From Streptomyces sp. V3I7 (GTDB lineage Bacteria; Actinomycetota; Actinomycetes; Streptomycetales; Streptomycetaceae), in contig NZ_JAUSZK010000001.1 of the NCBI RefSeq assembly GCF_030817495.1, positions 3,947,001 through 4,011,000 on the forward strand: a DNA stretch of 64,000 nt, read 5' to 3'. A program made the position numbers and the translations under genes. The notes under the pieces were generated by a model, which saw only the letters and a list, made by a program, of their open reading frames with translations, was not told the DNA's origin and ran no database searches. Of this stretch, positions 1 through 64,000 are shown piece after piece; position 1 is the stretch's first letter; each line of letters begins with the position of its first letter.

Positions 1-51
1 CCGTCTGAGCCCCGAGCTCACCCGGTAGCCGCGTCGCGCACGCGATTCAGA

Positions 52-96
52 GGACGGGCCCCGCAACCTTTCGAGGTGCGGGGCCCGTCCTTGTTT
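52..96 (+). terminator. Rho-independent terminator
   Basis: A perfect 14-bp stem (52-65 with 77-90) closes an 11-nt loop and is followed by TTGTTT. It probably ends the transcription unit entering from the left (in Streptomyces usually rplK-rplA, which lies outside this window). Confidence 0.85.
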
Positions 97-552
97 CTGT
101 GGTGGCGGATGAAGTTCGACCTGTCCGCCGCCGGCGCGGACGAGGCGCTGAACGAGCAGCTCAAGGCCGGCCAGGCCGAGCAGAACCCGGCCGCCGAGTC
201 CACCTTCCTGACCGGGTCCAAGGACGTGAAGAAGGTCGGCGAGGAGACCGTCGAGGGCGTCAGGACCACCCACCACCGGGGCACGGTCTCGCTCGACGCC
301 GTGGCCGCCTCGATCAAGGGTAAGAGCAAGGCCGTCCGTGAGCTGCGCGAGAAGAGCGTCGAGCAGTACAAGAAGCTCGGCCTCGACCAGATGGCCATGG
401 ACATCTGGATCGACGGCGACAGCCACACCAAGCAGTTCCACATGCGCGGCGACACCGACAAGGGCCCGCTCGACACCACCGTCACCTTCCTCGACATCAA
501 CAAGCCGGTGACGGTCAAGGCTCCGCCCGCCAAGGAGATGGCCAAGAGCTGA
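97..552 (+). pseudogene. 5'-truncated lipoprotein remnant (LppX/LprAFG-like C-terminal half)
   Basis: The reading frame ends at 552 and encodes about 150 residues with the character of the C-terminal half of a Streptomyces lipoprotein of the LppX/LprAFG fold. I see a segment reading [14 protein letters not shown], then [10 protein letters not shown] and [14 protein letters not shown]. Family members usually have a lipobox signal peptide and roughly 100 more N-terminal residues; none of this is present. The frame begins directly at the end of the upstream terminator. The only ATG (109) has no convincing ribosome binding site, and the alternative GTG (76) lies inside the terminator stem. I infer a deletion that removed the promoter, signal peptide and N-terminal domain. 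A short expressed protein cannot be excluded. Family assignment is from memory of conserved residues. Confidence 0.55.
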
Positions 553-567
553 GCCGTACGGGCGGAT

Positions 568-597
568 TTGCTCGAAGCCGTCCCGTTCCCGTACTCT
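568..597 (+). promoter_or_regulatory. Promoter for rplJ-rplL
   Basis: TTGCTC (568-573) and TACTCT (592-597) are separated by 18 bp, a good match to the principal-sigma (HrdB) consensus. Predicted transcription start is near 604, just before the L10-type leader. Confidence 0.55.
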
Positions 598-603
598 CCT
601 ACA

Positions 604-705
604 GAAGCCAAAGACCGCTGGTCGTTGCCGCTCCCTCCTCGGGGGGTGCGGTGGCCGAAGGATCCGCTGAACACGCGGACGACCCGCGCAGGTGACTGTG
701 GACAG
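604..705 (+). promoter_or_regulatory. Ribosomal protein L10 leader (autoregulatory mRNA structure)
   Basis: The transcribed segment contains the purine-rich core AAAGACCGCTGGTCG near 609 and the later GGATCCGCTGAAC and GACCCGCGCAGGTGAC blocks typical of bacterial L10 leaders. L10-(L12)4 binds this RNA and represses rplJL. The call is by motif recognition; a covariance search with the Rfam L10 leader model would settle it. Confidence 0.6.
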
Positions 706-752
706 CTCCTGGAGTTCGCCGCCTCGACGCGTGCGACCAGCCGGTTGAGCTA

Positions 753-785
753 CGCCCCGTGCGCCTGCGCCGGGGCGTTTCGTTT
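753..785 (+). terminator. Attenuator-like hairpin in the rplJ leader
   Basis: CGCCCCG (753-759) pairs with CGGGGCG (771-777). The arms can extend inward through GCGC, and the stem is followed by TTTCGTTT. It lies between the L10 leader and the rplJ ribosome binding site, where an intrinsic terminator could be coupled to L10 binding. Confidence 0.5.
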
Positions 786-836
786 ACTCCAGCCCCTTCC
801 GAGCGGTCCCATCACCCGGAAGGAGGCCGACGCTCT

Positions 837-1367
837 ATGGCAAGGCCCGACAAGGCTGCCGCGGTAGCCGAGCTCACGGAGCAGTTCCGTAGCTCGAACG
901 CCGCCGTGCTGACCGAGTACCGGGGTCTCACCGTGGCGCAGCTCAAGACGCTGCGTCGTTCGCTCGGTGAAGACGCCCAGTACGCCGTGGTGAAGAACAC
1001 GCTGACCAAGATTGCGGCCAACGAGGCCGGGATCACCTCGCTCGACGACCTGTTCAACGGTCCGACGGCGGTCGCCTTCATCGCCGGTGACCCGGTGACG
1101 TCGGCGAAGGGTCTTCGTGACTTCGCCAAGGAGAACCCGAACCTCGTCATCAAGGGCGGTGTCCTTGACGGCAAGGCGCTGTCCGCCGACGAGATCAAGA
1201 AGCTTGCGGACCTCGAGTCCCGCGAGGTTCTGCTCTCCAAGCTGGCGGGTGCCTTCAAGGGCAAGCAGTCCCAGGCTGCTTCGCTCTTCCAGGCGCTTCC
1301 GACGAAGCTCGTCCGCACTGTGGACGCCCTTCGCGCCAAGCAGGACGAGCAGGGCGGTGCCGAGTAA
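837..1367 (+). CDS. rplJ: 50S ribosomal protein L10
   Basis: This is the 176-aa L10 protein of the ribosomal stalk base. Its N-terminal domain binds 23S rRNA together with L11, and its C-terminal helix carries L7/L12 dimers. The start is [13 protein letters not shown], with GGAGG 10 nt upstream (822-826). An in-frame upstream extension to 759 overlaps the leader hairpin and is rejected. The N-terminal pattern [16 protein letters not shown] and the later [15 protein letters not shown] are typical of actinobacterial L10. It is followed 111 nt later by rplL and is probably autoregulated through its leader. Confidence 0.97.
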
Positions 1368-1478
1368 CTCGGCTCGCTATCTGACCGCCGCCTGAGGCGA
1401 CGGTCGCAGCGGGCCGATCGTACGCCCGCCTCACATGTACACCCGGCACCAGCCGAATTAGTGGAAGGATCGCCCATC

Positions 1479-1862
1479 ATGGCGAAGCTCAGCCAGGAAG
1501 ACCTGCTCGCGCAGTTCGAGGAGATGACCCTCATCGAGCTCTCCGAGTTCGTGAAGGCCTTCGAGGAGAAGTTCGACGTCACCGCGGCCGCCGCTGCCCC
1601 GGTCATGATGGCCGGCGCCCCGGGCGCCCCGGCCGAGGCCGCCGAGGAGAAGGACGAGTTCGACGTCATCCTCACCGGCGCCGGCGACAAGAAGATCCAG
1701 GTCATCAAGGTCGTGCGTGAGCTGACCTCCCTGGGCCTGAAGGAGGCCAAGGACCTCGTCGACGGCACCCCGAAGCCGGTCCTCGAGAAGGTCAACAAGG
1801 AGGCCGCTGAGAAGGCCGCCGAGTCCCTCAAGGCTGCCGGTGCGGCCGTCGAGGTCAAGTAA
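1479..1862 (+). CDS. rplL: 50S ribosomal protein L7/L12
   Basis: This 127-aa stalk protein recruits and stimulates translational GTPases. An N-terminal dimerisation helix (about residues 1-35) is followed by an Ala/Pro/Gly hinge (about 36-55) and the conserved C-terminal domain with [27 protein letters not shown] upstream supports the ATG at 1479 rather than an in-frame GTG at 1461. It is cotranscribed with rplJ. A strong hairpin downstream separates it from rpoB. Confidence 0.98.
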
Positions 1863-1930
1863 GACCTTCGGAGCCGCTCAGGCTTCCTTGCGCGCTGAAC
1901 TCGGCCCTGTAGGGCTGTAACGCGAACGCA

Positions 1931-1973
1931 CCGAAGAGCGATCATCCATCCGGGTGGTCGCTCTTCGGCGTTC
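1931..1973 (+). terminator. Hairpin terminator/attenuator after rplL
   Basis: A 14-bp stem (1931-1944 with 1955-1968, one G-U pair) encloses a 10-nt loop, followed by CGTT. The T-run is short. In other bacteria a partial terminator in this gap lowers rpoBC expression relative to rplL, and the position here fits that role. Confidence 0.6.
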
Positions 1974-2259
1974 CGAGGGTCGGGCGGCGGTTGCCTTGCG
2001 CCTGTGGCAGCGGGGGGTATGGTGATCTTCGTCGTGCGCTCCAGGGGTGCTGGCGGCAGGCTGGACGTGACGAGCGCGGCACCCGGTTCGGGCAAGGGGG
2101 CCTTGACGAACCGCACGCAGCGCGCAATTCTCAGGACGCGTCGTCACAAGGATCCGAATCCGAGGCATGGATCGACGGCGAAGAGGGCAGTATCAACGTG
2201 CATTGAGGGCGAGCATGCCGAGGGCGTTGAGAACAACGAGGGTCTCTGAAAACCCGCAC
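1974..2259. other. rplL-rpoB intergenic spacer without a recognised gene
   Basis: About 290 nt separate the hairpin from the rpoB promoter. Short open frames here lack ribosome binding sites and family features. I see no further repeat or RNA gene. Confidence 0.5.
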
Positions 2260-2288
2260 TGGACATCAGTGTGCCAAGTGGCTACACT
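2260..2288 (+). promoter_or_regulatory. rpoB promoter
   Basis: TGGACA (2260-2265) and TACACT (2283-2288) are spaced 17 bp, close to the principal-sigma consensus. This would allow rpoBC to be transcribed independently of rplJL, with a 5' leader of about 175 nt. Confidence 0.6.
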
Positions 2289-2472
2289 GACCCTTTGCGC
2301 TGCCTGTTAGCTGCCCCCTGCCCGTCACCAGGGGCATGCCCTCACTTGAGCACAGTCGACCGGACGTTGCCTGACCTGGCCTTTTGGGCCACATCGGCGA
2401 CCGTCTGCCGCTGTGCACGAGGGAGGGACCGGTACGCGCGTAGTGAGTCCGAGCCCTCGGAAGGACCCCCTC

Positions 2473-5400
2473 TTGGCCGCCTCGCGCACTGCCTCGACCG
2501 CGAATACGAACAACGGCGCAAGCACCGCCCCGCTGCGCATCTCCTTTGCAAAGATCAAGGAGCCCCTCGAGGTTCCGAACCTTCTCGCGCTGCAAACCGA
2601 GAGCTTCGACTGGCTGCTCGGCAACGACGCGTGGAAGGCTCGCGTCGAGCAGGCTCTGGAGAACGGTCAGGACGTCCCCACCAAGTCCGGTCTGGAGGAG
2701 ATCTTCGAGGAGATCTCCCCGATCGAGGACTTCTCCGGGTCGATGTCCCTGACGTTCCGGGACCACCGCTTCGAGCCGCCGAAGAACTCCATCGACGAGT
2801 GCAAGGACCGCGACTTCACGTACGCGGCCCCGCTCTTCGTCACCGCCGAGTTCACCAACAACGAGACCGGCGAGATCAAGTCCCAGACCGTCTTCATGGG
2901 CGACTTCCCGCTCATGACGAACAAGGGCACTTTCGTCATCAACGGCACCGAGCGTGTCGTGGTGTCCCAGCTGGTTCGTTCCCCCGGTGTCTACTTCGAC
3001 TCCTCCATCGACAAGACGTCCGACAAGGACATCTTCTCGGCCAAGATCATCCCGTCCCGGGGTGCCTGGCTGGAGATGGAGATCGACAAGCGCGACATGG
3101 TCGGTGTGCGCATCGACCGCAAGCGCAAGCAGTCCGTCACCGTCCTCCTGAAGGCGCTCGGCTGGACCAACGAGCAGATCCTCGAGGAGTTCGGCGAGTA
3201 CGAGTCCATGCGCGCCACCCTGGAGAAGGACCACACCCAGGGCCAGGACGACGCGCTGCTCGACATCTACCGCAAGCTGCGCCCGGGCGAGCCCCCGACG
3301 CGTGAGGCCGCGCAGACGCTGCTCGAGAACCTCTACTTCAACCCCAAGCGCTACGACCTGGCGAAGGTCGGCCGCTACAAGGTCAACAAGAAGCTGGGTG
3401 CGGACGCTCCGCTCGACGCGGGCATCCTGACCGTCGAGGACATCATCTCGACGATCAAGTACCTGGTGAAGCTGCACGCCGGCGAGACCGAGACGGTCGG
3501 CGACAGCGGCCAGTCGATCGTCGTCGAGACCGACGACATCGACCACTTCGGCAACCGTCGTCTGCGCAGCGTCGGCGAGCTCATCCAGAACCAGGTCCGT
3601 ACGGGTCTGGCTCGTATGGAGCGCGTCGTGCGTGAGCGCATGACCACGCAGGACGTCGAGGCGATCACGCCGCAGACCCTGATCAACATCCGGCCGGTCG
3701 TCGCCTCCATCAAGGAGTTCTTCGGCACCAGCCAGTTGTCGCAGTTCATGGACCAGAACAACCCGCTGTCCGGGCTGACGCACAAGCGTCGTCTGTCCGC
3801 GCTCGGCCCGGGTGGTCTCTCCCGTGAGCGGGCCGGCTTCGAGGTCCGAGACGTGCACCCGTCCCACTACGGACGCATGTGCCCGATCGAGACCCCCGAA
3901 GGCCCGAACATCGGTCTGATCGGTTCGCTGGCCTCCTACGGCCGGGTCAACGCGTTCGGTTTCGTCGAGACCCCGTACCGCAAGGTCATCGACGGCCAGG
4001 TCACCGACGAGGTCGACTACCTGACCGCCGACGAAGAGGACCGGTTCGTCATCGCGCAGGCCAACGCGCCGCTGACGGACGAGCTCCGCTTCGCCGAGAA
4101 CCGCGTCCTGGTCCGCCGCCGTGGCGGTGAGGTCGACTACGTCACCGGCGAGGACGTCGACTACATGGACGTCTCGCCGCGCCAGATGGTGTCGGTCGCG
4201 ACCGCCATGATCCCGTTCCTCGAGCACGACGACGCCAACCGTGCCCTCATGGGCGCGAACATGATGCGCCAGGCCGTGCCGCTCATCAAGTCCGAGGCCC
4301 CGCTCGTCGGCACCGGCATGGAGTACCGCTCCGCCGTCGACGCCGGCGACGTGGTCAAGGCCGAGAAGCCGGGTGTGGTCCAGGAGGTCTCCGCGGACTA
4401 CGTCACCACGGCGAACGACGACGGCACGTACATCACGTACCGCCTGCACAAGTTCTCGCGCTCCAACCAGGGCACCTCGGTCAACCAGAAGGTCATCGTC
4501 AACGAGGGCGACCGGATCATCGAGGGCCAGGTCCTCGCCGACGGTCCGGCCACCGAGAACGGTGAGATGGCCCTGGGCAAGAACCTGCTCGTGGCGTTCA
4601 TGCCGTGGGAGGGTCACAACTACGAGGACGCGATCATCCTGTCGCAGCGCCTCGTGCAGGACGACGTCCTCTCCTCGATCCACATCGAGGAGCACGAGGT
4701 CGACGCCCGTGACACCAAGCTCGGCCCCGAGGAGATCACCCGGGACATCCCGAACGTCTCCGAGGAGGTCCTCGCCGACCTCGACGAGCGCGGCATCATC
4801 CGCATCGGCGCCGAGGTCACCGCGGGCGACATCCTCGTCGGCAAGGTCACCCCGAAGGGTGAGACCGAGCTGACGCCGGAGGAGCGCCTGCTGCGCGCGA
4901 TCTTCGGTGAGAAGGCCCGTGAGGTCCGTGACACCTCGCTGAAGGTGCCGCACGGCGAGACCGGCAAGGTCATCGGCGTGCGCGTCTTCGACCGTGAGGA
5001 GGGCGACGAGCTTCCCCCGGGTGTGAATCAGCTTGTGCGCGTGTACGTCGCGCAGAAGCGCAAGATCACCGACGGTGACAAGCTCGCCGGCCGTCACGGC
5101 AACAAGGGCGTCATCTCCAAGATTCTGCCCGTCGAGGACATGCCGTTCCTCGAGGACGGAACGCCCGTCGACATCATCCTCAACCCGCTGGGTGTGCCGT
5201 CCCGAATGAACCCGGGACAGGTCCTGGAGATCCACCTCGGCTGGCTCGCCAGCCAGGGCTGGGACGTCTCCGGCCTCGGCGAGGAGTGGGCCAAGCGCCT
5301 GCAGACGATCGGCGCCGACGACGTCGCCCCGCGCACCAACGTCGCGACCCCGGTCTTCGACGGTGCCCGCGAGGACGAGCTGGCCGGTCTGCTGGAGAAC

Positions 5401-5958
5401 ACCCGCCCGAACCGCGACGGCGACCGCATGGTCCTCCCGTCCGGCAAGGCGCGGCTGTTCGACGGCCGCTCCGGTGAGCCGTTCCCGGACCCGATCTCGG
5501 TCGGGTACATGTACATCCTCAAGCTGCACCACCTGGTCGACGACAAGCTCCACGCCCGTTCGACCGGTCCGTACTCGATGATCACCCAGCAGCCGCTGGG
5601 TGGTAAGGCTCAGTTCGGTGGCCAGCGCTTCGGTGAGATGGAGGTGTGGGCCCTCGAGGCCTACGGCGCCGCGTACGCCCTCCAGGAGCTGCTGACCATC
5701 AAGTCCGACGACGTCACCGGCCGCGTGAAGGTCTACGAGGCCATCGTCAAGGGCGAGAACATCCCGGAGCCCGGCATCCCCGAGTCCTTCAAGGTGCTCA
5801 TCAAGGAGATGCAGTCCCTGTGCCTCAACGTGGAGGTGCTGTCCTCGGACGGCATGTCCATCGAGATGCGCGACACCGACGAGGACGTCTTCCGCGCTGC
5901 GGAGGAGCTCGGTATCGACCTGTCCCGGCGCGAGCCGAGCAGCGTCGAAGAGGTCTGA
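2473..5958 (+). CDS. rpoB: DNA-directed RNA polymerase subunit beta
   Basis: The beta subunit is 1161 aa from the TTG start at 2473 ([14 protein letters not shown]), which has GGAAGGA just upstream. Longer in-frame GTG starts at 2413 and 2443 would add residues not usual for Streptomyces RpoB. The rifampicin-binding cluster is at about residues 417-450 and reads [14 protein letters not shown], then [14 protein letters not shown]. His437 and Ser442 are present, so it looks rifampicin-sensitive. The C-terminal [19 protein letters not shown] and the [18 protein letters not shown] region contact beta prime. It forms the active centre with RpoC, which follows 111 nt downstream. Confidence 0.98.
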
Positions 5959-6069
5959 CGGGAGTCCGGTACGGGGGCTCGGTCCCGCAAGGAACTGAGC
6001 CCCCGGCCGGCCCCAGGACCCCCAGTTTCAGACCCCATGACTTACAACCCTGAGAGGGATTGACGCATA

Positions 6070-9969
<3,900 letters not shown>

Positions 9970-9983
9970 GCGAGCGATCGCAT

Positions 9984-10024
9984 GAAGGGCGGTCACCCCG
10001 TGTGGGGTGGCCGCCCTTCGGCGT
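9984..10024 (+). terminator. rpoC terminator
   Basis: A 16-bp stem (9984-9999 with 10004-10019, one G-U pair) and a 4-nt loop are followed by GGCGTT. It also lies just past the end of the opposing gene at 10044, so it may serve both strands. Confidence 0.8.
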
Positions 10025-10043
10025 TCGCGCTGCGTGACGCGGG

Positions 10044-11345
10044 CTACGGAATGCCCAACTCGAAGATGATGTAGTGCGCGTACCAGCCCGAGGCCACCGC
10101 GGCCGTGGCGAAGAACACGGTCAGGGCGGGCCACTTGAGCCGGCTCATCGCCGCCGCGGGGGCCAGCAGGAGCGGGAAGGCGGGCAGCAGGTAGCGCATG
10201 GTGTTGCCGAACATCTGCTGGGTGCCGAGGACGGCGATGACGCTCGCCAGGGTGTAGGCGACCAGCACCAGCGGCGGCCGTTTGCGCAGCATCAGGACGA
10301 TCAGGAACGGCAGTGCCAGCACCAGTTGGACGGAGAGCAGGTCCGGGGTGCCGAAGGCGAAGAGGTAGTCGTGGTGGCCGATCGCCTGGTTGCCCAGTAC
10401 GTCCAGGGTGTAGGCGCCGAAGTCGAAGTAGTGCGCCCAGCCCTCGCGTTGGAGGATGAAGTACGCGGTGGGCTCACCCGTGCTCAGTCCGATCCAGGCG
10501 ATGTAGGCGAGCAGACCGAGCGGGGCGATGACCATGGCGAGCACCGGCCCGCGTACGCCGTGCTCCCGCCTGCTCTGCGGCCGGGCGAGCGTCACCAGGG
10601 CGGCGAGCCCGACGGCGCCGATCAGCGCGGCGGAGGTGGGGCGGTTGAGCCCGGCGAGGAAGGCGAGGAGGCCGGCCGCGACCCAGTTCCGGGTCATCAC
10701 GAGGTAGCAGGTCCACGCGGCGAGGGCGATGTACAGGGACTCCGAGTACACCGCCCACTCCACGCCGGCGGCGGGCGCCACGGCCCACAGGCCGGCGGCG
10801 ATGGTGCCGGCCCGGGCGCCCGCGAGCAGGCGGACCACGGCGAAGATCCCGGCGGCCGCGAAGAACGACGCGACGACGGAGACGGCCATCGCGGATCCGT
10901 ACAGGTCCAGCCCGGTCAGCCGGGAGACCATCCGGATCAGCGTCGGGTACAGCGGGAAGAAGGCCACCGAGTTCTGCTGGACCGTGAACACGCCGCCCGG
11001 GGCGAGGTCCACCAGCCGCGGCTGGTAGCCGTTCTGGGCGACCTGGAGGTACCACCAGCCGTCCCAGGTGCCGAGGACGTCCCACCAGTGGGTGCCGCCG
11101 CCGAACCGTGCCGGTCTGCGGTGGTAGTCACCGGCGCTCTCCAGCAGGACGGCGAAGACCAGGAGGCCGACGAGCTTCGCGACGCCGTACAGGGCGAGCG
11201 GAGGCAGATACGGGCGTACGGCGGGCGGCAGGGTCAGGCGCCGGCCGTCGCGCGGCCCGCTCTCCCGTCCCTGTCCCTTTGGGAGGCCGTCCGGCGGCGT
11301 CGCCGCCTCGGCTCCGGTGTCCGTGTTTCTGGCAGTCGCGCTCAT
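10044..11345 (-). CDS. Polytopic membrane glycosyltransferase, PIG-V-like (probable mannosyltransferase)
   Basis: This protein of about 433 aa carries many hydrophobic segments after a short basic, Pro-rich N-terminus. Features resembling PIG-V/GT-C mannosyltransferases include WDVLGTWDGWWYLQVAQNGY early in the chain, the FFPLYPTLIRMVSR segment, AVYSESLYIALAAWTCY, and a repeated pattern of transmembrane helices to the end. GT-C enzymes use polyprenyl-phosphate sugars on the outer face of the membrane. The adjacent divergent GT2 gene at 11486 would make such a donor, so the two probably work together. The start is uncertain: ATG at 11345 (MSATARN) is chosen for its typical Streptomyces N-terminus, and ATG at 11430 is possible. 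The substrate and acceptor are unknown. Confidence 0.7.
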   Translation of the reverse strand: MSATARNTDTGAEAATPPDGLPKGQGRESGPRDGRRLTLPPAVRPYLPPLALYGVAKLVGLLVFAVLLESAGDYHRRPARFGGGTHWWDVLGTWDGWWYLQVAQNGYQPRLVDLAPGGVFTVQQNSVAFFPLYPTLIRMVSRLTGLDLYGSAMAVSVVASFFAAAGIFAVVRLLAGARAGTIAAGLWAVAPAAGVEWAVYSESLYIALAAWTCYLVMTRNWVAAGLLAFLAGLNRPTSAALIGAVGLAALVTLARPQSRREHGVRGPVLAMVIAPLGLLAYIAWIGLSTGEPTAYFILQREGWAHYFDFGAYTLDVLGNQAIGHHDYLFAFGTPDLLSVQLVLALPFLIVLMLRKRPPLVLVAYTLASVIAVLGTQQMFGNTMRYLLPAFPLLLAPAAAMSRLKWPALTVFFATAAVASGWYAHYIIFELGIP

Positions 11346-11485
11346 CGGCGGGCGCCCCCTGTTCCCCCCACGGCTCCCCAGCCGCCCCGGGCCGAAACGG
11401 ATCTGGAGGGACTGTGAGCTTTCTGTCATACGATCGCACCAGAGTCGCATATCTGTGCGCGGCCGGGGGGCCAGGGGAGGGCAAC

Positions 11486-12493
11486 GTGCGTGAGGTTCCG
11501 GAGCCGACGACCGTGCTGTCGGTCGTCGTACCCATGTACAACGAGGAGGCGGCACTGCCCGCACTGGTCTGCCGGCTGCGGCCGGTGCTGTCGGACCTGG
11601 GCGTGCCCTACGAGCTCGTCGCCGTGGACGACGGCAGCAGCGACCGTACGGCCGAACTGCTCGCCGCCTTCCGGACGGGCTGGCCCGAACTGCGCGTGAT
11701 CGCGCTGCGCCGCAACTCCGGCCACCAGGCCGCCCTCACCGCGGGCCTGGACCGGGCGGTCGGCGCCTACGTCGTGAGCCTGGACGCCGATCTCCAGGAC
11801 CCGCCCGAGAAGATCCCGGAGATGCTCGAACTGGCCCGCGCCGAGGGCCTCGACATCGTGTACGGCGTCCGCGCCGACCGCAGCAGCGACACCCGGTTCA
11901 AGCGCTGGACCGCGGGCGTCTACTACCGGCTGATGCGCCGGCTCGCGGGTCACTCGGTGCCCGCGCAGGCCGGGGACTTCCGGCTGCTGAGCCGCGCCGC
12001 CGTGGACGCCCTGAAGGAGCTGCCGGACCAGCAGCGGGTGTACCGCCTGCTCGTGCCCTGGCTGGGCTTCCCGAGCGGCGAGGTGACCTACGAGCGCGCC
12101 CCGCGCTCCGCGGGCACCACCAAGTACCCCCTGAGCCGGATGATCCGGCTCACCGTCGACAGCGTCACCGGCTTCTCAGCCGCGCCGCTGCGGCTCGCCA
12201 CCTGGCTGGGCACCGGCGCCTTCCTGATCTGCCTGGTGCTGCTCGTCTACACCCTCGGCGCCTACGCCCTGGGCCTGACGGTGCCCGGCTGGACCTCGCT
12301 GTTCACCGGCGTGGTGTTCATCGGGGCGGTCCAGCTGATCTGCCTTGGGCTGCTCGGCGAGTACGTCGCACGGATCTACACGGCCGTGCAGAACCGGCCC
12401 ACGTACTTCGTCGGCCACGACTCGGCGGAACCCCGGGCGGGCCGCGTACCGGCGCCGACTGCCGCGCGTGAGGACGTGCTGACGCGGGAGTGA
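11486..12493 (+). CDS. GT2 polyprenyl-phosphate sugar synthase (DPM1/GtrB-like)
   Basis: This is a 335-aa GT2 protein. The start is GTG (MREVPEPTTVLS), with GGGGAGGG 6-7 nt upstream. The N-terminal GT-A domain has VVVPMYNEEAALPAL, VDDGSSDRT and SLDADLQDPPEKIPEML, and the region around GTTKYPLSRMIRL is conserved in this family. Two C-terminal hydrophobic helices (about residues 235-305) match the GtrB/ArnC arrangement. These enzymes move a sugar from a nucleotide donor to polyprenyl phosphate. It is transcribed away from the PIG-V-like gene and toward rpsL. The sugar is probably mannose or glucose by family, but this cannot be read from sequence. Confidence 0.8.
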   Translation: MREVPEPTTVLSVVVPMYNEEAALPALVCRLRPVLSDLGVPYELVAVDDGSSDRTAELLAAFRTGWPELRVIALRRNSGHQAALTAGLDRAVGAYVVSLDADLQDPPEKIPEMLELARAEGLDIVYGVRADRSSDTRFKRWTAGVYYRLMRRLAGHSVPAQAGDFRLLSRAAVDALKELPDQQRVYRLLVPWLGFPSGEVTYERAPRSAGTTKYPLSRMIRLTVDSVTGFSAAPLRLATWLGTGAFLICLVLLVYTLGAYALGLTVPGWTSLFTGVVFIGAVQLICLGLLGEYVARIYTAVQNRPTYFVGHDSAEPRAGRVPAPTAAREDVLTRE

Positions 12494-12562
12494 ACCGGGC
12501 CCTCCACCGCAGTGGGTCATTCGGTGCAATCCGGTCGGGGCCCCTGGTCTCGCCCATTTGTT

Positions 12563-12591
12563 TTGACCGCAGCGAATGCGGTAGGTACGCT
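12563..12591 (+). promoter_or_regulatory. str operon (rpsL) promoter
   Basis: TTGACC (12563-12568) and TACGCT (12586-12591) are spaced exactly 17 bp, giving a predicted start near 12598 and a leader of about 190 nt before rpsL. Confidence 0.75.
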
Positions 12592-12710
12592 CAGACCTTG
12601 TGCCTGGGGTGTGCCCTGGCTCCCGTGCGTGCCTTCAAACCGCAGGGCGAGCTGACACCGGCCACCGCGATCCGCGCCCTTCCTCCCTCGCGGCGGAGGT
12701 TTGCCGGATC

Positions 12711-12735
12711 CGACACACCCGACCGCGTGGGTCGG
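12711..12735 (+). promoter_or_regulatory. Leader element shared with rpsJ
   Basis: A 25-nt element containing CCCGACCGCGTGGGTCGG recurs with 24 of 25 matches at 36231-36255, upstream of rpsJ. CCGACC and GGTCGG can form a 6-bp stem. In both leaders it sits 50-62 nt before the first start codon, on the coding strand. The function is unknown. Confidence 0.7.
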
Positions 12736-12785
12736 CGATGTTCCAGGTTAGCTGTACCTATCGGCACACAGAAACCGGAGAAGTA

Positions 12786-13157
12786 GTGCCTACGATCCAG
12801 CAGCTGGTCCGTAAGGGCCGGCAGGACAAGGTCGAGAAGAACAAGACGCCCGCACTCGAGGGTTCCCCTCAGCGTCGTGGCGTCTGCACGCGTGTGTTCA
12901 CGACCACCCCGAAGAAGCCGAACTCGGCCCTGCGTAAGGTCGCGCGTGTGCGTCTGACCAGCGGGATCGAGGTCACCGCTTACATTCCGGGTGAGGGACA
13001 CAACCTGCAGGAGCACTCCATCGTGCTCGTGCGCGGCGGCCGTGTGAAGGACCTGCCGGGTGTTCGCTACAAGATCATCCGCGGCTCCCTCGACACCCAG
13101 GGTGTCAAGAACCGCAAGCAGGCCCGCAGCCGCTACGGCGCCAAGAAGGAGAAGTAA
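12786..13157 (+). CDS. rpsL: 30S ribosomal protein S12
   Basis: This 123-aa decoding-centre protein begins at GTG ([12 protein letters not shown]), with GGAGAAG just upstream. The [18 protein letters not shown] loop and the [12 protein letters not shown] loop are intact. Lys43 and Lys88, the classic streptomycin-resistance positions, are wild type. An in-frame upstream extension is rejected because it covers the promoter and leader. It is the first gene of the str operon, and rpsG starts 2 nt later. Confidence 0.98.
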
Positions 13158-13159
13158 GA

Positions 13160-13630
13160 ATGCCTCGTAAGGGCCCCGCCCCGAAGCGCCCGGTCATCAT
13201 CGACCCGGTCTACGGTTCTCCTCTGGTGACCTCCCTCATCAACAAGGTGCTGCTGAACGGCAAGCGCTCCACCGCCGAGCGCATCGTCTACGGCGCCATG
13301 GAGGGTCTGCGTGAGAAGACGGGCAACGACCCGATCATCACGCTGAAGCGCGCGCTGGAGAACATCAAGCCGACCCTCGAGGTCAAGTCCCGCCGTGTCG
13401 GTGGTGCGACGTACCAGGTTCCGATCGAGGTCAAGCCCGGTCGCGCCAACACGCTCGCGCTGCGCTGGCTGGTCGGTTACTCGCGCGCCCGTCGCGAGAA
13501 GACCATGACCGAGCGTCTGCTCAACGAGCTTCTCGACGCCTCGAACGGCCTCGGTGCGGCCGTGAAGAAGCGCGAGGACACCCACAAGATGGCCGAGTCC
13601 AACAAGGCCTTCGCGCACTACCGCTGGTAG
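13160..13630 (+). CDS. rpsG: 30S ribosomal protein S7
   Basis: This 156-aa protein nucleates the 30S head and binds 16S rRNA. It begins [10 protein letters not shown] and contains the conserved [31 protein letters not shown] and [17 protein letters not shown]. The length is standard. In well-studied operons S7 is the translational regulator of str expression. It lies between rpsL (2-nt gap) and fusA (39-nt gap). Confidence 0.98.
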
Positions 13631-13669
13631 TCGCTACCCACATCGAGACCGAGAGAAGACTGAAGCCTT

Positions 13670-15796
13670 ATGGCTACCACTTCACTTGACCTGGCCAAGG
13701 TCCGCAACATCGGGATCATGGCCCACATCGACGCGGGCAAGACGACCACCACCGAGCGGATCCTCTTCTACACCGGCGTTTCGTACAAGATCGGTGAGGT
13801 CCACGACGGCGCTGCCACGATGGACTGGATGGAGCAGGAGCAGGAGCGTGGCATCACGATCACGTCTGCTGCGACCACCTGCCACTGGCCGCTCGAGGGC
13901 GACGACTACACCATCAACATCATCGACACCCCGGGGCACGTCGACTTCACCGTAGAGGTGGAGCGCTCCCTGCGCGTGCTCGACGGTGCCGTGACGGTGT
14001 TCGACGGTGTCGCCGGCGTTGAGCCGCAGTCCGAGACGGTGTGGCGTCAGGCCGACCGTTACGGCGTGCCGCGCATCTGCTTCGTCAACAAGCTGGACCG
14101 TACCGGCGCCGAGTTCCACCGCTGCGTGGACATGATCTCGGACCGCCTGGGCGCCCAGCCGCTCGTCATGCAGCTCCCCATCGGCGCTGAGGCCGACTTC
14201 AAGGGCGTCGTGGACCTGGTCCGCATGAAGGCGCTCGTGTGGTCCGCCGAGGCCGCCAAGGGCGAGATGTACGACACGGTCGACATCCCCGACACGCACG
14301 TCGAGGCTGCCGAGGAGTGGCGCGGCAAGCTGGTCGAGGCCGTCGCGGAGAACGACGAAGAGATCATGGAGCTCTTCCTCGAGGGCCAGGAGCCCACCGA
14401 GGAGCAGCTGTACGCCGCGATCCGTCGCATCACCATCGCGTCCGGCAAGTCCAGCGACACCACGGTCACCCCGGTGTTCTGCGGTACCGCGTTCAAGAAC
14501 AAGGGCGTTCAGCCCCTGCTCGACGCGGTCGTGCGCTACCTGCCGACGCCGCTCGACGTCGAGGCCATCGAGGGCCACGACGTCAAGGACCCCGAGGTCG
14601 TCGTCACGCGCAAGCCGTCGGAGGAGGAGCCCCTCTCCGCGCTCGCGTTCAAGATCATGAGCGACCCGCACCTCGGCAAGCTCACCTTCGTCCGGGTCTA
14701 CTCGGGCCGCCTGGAGTCCGGCACCTCGGTGCTGAACTCCGTCAAGGGCAAGAAGGAGCGCATCGGCAAGATCTACCGTATGCACGCCAACAAGCGTGAG
14801 GAGATCGAGTCGGTGGGCGCCGGTGACATCGTCGCCGTCATGGGCCTGAAGCAGACCACCACCGGTGAGACGCTGTCCGACGACAAGAACCCGGTCATCC
14901 TGGAGTCCATGGACTTCCCGGCGCCGGTCATTCAGGTCGCCATCGAGCCCAAGTCCAAGGGTGACCAGGAGAAGCTGGGTGTCGCCATCCAGCGTCTCGC
15001 GGAGGAGGACCCCTCCTTCCAGGTTCACTCGGACGAGGAGACCGGCCAGACCATCATCGGTGGTATGGGCGAGCTGCACCTCGAGGTGCTGGTCGACCGT
15101 ATGCGCCGTGAGTTCAAGGTCGAGGCCAACGTCGGCAAGCCGCAGGTCGCGTACCGCGAGACGATCCGTCAGGCCGTCGAGCGCGTGGACTACACCCACA
15201 AGAAGCAGACCGGTGGTACCGGTCAGTTCGCCAAGGTGCAGATCGCGATCGAGCCCATCGAGGGCGGCGACGCCAGTTACGAGTTCGTGAACAAGGTCAC
15301 CGGTGGCCGTATCCCGAAGGAGTACATCCCTTCGGTGGACGCCGGTGCGCAGGAGGCCATGCAGTTCGGCATCCTGGCCGGCTACGAGATGACGGGCGTC
15401 CGCGTCACGCTTCTCGACGGTGCCTACCACGAGGTCGACTCCTCCGAGCTCGCCTTCAAGATCGCCGGTTCGCAGGCCTTCAAGGAGGCCGCGCGCAAGG
15501 CCAAGCCCGTGCTGCTCGAGCCGATGATGGCCGTCGAGGTCACCACGCCCGAGGACTACATGGGTGAGGTCATCGGCGACATCAACTCCCGCCGTGGCCA
15601 GATCCAGGCCATGGAGGAGCGTCACGGTGCCCGCATCGTGAAGGGTCTCGTGCCCCTCTCGGAGATGTTCGGCTACGTCGGAGACCTCCGCAGCAAGACG
15701 TCGGGTCGCGCAAGCTACTCGATGCAGTTCGACTCCTACGCCGAGGTTCCGCGGAACGTCGCCGAGGAGATCATCGCGAAGGCCAAGGGCGAGTGA
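13670..15796 (+). CDS. fusA: Elongation factor G
   Basis: This 708-aa GTPase drives ribosome translocation. The GTP-binding motifs are [15 protein letters not shown] (P-loop, Lys24), [16 protein letters not shown] and [10 protein letters not shown]. The C-terminal domains IV and V are full length and end in [19 protein letters not shown]. It has the usual length and position in the str operon. This region carries only one EF-G. Confidence 0.98.
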
Positions 15797-15853
15797 CGCA
15801 GCGCGTTTAACGCACCGCGTAACCACGCTTTAGGCTTGACTCCGGAGCCTCGA

Positions 15854-15887
15854 GGGGCATTCAGCCGCAACACCGGATGAATGCCCC
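15854..15887 (+). promoter_or_regulatory. Hairpin in the fusA-tuf spacer
   Basis: GGGGCATTCA (15854-15863) pairs perfectly with TGAATGCCCC (15878-15887). No T-run follows, so it may be a partial attenuator or a processing site rather than a terminator. Streptomyces tuf genes often have extra transcripts starting in this spacer. The TTTAAC ... TAGGCT arrangement just upstream (about 15806-15835) is a weak promoter candidate. Confidence 0.45.
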
Positions 15888-15964
15888 GGGTTCCGGGCTT
15901 TCCAGCAAAGATCACCTGGCGCCGATGAAGTAAGGCGTACAGAACCACTCCCAGGAGGACCCCA

Positions 15965-17158
<1,194 letters not shown>

Positions 17159-17201
17159 GCCTAGCTCTCTTGACGGTCTGACCCTCTGGGTCGACTGACC
17201 T

Positions 17202-17245
17202 GAAGAGGCCCGTACGACATCTGTCGTACGGGCCTCTTCGCGTTC
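17202..17245 (+). terminator. str operon terminator
   Basis: A perfect 18-bp stem (17202-17219 with 17222-17239) has only 2 unpaired nt between the arms, so the apex pairs are probably open. It is followed by GCGTTCC. It separates tuf from a gene on the opposite strand, so it may act in both directions. Confidence 0.85.
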
Positions 17246-17259
17246 CTGCTCCGGTGTTG

Positions 17260-17787
17260 TCAGGTGCCGGTGCCGTTGTACGGGCTGTTGATGAGGCAGA
17301 AGTCGATGCCTGTGAGGTCGTAGTACCCGGGTACGGAGACCCCGCTCGGGGCGTGGAGAAGCCCGTCCTGCGTAATGCCGTTGGGGAAGCCGGTGGTCGA
17401 GTCGTACCTGTACCGGTTGGCGCTGGGAGCGCTGTGGACGATGACCTGACGTGCGGCGATGGATCCGTCGATCGAGAAGGCGAACGTCTGGTTCGGGGGA
17501 TCGGTGACGTCGAGGGTGATATGCCCGACATCGAAGACGTCGTACGTGTTGTGGCCGGTCGGTACGCCGCCGCTCAGCGAGAACTCGATGTCGGTGTCGT
17601 CGGGGCAGACGGCCTCGTTGCTCACTTCCTCGGGCTGCACGTTGTTGGTGCTCGGGGCTCCCGCGTCGGCCGACGCGGGGCTGGCGGTGAAGCCGACCGC
17701 CAGTGCCGCGGTCAGGCCGGCGCCGAGCAGCCGGGCTCCCCATCTCACGCGGCGCGACTGTGTCCTTGCTCGGGTGGCTCCTCGCAT
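17260..17787 (-). CDS. Secreted protein of unknown function, two-cysteine type (paralogue A)
   Basis: This is a 175-aa protein. I chose ATG 17787 because GAAGGAG lies 8 nt upstream; a GTG three codons earlier would be too close to that site. An Arg-rich N-terminus is followed by the hydrophobic stretch [14 protein letters not shown] and a probable cleavage after ASA (about residue 40). The mature part has exactly two cysteines (VCPDD near the start and FCLIN near the end), probably disulfide-bonded, and looks beta-rich. It has the same layout as the gene at 19040-19534, including a Tyr-containing segment followed by a PNGI motif. The upstream DNA of the two genes is also similar. I do not recognise the family. 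Confidence 0.75.
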
Positions 17788-18125
17788 GGCGAGCACTCCT
17801 TCTTTCGTCGTTCTGTGGGTCTCTGGGTGCTCCGGGTGTGCCGGACGGTGCCCTCGCGGGCATCGCTGCCGTTGGCCGCGGCCGATTCAGTTCGAGTCGT
17901 GAACACGCGTCCGCATTCAGGCTTCCTCACATTTGCACGGCCGGAGCGCCTTCGCGCTGTACGGCTCCCTGTTCCTGGGCCGTTGGGATTTCATTGACGG
18001 CCGGAAAGGTGAAGCGGACGGCCGGGCTTGGGTGTTCGCGGCCGAATGGGCGTAGTGCTGAATACGCGCCATTACGATGCGCAATTGTCAGCCGTTCCGA
18101 CAGCACCGAATGAGGTACCGCACCG
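17788..18125. promoter_or_regulatory. Duplicated upstream region, copy A
   Basis: This 338-nt gap separates divergent genes. Positions about 17886-18014 resemble 19628-19755 block by block: TTCGAGT then TGAACA, TTGCACGG with CGGAGCGC, and GGCCGGAAAGGTGA. In both places the block starts about 95-100 nt upstream of a secreted-protein start, so it probably holds the shared promoter. No separate gene is visible. Confidence 0.55.
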
Positions 18126-18968
18126 ATGCAGGGGTACATCGAGGTCGACGCAGAGATGGAACGCGCGATGGCCCGGGTCACCGAGGCCTTTCCGTTCCCG
18201 GGGTATTTCGATCCGGCGGTGTCCGGACACGTCTCCATCGCCCGGACCGTCCAGCGGTTCCTGAAGCCGGGGTCGCGGATCCTGGACTTCGGGGCGGGCC
18301 CGGCCGACAAGACCGCGGTGCTCGCGGCGCTCGGCTACCAGTGCACGGCCGTCGACGACCTCCAGGACGAGTGGCACAAGCGGGGCGGCGCCCGCCGGTC
18401 GATCCTCGACTTCGCGGAGCGGATGGGCATCGAGTACCTCCCGCTCGACGGCGGCCCGCTGCCCAGCACCGGCAAGTTCGACCTGGTGATGCTGCACGAC
18501 GTACTGGAGCACCTGCACGACTCGCCGCGCGATCTGCTGAACGGCCTGCTGGAGCGGGTCCGCGACGGGGGCTATCTGTTCGTCACCGTGCCCAACCACG
18601 TCAACCTGCGCAAGCGCCTCGACGTCCTGCGCGGCCGGACCAGTCACCCGCAGTTCGAGCTGTACTACTGGTACCCCGGCAGCTGGCGCGGCCATGTGCG
18701 GGAGTACACCGAGGGCGACTGCCGGGCGCTGGCCAAGGCACTGGGGCTGAGGGTGCGGGAGGTGCGCGGCGCCCACCACATGCTCTGCAAGGTGCCGCCC
18801 CGGTTCCGGCGCGCGTATCTGGCCGTGAGCCGGTTCATCCCGTCGACCAGGGACACGTGGTCGATGGTCGCGCAGAAGCCACCGGGGTGGGTGGCGAAGG
18901 GGGAGCTGGACGACTCGGAGTTCCGTCAGCTGACGGGGCTGAAGTCCTGGGGCGAGCTGGCTCACTGA
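18126..18968 (+). CDS. SAM-dependent class I methyltransferase
   Basis: This 280-aa protein has the methyltransferase motif I ILDFGAGPADKT (about residues 55-66). An acidic post-I position (CTAVDDLQDEW), a motif IV-like FDLVMLHDVLEHLHD, and DGGYLFVTVPNHVNLRKR follow. This pattern is common in small-molecule and glycan methyltransferases annexed to polysaccharide clusters. It lies between the two secreted paralogues, which are both on the other strand. A sugar O-methyltransferase role in the polymer is a reasonable inference, but the substrate is not shown. Confidence 0.75.
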   Translation: MQGYIEVDAEMERAMARVTEAFPFPGYFDPAVSGHVSIARTVQRFLKPGSRILDFGAGPADKTAVLAALGYQCTAVDDLQDEWHKRGGARRSILDFAERMGIEYLPLDGGPLPSTGKFDLVMLHDVLEHLHDSPRDLLNGLLERVRDGGYLFVTVPNHVNLRKRLDVLRGRTSHPQFELYYWYPGSWRGHVREYTEGDCRALAKALGLRVREVRGAHHMLCKVPPRFRRAYLAVSRFIPSTRDTWSMVAQKPPGWVAKGELDDSEFRQLTGLKSWGELAH

Positions 18969-18982
18969 GCCTGGAATGCGGA

Positions 18983-19014
18983 GTGGGGCCCGGGACGGAT
19001 GTCCCGGGCCCCAC
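18983..19014. terminator. Bidirectional terminator between convergent genes
   Basis: A perfect 14-bp stem (18983-18996 with 19001-19014) has a 4-nt loop. It lies between the convergent ends of the methyltransferase and paralogue B. Confidence 0.75.
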
Positions 19015-19039
19015 ATCTGTGCCGTGGGGTCAGCTTCGC

Positions 19040-19534
19040 TCAGCTGCCGTTGGACGGAAGGAAGCAGAAGGTGACCTGGCTGATCGCGGGCTGGTTTCCA
19101 CCCATGTTGAGCGGAGCGATGAGGTTCTGGTCACTCGCAATGCCGTTGGGCCGGTAGTCGTAGAGGTTGGCGTTGTTCCCGCCCTTGACGAGCACCGCAC
19201 CGGCGACGAGGTCACCGCTGAAGTTGAAGTCCTCCAGGGTGAGCGCGCCGCCCTGCTCCTCGCTGAAGTCGACGTCGAGAGTTCCGGTCAGCGTCCCGTC
19301 GTCGCTGGTGATCGGAATGCCCGTCGCGTCCTGGGGGGCCACGTCGATGTCGCCCACGAAGCCGTTGATGTCGTCGCACGTCGGGTTCCCCGGGACGACG
19401 ACGGGGTCCACCACGGCCCGCTGCTGGGCCGCCGCGGGGCCGGCGAAGCCGAGCGCCAGCGCCGTGGTCAGGCCGAGGCCGACCGCAGCCAGCTTCGCTC
19501 CCCTGGACCTTGTCTTTCGAGTGGCTACTCGCAT
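19040..19534 (-). CDS. Secreted protein of unknown function, two-cysteine type (paralogue B)
   Basis: This 164-aa protein starts MRVATRKTRSRGAK, followed by the hydrophobic stretch LAAVGLGLTTALALGF and a probable cleavage after AAA (about residue 36). The mature part is acidic and has two cysteines (PTCDDI and TFCFLP). It contains VLVKGGNNANLYDY and ends near the second cysteine, as paralogue A does. GAAAGAAGGAG upstream matches the ribosome binding region of paralogue A. These look like small extracellular beta-sandwich proteins. No enzyme motif is visible. Confidence 0.75.
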   Translation of the reverse strand: MRVATRKTRSRGAKLAAVGLGLTTALALGFAGPAAAQQRAVVDPVVVPGNPTCDDINGFVGDIDVAPQDATGIPITSDDGTLTGTLDVDFSEEQGGALTLEDFNFSGDLVAGAVLVKGGNNANLYDYRPNGIASDQNLIAPLNMGGNQPAISQVTFCFLPSNGS

Positions 19535-19627
19535 TACGAGTGCTCCTTCTTTCTTCTGGGTCTACCGGGCCCTGGATTCTGGGCGTACCGGGAAGTAGCC
19601 CACGCGGACGCTCGCGCCTTTTCCTCT

Positions 19628-19755
19628 GGCAGTTCGAGTTTTGAACATCCGTCCATCACTGGGCATTTCGACGCTTGCACGGTCGGAGCGCTTTAGCGCG
19701 TCTTGACTCATCATTCCTCGGCCATTCGGACTTTATTAAGGGCCGGAAAGGTGAC
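19628..19755 (-). promoter_or_regulatory. Duplicated upstream region, copy B
   Basis: This is the counterpart of 17886-18014: the same ordered blocks at the same distance from the start of a secreted two-cysteine protein. Conservation is patchy, as expected for regulatory sites after gene duplication. Confidence 0.5.
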
Positions 19756-19880
19756 ATGCAGACCGGGCCGGGCGGTCCTGAGGGTGTCGAGCCTGACGAA
19801 CCGTCAGGTATGTCGTCGGTCAACTGCCGTGCTCCGAAAGGGCCGTCGCGAGGGTCCGCCCAGTGCGAAATCACGAATGT

Positions 19881-19910
19881 AGGACATGTATATGTAAAAG
19901 GTGATATACA
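19881..19910 (+). promoter_or_regulatory. Candidate promoter of the priming transferase
   Basis: AGGACA (19881-19886) and TATACA (19905-19910) are spaced 18 bp in an unusually AT-rich stretch. GTATAT (19888-19893) and ATATAC (19904-19909) form an inverted repeat that could be an operator. The rest of the 19535-19967 gap holds copy B and no gene. Confidence 0.45.
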
Positions 19911-19916
19911 CGTCGC

Positions 19917-19940
19917 ATCGGGCCATCGGGCCATCGGGCC
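19917..19940 (+). repeat. Three tandem 8-bp repeats (ATCGGGCC)
   Basis: Three exact copies lie end to end between the candidate promoter and the ribosome binding site of the priming glycosylphosphotransferase. Confidence 0.8.
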
Positions 19941-19967
19941 ACCAGGTCGGGTTCACAGGGGAGAACC

Positions 19968-21434
19968 ATGCGGCAGTCCACCAGCGGGGCGTCACGGCAG
20001 GCGGTATCCCTCGCGCCGGGCCGTGCGCCCTCGCGGTCAGGCCCGTGGGCCGGGCGACACGTGCCGGTCGCGGTCTGTGCCGACATCGCCGGAGTGGCCC
20101 TGCCGACCGCGGTGACGTTCCGGCTGATGGGCGAGCCCCACGGCGTACACCGCGCAGTCGTCATTGCCCTCGTCTGGCTGCTCGTACGCGTCGCCGCCAG
20201 GCGGTACGCCGCCTGGACCTGGGACGAAGGCGCCCCCGTCGGCCCGGTCGTCCGGGACTGGCTCGTGCTGTTCGGCGCGCTGGCCGCGCTGCACGCCGTG
20301 AGCGGTCTGGGGGGCACACCCGCCCTCGCCGCACTGTGCCCGGCGCTGTTCGTCACCGCGCTCTGCCGCAAGGCGGTCCATCACCGTCTGCTCGCAGCAC
20401 GCCGTAACGCCCGGGCGCTCCGCCGCGTCCTCGTCATCGGCGAGGCCGGGACGGTGGACGCCGTGGTCGGGCAGCTGGCCGAACGCACGGACCACGGGTA
20501 CGTGGTGGTCGGCGCGTGTGCCGTGGGGGAGGGCGAGGTGTTGTCCGGCGTACGGGTCTGCGCTCGGCTCGCGGACGCCGAGCCGGACGGGCTCGACGGG
20601 GACGCCGTCCCCGTACGGGACGCGGCCGAGACGCTCAACGCCGACCTGGTCTTCGTGGCCACGAGCCGCCACATGTCGGGCACCAGGCTCCGCCGGCTCT
20701 CCTGGGCGCTGCACGACCAGGGCTGCTCACTGATGGTGCTGCCCGGCATCACCGAGGTGGCCCGGCGCCGGGTCCGCCTCACCTCGGCGGCCGGGCTGAC
20801 CATGCTGCACATCGCCCCGCCCACCCGCGGCGGCCTGCCGGCGCTGCTCAAGGACGCCACGGACCGCGCGGGCGCGCTCCTGCTCCTGCTGGTGCTGGCC
20901 CCGCTGTGCGCGCTGCTGGCGCTCGCCGTGCGCGTCGGTTCACGCGGGCCCGTCCTCTACCGCCAGACGCGGGTCGGGCGGAACGGTGCGCCCTTCCCCA
21001 TGTGGAAGTTCCGCACCATGGTCGCGGACGCGGACCGGATGAAGAGCGACCTGGCGGCGGCGAACGAGCACGACGGGCTGATGTTCAAGATGCGCCAGGA
21101 CCCGCGGGTCACCCCGGTCGGCCGCCTGCTGCGCCGCTACTCGCTGGACGAGCTCCCCCAGCTGGTCAACGTGCTGCTCGGTCACATGTCGCTGGTCGGC
21201 CCGCGTCCGCCGCTGCCCGAGGAGGTGGCCCGGTACGACGACGTGGAAATGCGCCGGCTGGCCGTCAGGCCCGGCCTCACCGGTCTCTGGCAGGTGAGCG
21301 GACGGTCGGACCTGACCTGGCACGAGACCGTCTCCCTCGACCTGCGGTACGTGGACAACTGGTCGTGGTCCTGGGACGTGGCGGTCATGGCCCGCACCGT
21401 CCGCGCCGTCCTGGACGGCCGCGGCGCCTACTGA
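19968..21434 (+). CDS. Priming polyprenyl glycosylphosphotransferase (WcaJ/CpsE-like)
   Basis: This 488-aa membrane enzyme starts polysaccharide repeat-unit assembly by moving a sugar-1-phosphate from a nucleotide sugar to undecaprenyl phosphate. Hydrophobic segments occupy roughly the first 150 residues. A Rossmann-like central part begins ALRRVLVIGEAG, and one hydrophobic helix lies near residue 305. The C-terminal catalytic domain has WKFRTMVADADRM, RRYSLDELPQLVNVLLG and MSLVGPRPPLPEEV. GGGGAG supports the ATG. The gene ends 7 bp inside the opposing fcl-like gene. The sugar cannot be read from sequence; UDP-glucose or UDP-galactose is most common. Confidence 0.88.
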   Translation: MRQSTSGASRQAVSLAPGRAPSRSGPWAGRHVPVAVCADIAGVALPTAVTFRLMGEPHGVHRAVVIALVWLLVRVAARRYAAWTWDEGAPVGPVVRDWLVLFGALAALHAVSGLGGTPALAALCPALFVTALCRKAVHHRLLAARRNARALRRVLVIGEAGTVDAVVGQLAERTDHGYVVVGACAVGEGEVLSGVRVCARLADAEPDGLDGDAVPVRDAAETLNADLVFVATSRHMSGTRLRRLSWALHDQGCSLMVLPGITEVARRRVRLTSAAGLTMLHIAPPTRGGLPALLKDATDRAGALLLLLVLAPLCALLALAVRVGSRGPVLYRQTRVGRNGAPFPMWKFRTMVADADRMKSDLAAANEHDGLMFKMRQDPRVTPVGRLLRRYSLDELPQLVNVLLGHMSLVGPRPPLPEEVARYDDVEMRRLAVRPGLTGLWQVSGRSDLTWHETVSLDLRYVDNWSWSWDVAVMARTVRAVLDGRGAY

Positions 21435-22414
21435 GCCTCGACGAGCGGGCGGGATGCCGCCGCCCCGGACTCCTCCGCCTCCCGCCAGGACGCGTACGTC
21501 GAGGCGATCCCCTTCCGCAGGGCGATCCGCGGCCTCCAGCCGAGCTCGGTCATGAGGGAGACGTCCAGCAGCTTGCGCGGGGTCCCGTCCGGCTTGGTGG
21601 TGTCGAAGGTGATGCGGCCCTCGTAGCCGACGACCTCCCCGACGATCCTCGCCAGTTCGCGGATCGTGAGGTCCTCGCCGCAGCCGACGTTCACCGGCAG
21701 GCTGCCGTCGTACCGGCGCAGCAGGGTCACGCACGCGGCGGCGAGGTCGTCGACGTGCAGGAACTCGCGGCGCGGTGTGCCGCTTCCCCACAGGACCACC
21801 TCCTCGAGCCCGTCCCGGCGCGCTTCGTGGAAGCGGCGGACGAGCGCGGGGAGCACGTGCGAGGACTCGGGGTCGAAGTTGTCGCCGGGGCCGTAGAGAT
21901 TGGTCGGCATGGCGCAGACGTACGAGGCGTCGTACTGGCGCCGGTAGGACTGCACCTGGACGATGCCCGCGATCTTGGCGAGGGCGTACGGCTGGTTCGT
22001 CGGCTCCAGGGGGCCGGTGAGCAGGGACTCCTCCCGGATCGGCTGGGGTGCGAGCCGGGGGTAGATGCAGGACGACCCCAGGAACAGCAGCCGCCGCACC
22101 CCGGCGGAGTACGCCCCGGAGATCACGCTCAGCTGGATGCGGAGGTTGTCCTCCAGGAACTGCACCGGATAGGTGCTGTTGGCCATGATGCCGCCCACCC
22201 TGGCCGCGGCCAGGACGACGGCGTCGGGGCGGGCGTCGCGCAGAAAGGCGGCGGTGGCGGCCGGATCGCGGAGGTCCAGTTCGGTCCGGGTCCGGGTGAG
22301 GACCTCGTACCCGTCGGCCGTCAGGCGGCGGACCACCGCGGAGCCGACGAGTCCACGGTGACCGGCGACGTACACCCGGGCCGGCGGGGGGAGTAGATCT
22401 TCCATGCGGGGCAT
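21428..22414 (-). CDS. fcl: GDP-L-fucose synthase-like epimerase/reductase
   Basis: This 328-aa SDR is similar to GDP-4-keto-6-deoxy-D-mannose 3,5-epimerase/4-reductase. The NADP-binding motif GHRGLVGSAVV is at about residues 18-28. FLGSSCIYP (Ser114, Ser115, Cys116) and YALAK (Tyr143, Lys147) supply catalytic residues. MPTNLYGPGDNFD and SGTPRREFLHVDDLA are strongly conserved in the family. The partner GDP-mannose 4,6-dehydratase (gmd) is not in this window. It is on the opposite strand to its neighbours, converges on the priming transferase, and overlaps the start of the acetyltransferase. A second in-frame ATG at 22405 is possible. Confidence 0.88.
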   Translation of the reverse strand: MPRMEDLLPPPARVYVAGHRGLVGSAVVRRLTADGYEVLTRTRTELDLRDPAATAAFLRDARPDAVVLAAARVGGIMANSTYPVQFLEDNLRIQLSVISGAYSAGVRRLLFLGSSCIYPRLAPQPIREESLLTGPLEPTNQPYALAKIAGIVQVQSYRRQYDASYVCAMPTNLYGPGDNFDPESSHVLPALVRRFHEARRDGLEEVVLWGSGTPRREFLHVDDLAAACVTLLRRYDGSLPVNVGCGEDLTIRELARIVGEVVGYEGRITFDTTKPDGTPRKLLDVSLMTELGWRPRIALRKGIASTYASWREAEESGAAASRPLVEAQ

Positions 22415-23060
22415 TTTGCATCAAACACCCACAGATATGGCGATTTCTGCGCTCGCATCGCGGAAACTCGCACGGGTGAGAACTCCTGCGCGCACAGCCG
22501 CAGCCCCGCTCGGCCCGCTTGCCCCGGAGAGCGCCTCCGGGGCACGGCGCTCCTTGCGCGGTTTCACGGGGGCCGGTTACGACAAGGGGCGGCCCCTGCT
22601 CGTCCAGGCGACCTGGTTCGCCGTCCTGCACCTCGTCTTCGTCCAGTGGTGGTTCCCGGCCCGCTGGCGCCCGGTGCTGCTGCGGGCCTTCGGCGCGCGG
22701 ATCGGGGAGCGGGTGCTGATCCGGCACCGGGTGCGGGTGCACTGGCCCTGGCGGCTGGACGTCGGCGATGACGTGTGGATCGGCGAGGGCGCCTGGCTGC
22801 TGAACCTGGAGCCCATCACCCTCGGCAGCGACGTGTGCGTCTCGCAGGAGGCGCTGCTGTGCACGGGCAGCCACCAACGGCGCAGTCGCACCTTCGAGTT
22901 CGACAACGGGCCGATCCGCATCGAGCCCGGTGCCTGGGTCGCCGCACGGGCCGTCGTCCTGCGCGGCGTCACCGTCGGTGCCGGGGCGGTCGTGGGCGCC
23001 GCGGCCGTCGCCCGCCGTGACGTCGCGCCCGGCGAGGTCGTCACGGAGGGCGGGGCATGA
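22404..23060 (+). CDS. LbH-family O-acetyltransferase (WcaF-like)
   Basis: This protein of up to 218 aa has a left-handed beta-helix typical of hexapeptide acetyltransferases. Features include DVGDDVWIGEGAWLLNLEPI, LGSDVCVSQEALLCTGSH with the catalytic His, then IEPGAWVAARAVVLRGVTVG and GAGAVVGAAAVARRDV. The region before residue 60 is hydrophobic and basic, as in WcaF. Either ATG 22404 (GGGGGAG upstream) or ATG 22437 may be used. Its last 4 nt overlap the next glycosyltransferase, showing translational coupling. Likely role: O-acetylation of a polymer sugar. Confidence 0.8.
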   Translation: MRGILHQTPTDMAISALASRKLARVRTPARTAAAPLGPLAPESASGARRSLRGFTGAGYDKGRPLLVQATWFAVLHLVFVQWWFPARWRPVLLRAFGARIGERVLIRHRVRVHWPWRLDVGDDVWIGEGAWLLNLEPITLGSDVCVSQEALLCTGSHQRRSRTFEFDNGPIRIEPGAWVAARAVVLRGVTVGAGAVVGAAAVARRDVAPGEVVTEGGA

Positions 23061-24190
23061 GGCTCGTCCATGTGGTGACGCTCGTCAGCGACGACGGCGC
23101 GTACGGCGGCCCGACCAGCGTGGCAACCGGGCAGCTGGAGGAGTGCGCCGCCCGGGGCCACGACGTCACCCTCGTGTCCCTGTGGCGGGGCCGCTCCCCG
23201 GCGCCGCCCCGCATCGGCGCGGTCCCGCTGCGCACGCGCCCGGCGCGCTCCCTGCTCCCGGGACGGTTCACCGGGCTCATGCACCCGCTGCTCGTCCGCG
23301 ACCTGTGGCGGGCCGTCGGCGACGCCGACATGGTGCACGTCCACGCCGGGCGCGACCTCGTCTCCCTCACCGCGCTCGCCGTCGCCGTGCTGCGCCGCGC
23401 GCGGTTCGTGGTGCAGACGCACGGCATGGTCGAGCCGCGTCACGCGGCCGCCGTCCGCCTCTTCGACCGCCTCTACGTGCCGCTGCTGCGCCGGGCCCGC
23501 GGCTGCCTGGTGCTCACCGAGCGCGAGCGGCGCGCCCTGGCCGAGGTCGTCGGCCCGGACGGTCCGCCGCTGCTGACGCTGCCCAACGGGGTACGGCCGC
23601 GGTCCGACGGCGCCGCGGAGCACGGCCCGCGGGAGCCGGAGGTGCTCTTCCTCGCCCGGCTGCACCCGCGCAAGCGCCCCGAGGCCTTCGTCGAGATGGC
23701 CGCCCTGGTCCACGAGAAGGAACCCGAGGCGCGCTTCACCCTGCACGGCGCCGACGAGGGCTCGCTCGGGGAGGTGCGCCGGATCGTCGCCGAGCACGGG
23801 CTGGAGGGCGTCGTCACCTACGGCGGCGCGCTGGAGCACGCCGAGGCGGTACGGACGTACGCGCGCGCGGCCGTCTACGTACTCCCGGCCGTGGACGAGC
23901 CGTTCGGGATGACCCTGATCGAGGCCATGGCCGCGGGCACCCCCGTGGTGTGCACCGACGGCTGCGCCATCGCCGGCGAGCTGGCCCGGCGGGACGCGGC
24001 CGTGGTCACCGACGGCAGCCCGCGCGAGCTCGCCGACGCGGTGTGCGCGCTGCTGGCCGACGAGCGGCGGCGCACCGCCCTCGCGCGGGCCGGCCGGCGC
24101 GTCGTCGAGGAGACCTTTTCCCTTTCCGCGGTGACCGGCCGACTGGAGGAGATCTACCGGCGTATCGGTCGCGTCGGCTGTCCGGAGTAA
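23057..24190 (+). CDS. GT4-family glycosyltransferase
   Basis: This 377-aa GT-B protein has the N-terminal acceptor-domain pattern VVTLVSDDGAYGGPTSVATG and an internal VHVHAGRD. The C-terminal donor domain has EVLFLARLHPRKRPEAFVEM and the E-x7-E region reading DEPFGMTLIEAMAAGTPVV. It starts inside the stop codon of the acetyltransferase. A cytoplasmic enzyme extending the lipid-linked repeat unit is the expected role. Donor and acceptor are unknown. Confidence 0.85.
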   Translation: MRLVHVVTLVSDDGAYGGPTSVATGQLEECAARGHDVTLVSLWRGRSPAPPRIGAVPLRTRPARSLLPGRFTGLMHPLLVRDLWRAVGDADMVHVHAGRDLVSLTALAVAVLRRARFVVQTHGMVEPRHAAAVRLFDRLYVPLLRRARGCLVLTERERRALAEVVGPDGPPLLTLPNGVRPRSDGAAEHGPREPEVLFLARLHPRKRPEAFVEMAALVHEKEPEARFTLHGADEGSLGEVRRIVAEHGLEGVVTYGGALEHAEAVRTYARAAVYVLPAVDEPFGMTLIEAMAAGTPVVCTDGCAIAGELARRDAAVVTDGSPRELADAVCALLADERRRTALARAGRRVVEETFSLSAVTGRLEEIYRRIGRVGCPE

Positions 24191-24299
24191 CTGTGCCGTG
24201 CGGCATGTTTCCGAAATCCGTATCTCCCGAAAAGCCTTGTACCGTTCCATCGTTGTCCGCCCGCCACCGATGACCTAGCGACGGAGATGAGTTCTGCGC

Positions 24300-25526
24300 A
24301 TGAACGAGCAGTTGTGTGGCGACCCGGAAAACAACCGGCCTGTCGCGGATGTGGTCGTCATCGGAGGATGCGGCCGGGTGGGACTTCCACTCGGAATCGC
24401 GCTCGCCGCCCGCGGAATGCTTTCGGTGACGCTCTACGACATCGACGCGGCGGCCGTCGAGAAGGTCAATCGCGGAGAGCTTCCGTTCCTCGAGAAGGGA
24501 GCCGCCGAACCGCTGCGCGCGAGCGTGCGCGACGGGCTGCTGCGCGCCACGACCGACGGCGCGAGCGTCGCCACGACGGACAACCTGATCGTCGTGGTGG
24601 GCACGCCCGTGGACGAGCACCTCAACCCCGACCTCGGCGCCGTCCCCCGGGCGCTGGAGCGCTGCGCGGAGCACCTGCGCGACGGCCAGCTCGTCATGCT
24701 CAGGAGCACCGTGCACCCCGGGGTCACCGCCCTGACCGAGCGCCTGCTGGAGCGGCTCGGCAAGAGTGTCGACGTGGCCTTCTGCCCGGAGCGGATCGCC
24801 GAGGGCGCCGCCATGACCGAGCTGTTCGAGCTGCCCCAGCTGGTGGCGGCGCGCTCGCAGCGGGCCGGCGACCGGGCGGAGAAGTTCTTCCGCACCCTCA
24901 CGGACAAGATCGTCCGGGTGGAGCCGGAGGAGGCCGAGCTCGCCAAGCTCTTCGCCAACACCTGGCGCTACATCAAGTTCGCGACCGTCAACCAGTTCTG
25001 GATGATGGCGAACGATTTCGGCCTCGACTTCGAGCGCATCCGCCAGGCGATCACGTACGAATACCCGCGCGCCGCCGACATGCCGGGCGCGGGATTCGCG
25101 GCCGGGCCCTGCCTCCTCAAGGACACGCTTCAACTGGCGGCGTTCACCGGGAACAATTTCGTGCTCGGGCACGCGGCCATGCTCGTCAACGAAGGTCTGC
25201 CGCTCTATCTCGTATCGCGTCTGGAACGCAGATTCACGCTCGCGGAGACGCGGGTCGGCGTGCTCGGCATGGGATTCAAGGCCGGCAGCGACGACGTACG
25301 GGAAAGCCTGTCGTTCAAGCTGCGCCGCATTCTGATGGCCAAGGCGCGGGAGACCCTCTGTACCGACCCGTACGTCAGCGACGCGCGCTTGGTGGAACTG
25401 AGCGAGGTCATGGACCGGGCCGACGTCCTGGTCATCGCCACACCGCACCGTGAGTACCGGGATCTCGCCACGGAGAAACCGGTCATCGACCTCTGGGGCA
25501 TCAGCGGACGAGGCGTCCGGGTCTGA
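24300..25526 (+). CDS. Nucleotide-sugar dehydrogenase (UDP-Glc/GDP-Man dehydrogenase family)
   Basis: This 408-aa enzyme converts the C6 hydroxyl of a nucleotide sugar to a carboxylate in two NAD-dependent steps. Seen are the Rossmann motif VVVIGGCGRVGLPLG (residues about 17-31), VVVGTPVDEHLNPDL, FCPERIAEG, LFANTWRYIKFATVNQFW and FAAGPCLLKDT with the catalytic Cys271. VGVLGMGFKAGSDDVRES opens the C-terminal domain. It resembles the WecC/VipA branch more than plain UDP-glucose dehydrogenase. It would give the polymer an acidic uronic-acid-type sugar. An intergenic gap of 109 nt precedes it, and a 63-nt gap separates it from the epimerase. Confidence 0.88.
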   Translation: MNEQLCGDPENNRPVADVVVIGGCGRVGLPLGIALAARGMLSVTLYDIDAAAVEKVNRGELPFLEKGAAEPLRASVRDGLLRATTDGASVATTDNLIVVVGTPVDEHLNPDLGAVPRALERCAEHLRDGQLVMLRSTVHPGVTALTERLLERLGKSVDVAFCPERIAEGAAMTELFELPQLVAARSQRAGDRAEKFFRTLTDKIVRVEPEEAELAKLFANTWRYIKFATVNQFWMMANDFGLDFERIRQAITYEYPRAADMPGAGFAAGPCLLKDTLQLAAFTGNNFVLGHAAMLVNEGLPLYLVSRLERRFTLAETRVGVLGMGFKAGSDDVRESLSFKLRRILMAKARETLCTDPYVSDARLVELSEVMDRADVLVIATPHREYRDLATEKPVIDLWGISGRGVRV

Positions 25527-25589
25527 CCAGCAGCAGTACGGCGAACGCCATCCCGCAATCCGCACCAGCCCGCACCAGAAAGGTCCCCC

Positions 25590-26612
25590 GTGAAGGTTCT
25601 CGTCACCGGCGCGTCCGGTCTGATCGGCAGTTACCTCGTCCGGGAGCTGCTCCACCAGGGCCACACCGTGGTGGGCCTGGACAACTTCTCCAAGTACGGC
25701 GAGGCCCGCCGCAGCACGGTCCAGGATCCGGCTTACCGGCTGGTCGAGGGAGACGCCCGCGACACCGACCTGCTCGCCGGCCTGCTGGCCGACTGCGATC
25801 ACTTCGTCGCCGGGGCGGCCATGATCGGCGGCATCTCCTACTTCCACACCTACGCCTACGACCTCCTCGCGACCAACGAGCGGATCACCGCCGCCGCCTG
25901 CGACGCGGCGATCCGGGTCCACGGCGAGGGCCCGCTGCGGAAGGTGACGTACCTCAGCTCCTCGATGGTGTACGAGAACACCGACACCTGGCCGTCACGG
26001 GAGGGCGACGAGCGGCGCATCCCGCCGCCCTCGTCCTCGTACGGCTTCCAGAAGCTCGCGGTGGAGTACTTCGCGCGGGCGGCGTACGACCAGTACGGGC
26101 TCCCGTTCACCATCGTGCGGCCGTTCAACTGCGTGGACGTCGGCGAGGAGCGGACGGTCGGGCAGAGCGAGGAGCGCTCCGGCGACCTCAAGATCAGCAT
26201 GTCGCACGTCGTCCCCGACCTGGTGCAGAAGGTACTGAAGGGGCAGGATCCGCTGCACATCCTCGGCAGCGGCGCCCAGGTGCGGCACTTCACCTACGGC
26301 GGAGACCTGGCCCGCGGCATCTGCGCGGCGATCTTCCACCCGGCCGCGCTCAACGAGGACTTCAATCTGGCGAGCGCCGAGCCGACGACCGTGCTGGAGC
26401 TGGCGGAGCGGATCTGGCACAAGATCAAGGGGCCCGACGAGCCGTTCCGGCACACCACCGACCTGCCCTTCGAGCACGATGTCCAGCGTCGGACCCCCGA
26501 TGTCTCCAAGGCCAGGGACGTCCTCGGCTTCACCGCGACGACCACGCTGGACGAGATCCTCGACAAGGTCGTCCCGTGGGTGCGCCGGGCGATCGCCGAA
26601 GGCCGGCTCTGA
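25590..26612 (+). CDS. NAD-dependent sugar epimerase/dehydratase (extended SDR)
   Basis: This 340-aa extended SDR starts at GTG: MKVLVTGASGLIGSYLVREL. It carries the nucleotide-binding TGASGLIG motif, LSSSMVYENTDTWPS, the active-site YGFQK (Tyr and Lys spaced as YxxxK), IVRPFNCVDVGE, and a C-terminal substrate domain ending DEILDKVVPWVRRAI. Likely roles are epimerisation or dehydration of a nucleotide sugar made by the preceding dehydrogenase. The exact reaction is not decided by sequence. It is 2 nt from the next gene, so the pair is cotranscribed. Confidence 0.82.
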   Translation: MKVLVTGASGLIGSYLVRELLHQGHTVVGLDNFSKYGEARRSTVQDPAYRLVEGDARDTDLLAGLLADCDHFVAGAAMIGGISYFHTYAYDLLATNERITAAACDAAIRVHGEGPLRKVTYLSSSMVYENTDTWPSREGDERRIPPPSSSYGFQKLAVEYFARAAYDQYGLPFTIVRPFNCVDVGEERTVGQSEERSGDLKISMSHVVPDLVQKVLKGQDPLHILGSGAQVRHFTYGGDLARGICAAIFHPAALNEDFNLASAEPTTVLELAERIWHKIKGPDEPFRHTTDLPFEHDVQRRTPDVSKARDVLGFTATTTLDEILDKVVPWVRRAIAEGRL

Positions 26613-26614
26613 GC

Positions 26615-27319
26615 ATGGATTTCTCCAGCGCACTGAAGCAGCTCGCCCAGGTGCAGAAGCCGGCCCGCGGAGCGCCCGTCTACGCACGGTTCGTCAATCG
26701 GCCGGCCGGCCGGGTGCTCGCGGCAACGGCGCACCGCATCGGGCTCTCGCCCAACCAGGTCACCGCGGCCAGTGCGCTGTTCACGTTCACGGCCATCGCC
26801 GCGACCGCGCTCTTCCCCCCCACCGCTGCGCTCGGCCCCTGGGTCACCCTCGCCCTGCTCTTCGGCTTCGCGCTCGACTCCGCGGACGGGCAGCTCGCCC
26901 GGCTGCACCGCTCGGCCAGCCCGTCGGGGGAGTGGACGGACCATGTGGTCGACTGCGCCAAGCTCCTCGGCATCCACGCCGCGCTGCTGATCTCCTTCTA
27001 CCGCCACTTCGACCTGCCGCTCCCCACGCTGCTGCTCGCCCCGGTCGGCTTCCAGTTCGCCGCCGTCGTGCTGTTCTTCGGCGGCACCCTGAAGGACCAG
27101 CTGAGGCGGCAGGCGGCCGATGCGCCCACCGGTCCCGCGGCGTCTCCCTCTGCCGTGCGGGGCATCGCGCTGCTCCCCGTGGACTACGGGCTGCTGTGCC
27201 TGATCTTCCTGTTCCTGGGGAACCACCAGCTCTTCCTCACGCTGTACCTGGCGCTGCTCGCGGCCCACGTGGTGCTGGTGCCGGCCTGCCTCGCCAAGTG
27301 GTTCCGCGAGCTCGCCTGA
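26615..27319 (+). CDS. CDP-alcohol phosphotransferase family membrane protein
   Basis: This 234-aa integral membrane protein has the complete CDP-alcohol phosphotransferase signature D-x2-DG-x2-AR-x8-G-x3-D-x3-D at Asp88, Asp91-Gly92, Ala95-Arg96, Gly105, Asp109 and Asp113. LSPNQVTAAS before the first long helix is also typical. The family moves a phospho-alcohol group from a CDP donor to a hydroxyl acceptor or makes phospholipids such as PI or PG. It has no phosphatidylserine- or cardiolipin-specific neighbour and sits inside a polysaccharide operon. With the cytidylyltransferase at 35262, I infer a role in adding a phospho-alcohol to a lipid or glycan of this pathway. GAGC at the start overlaps the tail of the epimerase. 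Confidence 0.82.
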   Translation: MDFSSALKQLAQVQKPARGAPVYARFVNRPAGRVLAATAHRIGLSPNQVTAASALFTFTAIAATALFPPTAALGPWVTLALLFGFALDSADGQLARLHRSASPSGEWTDHVVDCAKLLGIHAALLISFYRHFDLPLPTLLLAPVGFQFAAVVLFFGGTLKDQLRRQAADAPTGPAASPSAVRGIALLPVDYGLLCLIFLFLGNHQLFLTLYLALLAAHVVLVPACLAKWFRELA

Positions 27320-27334
27320 CACCTCGTACGTACC

Positions 27335-27376
27335 GAGACGGCCCGCCGATGCGTCGGCGGGCCGTCTCCGTTTCTT
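27335..27376. terminator. Bidirectional terminator
   Basis: A perfect 15-bp stem (27335-27349 with 27354-27368) and a 4-nt loop are followed by CGTTTCTT. It lies between convergent genes. Confidence 0.85.
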
Positions 27377-27393
27377 CGCTTCTCGTCACCCTG

Positions 27394-28650
27394 TCACCGG
27401 CTCAGCGCCTCGGCCAGCATCGCGGTGATCCGGCCCAACCCCGCCTGAGGGCTGAGCCGTTCGCTTACGTACGTCGGTCCGTGCGCGCCGAGCGCGTCCG
27501 ACCGGGCGGGGTCCCGCATCAGTTCCGCGACCGCCCCGTGCAGGGCCTCGGGGTCCTCGGCGCGTACGACGACTCCGGCGCCTGAGCGTCGTACCTCTTC
27601 GGCCGTGCCGCCCTGCGGCGCCACCGAGGCCACGACGGGACGTCCGCTCGCGAAGTACGACGTCAGCTTCGAGGGCAGGCTCATGTCGAGCACGGACGCC
27701 CGCTGGGTCACAGCGAGGGCGTCCGCCGCGGCCAGTACGTCGGGGAAGTCCGCGTCGGAAGCGGGCGGCAGGAAGCCGAAGTTGGGCAGTCCGGCGGCGA
27801 GGCGCTCCAGGTGCGTACGACAACTGCCGTCGCCCATGAGGACGATGCGCAGGCGCGAGGTGGCACGGGCCGCGAGGCGAGCGGTCTCGACCAGCACCTC
27901 CAGGCCCTGCTTCAGCCCCATGTTGCCCGAGTGCAGCAGCACGAACTGCCCTTCGTCCCAGCCGAGTCGAGCCCGTACCGCCCGACGGTCGCCGGTCGGG
28001 GGCGTCACGTGGGTCCAGTTGGGTACGACCCTGACGCGCGGTCCCGGGACGCCCATCGCGGTGACGCGGCCCACGAACGTCTCGTGCACGACGCCGACCA
28101 GCGCGGCCGTGCGCAGGATCCTCGACTCCACCCCGGCCACCAGCGACGCCACATGGCCGCCGCCCCGGATCCCGCTCTGCGCGGCGGCCGCGCCCATGAG
28201 GTCCTGCACCACGACGACGTGCGGCACCCGGTGGCGCCGGGCGATCCGGCCCGCGATCACGCCGCCCGCGAGCGTGGGGATCTGGCTCAGCACCAGGTCG
28301 GGCCGAGCGGCCGGCGGCCGGATCGAGCCGTGGGCGAGGAAGCCGGCCTCGTAGGCCGCCCTGAGCAGTGCGGTCTGGCGGGTGGGGACGAAGCTGCGGC
28401 GGCGATGGACCCGTACTCCCTTTCGGCGCTCCACCATGCGCCAGCGGCCCCGGTAGTCGTCGTGCACCCGCCAGCCCGGATAGTGCGGCATTCCCGCCAG
28501 CACGTCGACCTCGGCGCCGCAGGCGGCGAGGTGTTCCGCGGTCAGGGTCGAGTAGGGCGCGATTCCCGCGTGTTCGGGTGCGTAGTTGGTCGACACGAGG
28601 AGGACGCGTCGACCCGCGAACATATCAGTCATATAAGGAAAATACGACAC
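27394..28650 (-). CDS. GT4-family glycosyltransferase (WcaI-like)
   Basis: This is a GT-B protein of about 410-418 aa. The N-terminus RVLLVSTNYAPEHAGIAPYS matches the WcaI-type signature for sensing the acceptor. The donor domain has FVLLHSGNMGLKQGLEVLVE, and its C-terminal region is LDMSLPSKLTSYFASGRPVV. The start is uncertain: three ATGs lie close together (28650, 28632, 28623) with no clear ribosome binding site, in an AT-rich region shared with the divergent polymerase gene. It would add one sugar of the repeat unit. It is the only glycosyltransferase on this strand within the island. Confidence 0.82.
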   Translation of the reverse strand: MSYFPYMTDMFAGRRVLLVSTNYAPEHAGIAPYSTLTAEHLAACGAEVDVLAGMPHYPGWRVHDDYRGRWRMVERRKGVRVHRRRSFVPTRQTALLRAAYEAGFLAHGSIRPPAARPDLVLSQIPTLAGGVIAGRIARRHRVPHVVVVQDLMGAAAAQSGIRGGGHVASLVAGVESRILRTAALVGVVHETFVGRVTAMGVPGPRVRVVPNWTHVTPPTGDRRAVRARLGWDEGQFVLLHSGNMGLKQGLEVLVETARLAARATSRLRIVLMGDGSCRTHLERLAAGLPNFGFLPPASDADFPDVLAAADALAVTQRASVLDMSLPSKLTSYFASGRPVVASVAPQGGTAEEVRRSGAGVVVRAEDPEALHGAVAELMRDPARSDALGAHGPTYVSERLSPQAGLGRITAMLAEALSR

Positions 28651-28696
28651 AAATACTTGAATTCCCCGAGAGAAACGCCCTTCGATTTCGACATTT

Positions 28697-30223
28697 ATGT
28701 CTGTTAAGCGAGATATAAATCGGTCACTACAGATTCATTCCGTTTCTGGATTCGATGAGGCGATGCAGGTGCGGGACGGTCAGGTCCGGTGCATGGCTGC
28801 CGTGTGGGTCTGGGCCCTGGCGCTCCTCCTCCTTCTGCCGGGTCTGGTTCTGCAGACCCCCGACACGCGCTTCGGGGTGGTCCTCGCCGCGCAGTGCGTC
28901 GTCGTGGCGCACGCCGGCGGCGCGCTGACCCGCGTGCTCACCGATACCTCGGTACGGCTCGTCGCCCTGGGTTTCTGGCTCTTCGCCTACGTCTGGCTCG
29001 GGCTGGCACCGCTCGCCATGCTCGCCACCGACAGCTACCCCCTCGGCTATCGCACCGGTGCCACCACCGCGCTCGCCGCCGTCGCCCTGACCGAACTCGG
29101 ACTCCTCGCCTACAGCGCGGGGAGTGTCCTCGCGGCCCGGCGTACGGGCGGCCGGTCGGCCGTCCTCGAACCGCTGCTGTCGCGCAGGATCCCACCCCTG
29201 CCGGTCCTGCTGCTGTGCGTGCTGGCGCTCGTCCTCGCGGTCGTGCTGATCCCCCAGCAGGAGGGCGGCTGGCACGCCTTCTTCGTCAGCAGGCAGGCCG
29301 TACGGCAGTCCGGCGCAGCGTCGGACGTGACGCGCGTGATGCGCGTCTGGGCTCTCTCCGTCCCCGCCTTCTGGGGTCTGGTCGGCCTCGTCCTTCTGGC
29401 CCGCTGGGCCAAGGGCGACCCGTGGCTGCGCCGGATCCGCTGGGCGCTGCTGCCGCTCCTCGTCACCGTCAACGTGGTCGTCAACAACCCGATCAGCAGG
29501 CCGCGTTTCTGGGCCGGGACCGTCCTCGCGGTCCTGCTGTTCTGCTGGCCCCGGTTCAACAACCCGCGCGCCTTCCGCATCACCGCCGGGGCTCTCACGG
29601 TCGTCCTGCTGCTGGTCTTTCCGTACGCCGACTACTTCCGCTACGACAAGCGGGAGGCCGTCCATGTGGTGTCGGTGACGGAACAGCTCAGCACGAACAT
29701 GGACTACGACGCCTTCCAGCAGATGCAGACCGGCATCGACGCCGCCAGGGAAACCGGACTGTCGCCGTCGTCCGCACTCGGCGTGGCCCTGTTCATGGTG
29801 CCGCGCTCCATCTGGGCCGACAAACCCGACGACACAGCCATCAAGCTCGCCCGGTACGCGGGCTACAAGTTCGACAACCTCTCGGCGCCGATGTGGATCG
29901 AGAGCTACCTGTGGGGCGGTCCGCCCTGTGTGATCGCCGTCTTCTGTCTGATGGGCGCGGCCGGACGCCGTATGGACGACATCCGGGAACGGCTGCGGGC
30001 CAAGGGGGCGGTCACGCTGGCCGTCCCGCTGGTCCCGGCCTTCGCCTTCTACCAGCTGATCCTCCTGCGCGGCAGCCTCATGGCGATCACCGGCCCGCTG
30101 CTGATGCTCATGACCGTTCCGCTGTTCATCACCGTCCGAGCCGCGCGTGCCGCCCGCTCGTCCCGGCGTCCCGCGTCGGCGCAGCCGCCCGCGACCGCGG
30201 GCCACGCACCCCTTCCCGGATAA
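28697..30223 (+). CDS. Polysaccharide repeat-unit polymerase (Wzy-like)
   Basis: This is a highly hydrophobic 508-aa protein with a dozen or more predicted membrane segments and a long extracellular loop in the C-terminal half (about 310-390). This is the topology of O-antigen/capsule Wzy polymerases, which otherwise share little sequence. The context is decisive: a Wzz-like co-polymerase follows 12 nt later, then a Wzx flippase. The first 22 codons from ATG 28697 use codons rare in this genome, so ATG 28763 may be the true start. SAVLEPLLSRRIPPLP and a region reading MVPRSIWADKPDDTAIKLAR are visible. Confidence 0.78.
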   Translation: MSVKRDINRSLQIHSVSGFDEAMQVRDGQVRCMAAVWVWALALLLLLPGLVLQTPDTRFGVVLAAQCVVVAHAGGALTRVLTDTSVRLVALGFWLFAYVWLGLAPLAMLATDSYPLGYRTGATTALAAVALTELGLLAYSAGSVLAARRTGGRSAVLEPLLSRRIPPLPVLLLCVLALVLAVVLIPQQEGGWHAFFVSRQAVRQSGAASDVTRVMRVWALSVPAFWGLVGLVLLARWAKGDPWLRRIRWALLPLLVTVNVVVNNPISRPRFWAGTVLAVLLFCWPRFNNPRAFRITAGALTVVLLLVFPYADYFRYDKREAVHVVSVTEQLSTNMDYDAFQQMQTGIDAARETGLSPSSALGVALFMVPRSIWADKPDDTAIKLARYAGYKFDNLSAPMWIESYLWGGPPCVIAVFCLMGAAGRRMDDIRERLRAKGAVTLAVPLVPAFAFYQLILLRGSLMAITGPLLMLMTVPLFITVRAARAARSSRRPASAQPPATAGHAPLPG

Positions 30224-30235
30224 GGAGAGGCATCC

Positions 30236-31999
30236 GTGACCAGCCCCGCAAGCCTTGATGAGCGGTACGAGCGGTACGACGCGCCGGACCAGCTCCGCGA
30301 CCAGGTGCGCCGACTGTTCAGGTACCGCGCGATCCTCGCGCTCGGCATCGGCCTGGGGCTGCTCGCCGGCCTGCTGCTGGTGCTGTTCCGCGCGAACAGT
30401 TACGCCGCCACCTGCGATGTGCTCGTCCGCACGAAGGCGGACCCCTCGTTCGGCACGTCCGGTGACAACCAGGTGGCCATGGGCACGGAGCGGCGCATCG
30501 CGCTCAGCCCCGCCGTCGCGGCCCGTGCGGCCAAGGAGCTGCACGAGCCGTCGTCCCGGGCCGAGAGACTGCTGGACGGCCTGACCGTCACGAACCCGCC
30601 GAACACGCAGGTGCTCCGGTTCGAGTACACGGCGAGCAGCGCGAAGCGGGCGGCCCGGGTGAGCAACGTGTTCGCGCAGGCCTACCTCACCGATCGCCAG
30701 GACAGGACCAGGGCCCTGGTGGCGCGGACGGTGAGCGGACTGGATCAGCAGATCGCGGGCCTGAATCAGCGGATCGCCGCGGCGGACGCGACGGACGAGA
30801 AGAGCGACAAGGAGAAGGCCGACGACAAGGCCTCCACCGACAAGTCCGCCGAGGACAAGGCCGCGACCGCGAGCCTGCAGGGCCAGGTCGAGGCGCTGAA
30901 CAAGCGGATCTCGGAGATCAGGTCCTTCGACACCAGCGGCGACCTGGTCGTGCGCCGGGCCGAGCCGCCCGCGCACTCATCGGGACCGGGCCCCGTCTGG
31001 CTGTTCGGCCTCGGGCTGCTGAGCGGGCTCCTCGTGGGCATCGTGGTCGCCTGGCTGCGGTCCGTACTCGAACCGCGTGTCTGCTCGGTCGGCGAGGTCC
31101 AAGAGGCACTGGGCGCACCGGTGTTGGGCCTGCTCCCAGACGCAGGCCCGGGCAAGGGCACCGGCGAGGACGGCGACCTGCTGGAGGTCGGCCGGATCGC
31201 CGGCTCCCGCGCCGAGGCGTACCGGGCCCTCGCCTACCGGCTGCGCCAGGACGAGGACCGTACGGCCCACGGCGCATTCCTGGTCGTGGCGCCGAAGCAG
31301 GACAAGGAGGCCGCGGCCACCGCGGTGAACCTCGCCGCCGCGTTCGCCGAGGCCGGCGACGACGTGCTGCTGCTGGACGCCACCGGGAGCGTGCCCGGCC
31401 TCGCGGCGCGACTGCCGCTGGCCACCGGGGACGCCACCGGGGACGCCACCGGGGACGCCACTGAGGATGTCGCCGCCGACTCCGCCCCGGCCGCCGTCCC
31501 CGAGGGCCGGGTCGTCGTCGACGCGGGTACGGCAGGGCGGTTCCTGCTCTTCCCCGACCGGCGCGAAGGCGGCGCCATCATCGCCGGCAACGACGATGAC
31601 GCGACAGCATCCGTGACGCGCGCCCTGCCGAGCGGCGATGGTGGGATCTCGGCGTTCGTCATCGCACCGCCGCTCCTCGACCGCCCCGACGGTCTCGCCG
31701 TCGCCCCCCGCGTCGACGGTGTGCTCGTGGTGGGCGCACTGGAGCGCACGCGGCGGGACGACCTCAAGCGGCTGCGGGAACTGATCGGTTGCTCGGGCGG
31801 ACGCATCGTGGGCGCCGTGCTCGAGACCGGCGCACGGCAGGGCCTGTTCGACCGGACCTGGGGCAACGGCCGTGCGCCCCGGCTGGAGATCTCGGACCCG
31901 GTCACGAAACCCGCTGAGACGGCGTCGGCACCCGAGCCGCAGGCAGAGGCGCTGTCGCAGCAGGGTTCGCAGGACGACTCCCTCACCGCCTCCCGATGA
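30236..31999 (+). CDS. Wzz-like chain-length regulator fused to a degenerate BY-kinase domain
   Basis: This 587-aa protein has a first membrane helix near residues 32-52 and a second near 255-275 flanking a periplasm-like coiled-coil region rich in Lys, Asp and Ala. That is the Wzz/CapA arrangement. The C-terminal half resembles a BY-kinase. The Walker A place reads PKQDKEAAATA (Pro353, Lys357): the lysine stays but the Gly-Lys-Ser/Thr pattern is lost. The Walker A' strand DVLLLDATG keeps Asp381. No tyrosine cluster is present at the C-terminus. I infer a pseudokinase scaffold that helps set chain length. It contains four 12-bp tandem repeats (31421-31468). AGGAGAGG supports the GTG start, and its stop overlaps the Wzx start. 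Confidence 0.78.
   Translation: MTSPASLDERYERYDAPDQLRDQVRRLFRYRAILALGIGLGLLAGLLLVLFRANSYAATCDVLVRTKADPSFGTSGDNQVAMGTERRIALSPAVAARAAKELHEPSSRAERLLDGLTVTNPPNTQVLRFEYTASSAKRAARVSNVFAQAYLTDRQDRTRALVARTVSGLDQQIAGLNQRIAAADATDEKSDKEKADDKASTDKSAEDKAATASLQGQVEALNKRISEIRSFDTSGDLVVRRAEPPAHSSGPGPVWLFGLGLLSGLLVGIVVAWLRSVLEPRVCSVGEVQEALGAPVLGLLPDAGPGKGTGEDGDLLEVGRIAGSRAEAYRALAYRLRQDEDRTAHGAFLVVAPKQDKEAAATAVNLAAAFAEAGDDVLLLDATGSVPGLAARLPLATGDATGDATGDATEDVAADSAPAAVPEGRVVVDAGTAGRFLLFPDRREGGAIIAGNDDDATASVTRALPSGDGGISAFVIAPPLLDRPDGLAVAPRVDGVLVVGALERTRRDDLKRLRELIGCSGGRIVGAVLETGARQGLFDRTWGNGRAPRLEISDPVTKPAETASAPEPQAEALSQQGSQDDSLTASR
31421..31468 (+). repeat. 12-bp tandem repeats inside the co-polymerase gene
   Basis: GCCACCGGGGAC occurs three times exactly, and a fourth copy is degenerate. 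In frame this codes for ATGD repeats in a linker after the pseudo-Walker domain. Copy number can change without a frameshift. Confidence 0.9.
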
Positions 32000-33540
32000 C
32001 CACCACCTCCCAAGCCGTGCCCGCCCCTGCGGCGGCGCCCGTCCCGAGCGGGGTCGCAGCCACCGCGCGGGGCGGATGGTGGGGTTTCCTGGGGTCCGCG
32101 ATCAACGCCGTCTTCGGCTACCTCCTCGTCACCCTGGTCACCCGCGCCCTGGGGGCGCACGGGTCGGGCGCGGTGTTCACCGGCGTCGCCGCCTTCACCA
32201 TCCTCAGCAACACCTGCAAGCTCGGCGCCGACACCGGGCTGGTGCGCTTCGTCTCCCGTGACATGGCCACCGACGGCGGCCATCGCGTGGGCGCGCTGCT
32301 GCGCAGCGCCGTCGTGCCGGGAACCGCGGCGAGCACCGCGGCCGCCGCCCTGCTGTTCCTGTCCCCGTCGACCGCGACCTCCCTGCTGCCGACGCTCGCA
32401 CCGGACGAGGCCGTCACCCTGGTCCGGCTCTTCGCCCTGTTCCTCCCCGTTGCCACGGTCACCCTGATCCTGCTCGGCGCCACCCAGGGGTACGGGACGG
32501 TGGTGCCGTTCGTCGGTGTCGAACAGGTCGTCAAGCCGGTCCTGCGCGTGCTCATCGCCGTACCTGTGGTGCTGCTGGCTCCCGGTGTGCTGAACCTGGC
32601 CGCCGCCTGGCTGGTCCCGTCCCTGGCCGGGGCGCTCATCGCCTGGGTCGCGCTGCGCCGGTGCCACCGCGCGAGCCGGCCGCGTACGGCGTCGCCCGAC
32701 GTGGCCGCCGCGCGGCGGGGGTTCTGGGCGTTCGCCGCGCCCCGGGCCATCTCCGCCATCTTCGACATCAGCTCGGTCTGGGTGGGCGTGATCCTGCTGT
32801 CGTGCCTGGCCACGAGCGAGGAAGCGGGCATCTACACCGCTGTCAGCCGGGTCATCGTCGCGGCGACGCTGTTCCAGCTCGCCGTCCGGCTCGCCTTCGC
32901 CCCGGAGATCAGCCGTCTGCTGGCCGTGGACGACATCCCGCAGGCCTGCCATCTGCACCGCATCTCGACGCGCTGGATCGTGCTGTTCTCCTGGCCTCTG
33001 TTCGTGCTCCTCGGGAGTTTCCCGGGCACGGTGCTGTCCCTCTTCGGGCCGGAGTTCGTCCAGGGATCGAACGCGCTGGTCCTGCTCTGTGTCGCCTCCG
33101 CGATCAACGTCGGTGTCGGCAACGCCCAGACCGTGCTGCTCATGGCCGGCAAGAGCTCCTGGCATCTGGGGGCCACCGCCGCCGCGTTCGCGGTGCAGCT
33201 GGGCGTCGGCATCGTCGCCGTACCCCGGATCGGCGTCATGGGGGCGGCCCTTTCCTGGGGCGCGGCCATCGTCGTGGAAAACCTCATGGCGGCCGTTCTG
33301 GTACGGCGTCATCCGGGATTCACGACCGTGGACCGCGGATATCTCGCCGCGACGGGTGTGGGTTTGTTTCTCACCGCGGTTCTGATTATCCCGGCCAGAA
33401 TTCTGGCGGGCGACACCGCTATCGGACTCGCCGCCGGAATTGTCTTGGGAATCGGCGTACTGGGTATAGGTTTGAGCCGTTTTCCTGCCGTGCTGGGAGT
33501 GCGCGAACTAATTGACATCCTCCGTAAACGGACCGCGTGA
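31996..33540 (+). CDS. Polysaccharide flippase (Wzx-like)
   Basis: This 514-aa integral membrane protein belongs to the MVF/MATE-related oligosaccharide flippase group. About 12-14 hydrophobic segments follow GGWWGFLGSAINAVFGYLLV near the N-terminus, and a charged loop precedes RRGFWAFAAPRAISAIFD. It would move lipid-linked repeat units across the membrane. It starts in the last codon of the Wzz-like gene (ATGA overlap), so Wzy, Wzz and Wzx form one translationally coupled unit. Codons in the last 60 residues are less GC-rich than those before. Confidence 0.82.
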   Translation: MTTTSQAVPAPAAAPVPSGVAATARGGWWGFLGSAINAVFGYLLVTLVTRALGAHGSGAVFTGVAAFTILSNTCKLGADTGLVRFVSRDMATDGGHRVGALLRSAVVPGTAASTAAAALLFLSPSTATSLLPTLAPDEAVTLVRLFALFLPVATVTLILLGATQGYGTVVPFVGVEQVVKPVLRVLIAVPVVLLAPGVLNLAAAWLVPSLAGALIAWVALRRCHRASRPRTASPDVAAARRGFWAFAAPRAISAIFDISSVWVGVILLSCLATSEEAGIYTAVSRVIVAATLFQLAVRLAFAPEISRLLAVDDIPQACHLHRISTRWIVLFSWPLFVLLGSFPGTVLSLFGPEFVQGSNALVLLCVASAINVGVGNAQTVLLMAGKSSWHLGATAAAFAVQLGVGIVAVPRIGVMGAALSWGAAIVVENLMAAVLVRRHPGFTTVDRGYLAATGVGLFLTAVLIIPARILAGDTAIGLAAGIVLGIGVLGIGLSRFPAVLGVRELIDILRKRTA

Positions 33541-33663
33541 CACCGCTATGCGCCGCCATGGGACGTCATAGGCCGTCATGGAACCGAATTCGCCGCCATC
33601 CTCCTTTTCGCTCCATTCACTCCCCGCCATCCTTTCCACCCACCTCCCTCTCCGAGGTATCGC

Positions 33664-35265
33664 ATGCGCCTGAGAAATCACACGACGAGGGTTGTCACCA
33701 CAGCGTCCACCGCGGCCCTCCTCGCAGCCGCCTCGCTCGTCACCGCCGCCACCTCGGCCGCGAGCGGCCAGAAGACCACCGGCAAGACCCTCACCGCCGA
33801 CCCGCTGTCGACCTGGCAGACGGACGGGATCGTCTGGTCGGTGGAGTACGCGCGCGGAGTCGTGTACGTCGGCGGTACCTTCGGCAGCGTCCGCCCGCCG
33901 GGCGCGCGACCGGGCGAGCGGGAGGTCGCCCGCAGAAACTTCGCCGCGTTCGACGCCTCCACCGGCGAACTGCTGCCGTGTGCGCACTCGTTCACGGGCA
34001 TCGGTGACACCGTACGAGCGCTCAAGGCGTCCCCCGACGGCAAGAAGCTCTACGTCGGCGGCTCGTTCAGCAAGGTCGACGACAGCGGCGCGTACAGCGC
34101 GGCCGCGCTCAACACGTCCGACTGCTCGCTGCGCAAGGACTTCCGCCCCGGCGCCTCGGCGACCGTCCGGGCCATCGAGACCACGGGCGACACGGTCTAC
34201 ATGGGCGGGGACTTCACGCTCATCGACAACAAGACCAGGAACCGGATCGCGGCCTTCAAGCCGAACGGTGCACTGCGGCCGTTCAAGGCGGACCTCGATC
34301 GCGGCGTACGGGACATCCTGGCGGCGACCGATCATGGAAAGGTCCTCGTCGGCGGCGACTTCCGGCACGTCAACGGGAAGGAGGAGCGGTCGCTGATCGC
34401 CCTGGATCCCAAGACGGGCGAGCCGGTGACCTCCTTCCCGGACTGGATTCCGCCCCGTTCGGCGGTGAAGACACTGGCGCGGGACGGCGACAAATTCTAT
34501 CTGGGCGCCGAAGGCACCGGAACGGGCATTTTCGACGGCCGTATCGCCGGGCGTCTGTCCGACGGCAGCATGATCTGGAAGGACACCTGCCAGGGCGCCA
34601 CCCAGGCCGTTCTCGTGTACAAGGGAATCCTTTACAGCGGTTCCCACGCGCACTACTGCGGTGTCACCCCGGGTGGCTTCCCCGAGGGGCGCCGTCGGCA
34701 TTTCCTGGCCCAATCGGCCGACGACATGCACATCCTGCACTGGTTCCCCGACACCGACGACGGACTCGGTGAGGGAAACGGCCCCCGCTCGCTGGTGATG
34801 GCCGACGGAATCCTGTGGGCGGGCGGCGAGTTCACCATGGTCAACGGCAAACCCCAGCAGAGCCTGACGCGCTTCGGCGCCGGCCCCGACGTCGGAGCCC
34901 CGGAGGGCGCGCCCAGGCTCACGGTCGCCGACACCCGCGACGGCCGCGTCACCCTCACCTGGCATGCCGCCTGGGACAGGGACGACGCGGAGCTGACGTA
35001 CATGCTCTACCGGGACGGTGAGCTCGTGGACAAGCAGAAGCAGCGGTCGGCCGAATGGGACCGGCCGGACATGAAGTACACGGACACCGTCGCTCCAGGC
35101 TCACGGCACCGCTACACGATCTCCGTCACCGACGGCAAGAACACGGCACCCCTCTCGAAGCCGCTCGAAGTGACCGCGGTCGCCGCGAAGCGGGAGCTCG
35201 GGGATCTGGGAGAAATCCCAGCGCTGGGAGCGCTGGGAGCGCTGGGAGAACTGAGGCAGTGGTGA
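33664..35265 (+). CDS. Secreted beta-propeller protein with C-terminal Fn3 domain
   Basis: This 533-aa protein has a signal peptide (basic MRLRNHTTR, hydrophobic core to about residue 30, likely cleavage in the AATSAAS region). Repeated blade motifs are GVVYVGGTFGSV, KLYVGGSFSKVDD, TVYMGGDFTLIDN, KVLVGGDFRHVNG and LWAGGEFTMVNG, which resemble delta-60/PQQ-like propeller repeats. A cysteine pair at about 320-340 follows. The last 110 residues have the fibronectin type III pattern (APRLTVADTRDGRVTLTWHA ... YMLYRDGELV ... GSRHRYTISV). It is followed by GLA-rich ALGALGALG encoded by 9-bp repeats. It may bind or organise the exported polymer. No catalytic motif is seen. Confidence 0.72.
   Translation: MRLRNHTTRVVTTASTAALLAAASLVTAATSAASGQKTTGKTLTADPLSTWQTDGIVWSVEYARGVVYVGGTFGSVRPPGARPGEREVARRNFAAFDASTGELLPCAHSFTGIGDTVRALKASPDGKKLYVGGSFSKVDDSGAYSAAALNTSDCSLRKDFRPGASATVRAIETTGDTVYMGGDFTLIDNKTRNRIAAFKPNGALRPFKADLDRGVRDILAATDHGKVLVGGDFRHVNGKEERSLIALDPKTGEPVTSFPDWIPPRSAVKTLARDGDKFYLGAEGTGTGIFDGRIAGRLSDGSMIWKDTCQGATQAVLVYKGILYSGSHAHYCGVTPGGFPEGRRRHFLAQSADDMHILHWFPDTDDGLGEGNGPRSLVMADGILWAGGEFTMVNGKPQQSLTRFGAGPDVGAPEGAPRLTVADTRDGRVTLTWHAAWDRDDAELTYMLYRDGELVDKQKQRSAEWDRPDMKYTDTVAPGSRHRYTISVTDGKNTAPLSKPLEVTAVAAKRELGDLGEIPALGALGALGELRQW
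35221..35247 (+). repeat. 9-bp tandem repeats at the propeller gene 3' end
   Basis: Three exact GCGCTGGGA copies encode ALG repeats in the tail before the coupled GTGA junction. Confidence 0.85.
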
Positions 35266-35720
35266 CGGGGGAACGACTCGGCTACGCGCCGGGGGTCTTC
35301 GACCTCTTCCACGTGGGCCATCTCAACATCCTGCGCCGTGCCAGCACGCACTGCGACCGGCTCATCGCGGGCGTCTGCTCCGACGACCTGGTGGTCCGCC
35401 TGAAGGGCAGGCCACCGGTCATCCCGCTCGCCGAGCGACTGGAGATCGTCCGCAGCGTCCGCTACGTCGACGACACCTACGTGGCGACGGTGGACGACAA
35501 GATCGAGATCTGGAAGGAAGTCGGCTTCGACGTCATCTTCAAGGGCGACGACTGGCTCGGCACCGACCTGTGGAAGAACCTCGAGGGCGAGTTCTCCAAG
35601 GTCGACGTGGAGGTCGTCTTCTTCCCCTATACGACCCACACATCGAGCACGCTGCTGCGCCGTGCGCTCTCGCTGCGGACTCCCGCTCCGATTCTTCCGC
35701 AGCGCGATCTCTCCGCGTAG
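35262..35720 (+). CDS. Cytidylyltransferase, TagD/glycerol-3-phosphate type
   Basis: This 152-aa protein has the GYAPGVFDLFHVGHLNILRR nucleotidyltransferase signature, including HVGH at residues 17-20. It continues with LAERLEIVRSVRYVDDT, GFDVIFKGDDWLGT and the TTHTSST segment that parallels the ISTT motif of TagD. These enzymes make a CDP-alcohol such as CDP-glycerol from CTP and an alcohol phosphate. The GTG start overlaps the stop of the secreted propeller protein (GTGA). With the CDP-alcohol phosphotransferase at 26615 the island would both make and use the CDP-activated alcohol. Glycerol is favoured by family. Another small polyol is possible. Confidence 0.82.
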   Translation: MTGERLGYAPGVFDLFHVGHLNILRRASTHCDRLIAGVCSDDLVVRLKGRPPVIPLAERLEIVRSVRYVDDTYVATVDDKIEIWKEVGFDVIFKGDDWLGTDLWKNLEGEFSKVDVEVVFFPYTTHTSSTLLRRALSLRTPAPILPQRDLSA

Positions 35721-35739
35721 CGTCGTCCGACGCTCGGGG

Positions 35740-35785
35740 GAGCCGCGCCGTCGCCGTACCGCGTACGGCGACGGCGCGGCTCGCT
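35740..35785 (+). terminator. Terminator of the polysaccharide island
   Basis: A perfect 20-bp stem (35740-35759 with 35763-35782) and a 3-nt loop close the operon. No T-run follows, but in Streptomyces such hairpins often terminate efficiently. It isolates the island from rpsJ. Confidence 0.75.
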
Positions 35786-35905
35786 TCGGGCGTGCGTTCT
35801 CCGTACGCTGCTGATCCTGCTCGGCGCCGCGCACCGCGACCCCGTAGCTGCGGGGCTCGTACCGTTGTGGGCGCTGAGGCTGGTCCTCGGTGATCCGGCC
35901 TGTGT

Positions 35906-35933
35906 TTGACCTACGTCACTCCCGGGGTAAGGT
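35906..35933 (+). promoter_or_regulatory. Promoter of the S10 operon
   Basis: TTGACC (35906-35911) and TAAGGT (35928-35933) are 16 bp apart. It lies about 380 nt before rpsJ, so the S10 mRNA has a long leader. Confidence 0.5.
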
Positions 35934-35939
35934 CTTCGG

Positions 35940-36317
35940 CCCGATTGGCCAGGGCCATGCCCCGTATGGCAGACTGTCCGAGTTGCTCGGTCGAGTGTTG
36001 ATGCTGCACGTCTCCCGCCGGGAGGACCGGAAGCGAGTCCCACAGTACTCGTCGTCCTAACTGCCTGATGGCAGCGCTGGGGCGGACGTACGGGAATCTT
36101 CCGGGAAGTGTGGGCGCGACACCGGCCAGGCGCCCGGTGGGCCTTCCGTCCCCGGCCTGCGGTTCCGGAAGGGCCGTGTGCATTCCCCGAAGGGATGTTC
36201 CGACAAGGGACATTCATGTCAGCGGGAGCGCGACACGCCCGACCGCGTGGGTCGGACAGAAGGCACAGGGAAACCACCGGGTTCCAGAGCGTTGAGAGAC
36301 AGGACTACTGAGTAGCC
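35940..36317 (+). promoter_or_regulatory. Long leader of the S10 operon
   Basis: About 380 nt of presumed untranslated RNA contain several short hairpins, such as CTCCC/GGGAG near 36010-36023. Near the 3' end lies the 25-nt element (36231-36255) also present upstream of rpsL. In E. coli the S10 leader binds L4 to control the operon; whether this leader does so is unknown. Small open frames here lack ribosome binding sites. Confidence 0.55.
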
Positions 36318-36626
36318 ATGGCGGGACAGAAGATCCGCATCCGGCTCAAGGCCTACGACCACGAGGTCATCGACTCTTCGGCGAAGAAGATCGTCGAGAC
36401 GGTGACTCGCACTGGTGCGTCGGTCGCGGGCCCGGTGCCGCTGCCCACTGAGAAGAACGTGTACTGCGTCATCAAGTCGCCGCACAAGTACAAGGACTCG
36501 CGCGAGCACTTCGAGATGCGCACGCACAAGCGCCTGATCGACATCCTCGACCCGACTCCCAAGACCGTTGACTCTCTGATGCGACTCGACCTCCCGGCCG
36601 GTGTCGACATCGAGATCAAGCTCTAA
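36318..36626 (+). CDS. rpsJ: 30S ribosomal protein S10
   Basis: This 102-aa protein is first in the S10 operon and also a NusB partner in antitermination. It begins [20 protein letters not shown] and contains [20 protein letters not shown] and [20 protein letters not shown]. Its length is standard. The ribosome binding site is weak, so translation may depend on the leader structure. Confidence 0.98.
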
Positions 36627-36643
36627 GGGTCGGTGATCTGAGA

Positions 36644-37288
36644 ATGGCTAAGCAGATCAAGGGCATCCTGGGCGAGAAGCTCGGCATGACGCAGGTGTGG
36701 GACGAGAACAACCGTGTTGTTCCGGTCACCGTCGTCAAGGCCGGCCCGAACGTCGTGACCCAGGTTCGTACGAACGACGTCGACGGCTACGAGTCCGTCC
36801 AGATCGCGTTCGGCGAGATCGACCCGCGCAAGGTGAACAAGCCCCTCAAGGGCCACTTCGCGAAGGCCGACGTCACCCCCCGTCGCCACCTCGTCGAGAT
36901 CCGTACCGCTGACGCCAGCGAGTACACCCTCGGCCAGGAGATCACCGCTGAGGTGTTCGAGGCCGGCATCAAGGTCGACGTGACCGGCAAGAGCAAGGGC
37001 AAGGGCTTCGCCGGTGTCATGAAGCGTCACAACTTCAAGGGCCTCGGCGCCGGACACGGCACCCAGCGCAAGCACCGCTCCCCCGGTTCCATCGGTGGCT
37101 GCGCCACCCCGGGCCGTGTGTTCAAGGGCCTCCGCATGGCGGGTCGCATGGGCAACGAGCGGGTCACCACCCAGAACCTGACCGTCCACGCCGTTGACGC
37201 GGAGAAGGGTCTGCTGCTCATCAAGGGCGCGGTTCCCGGTCCGAACGGCGGCCTCGTCCTGGTCCGCACCGCGGCCAAGGGGGCCTGA
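36644..37288 (+). CDS. rplC: 50S ribosomal protein L3
   Basis: This 214-aa protein is an early assembly protein near the peptidyl transferase centre. [20 protein letters not shown] opens the sequence, and [20 protein letters not shown] with [15 protein letters not shown] forms the extended loop that reaches the catalytic centre. It lies 17 nt after rpsJ. Confidence 0.98.
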
Positions 37289-37296
37289 GGTAACCG

Positions 37297-37950
37297 ATGA
37301 GCACTGTTGACATCCTTTCGCCGGCTGGCGACAAGGCCGGTACCGTCGAGCTCCCCGCGGAGATCTTCGACGCCAAGGTCAGCGTTCCGCTGATCCACCA
37401 GGTCGTCGTCGCGCAGCTGGCCGCTGCCCGCCAGGGCACCCACAAGACGAAGACGCGTGGCGAGGTCCGCGGCGGTGGCAAGAAGCCGTACCGCCAGAAG
37501 GGCACCGGTCGCGCCCGCCAGGGTTCGACCCGCGCGCCGCAGTTCGCCGGTGGTGGCGTCGTCCACGGCCCGCAGCCGCGTGACTACTCGCAGCGCACCC
37601 CGAAGAAGATGAAGGCCGCCGCCCTGCGCGGTGCCCTCACCGACCGGGCGCGTCACAACCGCATCCACGTCGTCGCCGGCGTGGTCGAGGGTGCGAACCC
37701 GTCCACCAAGGCCGCCAAGAGCCTGTTCGGCAAGATCTCGGAGCGCAAGAACCTGCTCCTGGTCGTCGACCGCTCCGACGAGGCCGCGTGGCTGTCCGCC
37801 CGCAACCTGCCCCAGGTCCACATCCTGGAGCCGGGCCAGCTGAACACGTACGACGTTCTCGTCTCGGACGACGTGGTCTTCACCCAGGCCGCCTTCGAGT
37901 CCTTCGTGTCCGGCCCGAAGGCCACCGACACCGAAGGGAGCGAGGCCTGA
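37297..37950 (+). CDS. rplD: 50S ribosomal protein L4
   Basis: This 217-aa protein lines the exit tunnel and in many bacteria regulates the S10 operon. The conserved loop [20 protein letters not shown] with [17 protein letters not shown] is present. A neighbouring loop contributes to macrolide sensitivity, and no unusual insertion is seen there. The stop overlaps the rplW start. Confidence 0.98.
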
Positions 37951-38369
37951 TGGCTACGCGTCACCCGAGCATTGCCTCCAAGGCTGCGAAGGCCGCCAAG
38001 GCCGCGCGCGTCGCCAAGGCGCGTCGCCACGCCACCGAGGGCAAGAACACCGTCGAGACTCCGCTGAGCAAGTCGTACACGGACCCCCGTGACGTCCTGC
38101 TGAAGCCGGTCGTCTCGGAGAAGAGCTACGCGCTCCTCGACGAGAACAAGTACACGTTCATCGTCGACCCGAACGCCAACAAGACCCAGATCAAGCAGGC
38201 CGTCCAGGCGGTCTTCTCGGTCCAGGTCACCGGGGTCAACACGATCAACCGCCAGGGCAAGCGCAAGCGCACGAAGACCGGCTTCGGTCAGCGTGCCGCC
38301 ACCAAGCGCGCGATCGTGACCCTCGCTGAGGGCGACCGTATCGACATCTTCGGCGGTCCGACCGCCTAA
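37950..38369 (+). CDS. rplW: 50S ribosomal protein L23
   Basis: This 139-aa protein sits at the tunnel exit and docks trigger factor and SRP. The core begins [20 protein letters not shown] and has [20 protein letters not shown]. An Ala/Lys-rich N-terminal extension of about 40 residues ([17 protein letters not shown]) is typical of Streptomyces and absent from E. coli L23. Confidence 0.97.
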
Positions 38370-38409
38370 GGGCGGTCCGGATCGTCCGATATCGGACGAG
38401 GACTGAGAA

Positions 38410-39246
38410 ATGGGAATCCGCAAGTACAAGCCGACTACGCCGGGCCGTCGTGGCGCCAGCGTCGCCGACTTCGTCGAGGTCACGCGGTCCACGCCGGAGA
38501 AGTCGCTGGTCCGCCCGCTGCACAGCAAGGGCGGCCGTAACAACGCCGGTCGTGTGACCGTTCGCCACCAGGGTGGCGGACACAAGCGCGCCTACCGCGT
38601 GATCGACTTCCGTCGTCACGACAAGGACGGCGTGCCGGCGAAGGTCGCGCACATCGAGTACGACCCCAACCGCACCGCGCGCATCGCGCTGCTGCACTAC
38701 GCCGACGGCGAGAAGCGCTACATCCTCGCCCCGCGCAACCTGCAGCAGGGTGACCGCGTCGAGAACGGTCCCGGGGCCGACATCAAGCCGGGCAACAACC
38801 TGGCCCTCCGCAACATCCCGGTCGGTACCACGATCCACGCGATCGAGCTCCGTCCCGGTGGCGGTGCCAAGTTCGCCCGTTCCGCCGGTGCCTCCGTGCA
38901 GCTGCTCGCGAAGGAGGGCTCGATGGCCCACCTGCGCATGCCGTCCGGCGAGATCCGCCTGGTCGACGTCCGCTGCCGCGCCACCATCGGTGAGGTCGGC
39001 AACGCCGAGCAGAGCAACATCAACTGGGGTAAGGCCGGCCGTAAGCGGTGGCTGGGCGTTCGCCCGACCGTCCGTGGTGTCGTCATGAACCCGGTTGACC
39101 ACCCGCACGGTGGTGGTGAGGGCCGGACCTCCGGTGGTCGCCACCCTGTGTCCCCGTGGGGCAAGAAGGAAGGCCGTACTCGTTCGCCCAAGAAGGCGTC
39201 GAACAAGTACATCGTCCGCCGCCGCAAGACGAACAAGAAGCGCTAA
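38410..39246 (+). CDS. rplB: 50S ribosomal protein L2
   Basis: This 278-aa protein binds 23S rRNA near the peptidyl transferase centre. [18 protein letters not shown] begins the sequence. The C-terminal [18 protein letters not shown] holds the conserved histidine loop implicated in subunit association and peptidyl transfer. Confidence 0.98.
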
Positions 39247-39258
39247 GGACGGGTTGAG

Positions 39259-39540
39259 ATGCCTCGTAGCTTGAAGAAGGGACCCTTCGTCGACGACCAC
39301 CTGATCAAGAAGGTGGACGTACAGAACGAAGCCGGTACCAAGAACGTCATCAAGACCTGGTCCCGTCGCTCGATGATCGTCCCGGCGATGCTCGGACACA
39401 CGATCGCGGTGCACAACGGCAAGACCCACATCCCGGTGTTCGTCACCGAGTCGATGGTCGGCCACAAGCTCGGCGAGTTCTCGCCGACCCGCACCTTCCG
39501 GGGTCACGTCAAGGACGACCGGAAGTCGAAGCGCCGCTAA
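39259..39540 (+). CDS. rpsS: 30S ribosomal protein S19
   Basis: This 93-aa head protein begins [20 protein letters not shown] and contains [20 protein letters not shown] and [16 protein letters not shown]. It is tightly packed between rplB and rplV. Confidence 0.98.
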
Positions 39541-39582
39541 GGCGGGGTGGAATCGACCATGACAAACACCGAAGGGACAACC

Positions 39583-39930
39583 ATGGAAGCCAGGGCCCAG
39601 GCGCGGTACATCCGCGTCACGCCCATGAAGGCCCGCCGCGTGGTGGACCTCATCCGTGGCATGGACGCCACGGAGGCTCAGGCGGTCCTGCGTTTCGCCC
39701 CGCAGGCCGCGAGCGTGCCGGTCGGCAAGGTGCTTGACAGCGCCATCGCCAACGCCGCGCACAACTACGACCACACCGACGCCGACAGCCTCTACATCTC
39801 CGAGGCGTACGTCGACGAGGGCCCGACCCTGAAGCGGTTCCGGCCGCGTGCCCAGGGCCGCGCCTACCGGATCCGCAAGCGGACCAGCCACATCACCGTG
39901 GTCGTCAGCAGCAAGGAAGGAACCCGGTAA
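39583..39930 (+). CDS. rplV: 50S ribosomal protein L22
   Basis: This 115-aa tunnel protein starts at ATG 39583 ([20 protein letters not shown]) with AAGGGACA upstream. In-frame starts at 39559 and 39547 would add MTNTEGTT or more and cannot be excluded. The beta-hairpin [20 protein letters not shown] is intact. The stop overlaps the rpsC start. Confidence 0.95.
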
Positions 39931-40757
39931 TGGGCCAGAAGGTAAACCCGCACGGGTTCCGGCTCGGCATCACCACCGACTTCAAGTCGCGTTGGTACGC
40001 CGACAAGCTGTACAAGGACTACGTCAAGGAAGACGTCGCCATCCGTCGGATGATGACGTCCGGCATGGAGCGCGCCGGCATCTCGAAGGTCGAGATCGAG
40101 CGCACCCGTGACCGCGTGCGGGTGGACATCCACACCGCTCGTCCCGGCATCGTCATCGGCCGCCGTGGCGCCGAGGCCGACCGCATCCGCGGCGACCTCG
40201 AGAAGCTCACGGGCAAGCAGGTCCAGCTGAACATCCTCGAGGTCAAGAACCCCGAGACCGACGCTCAGCTGGTTGCCCAGGCCGTTGCCGAGCAGCTGTC
40301 CTCCCGCGTCTCCTTCCGCCGCGCCATGCGTAAGAGCATGCAGTCGGCCATGAAGGCGGGCGCCAAGGGCATCAAGATCCAGTGCGGTGGCCGCCTCGGC
40401 GGCGCCGAGATGTCCCGCTCGGAGTTCTACCGCGAGGGCCGTGTGCCCCTGCACACGCTCCGCGCGAACGTCGACTACGGCTTCTTCGAGGCCAAGACGA
40501 CCTTCGGCCGCATCGGTGTGAAGGTCTGGATCTACAAGGGCGACGTCAAGAACATCGCCGAGGTCCGCGCCGAGAACGCTGCTGCCCGTGCCGGCAACCG
40601 CCCGGCCCGTGGTGGCGCTGACCGCCCGGCCCGTGGTGGCCGCGGTGGCGAGCGTGGCGGTCGCGGTCGTAAGCCGCAGCAGGCGCAGGCTGCCGAGGCC
40701 CCCAAGGCCGAGGCCGCTGCCGCCGCTCCGGCCGAGAGCACCGGAACGGAGGCCTGA
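39930..40757 (+). CDS. rpsC: 30S ribosomal protein S3
   Basis: This 275-aa protein forms part of the mRNA entry site and helicase. It has the KH-type [19 protein letters not shown] and the C-terminal [10 protein letters not shown]. The last 55 residues form an Arg/Gly- then Ala/Pro-rich tail, a common actinobacterial extension. Confidence 0.98.
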
Positions 40758-40762
40758 CCGAA

Positions 40763-41182
40763 ATGCTGATCCCCCGTAGGGTCAAGCACCGCAAGCAGCA
40801 CCACCCGAAGCGCAGTGGTATGGCCAAGGGTGGAACGCAGGTTGCGTTCGGCGAGTACGGCATCCAGGCGCTGACCCCGGCCTACGTCACGAACCGCCAG
40901 ATCGAGGCGGCTCGTATCGCGATGACCCGCCACATCAAGCGTGGCGGCAAGGTCTGGATCAACATCTACCCGGACCGTCCCCTCACCAAGAAGCCTGCCG
41001 AGACCCGCATGGGTTCCGGTAAGGGTTCGCCGGAGTGGTGGATCGCCAACGTCAAGCCCGGACGCGTCATGTTCGAGCTGTCGTACCCCAACGAGAAGAT
41101 TGCGCGTGAGGCCCTCACTCGTGCGGCTCACAAGCTGCCGATGAAGTGCCGGATCGTCAAGCGCGAGGCAGGTGAAGCGTGA
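40763..41182 (+). CDS. rplP: 50S ribosomal protein L16
   Basis: This 139-aa protein organises the A-site region of the large subunit. [20 protein letters not shown] opens it. [20 protein letters not shown] is the conserved loop with the hydroxylatable arginine in other bacteria. rpmC begins within the stop. Confidence 0.98.
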
Positions 41183-41406
41183 TGTCGGCCGGTACCAAGG
41201 CGTCCGAGCTGCGCGAGCTGGGCAACGAGGAGCTTCTTGCGAAGCTCCGCGAGGCCAAGGAAGAGCTGTTCAATCTCCGCTTCCAGGCGGCGACGGGCCA
41301 GCTCGAGAACCACGGCCGTCTGAAGGCGGTCCGCAAGGACATCGCGCGGATCTACACCCTGATGCGCGAGCGTGAGCTGGGCATCGAAACGGTGGAGAAC
41401 GCCTGA
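41182..41406 (+). CDS. rpmC: 50S ribosomal protein L29
   Basis: This 74-aa two-helix protein sits near the tunnel exit. ATG 41182 gives [20 protein letters not shown], the usual Streptomyces start. A GTG directly before it is in frame but unlikely. The stop overlaps rpsQ. Confidence 0.95.
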
Positions 41407-41687
41407 TGAGCGAGAAGAACGTGACTGAGCAGACCGAGCGCAACGCACGGAAGACCCGTGAGGGTCTTGTCGTCAGCGACAAGATGGACAAGACCGTCGT
41501 CGTCGCCGTCGAGGACCGCGTGAAGCACCCGCTGTACGGCAAGGTCATCCGCCGTACGAACAAGCTCAAGGCGCACGACGAGCAGAACGCTGCCGGCGTC
41601 GGCGACCGCGTCCTCCTGATGGAGACCCGGAAGCTGTCCGCCAGCAAGCACTGGCGCATCGTCGAGATCCTCGAGAAGGCCAAGTAA
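41406..41687 (+). CDS. rpsQ: 30S ribosomal protein S17
   Basis: This 93-aa primary 16S-binding protein has the OB-fold [20 protein letters not shown] and [19 protein letters not shown]. An N-terminal tail of about 15 polar residues is typical of Streptomyces. Confidence 0.98.
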
Positions 41688-41726
41688 TTCCTGCGGAGAA
41701 AACCCGCAGGTCAGTTCCGCCAGGCT

Positions 41727-41765
41727 CGGCAGGGGCCCCACCTCGTAAAGAGGAAGCCCCTGCCG
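41727..41765 (+). promoter_or_regulatory. Hairpin between rpsQ and rplN
   Basis: CGGCAGGGGC (41727-41736) pairs with GCCCCTGCCG (41756-41765). No T-run follows. It sits at the classical S10/spc operon boundary and may be a processing site, a partial attenuator or a regulatory leader. Confidence 0.5.
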
Positions 41766-41793
41766 GGAACCGGCAGACAAACAGGAGATAGAC

Positions 41794-42162
41794 GTGATCC
41801 AGCAGGAGTCGCGACTGCGTGTCGCCGACAACACTGGTGCGAAGGAGATCCTTTGCATCCGTGTGCTCGGTGGCTCCGGTCGCCGCTACGCGGGCATCGG
41901 TGACGTCATCGTCGCCACCGTCAAGGACGCGATCCCCGGTGGCAACGTGAAGAAGGGTGACGTCGTCAAGGCGGTCATCGTTCGCACCGTCAAGGAGCGT
42001 CGCCGTCAGGACGGCTCGTACATCCGCTTCGACGAGAACGCCGCCGTCATTCTGAAGAACGACGGCGACCCTCGCGGCACCCGTATCTTCGGCCCCGTCG
42101 GCCGTGAGCTGCGCGAGAAGAAGTTCATGAAGATCATCTCGCTCGCGCCGGAGGTGCTGTAA
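41794..42162 (+). CDS. rplN: 50S ribosomal protein L14
   Basis: This 122-aa intersubunit bridge protein starts at GTG with AGGAGATA upstream. [20 protein letters not shown] and [20 protein letters not shown] are typical. It begins the spc-type gene block. Confidence 0.98.
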
Positions 42163-42164
42163 GC

Positions 42165-42488
42165 ATGAAGATCAAGAAGGGCGACCTGGTCCAGGTCATC
42201 ACCGGTAAGGACAAGGGCAAGCAGGGCAAGGTCATTGCCGCTTTCCCGCGCGAGGAGCGCGTCCTGGTCGAGGGTGTCAACCGGGTCAAGAAGCACACCA
42301 AGGCCGGTCCGACCGCCAGCGGTTCGCAGGCCGGCGGCATCGTCACGACCGAGGCGCCGATCCACGTCTCCAACGTCCAGCTGGTCGTTGAGAAGGACGG
42401 CAACAAGGTCGTCACGCGTGTCGGCTACCGCTTCGACGACGAAGGCAACAAGATCCGCGTTGCCAAGCGGACGGGTGAGGACATCTGA
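42165..42488 (+). CDS. rplX: 50S ribosomal protein L24
   Basis: This 107-aa assembly initiator has the KOW motif [20 protein letters not shown] and [10 protein letters not shown]. It ends over the start of rplE. Confidence 0.98.
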
Positions 42489-43045
42489 TGGCTACCACCA
42501 CCACTCCGCGTCTGAAGCAGAAGTACCGCGAGGAGATCGCGGGCAAGCTGCGTGACGAGTTCAAGTACGAGAACGTCATGCAGATTCCCGGCCTCGTCAA
42601 GATCGTGGTCAACATGGGTGTGGGCGACGCCGCCCGCGACTCCAAGCTGATCGAGGGCGCCATCCGCGACCTCACCACGATCACCGGTCAGAAGCCGGCC
42701 GTCACCAAGGCCCGCAAGTCCATCGCGCAGTTCAAGCTGCGCGAGGGTCAGCCGATCGGTGCTCACGTCACGCTCCGTGGCGACCGCATGTGGGAGTTCC
42801 TGGACCGCACCCTGTCGCTCGCGCTCCCGCGCATCCGCGACTTCCGCGGCCTGTCCCCCAAGCAGTTCGACGGCCGTGGCAACTACACCTTCGGTCTCAC
42901 GGAGCAGGTCATGTTCCACGAGATCGACCAGGACAAGATCGACCGCGTCCGGGGTATGGACATCACCGTGGTCACCACGGCGACCAACGACGCTGAGGGC
43001 CGCGCGCTCCTTCGTCACCTCGGCTTCCCGTTCAAGGAGGCGTGA
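42488..43045 (+). CDS. rplE: 50S ribosomal protein L5
   Basis: This 185-aa protein forms the 5S rRNA complex in the central protuberance. Conserved blocks include [36 protein letters not shown] and [20 protein letters not shown]. Confidence 0.98.
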
Positions 43046-43050
43046 GCGAG

Positions 43051-43236
43051 ATGGCGAAGAAGGCTCTGATCGCTAAGGCTGCTCGCAAGCCCAAGTTCGG
43101 TGTGCGTGGCTACACCCGCTGCCAGCGTTGTGGCCGCCCGCACTCCGTGTACCGCAAGTTCGGCCTGTGCCGCGTGTGCCTTCGTGAGATGGCTCACCGT
43201 GGCGAGCTGCCGGGCGTGACCAAGAGCTCCTGGTAA
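43051..43236 (+). CDS. rpsN: 30S ribosomal protein S14, zinc-binding type
   Basis: This 61-aa protein starts at ATG 43051 ([17 protein letters not shown]). A GTG three codons earlier overlaps rplE and is less likely. Cys24, Cys27, Cys40 and Cys43 form a C4 zinc site, so this is the C+ form. Streptomyces often keep a zinc-free paralogue elsewhere that is used in zinc shortage. Confidence 0.97.
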
Positions 43237-43447
43237 TCCCCCTCATCAGGGATTCCGGAAGCTCTCGGTAAGCATCTGGGTCGACAGGGCCCATCCCCCC
43301 ATGCCTTAGGCTTGTGGGGTTGGGCGCCTGTCGCGCCCGTACGACTTACTACGCCGTAGGTCCACCGCACCGCACCCGCCTCGTCTCGGATCGAGGAGAG
43401 GGATGGCGCACCAGGAAACCCCGGCGAGAGAGGCCGAAGGCCAATTC
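43237..43447. promoter_or_regulatory. rpsN-rpsH intergenic region
   Basis: This 211-nt gap contains C-rich and G-rich blocks (about 43294-43325) that can pair as CCCATCCCCC with GGGGTTGGG. It might be an attenuator or an internal regulatory leader. No promoter with good spacing is evident. Confidence 0.35.
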
Positions 43448-43846
43448 ATGACCATGACTGATCCGATCGCAGACATGCTTACGCGTCTGCGTAACGCGAA
43501 CTCGGCATACCACGACTCCGTGACGATGCCGGCGTCGAAGATCAAGTCGCACATCGCGGAGATCCTCCAGCAGGAGGGCTTCATCACGGGCTGGAAGACC
43601 GAGGACGCCGAGGTCGGCAAGAACCTCGTTCTCGAGCTGAAGTTCGGCCCGAACCGTGAGCGCTCCATCGCGGGCATCAAGCGGATCTCCAAGCCCGGTC
43701 TCCGGGTTTACGCGAAGTCCACCAACCTGCCCAAGGTTCTGGGTGGCCTCGGCGTGGCGATCATCTCCACGTCCCACGGGCTCCTCACCGACAAGCAGGC
43801 CGGCAAGAAGGGCGTAGGCGGAGAAGTTCTCGCCTACGTCTGGTAA
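43448..43846 (+). CDS. rpsH: 30S ribosomal protein S8
   Basis: This 132-aa protein binds 16S rRNA and, in E. coli, regulates the spc operon. The start [20 protein letters not shown] is at 43448, with GAAGG upstream. An earlier in-frame ATG at 43403 gives a 15-residue extension and is not preferred. [20 protein letters not shown] near the C-terminus is conserved. Confidence 0.96.
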
Positions 43847-43870
43847 CGGAAGGGAACGGAGGAAACAGCT

Positions 43871-44410
43871 ATGTCGCGTATTGGCAAGCTCCCCATCACG
43901 GTTCCCGCCGGCGTGGACGTCACCATCGACGGCCGTACGGTCTCGGTCAAGGGCCCCAAGGGCTCGCTGACCCACACCGTCGTCGCGCCGATCGACATCG
44001 TCAAGGATGAGGACGGCGTTCTGAACGTCACTCGTCCGAACGACGAGCGTCAGAACAAGGCCCTCCACGGCCTGTCCCGCACGCTGGTGGCGAACATGAT
44101 CACCGGCGTGACCCAGGGTTACGTGAAGAAGCTCGAGATCAGCGGTGTCGGTTACCGCGTCACGGCCAAGGGCTCGAACCTCGAGTTCGCGCTCGGCTAC
44201 AGCCACCCGATCGTCGTCGAGGCGCCCGAGGGCATCACCTTCAAGGTGGAGACCCCGACCCGCTTCCAGGTCGAGGGCATCGACAAGCAGAAGGTCGGCG
44301 AGGTTGCGGCCAACATCCGCAAGCTGCGCAAGCCCGACCCGTACAAGGCCAAGGGCGTCAAGTACGAGGGCGAAGTCATCCGCCGCAAGGTCGGAAAGGC
44401 GGGTAAGTAA
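43871..44410 (+). CDS. rplF: 50S ribosomal protein L6
   Basis: This 179-aa protein lies near the GTPase centre. [20 protein letters not shown] opens it. [20 protein letters not shown] and [20 protein letters not shown] are standard. AACGGAGGAAAC precedes the ATG. Confidence 0.98.
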
Positions 44411-44413
44411 GCC

Positions 44414-44797
44414 ATGGCATACGGGCAGAAGATCCTCAAGGGCGACGCTTACAAGCGCGCCGCGATCAAGCGCCGCCACATCCGGATTCGCAAGAACCTT
44501 TCCGGTACGGCGGAGCGTCCGCGTCTGGTCGTGACCCGCTCCAACCGCCACATCGTGGCGCAGGTGATCGACGACCTCAAGGGCCACACCCTGGCCTCCG
44601 CGTCCACCCTGGACGCGTCGGTCCGTGGCGGCGAGGGCGACAAGTCCGCGCAGGCCAAGCAGGTCGGCGCCCTGGTCGCCGAGCGTGCCAAGGCCGCCGG
44701 TGTCGAGGCTGTCGTGTTCGACCGTGGTGGCAACCAGTACGCCGGGCGCATCGCCGCCCTGGCGGACGCCGCCCGCGAAGCCGGCCTGAAGTTCTGA
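44414..44797 (+). CDS. rplR: 50S ribosomal protein L18
   Basis: This 127-aa 5S rRNA-binding protein contains [20 protein letters not shown] and [20 protein letters not shown]. The gap to rplF is 3 nt. Confidence 0.98.
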
Positions 44798-44838
44798 GCC
44801 GGTTCCGTAGCTAGCGGAAACAGAGAGAGGTAATTCCA

Positions 44839-45444
44839 ATGGCTGGACCCCAGCGCCGCGGTGGCGGTGCCGGTGGCGGCGAGCGGCGGGACCGGAAGGG
44901 CCGTGACGGCGGCGCTGCTGCCGCCGAGAAGACCGCGTACGTTGAGCGCGTCGTCGCGATCAACCGCGTCGCCAAGGTTGTGAAGGGTGGTCGTCGCTTC
45001 AGCTTCACCGCGCTGGTCGTGGTGGGCGACGGTGACGGCACCGTGGGTGTCGGTTACGGCAAGGCCAAGGAGGTGCCGGCCGCCATCGCCAAGGGTGTTG
45101 AGGAGGCCAAGAAGCACTTCTTCAAGGTCCCCCGTATCCAGGGCACCATCCCGCACCCCATTCAGGGTGAGAAGGCTGCCGGCGTCGTGCTGCTCAAGCC
45201 CGCGTCCCCGGGTACCGGTGTTATCGCCGGTGGTCCGGTGCGCGCCGTGCTCGAGTGCGCCGGTATCCACGACGTGCTGTCGAAGTCGCTCGGCTCCGAC
45301 AACGCGATCAACATCGTGCACGCGACCGTGGAGGCCCTGAAGGGCCTGCAGCGTCCCGAGGAGATCGCGGCTCGCCGTGGTCTGCCCCTCGAGGACGTCG
45401 CCCCCGCGGCTCTTCTCCGTGCGCGTGCCGGGGCTGGTGCGTAA
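44839..45444 (+). CDS. rpsE: 30S ribosomal protein S5
   Basis: This 201-aa fidelity protein has the double-stranded RNA-like fold: [20 protein letters not shown] and [21 protein letters not shown] Gly/Arg-rich N-terminus of about 25 residues and an Ala-rich C-terminus are typical of actinobacteria. The stop overlaps rpmD. Confidence 0.98.
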
Positions 45445-45626
45445 TGGCACAGCTCAAGATCACGCAGGTGAAGTCGTACATCGGCAGCAAGCAGAACCAC
45501 CGCGACACCCTGCGGTCCCTTGGTCTCAAGGGCATCAACACGCAGGTCGTCAAGGAGGACCGCCCCGAGTTCCGCGGCATGGTGCACACCGTCCGCCACC
45601 TCGTGACGGTTGAGGAGGTCGACTGA
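45444..45626 (+). CDS. rpmD: 50S ribosomal protein L30
   Basis: This 60-aa protein begins [20 protein letters not shown]. Many bacteria lack it; here it has its usual place between rpsE and rplO. Longer in-frame extension into rpsE is rejected. Confidence 0.97.
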
Positions 45627-45628
45627 TC

Positions 45629-46084
45629 ATGGCGGAGCAGAACCCGCTCAAGATCCACAACCTCCGTCCCGCCCCGGGCGCCAAGACCGCCAAGACCCGT
45701 GTGGGTCGTGGTGAGGCGTCGAAGGGTAAGACGGCCGGTCGTGGTACCAAGGGTACGAAGGCCCGTTACCAGGTTCCGGAGCGCTTCGAGGGTGGCCAGA
45801 TGCCCCTCCACATGCGTCTTCCGAAGCTGAAGGGCTTCAAGAACCCGTTCAAGACCGAGTACCAGGTCGTCAACCTGGACAAGCTGGCCGCGCTCTACCC
45901 GCAGGGTGGAGAGGTCACCGTCCAGGGTCTCGTCGACAAGGGTGCCGTTCGCAAGAACAGCCTCGTCAAGGTCCTGGGCCAGGGCGAGATCTCCGTGGCG
46001 CTGCAGGTGACGGTCGACGCCGTCTCCGACTCCGCCAAGGAGAAGATCACCGCCGCCGGCGGTACGGTCACCGAGCTCGTCTGA
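45629..46084 (+). CDS. rplO: 50S ribosomal protein L15
   Basis: This 151-aa late-assembly protein contains [20 protein letters not shown] and [20 protein letters not shown]. It is the last ribosomal gene before secY. Confidence 0.98.
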
Positions 46085-46119
46085 GTTCTTCAGGCGTCTT
46101 GATGACCTGAGCGATCCCT

Positions 46120-46153
46120 ACCGGGGATACCCCACAAAAGGGGTATCCCCGGT
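46120..46153 (+). terminator. Hairpin between rplO and secY
   Basis: A perfect 14-bp stem (46120-46133 with 46140-46153) has a 6-nt A-rich loop (ACAAAA). A T-run is lacking (TGGTCG follows), so it may be a partial terminator that lowers secY expression. Confidence 0.65.
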
Positions 46154-46318
46154 TGGTCGTTCCAAGGGGGGCGGTCTCGCCGGTAAGGTGGCCTGCACTG
46201 CCCACTTTCGATGGGTGCTCCCCATGGGGCACTCTGAGCGGCAGTTGTCCGTTACGTATTTGTCGAATCCTCAGACCGTCACCCTTGACGCAGTAGCGCG
46301 GGGGTCGCAGGAGGCACC

Positions 46319-47632
46319 GTGCTCACCGCGTTCGCCCGGGCGTTCAGGACGCCCGACCTGCGCAAGAAGCTGCTCTTCACGCTGGGCATCATCGTGGTCT
46401 ACCGGCTCGGTACCCACATCCCGATCCCCGGCGTCAACTACAAGGCTGTTCAGCAGTGCGTGAACGAGGCCTCGGGCAACCAGGGTCTCTTCGGTCTCGT
46501 CAACATGTTCAGCGGCGGCGCACTGCTCCAGATCACGGTGTTCGCGCTCGGCATCATGCCGTACATCACGGCCAGCATCATTCTTCAGCTGCTGACCGTG
46601 GTCATCCCGCGTCTGGAAGCCCTCAAGAAGGAGGGCCAGTCCGGCACGGCGAAGATCACGCAGTACACCCGTTATCTGACCGTGGCACTCGCCATCCTGC
46701 AGGGCACCGGCCTCGTCGCCACCGCCCGCAGCGGCGCCCTGTTCTCGGGCTGCACGGTCGCGTCGAGCATCGTTCCCGACCAGGCGATCTTCACGACCAT
46801 CACGATGGTCATCTGCATGACCGCCGGTACGGCCGTCGTCATGTGGCTGGGCGAGCTCATCACCGACCGCGGCATCGGCAACGGCATGTCGATCCTGATG
46901 TTCATCTCGATCGCCGCGACGTTCCCGTCCGCGCTGTGGGCCATCAAGAAGACGGGCACCCTGGCCGGCGGCTGGATCGAGTTCGGCACCGTCATCCTGG
47001 TCGGCCTCGTCATGGTGGCCCTGGTCGTCTTCGTCGAGCAGGCCCAGCGCCGTATCCCCGTGCAGTACGCGAAGCGCATGATCGGGCGCCGGTCCTACGG
47101 CGGCACGTCCACCTACATCCCGCTGAAGGTCAACCAGGCGGGCGTCATCCCCGTGATCTTCGCCTCGTCGCTGCTGTACATCCCGGCGCTGATCGCTCAG
47201 TTCGCCGGGGGCAACTCGGGCTGGAAGCAGTGGATCACGCAGAACCTGACCAAGGGTGATCACCCGATCTACATCACCCTGTACTTCCTTCTGATCGTCT
47301 TCTTCGCCTTCTTCTACGTCGCGATCTCCTTCAACCCCGAGGAAGTCGCGGACAACATGAAGAAGTATGGTGGCTTCATCCCGGGTATCCGGGCTGGCCG
47401 ACCGACCGCCGAGTACCTCAGCTACGTACTCAACCGGATCACCTGGCCGGGTTCGCTGTATCTGGGTCTGATCGCTCTCGTGCCGACGATGGCGTTGGTT
47501 GGCTTCGGGGCAAGCCAGAACTTCCCGTTCGGTGGCACCAGCATCCTGATCATCGTGGGTGTCGGTCTCGAGACGGTGAAGCAGATCGAGAGCCAGCTCC
47601 AGCAGCGCAATTACGAAGGGTTCCTCCGCTGA
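46319..47632 (+). CDS. secY: Preprotein translocase subunit SecY
   Basis: This 437-aa, ten-helix channel of the Sec system starts at GTG with AGGAGGC upstream. VNMFSGGALLQITVFALGIM and MPYITASIILQLL are conserved near helices 2-3. The cytoplasmic loop motif EQAQRRIPVQYAKRM binds SecA or the ribosome. The plug region follows helix 1. The stop overlaps the adk start. Confidence 0.98.
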   Translation: MLTAFARAFRTPDLRKKLLFTLGIIVVYRLGTHIPIPGVNYKAVQQCVNEASGNQGLFGLVNMFSGGALLQITVFALGIMPYITASIILQLLTVVIPRLEALKKEGQSGTAKITQYTRYLTVALAILQGTGLVATARSGALFSGCTVASSIVPDQAIFTTITMVICMTAGTAVVMWLGELITDRGIGNGMSILMFISIAATFPSALWAIKKTGTLAGGWIEFGTVILVGLVMVALVVFVEQAQRRIPVQYAKRMIGRRSYGGTSTYIPLKVNQAGVIPVIFASSLLYIPALIAQFAGGNSGWKQWITQNLTKGDHPIYITLYFLLIVFFAFFYVAISFNPEEVADNMKKYGGFIPGIRAGRPTAEYLSYVLNRITWPGSLYLGLIALVPTMALVGFGASQNFPFGGTSILIIVGVGLETVKQIESQLQQRNYEGFLR

Positions 47633-48297
47633 TGCGAATCGTCCTCGTCGGGCCTCCTGGCGCCGGTAAGGGAACGCAGGCCGTGCGTCTCGCCGAGAAG
47701 CTGGGCATCCCGCACATCTCCACGGGCGACCTGTTCCGGGCCAACATCAGCCAGCAGACGGAGCTGGGCAAGCTCGCGAAGTCCTACATGGACGCCGGCA
47801 ACCTCGTCCCCGACGAGGTCACCATTGCGATGGCCAAGGACCGCATGGAGCAGCCGGACGCCGAGGGCGGCTTCCTGCTCGACGGCTTCCCGCGGAACGT
47901 CTCGCAGGCCGAGGCCCTGGACGAGCTGCTCACCACGGAGAGCATGAAGCTCGACGCGGTGCTGGACCTGGAGGTCCCCGAGGACGAGGTGGTCAAGCGC
48001 ATCGCGGGCCGCCGCATCTGCCGCAAGGACTCCAGCCACGTCTTCCACGAGACGTACAGCCCGGCCAAGGTGGAGGGCGTCTGCGACGTCTGCGGCGGCG
48101 AGCTGTACCAGCGCGACGACGACTCCGAGGACACCGTCCGCAAGCGGCTCGAGGTCTACCACACGCAGACCGAGCCGATCATCGACTACTACAAGGCGCA
48201 GGGCCTGGTCGTCACGATCTCCTCCCTGGGCCCCGTGGACGAGATCACGCAGCGGGCGCTGGAAGCACTGAAGCGTGACGGGGACGACGCGAAGTAG
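47632..48297 (+). CDS. adk: Adenylate kinase
   Basis: This 221-aa enzyme interconverts AMP, ADP and ATP. The P-loop is GPPGAGKGTQA (7-17). LDGFPRNVSQAEAL and a long LID segment RICRKDSS ... GVCDVCGGELYQRDDD follow. The LID has three cysteines where zinc-binding forms have four; an aspartate sits at the second place. The start overlaps secY, so the two are coupled. Confidence 0.97.
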   Translation: MRIVLVGPPGAGKGTQAVRLAEKLGIPHISTGDLFRANISQQTELGKLAKSYMDAGNLVPDEVTIAMAKDRMEQPDAEGGFLLDGFPRNVSQAEALDELLTTESMKLDAVLDLEVPEDEVVKRIAGRRICRKDSSHVFHETYSPAKVEGVCDVCGGELYQRDDDSEDTVRKRLEVYHTQTEPIIDYYKAQGLVVTISSLGPVDEITQRALEALKRDGDDAK

Positions 48298-48310
48298 TCC
48301 CCGGGCCGTT

Positions 48311-48341
48311 CGGCCGCGGCGCCCTGGGGGCACCGCGGCCG
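48311..48341 (+). terminator. Hairpin between adk and map
   Basis: CGGCCGCGG (48311-48319) pairs with CCGCGGCCG (48333-48341). Only a weak T content follows, so termination may be partial. Confidence 0.45.
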
Positions 48342-48395
48342 TACTGTTGTGTAGGTAAACGTGTTGACGTGAGTGACGGAGAGCGCAGGCCCCCC

Positions 48396-49232
48396 ATGGT
48401 GCAGATCAAGACCCCCGAGCAGATCGCCAAGATGCGTGAGGCGGGGCTGGTCGTGGCCGCGATCCACGCGGCGACCCGGGAGGCCGCGGTTCCCGGCGCC
48501 AGCACCAAGGACCTGGACGAGGTCGCGCGCAAGGTGCTCGCGGAGCACGGCGCCAAGTCGAACTTCCTCGGCTACGGCGGCTTCCCCGCGACGATCTGCA
48601 CCTCCGTCAACGAGGTCGTCGTCCACGGCATCCCCTCGGACGACGTCGTTCTGAAGAACGGCGACATCATCTCCATCGACTGCGGTGCCGTCGTCGACGG
48701 CTGGCACGGCGACGCCGCCTTCACCGCCTTCGTGGGTTCCGGCCACGCTCCCGAACTGGTCGAGCTGTCCCGGGTGACCGAGGAGTCGATGTGGGCCGGC
48801 ATCGCCGCGATGAAGGTGGGCAACCGGCTCGTCGACATCTCCCGCGCCATCGAGACCTACATCCGCCGCCAGCCCAAGCTGGGCGGCGGCCGCTACGGGA
48901 TCATCGAGGACTACGGCGGCCACGGGATCGGCACCGAGATGCACATGGACCCGCACCTGCTGAACTACGTCGAGCGCCGGCGCGGCAAGGGCAGCAAGCT
49001 GGTGCCGGGCTTCTGCCTGGCCATCGAGCCGATGGTCTCCCTCGGCACCCCGAAGACCGAGGTCCTCGAGGACGACTGGACGGTCATCACCACCGACGGC
49101 ACCTGGTCCTCCCACTGGGAGCACTCCGTCGCCCTCACCGAACAGGGCCTTCTGGTCCTCACGGCCCCCGACGCCGGTAAGGCCAAGCTGGCCGAGTACG
49201 GCATCACGGCTGCCCCCGATCCGCTGGCGTAA
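48396..49232 (+). CDS. map: Methionine aminopeptidase
   Basis: This 278-aa metallopeptidase removes initiator methionine. The start MVQIKTPEQIAKMREAG is at 48396. A GTG at 48369 would add nine residues and is less likely. The metal ligands are in SIDCGAVVDGWHGDAAF (two Asp), YGGHGIG (His), AIEPM (Glu) and EHSVALTE (Glu). Length matches Streptomyces map. Confidence 0.97.
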   Translation: MVQIKTPEQIAKMREAGLVVAAIHAATREAAVPGASTKDLDEVARKVLAEHGAKSNFLGYGGFPATICTSVNEVVVHGIPSDDVVLKNGDIISIDCGAVVDGWHGDAAFTAFVGSGHAPELVELSRVTEESMWAGIAAMKVGNRLVDISRAIETYIRRQPKLGGGRYGIIEDYGGHGIGTEMHMDPHLLNYVERRRGKGSKLVPGFCLAIEPMVSLGTPKTEVLEDDWTVITTDGTWSSHWEHSVALTEQGLLVLTAPDAGKAKLAEYGITAAPDPLA

Positions 49233-49285
49233 GGATCGTCTCAATGGGCAGACTTCCCCGATTCGTCTTTCCGGGTGCGCTGACG

Positions 49286-49291
49286 TAGACT
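49286..49291 (+). promoter_or_regulatory. Possible -10 element for infA
   Basis: TAGACT (49286-49291) lies 93 nt before infA. No strong -35 hexamer is found at 17-18 bp (only TTCGTC-like), so the call is tentative. Confidence 0.35.
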
Positions 49292-49383
49292 GACTCGTCG
49301 GCTCTCGTGCACCCGCATGTCCGCATGCGCCCGTAAGGGAAAGTGTGGGAGTCGATCAAGGTAGTCGATTCGAAGGGCGAAGC

Positions 49384-49605
49384 GTGGCCAAGAAGCAAGG
49401 TGCCATCGAGATCGAGGGCACTGTCGTCGAGTCTCTTCCGAACGCCATGTTCAGGGTCGAGCTCCAGAACGGCCACCAGGTTCTGGCACACATCAGCGGC
49501 AAGATGCGTATGCACTACATCCGCATCCTCCCTGACGACCGGGTCGTGGTGGAGCTGTCTCCGTACGACCTGACGCGTGGCCGGATCGTCTACCGGTACA
49601 AGTAG
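49384..49605 (+). CDS. infA: Translation initiation factor IF-1
   Basis: This 73-aa OB-fold factor blocks the A site during initiation. It starts at GTG 49384 with GAAGGGCGAA upstream: [40 protein letters not shown] is typical. A longer in-frame extension to 49345 is rejected. Confidence 0.97.
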
Positions 49606-49663
49606 ATCTTGTCTTCGTCTCGCTTCTCGCGAGGCGGTGGCACTGACCCGGAGAACCTCACTA

Positions 49664-49777
49664 ATGAAGGTCAAGCCGAGCGTCAAGAAGATCTGCGACA
49701 AGTGCAGGGTGATCCGCCGTCACGGTCGGGTCATGGTCATCTGCGAGAACCCGCGCCACAAGCAGCGCCAGGGCTGA
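49664..49777 (+). CDS. rpmJ: 50S ribosomal protein L36, zinc-binding type
   Basis: This 37-aa protein begins [20 protein letters not shown]. Cys11, Cys14, Cys27 and His32 form a zinc site. It lies 58 nt after infA. The earlier in-frame GTG overlaps infA and is not used. Together with the C+ S14 it shows that this operon encodes the zinc-dependent set. Confidence 0.96.
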
Positions 49778-49867
49778 CGCACGACCGATCCCTCTGCCTT
49801 CGCAGAGATTCGCGCGACGCAAGCTGAATATGTTCATACGCAGGGCCCGAGCCATCCAGCTCGACAC

Positions 49868-49887
49868 CCCCGGTTCGGAGGCCGGGG
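49868..49887 (+). promoter_or_regulatory. Hairpin in the rpsM leader
   Basis: CCCCGG (49868-49873) pairs with CCGGGG (49882-49887) in the 186-nt rpmJ-rpsM gap. No clear promoter was found beside it. Confidence 0.3.
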
Positions 49888-49963
49888 ACTCGGTTCGTAC
49901 CTAGTACGGCGGCCGGGAGCCGGCTCTGCGGAAGACCTCCGAAGATTCACCAGGAGCCATTGA

Positions 49964-50344
49964 ATGGCACGCGTTTCCGGTGTTGACATCCCGCGCGAAA
50001 AGCGCGTGGAGGTCGCCCTCACCTACGTGTTCGGCATCGGCCGGACCCTCTCGCAGGAGACGCTGGCTGCGACCGGCGTCGACCCGAACACCCGCGTTCG
50101 TGACCTCAGCGAAGAGCAGCTGGTCGCGATCCGCGAGTACGTCGACAACAACATCAAGACCGAGGGTGACCTTCGTCGCGAGATCCAGGCCGACATCCGC
50201 CGCAAGGTCGAGATCGGTTGCTACCAGGGTCTCCGTCACCGTCGCGGTCTGCCCGTCCGCGGTCAGCGCACCAGCACCAACGCTCGTACCCGCAAGGGCC
50301 CGCGTCGCGCCATCGCCGGCAAGAAGAAGCCGGGCAAGAAGTAG
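49964..50344 (+). CDS. rpsM: 30S ribosomal protein S13
   Basis: This 126-aa protein forms intersubunit bridges in the 30S head. It contains [30 protein letters not shown] and [21 protein letters not shown] Lys-rich C-terminal tail (GKKKPGKK) follows. CACCAGGAGCC precedes the ATG. Confidence 0.98.
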
Positions 50345-50410
50345 TCCGCAGCGGACACCTGTCCACGGTCTTCGCTGTAGGACCGACCACCTCCCGTAGG
50401 AGTTAAGTAG

Positions 50411-50815
50411 ATGCCCCCCAAGGGACGTCAGGGCGCTGCCAAGAAGGTGCGCCGCAAGGAAAAGAAGAACGTCGCTCACGGCCACGCGCACATCAAGAGC
50501 ACGTTCAACAACACGATCGTCTCGATCACGGACCCGTCCGGCAACGTGATCTCCTGGGCCTCCGCCGGCCACGTCGGCTTCAAGGGTTCCCGGAAGTCCA
50601 CGCCGTTCGCCGCGCAGATGGCCGCCGAGTCGGCTGCCCGCCGCGCTCAGGAGCACGGCATGCGCAAGGTCGACGTGTTCGTCAAGGGCCCGGGTTCCGG
50701 TCGTGAGACCGCGATCCGCTCCCTGCAGGCCACGGGCCTCGAGGTCGGCTCCATCCAGGACGTCACCCCGACCCCGCACAACGGCTGCCGTCCGCCGAAG
50801 CGCCGCCGCGTCTGA
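50411..50815 (+). CDS. rpsK: 30S ribosomal protein S11
   Basis: This 134-aa platform protein contains [20 protein letters not shown] and [20 protein letters not shown]. The C-terminus [10 protein letters not shown] is highly conserved. In many bacteria rpsD follows; here rpoA is next, as is normal for Streptomyces. Confidence 0.98.
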
Positions 50816-50821
50816 CCCAGT

Positions 50822-50861
50822 GCGGCGCGTTCCCCGCAGTAGCGGGGGTGTTCCGCGCCGC
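50822..50861 (+). terminator. Hairpin after rpsK
   Basis: An outer stem of 8 bp (50822-50829 with 50854-50861) and an inner 6-bp stem (50832-50837 with 50842-50847) form a two-part hairpin. The right arm overlaps a copy of the rpsK 3' end. A U-run is absent. Confidence 0.5.
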
Positions 50862-50897
50862 CGCGTCTGACGCACGGCTGCTTCAGCTGGCTGGTTC

Positions 50898-50934
50898 CGG
50901 GCGGTACGGCACCGTAAAAGGGCCGTGCCGCCCG
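50898..50934 (+). promoter_or_regulatory. Second hairpin upstream of rpoA
   Basis: A 12-bp imperfect stem (50898-50909 with 50923-50934) encloses an A-rich loop. With the preceding hairpin it could make rpoA expression different from rpsK. TTGCAG at about 50940 might be part of a promoter, but spacing to a -10 is poor. Confidence 0.4.
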
Positions 50935-50997
50935 TACCCTTGCAGTACATGGTCGGGCGTCAAATAGCGGGCGCCCCTGACTGAAGGACTCAAATCC

Positions 50998-52020
50998 ATG
51001 CTGATCGCTCAGCGTCCCTCGTTGACCGAAGAGGTCGTCGACGAGTTCCGCTCCCGGTTCGTGATCGAGCCGCTGGAGCCGGGCTTCGGCTACACCCTCG
51101 GCAACTCCCTGCGCCGTACCCTCCTGTCGTCGATCCCCGGCGCTGCTGTCACCAGCATCCGCATCGACGGTGTCCTGCACGAGTTCACCACCGTGCCGGG
51201 CGTCAAGGAGGACGTCACCGACCTGATCCTCAACATCAAGCAGCTGGTCGTCTCCTCGGAGCACGACGAGCCGGTCGTGATGTACCTGCGCAAGCAGGGC
51301 CCGGGTCTGGTCACCGCCGCCGACATCGCGCCCCCGGCCGGTGTCGAGGTGCACAACCCCGACCTCGTCCTCGCCACGCTCAACGGCAAGGGCAAGCTGG
51401 AGATGGAGCTGACCGTCGAGCGCGGTCGCGGCTACGTCTCCGCCGTGCAGAACAAGCAGCTGGGCCAGGAGATCGGTCGTATCCCGGTCGACTCGATCTA
51501 CTCGCCGGTGCTGAAGGTCACGTACAAGGTCGAGGCCACGCGTGTCGAGCAGCGCACCGACTTCGACAAGCTGATCGTCGACGTCGAGACCAAGCAGGCC
51601 ATGCGTCCGCGTGACGCCATGGCGTCGGCCGGTAAGACCCTGGTCGAGCTGTTCGGTCTCGCCCGTGAGCTGAACATCGACGCCGAGGGCATCGACATGG
51701 GCCCGTCCCCCACGGACGCCGCCCTGGCCGCTGACCTCGCGCTGCCGATCGAGGAGCTGGAGCTCACGGTCCGCTCCTACAACTGCCTCAAGCGTGAGGG
51801 CATCCACTCCGTGGGTGAACTCGTCGCCCGCTCCGAGGCCGACCTGCTGGACATCCGCAACTTCGGTGCGAAGTCCATCGACGAGGTCAAGGCGAAGCTG
51901 GCCGGCATGGGCCTGGCCCTCAAGGACAGCCCGCCCGGATTCGACCCGACCGCCGCCGCGGACGCCTTCGGCGCGGACGACGACGCGGACGCGGGCTTCG
52001 TCGAGACCGAGCAGTACTGA
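50998..52020 (+). CDS. rpoA: DNA-directed RNA polymerase subunit alpha
   Basis: This 340-aa protein has the N-terminal dimerisation and assembly domain ([20 protein letters not shown]) and the C-terminal DNA- and activator-binding domain ([20 protein letters not shown]). An acidic tail (about 20 residues) rich in Asp and Ala is typical of Streptomyces. Confidence 0.98.
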
Positions 52021-52059
52021 GCGCTCCGCGAGGAGGGCCGTACTTCGGCTGCCGGCCGG

Positions 52060-52105
52060 CTTCGGCTGGTCGCGCAGTTCCCCGCGCCCCTTTGGGGCGC
52101 GGGTC
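52060..52105. repeat. Dispersed Streptomyces intergenic repeat
   Basis: The segment contains GGCTGGTCGCGCAGTTCCCC and a perfect 10-bp stem (52081-52090 with 52094-52103) with a TTT loop. I recognise this as a short repeat found many times in Streptomyces intergenic DNA. It lies in the 159-nt rpoA-rplQ gap. Confidence 0.65.
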
Positions 52106-52179
52106 TCCGACAGGCGACCGCCTGCTCGGATACTGACTCCGGTACCTGACACGGCCGGGGCAGACACCTAGGAGAAACA

Positions 52180-52641
52180 ATGCCGAAGCCCACCAAGGGT
52201 GCCCGTCTGGGCGGCAGCGCCGCGCACGAGAAGCTGCTCCTCGCGAACCTCGCGAAGTCGCTGTTCGAGCACGGCCGCATCACCACCACCGAGGCGAAGG
52301 CCCGCCGCCTGCGCCCGTACGCCGAGCGTCTGATCACCAAGGCGAAGAAGGGTGACCTTCACAACCGCCGCCAGGTGCTCCAGGTCATCACGGACAAGGG
52401 CATCGTCCACACGCTCTTCACCGAGATCGGCCCGCGGTACGAGAACCGCCCCGGTGGTTACACCCGCATCACCAAGATCGGTAACCGTCGTGGCGACAAC
52501 GCGCCCATGGCCGTCATCGAGCTGGTCGAGGCGCTGACGGTCGCCCAGCAGGCGACCGGCGAGGCCGAGGCCGCCACCAAGCGTGCGGTCAAGGAGTCCG
52601 AGCAGGCCAACGAGGCCGCCACGGAGTCCACGGACGCCTGA
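52180..52641 (+). CDS. rplQ: 50S ribosomal protein L17
   Basis: This 153-aa protein begins [20 protein letters not shown]. The core is conserved to about residue 115; an acidic Ala/Glu-rich tail follows, as in other actinobacteria. GGAGAAAC supports the ATG. Confidence 0.97.
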
Positions 52642-52658
52642 GGCATCACCTCGTGCTG

Positions 52659-52702
52659 AGCGGGTCCGCCCTTCGGGGCGGGCCCGCTTTCGCGTTTTTT
52701 CC
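52659..52702 (+). terminator. rplQ terminator
   Basis: A 13-bp stem (52659-52671 with 52676-52688, one G-U pair) and a TTCG loop are followed by TTTCGCGTTTTTT. It probably ends the rpoA-rplQ unit. Confidence 0.9.
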
Positions 52703-52731
52703 AGGGGGCGCTGCCCTGAGAGGATTCTTCA

Positions 52732-53601
52732 GTGAGTGACGAAGCACAGCCCGGGTTCGTACGCATCCGCCTCGATCTGTCCTACGACGGCACCGACTTC
52801 CACGGCTGGGCCAAGCAGGCCGGCGGCCGGCGGACCGTGCAGGGCGAGATCGAGGACGCGCTGCGCACCGTGACGCGGTCCGGGGACACGACGTACGAGC
52901 TGACCGTGGCCGGGCGTACGGATGCCGGGGTGCACGCGCGCGGACAGGTGGCGCATGTCGACCTGCCCGTGGAGCTGTGGGCAGAGCACCGGGAGAAGCT
53001 GCTGAAGCGGCTCGCCGGGCGGCTGCCGAAGGACGTACGGATCTGGAGCCTGACCGAGGCCCCCGAGGGGTTCAACGCGCGCTTCTCGGCGATCTGGCGG
53101 CGCTACGCCTACCGCGTCACCGACAACCCGGGCGGCGTCGACCCGCTGCTGCGGGGCCACGTGCTGTGGCACGACTGGCCGCTCGACGTGGACGCCATGA
53201 ACGAGGCCGCGCGGGCGCTGCTGGGGGAGCACGACTTCGCCGCGTACTGCAAGAAGCGGGAGGGTGCGACCACCATCCGCACGCTGCAGGAGCTGAGCCT
53301 GGTGCGCGACGCCGACGGGATCATCACGGCGACGGTCCGCGCGGACGCCTTCTGCCACAACATGGTGCGCTCGCTGATCGGGGCGCTGCTGTTCGTGGGC
53401 GACGGCCACCGGGGTCCGGAGTGGCCGGGGAAGGTGCTGGCCGCGGGTGTCAGGGACTCCGCGGTGCACGTCGTACGGCCGCACGGGCTGACGCTGGAGG
53501 AGGTCGGCTACCCGGCCGACGAGCTGCTCGCCGCGCGGAACAAGGAGGCGCGCAACAAGCGCTCGCTGCCCGCCGCCCGCGGTTGTGAGACCTGCCACTG
53601 A
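52732..53601 (+). CDS. truA: tRNA pseudouridine synthase A
   Basis: This 289-aa enzyme makes pseudouridine at tRNA positions 38-40. The catalytic Asp64 is in [38 protein letters not shown] and the [20 protein letters not shown] motif near residue 205 are conserved. It starts at GTG with GAGAGGA upstream. It commonly follows rplQ in actinobacteria. Confidence 0.96.
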
Positions 53602-53604
53602 CAA

Positions 53605-53636
53605 GGGCCGGCGCCCACGCTGGGTGAGGCCGGCCC
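53605..53636. terminator. Bidirectional hairpin after truA
   Basis: GGGCCGGC (53605-53612) pairs with GCCGGCCC (53629-53636) between convergent genes. Confidence 0.55.
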
Positions 53637-53661
53637 GACAGTCGGTGGGGTGAGGGCGTCG

Positions 53662-54540
53662 CTAGCTGTTCGCCGCCGCCGCGGAGGCCTGGGCCTCGCC
53701 CCGGCGGCGGATCTGCCGGAACGTGAACTCGGCCAGGTCGTCGCCGGTGGAGAACACCCTGGTGTCCTTCGTGGTGACGTCCTTGCCGGTGGTGAAGCCC
53801 GTGATGGTGAAGTACGCGTAGCGGCCGAGCGAGTTGGTGGTCGAGCGGCAGACGGCCGAGTCGCAGAAGTTCCTGACGCCGCTGCCGGAGAGCGACTTCA
53901 CGATGCTCTTCGTGTCCGCCTGGCCCTTGGCCCGCGAGGCCTGGGCCTCGGAGTCGAAGACGGCGACGCCGACGGTGACCGCGACGTCGTCCTTGACGTA
54001 GGTGACGCGCATCAGGCGGGTGCAGTCGTTGCTGCTGAGGATCTTGGGGAGCGTGCCCTGGGCGGCCGAGGCGCAGTTCTTCGTCTCGGTGACGGGGCCC
54101 TTCTTGTACAGGGTCTCGCCCATGGTCAGCTGGGTTCCGGGGAAGAGGATGCGGGCGCTGAGCGGTGCCGTGTCCTTCTTCGCGCTGGCTATGAAGTCCT
54201 TGGGGTCCAGCGGCGGCGGGGCGCTGGTGGGCGCGAAGGACGGCTCGGCGGCGGAGCCGCTGGGGATCGCCGCCGTCGAGGGCAGGCCGGTGGGATTGCC
54301 CGAGGCGTCGTTCTTGTCGTTCGCGGAGACCACGGCCATAGCCACGGCCGCGCCGACCGCGACGGTCGCGAGCGCGCCGCCTGCGATGAACAGCAGTCTG
54401 CGCCTCTTGTTCCGCGTCTCCGAGGCCTCGGCGAGCGCGGCCCAGTCCGGGGTCTGGTCGCCGTCGCTGCTCCAGGGCTGCTGGGATTGCGGTTTCCAGG
54501 GATCCCACTGGGACTGGGGTCCCCCCTGCCCATAAGTCAT
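53662..54540 (-). CDS. Membrane-anchored hypothetical protein
   Basis: This protein of about 292 aa has a Gln/Pro/Trp-rich cytoplasmic N-terminus (MTYGQGGPQSQWDPW), a basic stop (NKRRR) and a single transmembrane helix (residues about 50-70). A Ser/Pro/Ala-rich linker leads to an extracytoplasmic domain of about 180 residues with four cysteines (two in NCASAAQG and NDCTRL; two in NFCDSAVC). This type is widespread next to rplM in Streptomyces. The function is not known. ATG 54549 (MRP) is an alternative start. Confidence 0.75.
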   Translation of the reverse strand: MTYGQGGPQSQWDPWKPQSQQPWSSDGDQTPDWAALAEASETRNKRRRLLFIAGGALATVAVGAAVAMAVVSANDKNDASGNPTGLPSTAAIPSGSAAEPSFAPTSAPPPLDPKDFIASAKKDTAPLSARILFPGTQLTMGETLYKKGPVTETKNCASAAQGTLPKILSSNDCTRLMRVTYVKDDVAVTVGVAVFDSEAQASRAKGQADTKSIVKSLSGSGVRNFCDSAVCRSTTNSLGRYAYFTITGFTTGKDVTTKDTRVFSTGDDLAEFTFRQIRRRGEAQASAAAANS

Positions 54541-54864
54541 GGGGCGCATCTTAGATGAGCGCGTCCCGCCTTTGCGGACACGCCTGTTCAGGCCCCGTGC
54601 GGGGGTCCGGGCGGCGGCGGTGTCGGCCGGCGACAGTGCGCAGCTCGGGGCGCGTTTTGACCCGACCGTGGAAACGCGGGTATTCTGCTTCTTCGTTGTG
54701 TATTGGCTTGGCTCTTCTCACGGAACCGGCCCTTACACCGGTCCACCGGGCCGATGACCAGCGACCAGCGCGCGGTATGCGTCACCGCAGTGCGGTCAGG
54801 GCTGTCGTGATCGTCTTCGGTGACCTGTCAGGACCACTCACTGAAGAAGCGAAGGCTACGAACC
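54541..54864 (+). promoter_or_regulatory. rplM promoter and leader region
   Basis: TTGACC (54657-54662) and TATTCT (54681-54686) are 18 bp apart and form a good promoter for rplM. The following 170-nt leader is presumably untranslated. The divergent hypothetical gene begins on the left side. No extra gene is seen. Confidence 0.65.
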
Positions 54865-55308
54865 GTGCGTACGTACAGCCCCAAGCCCGGCGATGTAACG
54901 CGCCAGTGGCACGTTATTGACGCTCAGGACGTCGTCCTGGGTCGTCTCGCGACCACCGCCGCCACCCTCCTCCGTGGCAAGCACAAGCCGATCTACGCCC
55001 CCCACGTCGACGCTGGTGACTTCGTCATCATCATCAACGCCGACAAGGTGCACCTCTCCGGCAACAAGCGGACCCAGAAGATGGCGTACCGCCACTCCGG
55101 CTACCCGGGTGGTCTGCGCTCCGTCCGCTACGACGAGCTGCTCGCGAAGAACCCCGAGAAGGCCGTCGAGAAGGCCGTCAAGGGCATGCTCCCCAAGAAC
55201 ACCCTGGGCCGTCAGATGCTCTCGAAGCTGAAGGTCTACTCGGGCGACCAGCACCCGCACGCTGCCCAGCAGCCGGTGCCGTTCGAGATCACCCAGGTCG
55301 CGCAGTAA
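54865..55308 (+). CDS. rplM: 50S ribosomal protein L13
   Basis: This 147-aa early assembly protein starts at GTG 54865 ([20 protein letters not shown]), with GAAGG nearby. Longer in-frame starts are rejected. [20 protein letters not shown] and [20 protein letters not shown] are typical. Confidence 0.97.
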
Positions 55309-55350
55309 TTCCGGCCACCCCCTAAGACTGAAGAGAATCTGAGGAGAATC

Positions 55351-55872
55351 GTGGCCGAGACCACCGTTGAGCAGCCGGTCGAAGAGACCGAGGTTGTCGA
55401 CATCGAGAGCTACACCACCGAGACCGAGCTCCCCGTCGAGGGCGAGTACACCTCGGAGTCCATGGCGTCCCGCTTCGGCGAGGCCCAGCCGGCCGCCGGC
55501 CTGGGCCGTCGCAAGAACGCCATCGCCCGCGTCCGGATCGTTCCGGGCACCGGCAAGTGGAAGATCAACGGTCGCACCCTCGAGGACTACTTCCCGAACA
55601 AGGTGCACCAGCAGGAAGTCAACGAGCCCTTCAAGGTGCTCGAGCTCGAGGGCCGCTACGACGTCATCGCCCGCATCGCGGGTGGCGGTGTCTCCGGTCA
55701 GGCCGGTGCGCTCCGTCTGGGTGTCGCCCGTGCGCTGAACGAGGCGGACGTCGACAACAACCGCGGCGCCCTGAAGAAGGCCGGCTTCCTCAAGCGCGAC
55801 GACCGTGCGGTCGAGCGCAAGAAGGCCGGTCTGAAGAAGGCCCGTAAGGCCCCGCAGTACAGCAAGCGCTGA
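55351..55872 (+). CDS. rpsI: 30S ribosomal protein S9
   Basis: This 173-aa protein starts at GTG with GAGGAG upstream. The first 45 residues form an acidic extension usual in Streptomyces. The core contains [20 protein letters not shown]. The C-terminus [11 protein letters not shown] contacts P-site tRNA. It is cotranscribed with rplM. Confidence 0.97.
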
Positions 55873-55894
55873 TCTCGCTGCCTGCAGGTACTCC

Positions 55895-55938
55895 GAACGC
55901 CCCGGCGGCACGCCACAGTGCCGCCGGGGCGTTCGTTT
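55895..55938 (+). terminator. rpsI terminator
   Basis: A perfect 17-bp stem (55895-55911 with 55918-55934) and a 6-nt loop are followed by GTTT. Confidence 0.9.
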
Positions 55939-56037
55939 ATCACAGGCGGAAGGCGTATAACGACACAAGACGCTCAGAGGCTGATGTGATCGCACGTCAA
56001 GGCGCCTGCCACAACTGACGCTTCCTCAGGAGGACAA

Positions 56038-57396
56038 GTGGGACGACTCTTCGGCACGGACGGTGTACGCGGTGTCGCCAACGCGGACCTGACGGCCGAG
56101 ATGGCGCTCGGCCTCTCCGTCGCGGCGGCCCACGTACTGGCCGAGGCGGGCACCTTCGAGGGCCACCGGCCCAGGGCTGTGGTGGGCCGGGATCCGCGCG
56201 CGTCCGGCGAGTTCCTGGAGGCGGCCGTGGTCGCGGGCCTGGCGAGCGCCGGTGTGGACGTCCTGTGCGTCGGCGTGCTGCCGACGCCCGCGGTGGCGCA
56301 TCTGACCGGCGCGCTCGGCGCCGACCTCGGTGTCATGCTCTCCGCGAGCCACAACGCCATGCCGGACAACGGCATCAAGTTCTTCGCCCGCGGCGGCCAC
56401 AAACTGGCCGACGATCTGGAGGACCGGATCGAGGCCGTGTACGAGTCGCACCGGCACGGTGAGCCCTGGGAGCGGCCCACCGGTGCGGGCGTCGGACGCG
56501 TGCGGTCGTACGACGAAGGCTTCGAGCAGTACGTCACCCACCTCCTCGGTGTCCTCCCGAACCGGCTCGACGGGCTGAAGATCGTCCTCGACGAGGCGCA
56601 CGGCGCGGCCGCCGGTGTCTCTCCCGCCGCCTTCGCCCGCGCGGGTGCCGAGGTCGTCACCATCGGCGCCGAGCCGGACGGCCTCAACATCAACGACGGC
56701 TGCGGCTCCACCCACCTGGACAAGCTCAAGGCCGCCGTCATCGAGCACGGCGCCGACCTCGGCATCGCGCACGACGGCGACGCCGACCGCTGCCTGGCCG
56801 TGGACCACTGCGGCGACGAGGCCGACGGCGACCAGATCCTGGCCGTGCTCGCGCTGGCGATGCGGGAGCGTGCCGAGCTGCGCTCCGACACCGTCGTCGC
56901 GACGGTCATGTCCAACCTGGGCTTCAAGCTGGCCATGGAGCGCGAGGGCATCCGCCTCGTGCAGACCGCGGTCGGCGACCGCTACGTCCTGGAGGAGATG
57001 AAGAAGCACGGCTTCGCCCTCGGTGGCGAGCAGTCCGGGCACGTCATCATCCTCGACCACGCCACCACCGGCGACGGCACGCTGACCGGCCTGCTGCTCG
57101 CGGCCCGCGTCGCGCAGACCGGCCGTACGCTGCGCGACCTCGCGTCGGTCATGGAGCGGCTGCCGCAGGTGCTCATCAACGTCCCGGACGTCGACAAGTC
57201 CCGCGTGCGGACCTCCGCGGACCTCGCGACCGCGGTCACCGAGGCCGAGCGTGAACTGGGCACGACCGGGCGGGTGTTGCTCCGTTCCTCCGGCACCGAG
57301 CCGCTGGTGCGCGTGATGGTCGAGGCCGCCGACATCGAGCAGGCGCGGTCGGTGGCCGGCCGCCTCGCCGACGCGGTGAAGTCCGCCCTTGGCTAA
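56038..57396 (+). CDS. glmM: Phosphoglucosamine mutase
   Basis: This 452-aa enzyme converts glucosamine-6-phosphate to glucosamine-1-phosphate on the way to UDP-GlcNAc. The phosphorylatable Ser104 is in [16 protein letters not shown]. The Mg site is [13 protein letters not shown], and the phosphate-binding loop is [24 protein letters not shown] precedes the GTG. glmS lies 3.5 kb downstream on the same strand. The last 4 nt overlap the opposing DUF389 gene. Confidence 0.97.
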
Positions 57397-58334
57397 CGGA
57401 GTTCGGCGGCACGCTGACGATTCCTGGCCCAGAAGAACTTCTGGGCCAGGAGCGTGAGGGTGCCGGCCAGGACGATGCCCAGCAGGTTCAGCAGGAGCTG
57501 CTCCGTGGAGCCCCAGGCCTGCTTGTACTCGCTGTAGGTGAAGGCCACGGCGGCGTTGGCCGCCGCCGGGACCGTCGTGACCGAGATCGCCACGCCCACC
57601 AGCGCGCTCGACTTCGCCGACGTCAGCGACAGGGTGCCGGCGGCGCCCGCGAGGACGGCGACCACGAACGAGAACGCGTCCGGCCGGTAGATGAAGTTCG
57701 TGTTGGGCCGCTCGGCCTCCAGCTGGACCTTCGTGATCAGGCCGACGGCGTCCAGGAACCAGGTGAAGCCGACCGTCACCAGCATCGCCACCGCGAAGCC
57801 GACCAGCAGCGCGGCCAGCGAGCGGAGTGCCAGCCGCGGGGCGCGCTGGACCAGGGCCGTGCACAGGCCGGCCAGCGGTCCGAACTCCGGACCCACCGCC
57901 ATCGCGCCCACGATGAGGATCGCGTTGTCGAGCACCACACCGCAGGCCGCGATCATCGTGGCGAGGGTGAGGAAGGCGACGTAGGTGACCGAGAGCGTCG
58001 ACTCCTCGTGCGTCACGTCGGTGAGGTGCTCCCACAGCACCGCGTCCGCACCCTCGCCGGGCGCCTCGTCCCTCGCCTCGTCGGCCCGCCGGGACAGCGA
58101 CAGGTCGATGCTCTCGACGGCGATCGAGCCGTCGGCGTCCAGGCCCAGCGCCCGGAGCTCGCCGATGAGCTCGTCGCCCGCCTCCCGGGCCACGTCGCAC
58201 ATGACGACGTCCCCGGCGGGGTTGCGGGCGGCACCCGGCACGACCACGAGGTGGGTGGCGCCGACCGTCCCCTCGATCACACGGACCACGTCGTCGGTCA
58301 GGCGGGCCGGGGTGATCAGGCGCAGATGCAGCAT
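57393..58334 (-). CDS. DUF389 family membrane protein
   Basis: This 313-aa protein has a soluble N-terminal domain of about 110 residues ([20 protein letters not shown]) and then about six membrane segments. [40 protein letters not shown] and TYSEYKQAW ... [14 protein letters not shown] match DUF389. The family function is unknown. It overlaps the 3' end of glmM by 4 nt. Confidence 0.85.
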
Positions 58335-58381
58335 GACGCCTTTTTAGCAGCCGGGTCCCGGAGCCCGTTCACCCGAGGCCG

Positions 58382-59371
58382 CTACAGCTTGCGCAGCCTC
58401 AGGCGCTGGACCTTGTGGTCGGCGCCCTTGCGGAGGATGAGGCCGGCGCGGCCGCGGGTCGGGGCGATGTTCTCCACCAGGTTGGGCTTGTTGATGGTCC
58501 GCCAGAGGGTGCGGGCGTAGTCCAGGGCCTCCTCCTCGGAGACCTGGGTGTACTTGCGGAAGTACGACGACGGGTCCTGGAAGGCCGTCGCGCGCAGCTT
58601 GCGGAACCGGCTGACGTACCAGCTCTCGATGTCCTCGGCGCTCGCGTCGACGTACACGCTGAAGTCGAAGTAGTCCGCGAGGCCGACCCGGGTGCGGCCG
58701 TCCTTGCCGGGCAGCGCGGGCTGGAGGACGTTGAGGCCCTCGACGATGAGGATGTCGGGGCGCCGGACGGTGAGCTTCTCGCCCGGGACGATGTCGTAGA
58801 TGAGGTGGGAGTAGACGGGCGCCGTCACCTCGTCCTTGCCGGCCTTGATGTCGGCGACGAAGCGGGTGAGCGCGCGGCGGTCGTAGGACTCGGGGAAGCC
58901 CTTGCGCGACATGAGGCCGCGGGCCTGGAGTTCCGTCGTCGGCAGCAGGAAGCCGTCCGTCGTCACCAGCTCGACGCGCGGGTGCTCGGGCCAGCGGGAC
59001 AGCAGCGCCTGGAGGAGGCGGGCCACGGTGGACTTGCCGACGGCGACCGAGCCCGCCACGCCGATGACGAAGGGCGTGCCCGACTGGGAGCCCTTCTCGC
59101 CGAGGAACGTGTTGAGCGCGCCGCGCAGCCCGTGGGTGGCGCCGACGTAGAGGTTGAGGAGCCGGGACAGCGGGAGGTAGATGTCACGCACCTCGTCGAG
59201 GTCGATGACATCGCCGAGGCCGCGCAGCTTCTCGACCTCCTCCGCGGTGAGCGGCAGCGGCGTCTTCTCGCGCAGCGCGCTCCACTCGGCTCGGGTGAGG
59301 TCGACGTAGGGAGTCGCCTCCGGCCTGTGCCGGTGGGCGCTCCGGGGCATCGAGGAGACCGGTGAGATCAC
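58382..59371 (-). CDS. coaA: Pantothenate kinase, type I
   Basis: This 329-aa enzyme phosphorylates pantothenate, the first step to coenzyme A. The P-loop is [16 protein letters not shown], followed by [20 protein letters not shown] and [20 protein letters not shown]. It ends with an Arg-rich C-terminus, and the length is normal. The start is GTG at 59371. Confidence 0.96.
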
Positions 59372-59571
59372 AGTCCATTGTTAACGGAGTTCGAACAGAC
59401 CGGAGCGTGGGGTCGGTCACGCCCGGCGGATGGGGCGGTGCGCCTGCCTGGGGAGTCGGGGCCGAAAGGCCGCGGGCGGCGGGAGCGGGTTTTTCCGTTT
59501 CCCCGGATGCCGTGTGAAGGTGGGGGCCTTACGGCCCCAGTTCAGCGGATGACACCGGAAGCGGTGGACGG

Positions 59572-60783
59572 ATGACCCAGACGGATCACGTAGGACCGGT
59601 CGGCACGGCCACGGCAGAAGGCAGCGGAACGCCGGCCGGATCCGACGTACCGTCCCTGGCCGCGCCTCCCGCGGCGCGGACGTCCGGTGCGCGGTCCCCG
59701 GATCACGGGTCCCGGCTGGCCGCGCTGGACGGACTGCGGTTCCTGGCGGCGCTGGCCGTGGTGTTCTTCCACTTCGTCGGCCAGGCGCCGGTGACGGTAG
59801 AGAACATCTGGGGCCGCCCGTACCAGGCCCTGTTCCCCGACTCGCACGGCTACTTCGCCTACGGCCGGCTCGGCGTCGACCTGTTCTTCCTGATCAGCGG
59901 GTTCGTCATCTGTATGAGCGCCTGGGGCCGCTCGCCGCGGGACTTCTTCATCTCGCGGGTGACCCGGCTGTACCCGATGTACTGGATCGGGGTCGTGGTG
60001 TCGGCGGCCGTGATCTACCTGGTCGACACCCCCTTCGGACATCCCAACCCACGGGTGGTCTTCGCCAACCTCACGATGCTCCAGAAGCCGCTCGGCGTGG
60101 ACGACCTGGACTCGGTCTACTGGACGCTCTGGCCGGAGCTGTGCTTCTACCTCACCTTCGCGGTGGTGGTGTGGAAGGGGCTCACCTACCAGCGGGTGGC
60201 GATCTTCTGCGGGATCTGGACGGTCGCCGCGGTGCTGGCGCCCGCCGCGCACATCCCGTTGCTGACGCTGCTGGTCAACCAGAACTCCGCGCCGTACTTC
60301 ATCGCGGGCATAGCCTTCTATCTGATGCACCGGTTCCGGTCGACGCCGCTGCTGTGGGGGATCGTGCTCATGTCGTGGCTGCTGGCGCTGCATTTCCTGC
60401 TGTCCCCCAACGGCGGCCGCGTCAACTGGGACGCCTGGTCGCCGTGGCGCGGCTGGCTGGTCCTGGTGATCACCGTGTTCTTCGCCCTGATCGCCGCGAT
60501 CGCGCTCGGCTGGACGAGCCGGATCCGCTGGCGGTGGCTGTCGGTCGCGGGGACGATGACCTTCCCGCTGTACCTGCTGCACGACGTGATCGGCATGACC
60601 ATCGTGTACCGCTACGGCGACCGGGTGGATCCGCGGGTGCTGGTCGTGAGTTCGGTGGCGGGCCTGGTGCTGCTGGCCTATCTCGTGCACCGGTTCGTCG
60701 AGCGGCCGATGGCGCTGCGGATGCGACGCTGGCTGAACAGCGCGTCCTTCGGTCTGGAGGCGCCGGAGCCGCGCCGCCGCTGA
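59572..60783 (+). CDS. Acyltransferase 3 family membrane protein
   Basis: This 403-aa protein has a Pro/Ala-rich N-terminus of about 45 residues and about ten membrane segments. LAALDGLRFLAALAVVFFHF, with the family His, is followed by RLGVDLFFLISGFVICMSAW and FFISRVTRLYPMYWIGVVV. Such enzymes transfer acyl groups to cell-surface glycans or exported small molecules. It lies between coaA and glmS with its own gap of 200 nt. The substrate is unknown. Confidence 0.88.
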   Translation: MTQTDHVGPVGTATAEGSGTPAGSDVPSLAAPPAARTSGARSPDHGSRLAALDGLRFLAALAVVFFHFVGQAPVTVENIWGRPYQALFPDSHGYFAYGRLGVDLFFLISGFVICMSAWGRSPRDFFISRVTRLYPMYWIGVVVSAAVIYLVDTPFGHPNPRVVFANLTMLQKPLGVDDLDSVYWTLWPELCFYLTFAVVVWKGLTYQRVAIFCGIWTVAAVLAPAAHIPLLTLLVNQNSAPYFIAGIAFYLMHRFRSTPLLWGIVLMSWLLALHFLLSPNGGRVNWDAWSPWRGWLVLVITVFFALIAAIALGWTSRIRWRWLSVAGTMTFPLYLLHDVIGMTIVYRYGDRVDPRVLVVSSVAGLVLLAYLVHRFVERPMALRMRRWLNSASFGLEAPEPRRR

Positions 60784-60923
60784 GCCGCGCTGTTTAAGCG
60801 CCCTTCGGGTGTCCCTCCGGCGCCTCTCCAACGCCTCGAACCCCGGCGAGAATTTCCGAATTCGGGCAGGATCAAGGCCGTTCCGACCGCTGGCAGTCGC
60901 TGACAGCCCTTAGGCTGCCGCTC

Positions 60924-62771
60924 ATGTGCGGAATCGTGGGATACGTGGGATCGCAGTCGGCGCTCGACGTGGTGATGGCCGGACTGAAGCGCCTGGAGTA
61001 CCGGGGGTACGACTCGGCGGGTGTCGCCATGCTCGCGGACGGCGGGCTCGCCTCCGCGAAGAAGGCCGGAAAACTGGTCAACCTCGAGAAGGAGCTGGTC
61101 GAGCACCCGCTGCCGACCGGGCACACGGGCATCGGACACACCCGGTGGGCCACGCACGGCGCCCCCACGGACGCCAACGCCCACCCGCATCTCGACAACG
61201 CGGGCCGGGTCGCCGTCGTCCACAACGGCATCATCGAGAACTTCGCCGCCCTGCGCGCCGAACTGGCCGAGCGCGGCCACGACCTGGCCTCCGAGACCGA
61301 CACCGAGGTGGTCGCGCACCTGCTCGCCGAGGAGTACTCCTCCAGCGGCGACCTCGCCGAGGCGATGCGGCTGGCGTGCCGGCGCCTGGAGGGCGCGTTC
61401 ACGCTGGTCGCCGTGCACGCGGACGAGCCGGACGTGGTCGTGGGCGCGCGCCGGAACTCCCCGCTGGTGGTGGGCGTTGGAGACGGTGAGGCCTTTCTCG
61501 CCTCGGACGTCGCCGCGTTCATCGCCCACACGCGGTCGGCGATCGAGCTGGGTCAGGACCAGGTGGTGGAGCTGCGCCGCGACGGGGTCACGGTGACCGG
61601 CTTCGACGGCCGCCCGGCCGAGGTGCACTCCTACCACGTCGACTGGGACGCGTCGGCCGCGGAAAAGGGGGGTTATGACTACTTCATGCTCAAGGAGATC
61701 GCCGAGCAGCCCAAGGCGGTCGCCGATACGCTGCTGGGCCGTATCGACGCGGCCGGTTCGCTGACCCTGGACGAGCTGCGCATCAGCGCCTCCGAACTGC
61801 GCGAGCTGGACAAGGTCGTCATCGTCGCCTGCGGTACGGCCTTCCATGCCGGGATGATCGCCAAGTACGCCATCGAGCACTGGACGCGCATCCCGTGCGA
61901 GGTGGAGCTGGCGAGCGAGTTCCGTTACCGGGACCCGATCCTGGACGCGCGGTCCCTGGTGATCGCCATCTCGCAGTCCGGCGAGACCATGGACACCCTG
62001 ATGGCGCTGCGGCACGCCCGCGAGCAGGGCTCCAAGGTGCTGGCGATCTGCAACACCAACGGCTCGACCATCCCGCGCGAGTCGGACGCGGTGCTGTACA
62101 CCCACGCCGGCCCGGAGGTCGCGGTCGCCTCGACCAAGGCGTTCCTCACGCAGCTCGTCGCCTGCTACCTGGTCGCGCTCTACCTGGGCCAGGTGCGGGG
62201 CACCAAGTGGGGCGACGAGGTGAGCGTCGTCATCCGGGACCTGTCGCGGATCGCCGGTGCGGTCGACCGGGTCCTGGAGACCATGGAGCCGGTACGGGCG
62301 CTCGCGCGCTCCCTCGCCGGGAAGAAGACGGTGCTGTTCCTCGGCCGGCACGTGGGCTACCCGGTGGCGCTGGAGGGTGCGCTCAAGCTCAAGGAACTGG
62401 CGTACATGCACGCGGAGGGCTTCGCGGCGGGCGAGTTGAAGCACGGTCCGATCGCGCTGATCGAGGAGGACCTGCCGGTGGTGGTCGTCGTCCCGTCGCC
62501 GCAGGGCCGCTCCGTCCTGCACGACAAGATCGTCTCCAACATCCAGGAGATCCGGGCGCGGGGTGCGCGCACGATCGTCATCGCGGAGGAGGGCGACGAG
62601 GCGGTCGTCCCGTACGCCGACCACCTGGTCCGCATCCCGGCGACCCCGACGCTCCTTCAGCCGCTCGTGGCCACGGTGCCGTTGCAGGTGTTCGCGTGTG
62701 AGCTGGCGACCGCGCGGGGCAACGAGGTGGATCAGCCGCGGAACCTGGCGAAGTCGGTGACGGTGGAGTGA
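60924..62771 (+). CDS. glmS: Glutamine-fructose-6-phosphate aminotransferase
   Basis: This 615-aa enzyme makes glucosamine-6-phosphate. The glutaminase begins MCGIVGYVG with catalytic Cys2, and TGHTGIGHTRWATHG is conserved. The two SIS domains contain VACGTAFHAGMIAKYAIEHW and CNTNGSTIPRESDAVLYTHA, and the C-terminal QPRNLAKSVTVE lid loop is intact. With glmM it feeds UDP-GlcNAc. No glmS ribozyme is visible in the 140 nt upstream. Confidence 0.97.
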   Translation: MCGIVGYVGSQSALDVVMAGLKRLEYRGYDSAGVAMLADGGLASAKKAGKLVNLEKELVEHPLPTGHTGIGHTRWATHGAPTDANAHPHLDNAGRVAVVHNGIIENFAALRAELAERGHDLASETDTEVVAHLLAEEYSSSGDLAEAMRLACRRLEGAFTLVAVHADEPDVVVGARRNSPLVVGVGDGEAFLASDVAAFIAHTRSAIELGQDQVVELRRDGVTVTGFDGRPAEVHSYHVDWDASAAEKGGYDYFMLKEIAEQPKAVADTLLGRIDAAGSLTLDELRISASELRELDKVVIVACGTAFHAGMIAKYAIEHWTRIPCEVELASEFRYRDPILDARSLVIAISQSGETMDTLMALRHAREQGSKVLAICNTNGSTIPRESDAVLYTHAGPEVAVASTKAFLTQLVACYLVALYLGQVRGTKWGDEVSVVIRDLSRIAGAVDRVLETMEPVRALARSLAGKKTVLFLGRHVGYPVALEGALKLKELAYMHAEGFAAGELKHGPIALIEEDLPVVVVVPSPQGRSVLHDKIVSNIQEIRARGARTIVIAEEGDEAVVPYADHLVRIPATPTLLQPLVATVPLQVFACELATARGNEVDQPRNLAKSVTVE

Positions 62772-62783
62772 GGGGCCCGCAGC

Positions 62784-62802
62784 CCTTGCCCTGAAGCGGA
62801 CT
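62784..62802 (+). repeat. 19-bp direct repeat, copy 1
   Basis: CCTTGCCCTGAAGCGGACT is identical to 63266-63284, which forms part of a MerR-type promoter. This copy lacks the -10 element. Confidence 0.85.
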
Positions 62803-62805
62803 GCA

Positions 62806-62837
62806 CATGGCCCTCGCAGCAAGTTGCGAGGGCCATG
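62806..62837 (+). terminator. glmS terminator
   Basis: A perfect 13-bp stem (62806-62818 with 62825-62837) and a 6-nt loop follow glmS. The T-run is missing. Confidence 0.75.
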
Positions 62838-62894
62838 CGGGTGATTACAGTGGAAATTGATTCCTATGTGGCTCATGCGACAGAGGGGCATGTC

Positions 62895-63212
62895 ATGAAC
62901 GCTAGCCATTGGAAGCGACCCATCGTCTGGAGCTCGGCCCTCGTCTTCGCCCTTTCCCTGGCCGGCGTGCAACAGGCTTCGGCCGCTTCGCCGAGCGAGA
63001 CCCACGCGAGTGTGTCCACGGCCGTCGAGAGGCCACGGGACTACGACCGGGGCTACAGGGATGGCTTCAGGTGGGGCTTCAGGGATGCCAGACAGGACTG
63101 CCGATGGGACGGGATAGGGCGTTCCTTCAGGGACTACTCCTACGAACGTGGCTTCCGTGACGGTTATCGCGACGGATTCAGGCAGGGGATCCGGCAGTTC
63201 TGCCGTCACTGA
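62895..63212 (+). CDS. Small secreted Arg/Gly/Asp/aromatic-repeat protein
   Basis: This 105-aa protein starts at ATG 62895 with GAGGGG upstream. MNASHWKRP and the hydrophobic core WSSALVFALSLAGVQ are followed by a likely cleavage after ASA. The mature part is built from repeats such as YDRGYRDGFRWGFRDAR and FRDGYRDGFRQGIR. Two cysteines are present (DCRWDG and the C-terminal FCRH). No family is recognised. The gene lies between two copies of a 19-bp repeat. Confidence 0.65.
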   Translation: MNASHWKRPIVWSSALVFALSLAGVQQASAASPSETHASVSTAVERPRDYDRGYRDGFRWGFRDARQDCRWDGIGRSFRDYSYERGFRDGYRDGFRQGIRQFCRH

Positions 63213-63265
63213 GCTTGCCGGGTAATCAACACGGATGGCGCAGGCGGGTGTTCAGCGGCTCCTCT

Positions 63266-63298
63266 CCTTGCCCTGAAGCGGACTCCAACTCGTAGGGT
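63266..63298 (+). promoter_or_regulatory. MerR-family-type promoter for the aldo/keto reductase
   Basis: TTGCCC (63268-63273) and TAGGGT (63293-63298) are separated by 19 bp, the long spacer typical of MerR-controlled promoters. The spacer reads TGAAGCGGACTCCAACTCG and has partial dyad symmetry. No MerR gene is visible in this window. Confidence 0.65.
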
Positions 63299-63337
63299 CG
63301 CGGCGTTCTCAACATGGCTGCGATCTAGGAGAGTTGC

Positions 63338-64000
63338 ATGCGCCATCGCGTTCTGGGCGGTACCGGCATCGAGGTCAGCGCCTACTGCCTCGGCACCATG
63401 ATGTTCGGCAGTGTCGGCAACCCCGACCACGACGAGTGCGTCCGGATCATCCACGCCGCGCTCGACGAGGGGATCGACTTCGTCGACACGGCCGACATGT
63501 ACTCGGCCGGGGAGTCGGAGACCATCGTCGGCAAGGCGCTCAAGGGCCGTCGCGACGACGTGGTGCTCGCGACCAAGGTCCACTTCCCGATGGGGGAGGG
63601 CCCCAACCGGGGCGGAAACTCCCGTCGGTGGATCGTCCGGGCGGTGGAGGACAGCCTGCGCCGGCTGGGCACGGACTGGATCGACCTGTACCAGGTGCAC
63701 CGCCCTGACCGCACGACCGACGTCGAGGAGACGCTCTCCGTCCTGACCGATCTGGTACGCCAGGGCAAGGTCCGGGCGTTCGGCTGCTCCACCTTCCCGG
63801 CGGACGAGATCGTGGAGGCCCACCACGTGGCCGACCGTCGAGGGCTCCACCGGTTCCGCACCGAGCAGCCGCCGTACTCGCTGCTCGCCCGTGGCATCGA
63901 GAAGCACGTGCTGCCCGTGGCGCAGCGCCTGGGCATGGGCGTGCTGACCTGGAGCCCGCTGGCCTCCGGCTTCCTGACCGGCCGCTACCGCCAGGGCCAG
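63338..64000 (+). CDS. Aldo/keto reductase (partial, runs off the window)
   Basis: The first 221 codons are present. The gene starts MRHRVLGGTGIEVSAYCLG with AGGAGAG upstream and continues beyond the window end. The catalytic tetrad is visible: Asp50, Tyr55, Lys80 and His121 (in IDLYQVHRPD). AFGCSTFPADEIVEA and the GVLTWSPLASGFLTGRY stretch match the YajO/TAS branch. It reduces carbonyls with NADPH; the substrate is unknown. The 19-bp-spaced promoter upstream suggests control by a MerR regulator sensing redox or electrophile stress. Confidence 0.9.
   Translation, partial: MRHRVLGGTGIEVSAYCLGTMMFGSVGNPDHDECVRIIHAALDEGIDFVDTADMYSAGESETIVGKALKGRRDDVVLATKVHFPMGEGPNRGGNSRRWIVRAVEDSLRRLGTDWIDLYQVHRPDRTTDVEETLSVLTDLVRQGKVRAFGCSTFPADEIVEAHHVADRRGLHRFRTEQPPYSLLARGIEKHVLPVAQRLGMGVLTWSPLASGFLTGRYRQGQ

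Follow-up and report, generated by a model that had tools for sequence, protein, structure and literature searches.

The nearest known logic to that of the locus analysed here is found in Proteus mirabilis O18, where a cytidylyltransferase (LicC) and a phosphotransferase (LicD) are likewise encoded in a Wzx/Wzy cluster, beside wzx, and where phosphocholine decoration before flipping is proposed (PMC8027243). P. mirabilis O18 also encodes a choline kinase and a permease, neither of which is among the genes scanned here. The TagD/TagF route of Bacillus and Staphylococcus shares with our locus the TagD fold and the GDDW motif; it differs in that our cytidylyltransferase is without RTEGISTT and falls under the TagD cut-off, and in that no TagF-like match occurs among the island genes. 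The Kennedy pathway (PCYT2 or CCT with CHPT1 or CEPT1) has in common with it the HxGH cytidylyltransferase fold and a CDP-AP fold with GExxDHxxD. Its enzymes, like the CPT of Treponema denticola, use diacylglycerol, whereas the genes described here belong to a polysaccharide cluster, and CHPT1 and CEPT1 have more helices than the about six of our phosphotransferase. IPCT-DIPPS of Archaeoglobus and AF2299 likewise pair a cytidylyltransferase function with a six-helix CDP-AP, the DIPPS donor being soluble CDP-inositol; here the cytidylyltransferase fold is different and the acceptor soluble. LicC and LicD belong to protein families other than those of the two enzymes studied here, and a search of the island genes at E 0.001 gave no LicD-family match; a membrane enzyme would take the place of LicD.

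Streptomyces surface polysaccharides are poorly known. The ebosin (ste) cluster of Streptomyces sp. 139 is an exopolysaccharide cluster with nucleotide-sugar genes and with a fucosyltransferase and a Wzz that bear consecutive numbers, ste7 and ste8 (PMC11078827, PMC8902715, PMC4347597); it could be a type B cluster as defined below by its flippase. Among the open-licence papers listed for genes of these two kinds in connection with exopolysaccharides, capsules, undecaprenyl or Streptomyces, no description of the pair was found. The CDP-alcohol gene that PMC13118837 describes in Streptomyces is a different one, next to tagGH and araM, and the main text of an Actinoplanes exopolysaccharide paper (PMC13390465) is without any CDP- or cytidyl- word. 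CpgD of Caulobacter was discarded as a possible model because PMC12275187 reports no homology of CpgD to TagD.

Gene content of the tuf-rpsJ island

The window, 64,000 nucleotides of Streptomyces DNA (positions 3947001-4011000 of a 6.49-Mb contig), contains a Wzx/Wzy polysaccharide island that lies in the 19.2-kb gap between tuf and rpsJ, as established by profile searches against Pfam and NCBIfam. Coordinates are those of the window, and genes lie on the plus strand unless marked minus. The left flank, tuf (15965-17158; TIGR00485, 739.9 bits), is followed by a hairpin with 18-nt perfect arms (17202-17239; folding z -6.9), a gene for a small secreted protein without Pfam match (17260-17796, minus), a SAM methyltransferase gene (18126-18968; PF13489, 58.8 bits) and a second small secreted protein gene (19040-19534, minus), related to the first by pairwise alignment. 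Then come a priming polyprenyl glycosylphosphotransferase (19968-21434; TIGR03025, 363.5 bits, cut-off 295.55; PF02397), a GDP-L-fucose synthase-like SDR (21428-22414, minus; NF047922, 473.6 bits, below the cut-off of 500), a WcaF-like LbH acetyltransferase (22404-23060; NF007797, 184.7 bits, below the cut-off of 192), a GT4 glycosyltransferase (GT4a, 23057-24190; PF00534, 95.8 bits), a nucleotide-sugar dehydrogenase (24300-25526; TIGR03026, 267 bits, over the cut-off) and an SDR epimerase/dehydratase (25590-26612; PF01370, 145 bits). The CDP-alcohol phosphotransferase, hereafter CDPOH (234 aa, 26615-27319; PF01066, 28.0 bits, cut-off 22), is identified also by its motif and by a structural model with fold match, and is followed by a hairpin (27332-27371; folding z -7.1).

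Downstream lie a WcaI-like GT4 glycosyltransferase (GT4b, 27394-28650, minus; NF007640, 255.5 bits, below the cut-off of 276), a membrane protein (28697-30223), a Wzz-like chain-length protein (30236-31999; TIGR01006, 42.1 bits, cut-off 296), a Wzx flippase of the type that we call A (31996-33540; PF01943, 56.1 bits), a secreted DUF5122 beta-propeller (33664-35265; PF17164, 38.7 bits) and the TagD-like cytidylyltransferase (152 aa, 35262-35720; PF01467, CTP_transf_like, 72.7 bits, cut-off 21). A hairpin with 20-nt perfect arms (35740-35782; folding z -6.5) and rpsJ (36318-36626; NF001861, 170.5 bits) complete the region. The membrane protein at 28697-30223 matched no family of Pfam or of NCBIfam at E 0.001 and is a putative Wzy, assigned from its position and its many hydrophobic segments; it is conserved in type A clusters. 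The island thereby has the components of a Wzx/Wzy-dependent cluster, namely a priming transferase, glycosyltransferases, Wzx, a putative Wzy and Wzz. CDPOH and the cytidylyltransferase, for which we adopted the starts ATG 26615 and GTG 35262, are separated by 7.9 kb, a stretch that holds five genes (GT4b, Wzy, Wzz, Wzx and the beta-propeller), and the propeller stop codon overlaps the likely cytidylyltransferase start.

The profile matches confirm what the first-pass annotation had read from the letters, i.e. a Wzx/Wzy gene set with three nucleotide-sugar enzymes between tuf and rpsJ, and likewise the presence of a CDP-alcohol phosphotransferase and a TagD-like cytidylyltransferase, PF01066 and PF01467 both being over their cut-offs. 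The methyltransferase, the two small secreted proteins and the beta-propeller had been absent from it. Its strong terminators on both sides are borne out as hairpins: those after tuf, CDPOH and the cytidylyltransferase have perfect or near-perfect arms and stand out in folding against shuffles. The T-tailed terminator scan, a method ill-suited to actinobacteria that returned six sites in the region versus 5.5 in shuffles, recovers only the hairpin after CDPOH and misses both flanking ones; "terminator" is a fair but not proven name for them. A sigma-70 promoter scan of the region found no site.

The family of the two small secreted proteins is unassigned, and homologs lie near tuf in island-bearing relatives. 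The GDP-fucose synthase-like gene (21428-22414) occurs in a genome without a GDP-mannose 4,6-dehydratase over the cut-off (best match 33.5 versus 415 bits); a related cluster at locus L071 has a GDP-mannose dehydratase-family gene. The window has instead the dehydrogenase and SDR genes at 24300-26612, which few relatives share (3 of 60 named Streptomyces loci), as though another sugar had taken the place of the first.

The site itself is highly variable. Among 150 genus genomes, tuf was found in 145 and rpsJ in 149; the 127 that have the two genes on a single contig were entered, and one in which they lie 1.7 Mb apart (G010) was excluded from the gap statistics. In the remaining 126 the gap measures between 0.41 and 35.9 kb, with a median of 7.4 kb. 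Because the gap is so variable and holds the pair in only 6 of its 62 carriers (G000, G007, G049, G067, G097 and G104), the placement of the pair between tuf and rpsJ is incidental.

Co-inheritance of the pair and its tie to the flippase

The CDPOH family is present in 62 of the 150 genus genomes sampled and the cytidylyltransferase in the identical 62, counts that cover related, non-independent genomes and whose hypergeometric figures are not readable as probabilities. The CDPOH search matched 97 genomes at 1e-10, of which 35 with weak matches alone, chiefly to paralogs of about 600 aa, were dropped; the cytidylyltransferase search matched 82, of which 20 with weak matches alone (E above 1e-15) were dropped. 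Among the genomes dropped for CDPOH, G008, an assembly of 740 contigs, is a possible exception, with a 46% partial match in a frame of 109 aa and no cytidylyltransferase match. One CDPOH gene split across two contigs (G121) was counted once. The two genes are adjacent and convergent in 55 carriers, separated by 6-11 kb in six and by 3.5 Mb in one. This last genome, G012, is the only one of the genus sample with the genes so far apart, and it has a second cytidylyltransferase copy elsewhere.

Proteins of about 600 aa that gave weak CDPOH matches in many genus genomes resemble one in the window's own genome near 5.84 Mb (L239, 8004-9968), a 654-aa CDP-alcohol phosphotransferase fused to DUF5941.

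Beyond the genus, a phylum sample of 396 genomes, which overlaps the genus sample, contains CDPOH in 8 genomes and the cytidylyltransferase in 10; all 8 CDPOH carriers have the cytidylyltransferase. In two of them from other families (G356 and G398) the two genes are separated by about 6 and 12 kb, and genes for a priming transferase, Wzx and a propeller lie next to them. G409 has the cytidylyltransferase without any CDPOH family member and is a real exception; the second genome with the cytidylyltransferase alone, G233, encodes a 41% protein whose third motif resembles that of TagD. Among the best 80 of 481 loci, from many genera, both genes are present in 80/80 genomes: the cytidylyltransferase lies within 10 kb of CDPOH at 70 of the 80 loci, and whole-genome search finds it in the other 10. 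Within the same best 80 of 481, the pair is adjacent and co-directional at 8 loci (Amycolatopsis, Saccharopolyspora, Actinopolyspora, Haloechinothrix, Kribbella and one MAG). In the Kribbella locus L231, CDPOH overlaps a degenerate upstream cytidylyltransferase copy by 4 bp, and an intact copy lies within about a dozen bases downstream. At L170, L223 and L231 (about 9500-11200), CDPOH is flanked by two cytidylyltransferases, of which the upstream one, having lost GDDW and the next motif, may act as a pseudoenzyme partner.

A quick CDPOH tree of 83 rows, from which G121 was omitted and for which arrangement labels were assigned by hand, requires at least 8 changes of arrangement; its starred branches alone force fewer (3 convergent, 4 separated, 1 co-directional). 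The window CDPOH is one of five members of a clade (SH-aLRT 100) in which the genes are separated throughout. The 7.9 kb and five genes between the two in the window could suggest that CDPOH and the cytidylyltransferase are functionally unrelated hitch-hikers on the island. The cytidylyltransferase is nevertheless found in 62/62 genus, 80/80 (best 80 of 481) and 8/8 phylum carriers of CDPOH (overlapping samples), despite repeated rearrangements, and hitch-hiking, already contradicted by this co-inheritance, is scarcely credible.

Co-inheritance extends to the export machinery. One of two Wzx types was found at 59 of 65 loci examined; four of the six without it are short stretches or reach a contig end, and the other two belong to G012. 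Searches of whole genomes at E 1e-40 placed the type B Wzx in 45 and type A in 14 of the 150 genus genomes (a 35% type A match in G121, which has type B, was not scored as type A). All 59 genomes with either type carry the pair, and neither type was found by the same search in any of the 88 pairless genomes. GT4 queries can match unrelated GT4 enzymes, and therefore Wzx counts alone were used. These counts support the assignment of the pair to a Wzx/Wzy polysaccharide system, of whose export machinery it is no optional extra, since every genome with the flippase has the pair and no pairless genome has the flippase.

Thus, CDPOH and the cytidylyltransferase are inherited near-strictly together and with the flippase. 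The earlier proposal that the two CDP genes are linked stands on the 62/62 genus carriers, the 80/80 genomes (best 80 of 481 loci) and the flippase association. That they always co-occur holds from the side of CDPOH (62/62 genus and 8/8 phylum carriers) and fails from the other in G409. Occurrence apart from the island in relatives, which the first-pass annotation had held would count against the link, was seen for CDPOH in 1 of 62 carriers, G012, which keeps both genes.

Motifs and folds of the two enzymes

CDPOH carries the motif DSADGQLAR...GEWTDHVVD. It has the features of the PF01066 superfamily, D1xxD2GxxAR...GxxxD3xxxD4 and a predicted CDP-AP fold, and in addition the choline/ethanolamine-phosphotransferase signature GExxDHxxD (G2ExxD3HxxD4), which fits a soluble CDP-alcohol donor and a lipid acceptor. 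Of the 62 relatives found by whole-protein search, 59 have both E and H of the signature and 3 have A and H, so that H is present in 62/62 motif-bearing family members. The best 80 of 481 loci gave 77 with E and H and 3 with A and H, a count that is biased because one of the two finding patterns overlaps the signature. All three Ala variants of the 62 are in the window's clade, among its four nearest relatives. Neither residue is present in any of the 10 PF01066 paralogs of the window's own genome, two of which lie outside the motif pattern and were read by eye. A viral origin of CDPOH was considered and rejected: among the 14 matches to the pattern in one scan of viral contigs there was no CDPOH relative.

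One alternative is that CDPOH is an ordinary class I enzyme acting on CDP-diacylglycerol, and that the cytidylyltransferase supplies CDP-X (X being the alcohol) to another, unrecognised transferase of the cluster. The best NCBIfam matches of CDPOH are indeed archaetidylinositol-phosphate synthase (43.9 versus 180 bits) and PIP synthase (26.3 versus 170), both far under cut-off; class I and DIPPS chains top its fold-match list, and three near relatives are without the Glu. Against this, H is kept throughout the family (62/62) and E and H are both missing from all ten paralogs, the near-obligate pairing with a cytidylyltransferase would be left unexplained, and the island genes contain no TagF- or LicD-type match. 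We regard this reading as improbable.

More serious, if still rather unlikely, is a Kennedy-type lipid pathway, in which CDPOH would give phospho-X to diacylglycerol or another lipid whose product anchors the polysaccharide or aids its assembly. GExxDHxxD is tied to a diacylglycerol acceptor in CHPT1 (PMC10182977), Treponema denticola has a CDP-choline:DAG phosphotransferase (PMC6805115), and a sequence search of solved structures puts Kennedy-pathway enzymes at the top, although the match of CDPOH is weak. However, CDPOH is without the extra C-terminal helices of CEPT1 (and CHPT1), with about six membrane helices predicted; the lipid, if X is glycerol, ethanolamine or inositol, would probably be a product already of the other CDP-alcohol enzymes of the genome (10 further PF01066 places); and the tie to particular flippases (59/59) better fits a modified export substrate.

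The cytidylyltransferase has the TagD-type HxGH fold (predicted), with HxGH in 64/64 and GDDW in 63/64 sequences, and each of K48, R59, K80, W84 and GDDW is kept by no fewer than 78 of 82 sequences. It would use CTP as its nucleotide. Its score against the TagD equivalog TIGR01518 is 54.6 bits (cut-off 165.4), and RTEGISTT of TagD is replaced by YTxHTSS in 62/64. These two observations leave glycerol, which had been suggested, alongside a related alcohol, from the known activity of TagD, without support. TagD R63, W74 and R113 have no clear counterpart in the enzyme. Glycerol, ethanolamine and inositol are all candidates for X. The highest NCBIfam score, 69.3 bits, is to a heptose-1-phosphate adenylyltransferase domain (versus 54.6 for TagD, both far under cut-off), and Ste17 of the ebosin cluster is named a glucose-1-phosphate cytidylyltransferase in PMC8902715. 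An HldE/HldC-like adenylyl- or sugar-phosphate nucleotidyltransferase, with the pair serving an activated sugar and not an alcohol, nonetheless seems very improbable to us.

Possible tagging of the repeat unit before export

We lean slightly towards a mechanism in which the cytidylyltransferase makes CDP-X and CDPOH tags the undecaprenol-linked repeat before export. The island would make a Wzx/Wzy-type exopolysaccharide whose lipid-linked repeat unit carries a phospho-alcohol. The TagD-like enzyme would convert CTP and an alcohol phosphate (X-P) to CDP-X, and CDPOH would use its GExxDHxxD active site in the manner of choline/ethanolamine phosphotransferases, moving phospho-X on the cytoplasmic side from CDP-X to a hydroxyl group of the undecaprenyl-PP-linked oligosaccharide. 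The cognate Wzx would then flip the tagged unit, and Wzy and Wzz would polymerise it. This proposal is built on the genes, motifs, predicted folds and near-strict co-inheritance described above, from which we infer the glycan lipid as acceptor and the order of steps. Two observations speak against it, i.e. Ala for Glu in three of the four nearest relatives and the cytidylyltransferase without CDPOH in G409; the fact that the three Ala variants are all members of the window's clade slightly lowers our confidence. More tentatively, and falling somewhat short of an even chance in our estimate, a widespread actinomycetotal family of membrane CDP-alcohol phosphotransferases may act on undecaprenyl-PP-linked glycans and not on lipids, via an (E)xxDH base like that of eukaryotes, the tag being an obligate export determinant recognised by Wzx.

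The first-pass annotation had called such a route unusual, on the ground that CDP-alcohol phosphotransferases normally work on lipids. That ground leaves out the choline/ethanolamine phosphotransferases, which routinely move a soluble phospho-alcohol; what is unusual is the setting and the supposed acceptor, not the chemistry. If the mechanism is true, it would be a new route to phosphorylated bacterial glycans besides TagF- and LicD-type enzymes, it would add glycans to the acceptors of the CDP-alcohol phosphotransferase family, and loss of either gene should strip the phospho-alcohol from the surface polymer.

Other genes recur in the neighbourhood of the pair. Secreted-looking right-handed beta-helix/pectate-lyase-like proteins are encoded beside it at L190 (11147-12919), L231 (6475-8208) and L075 (10874-12361), and very large beta-propeller-like proteins lie near it in other families.
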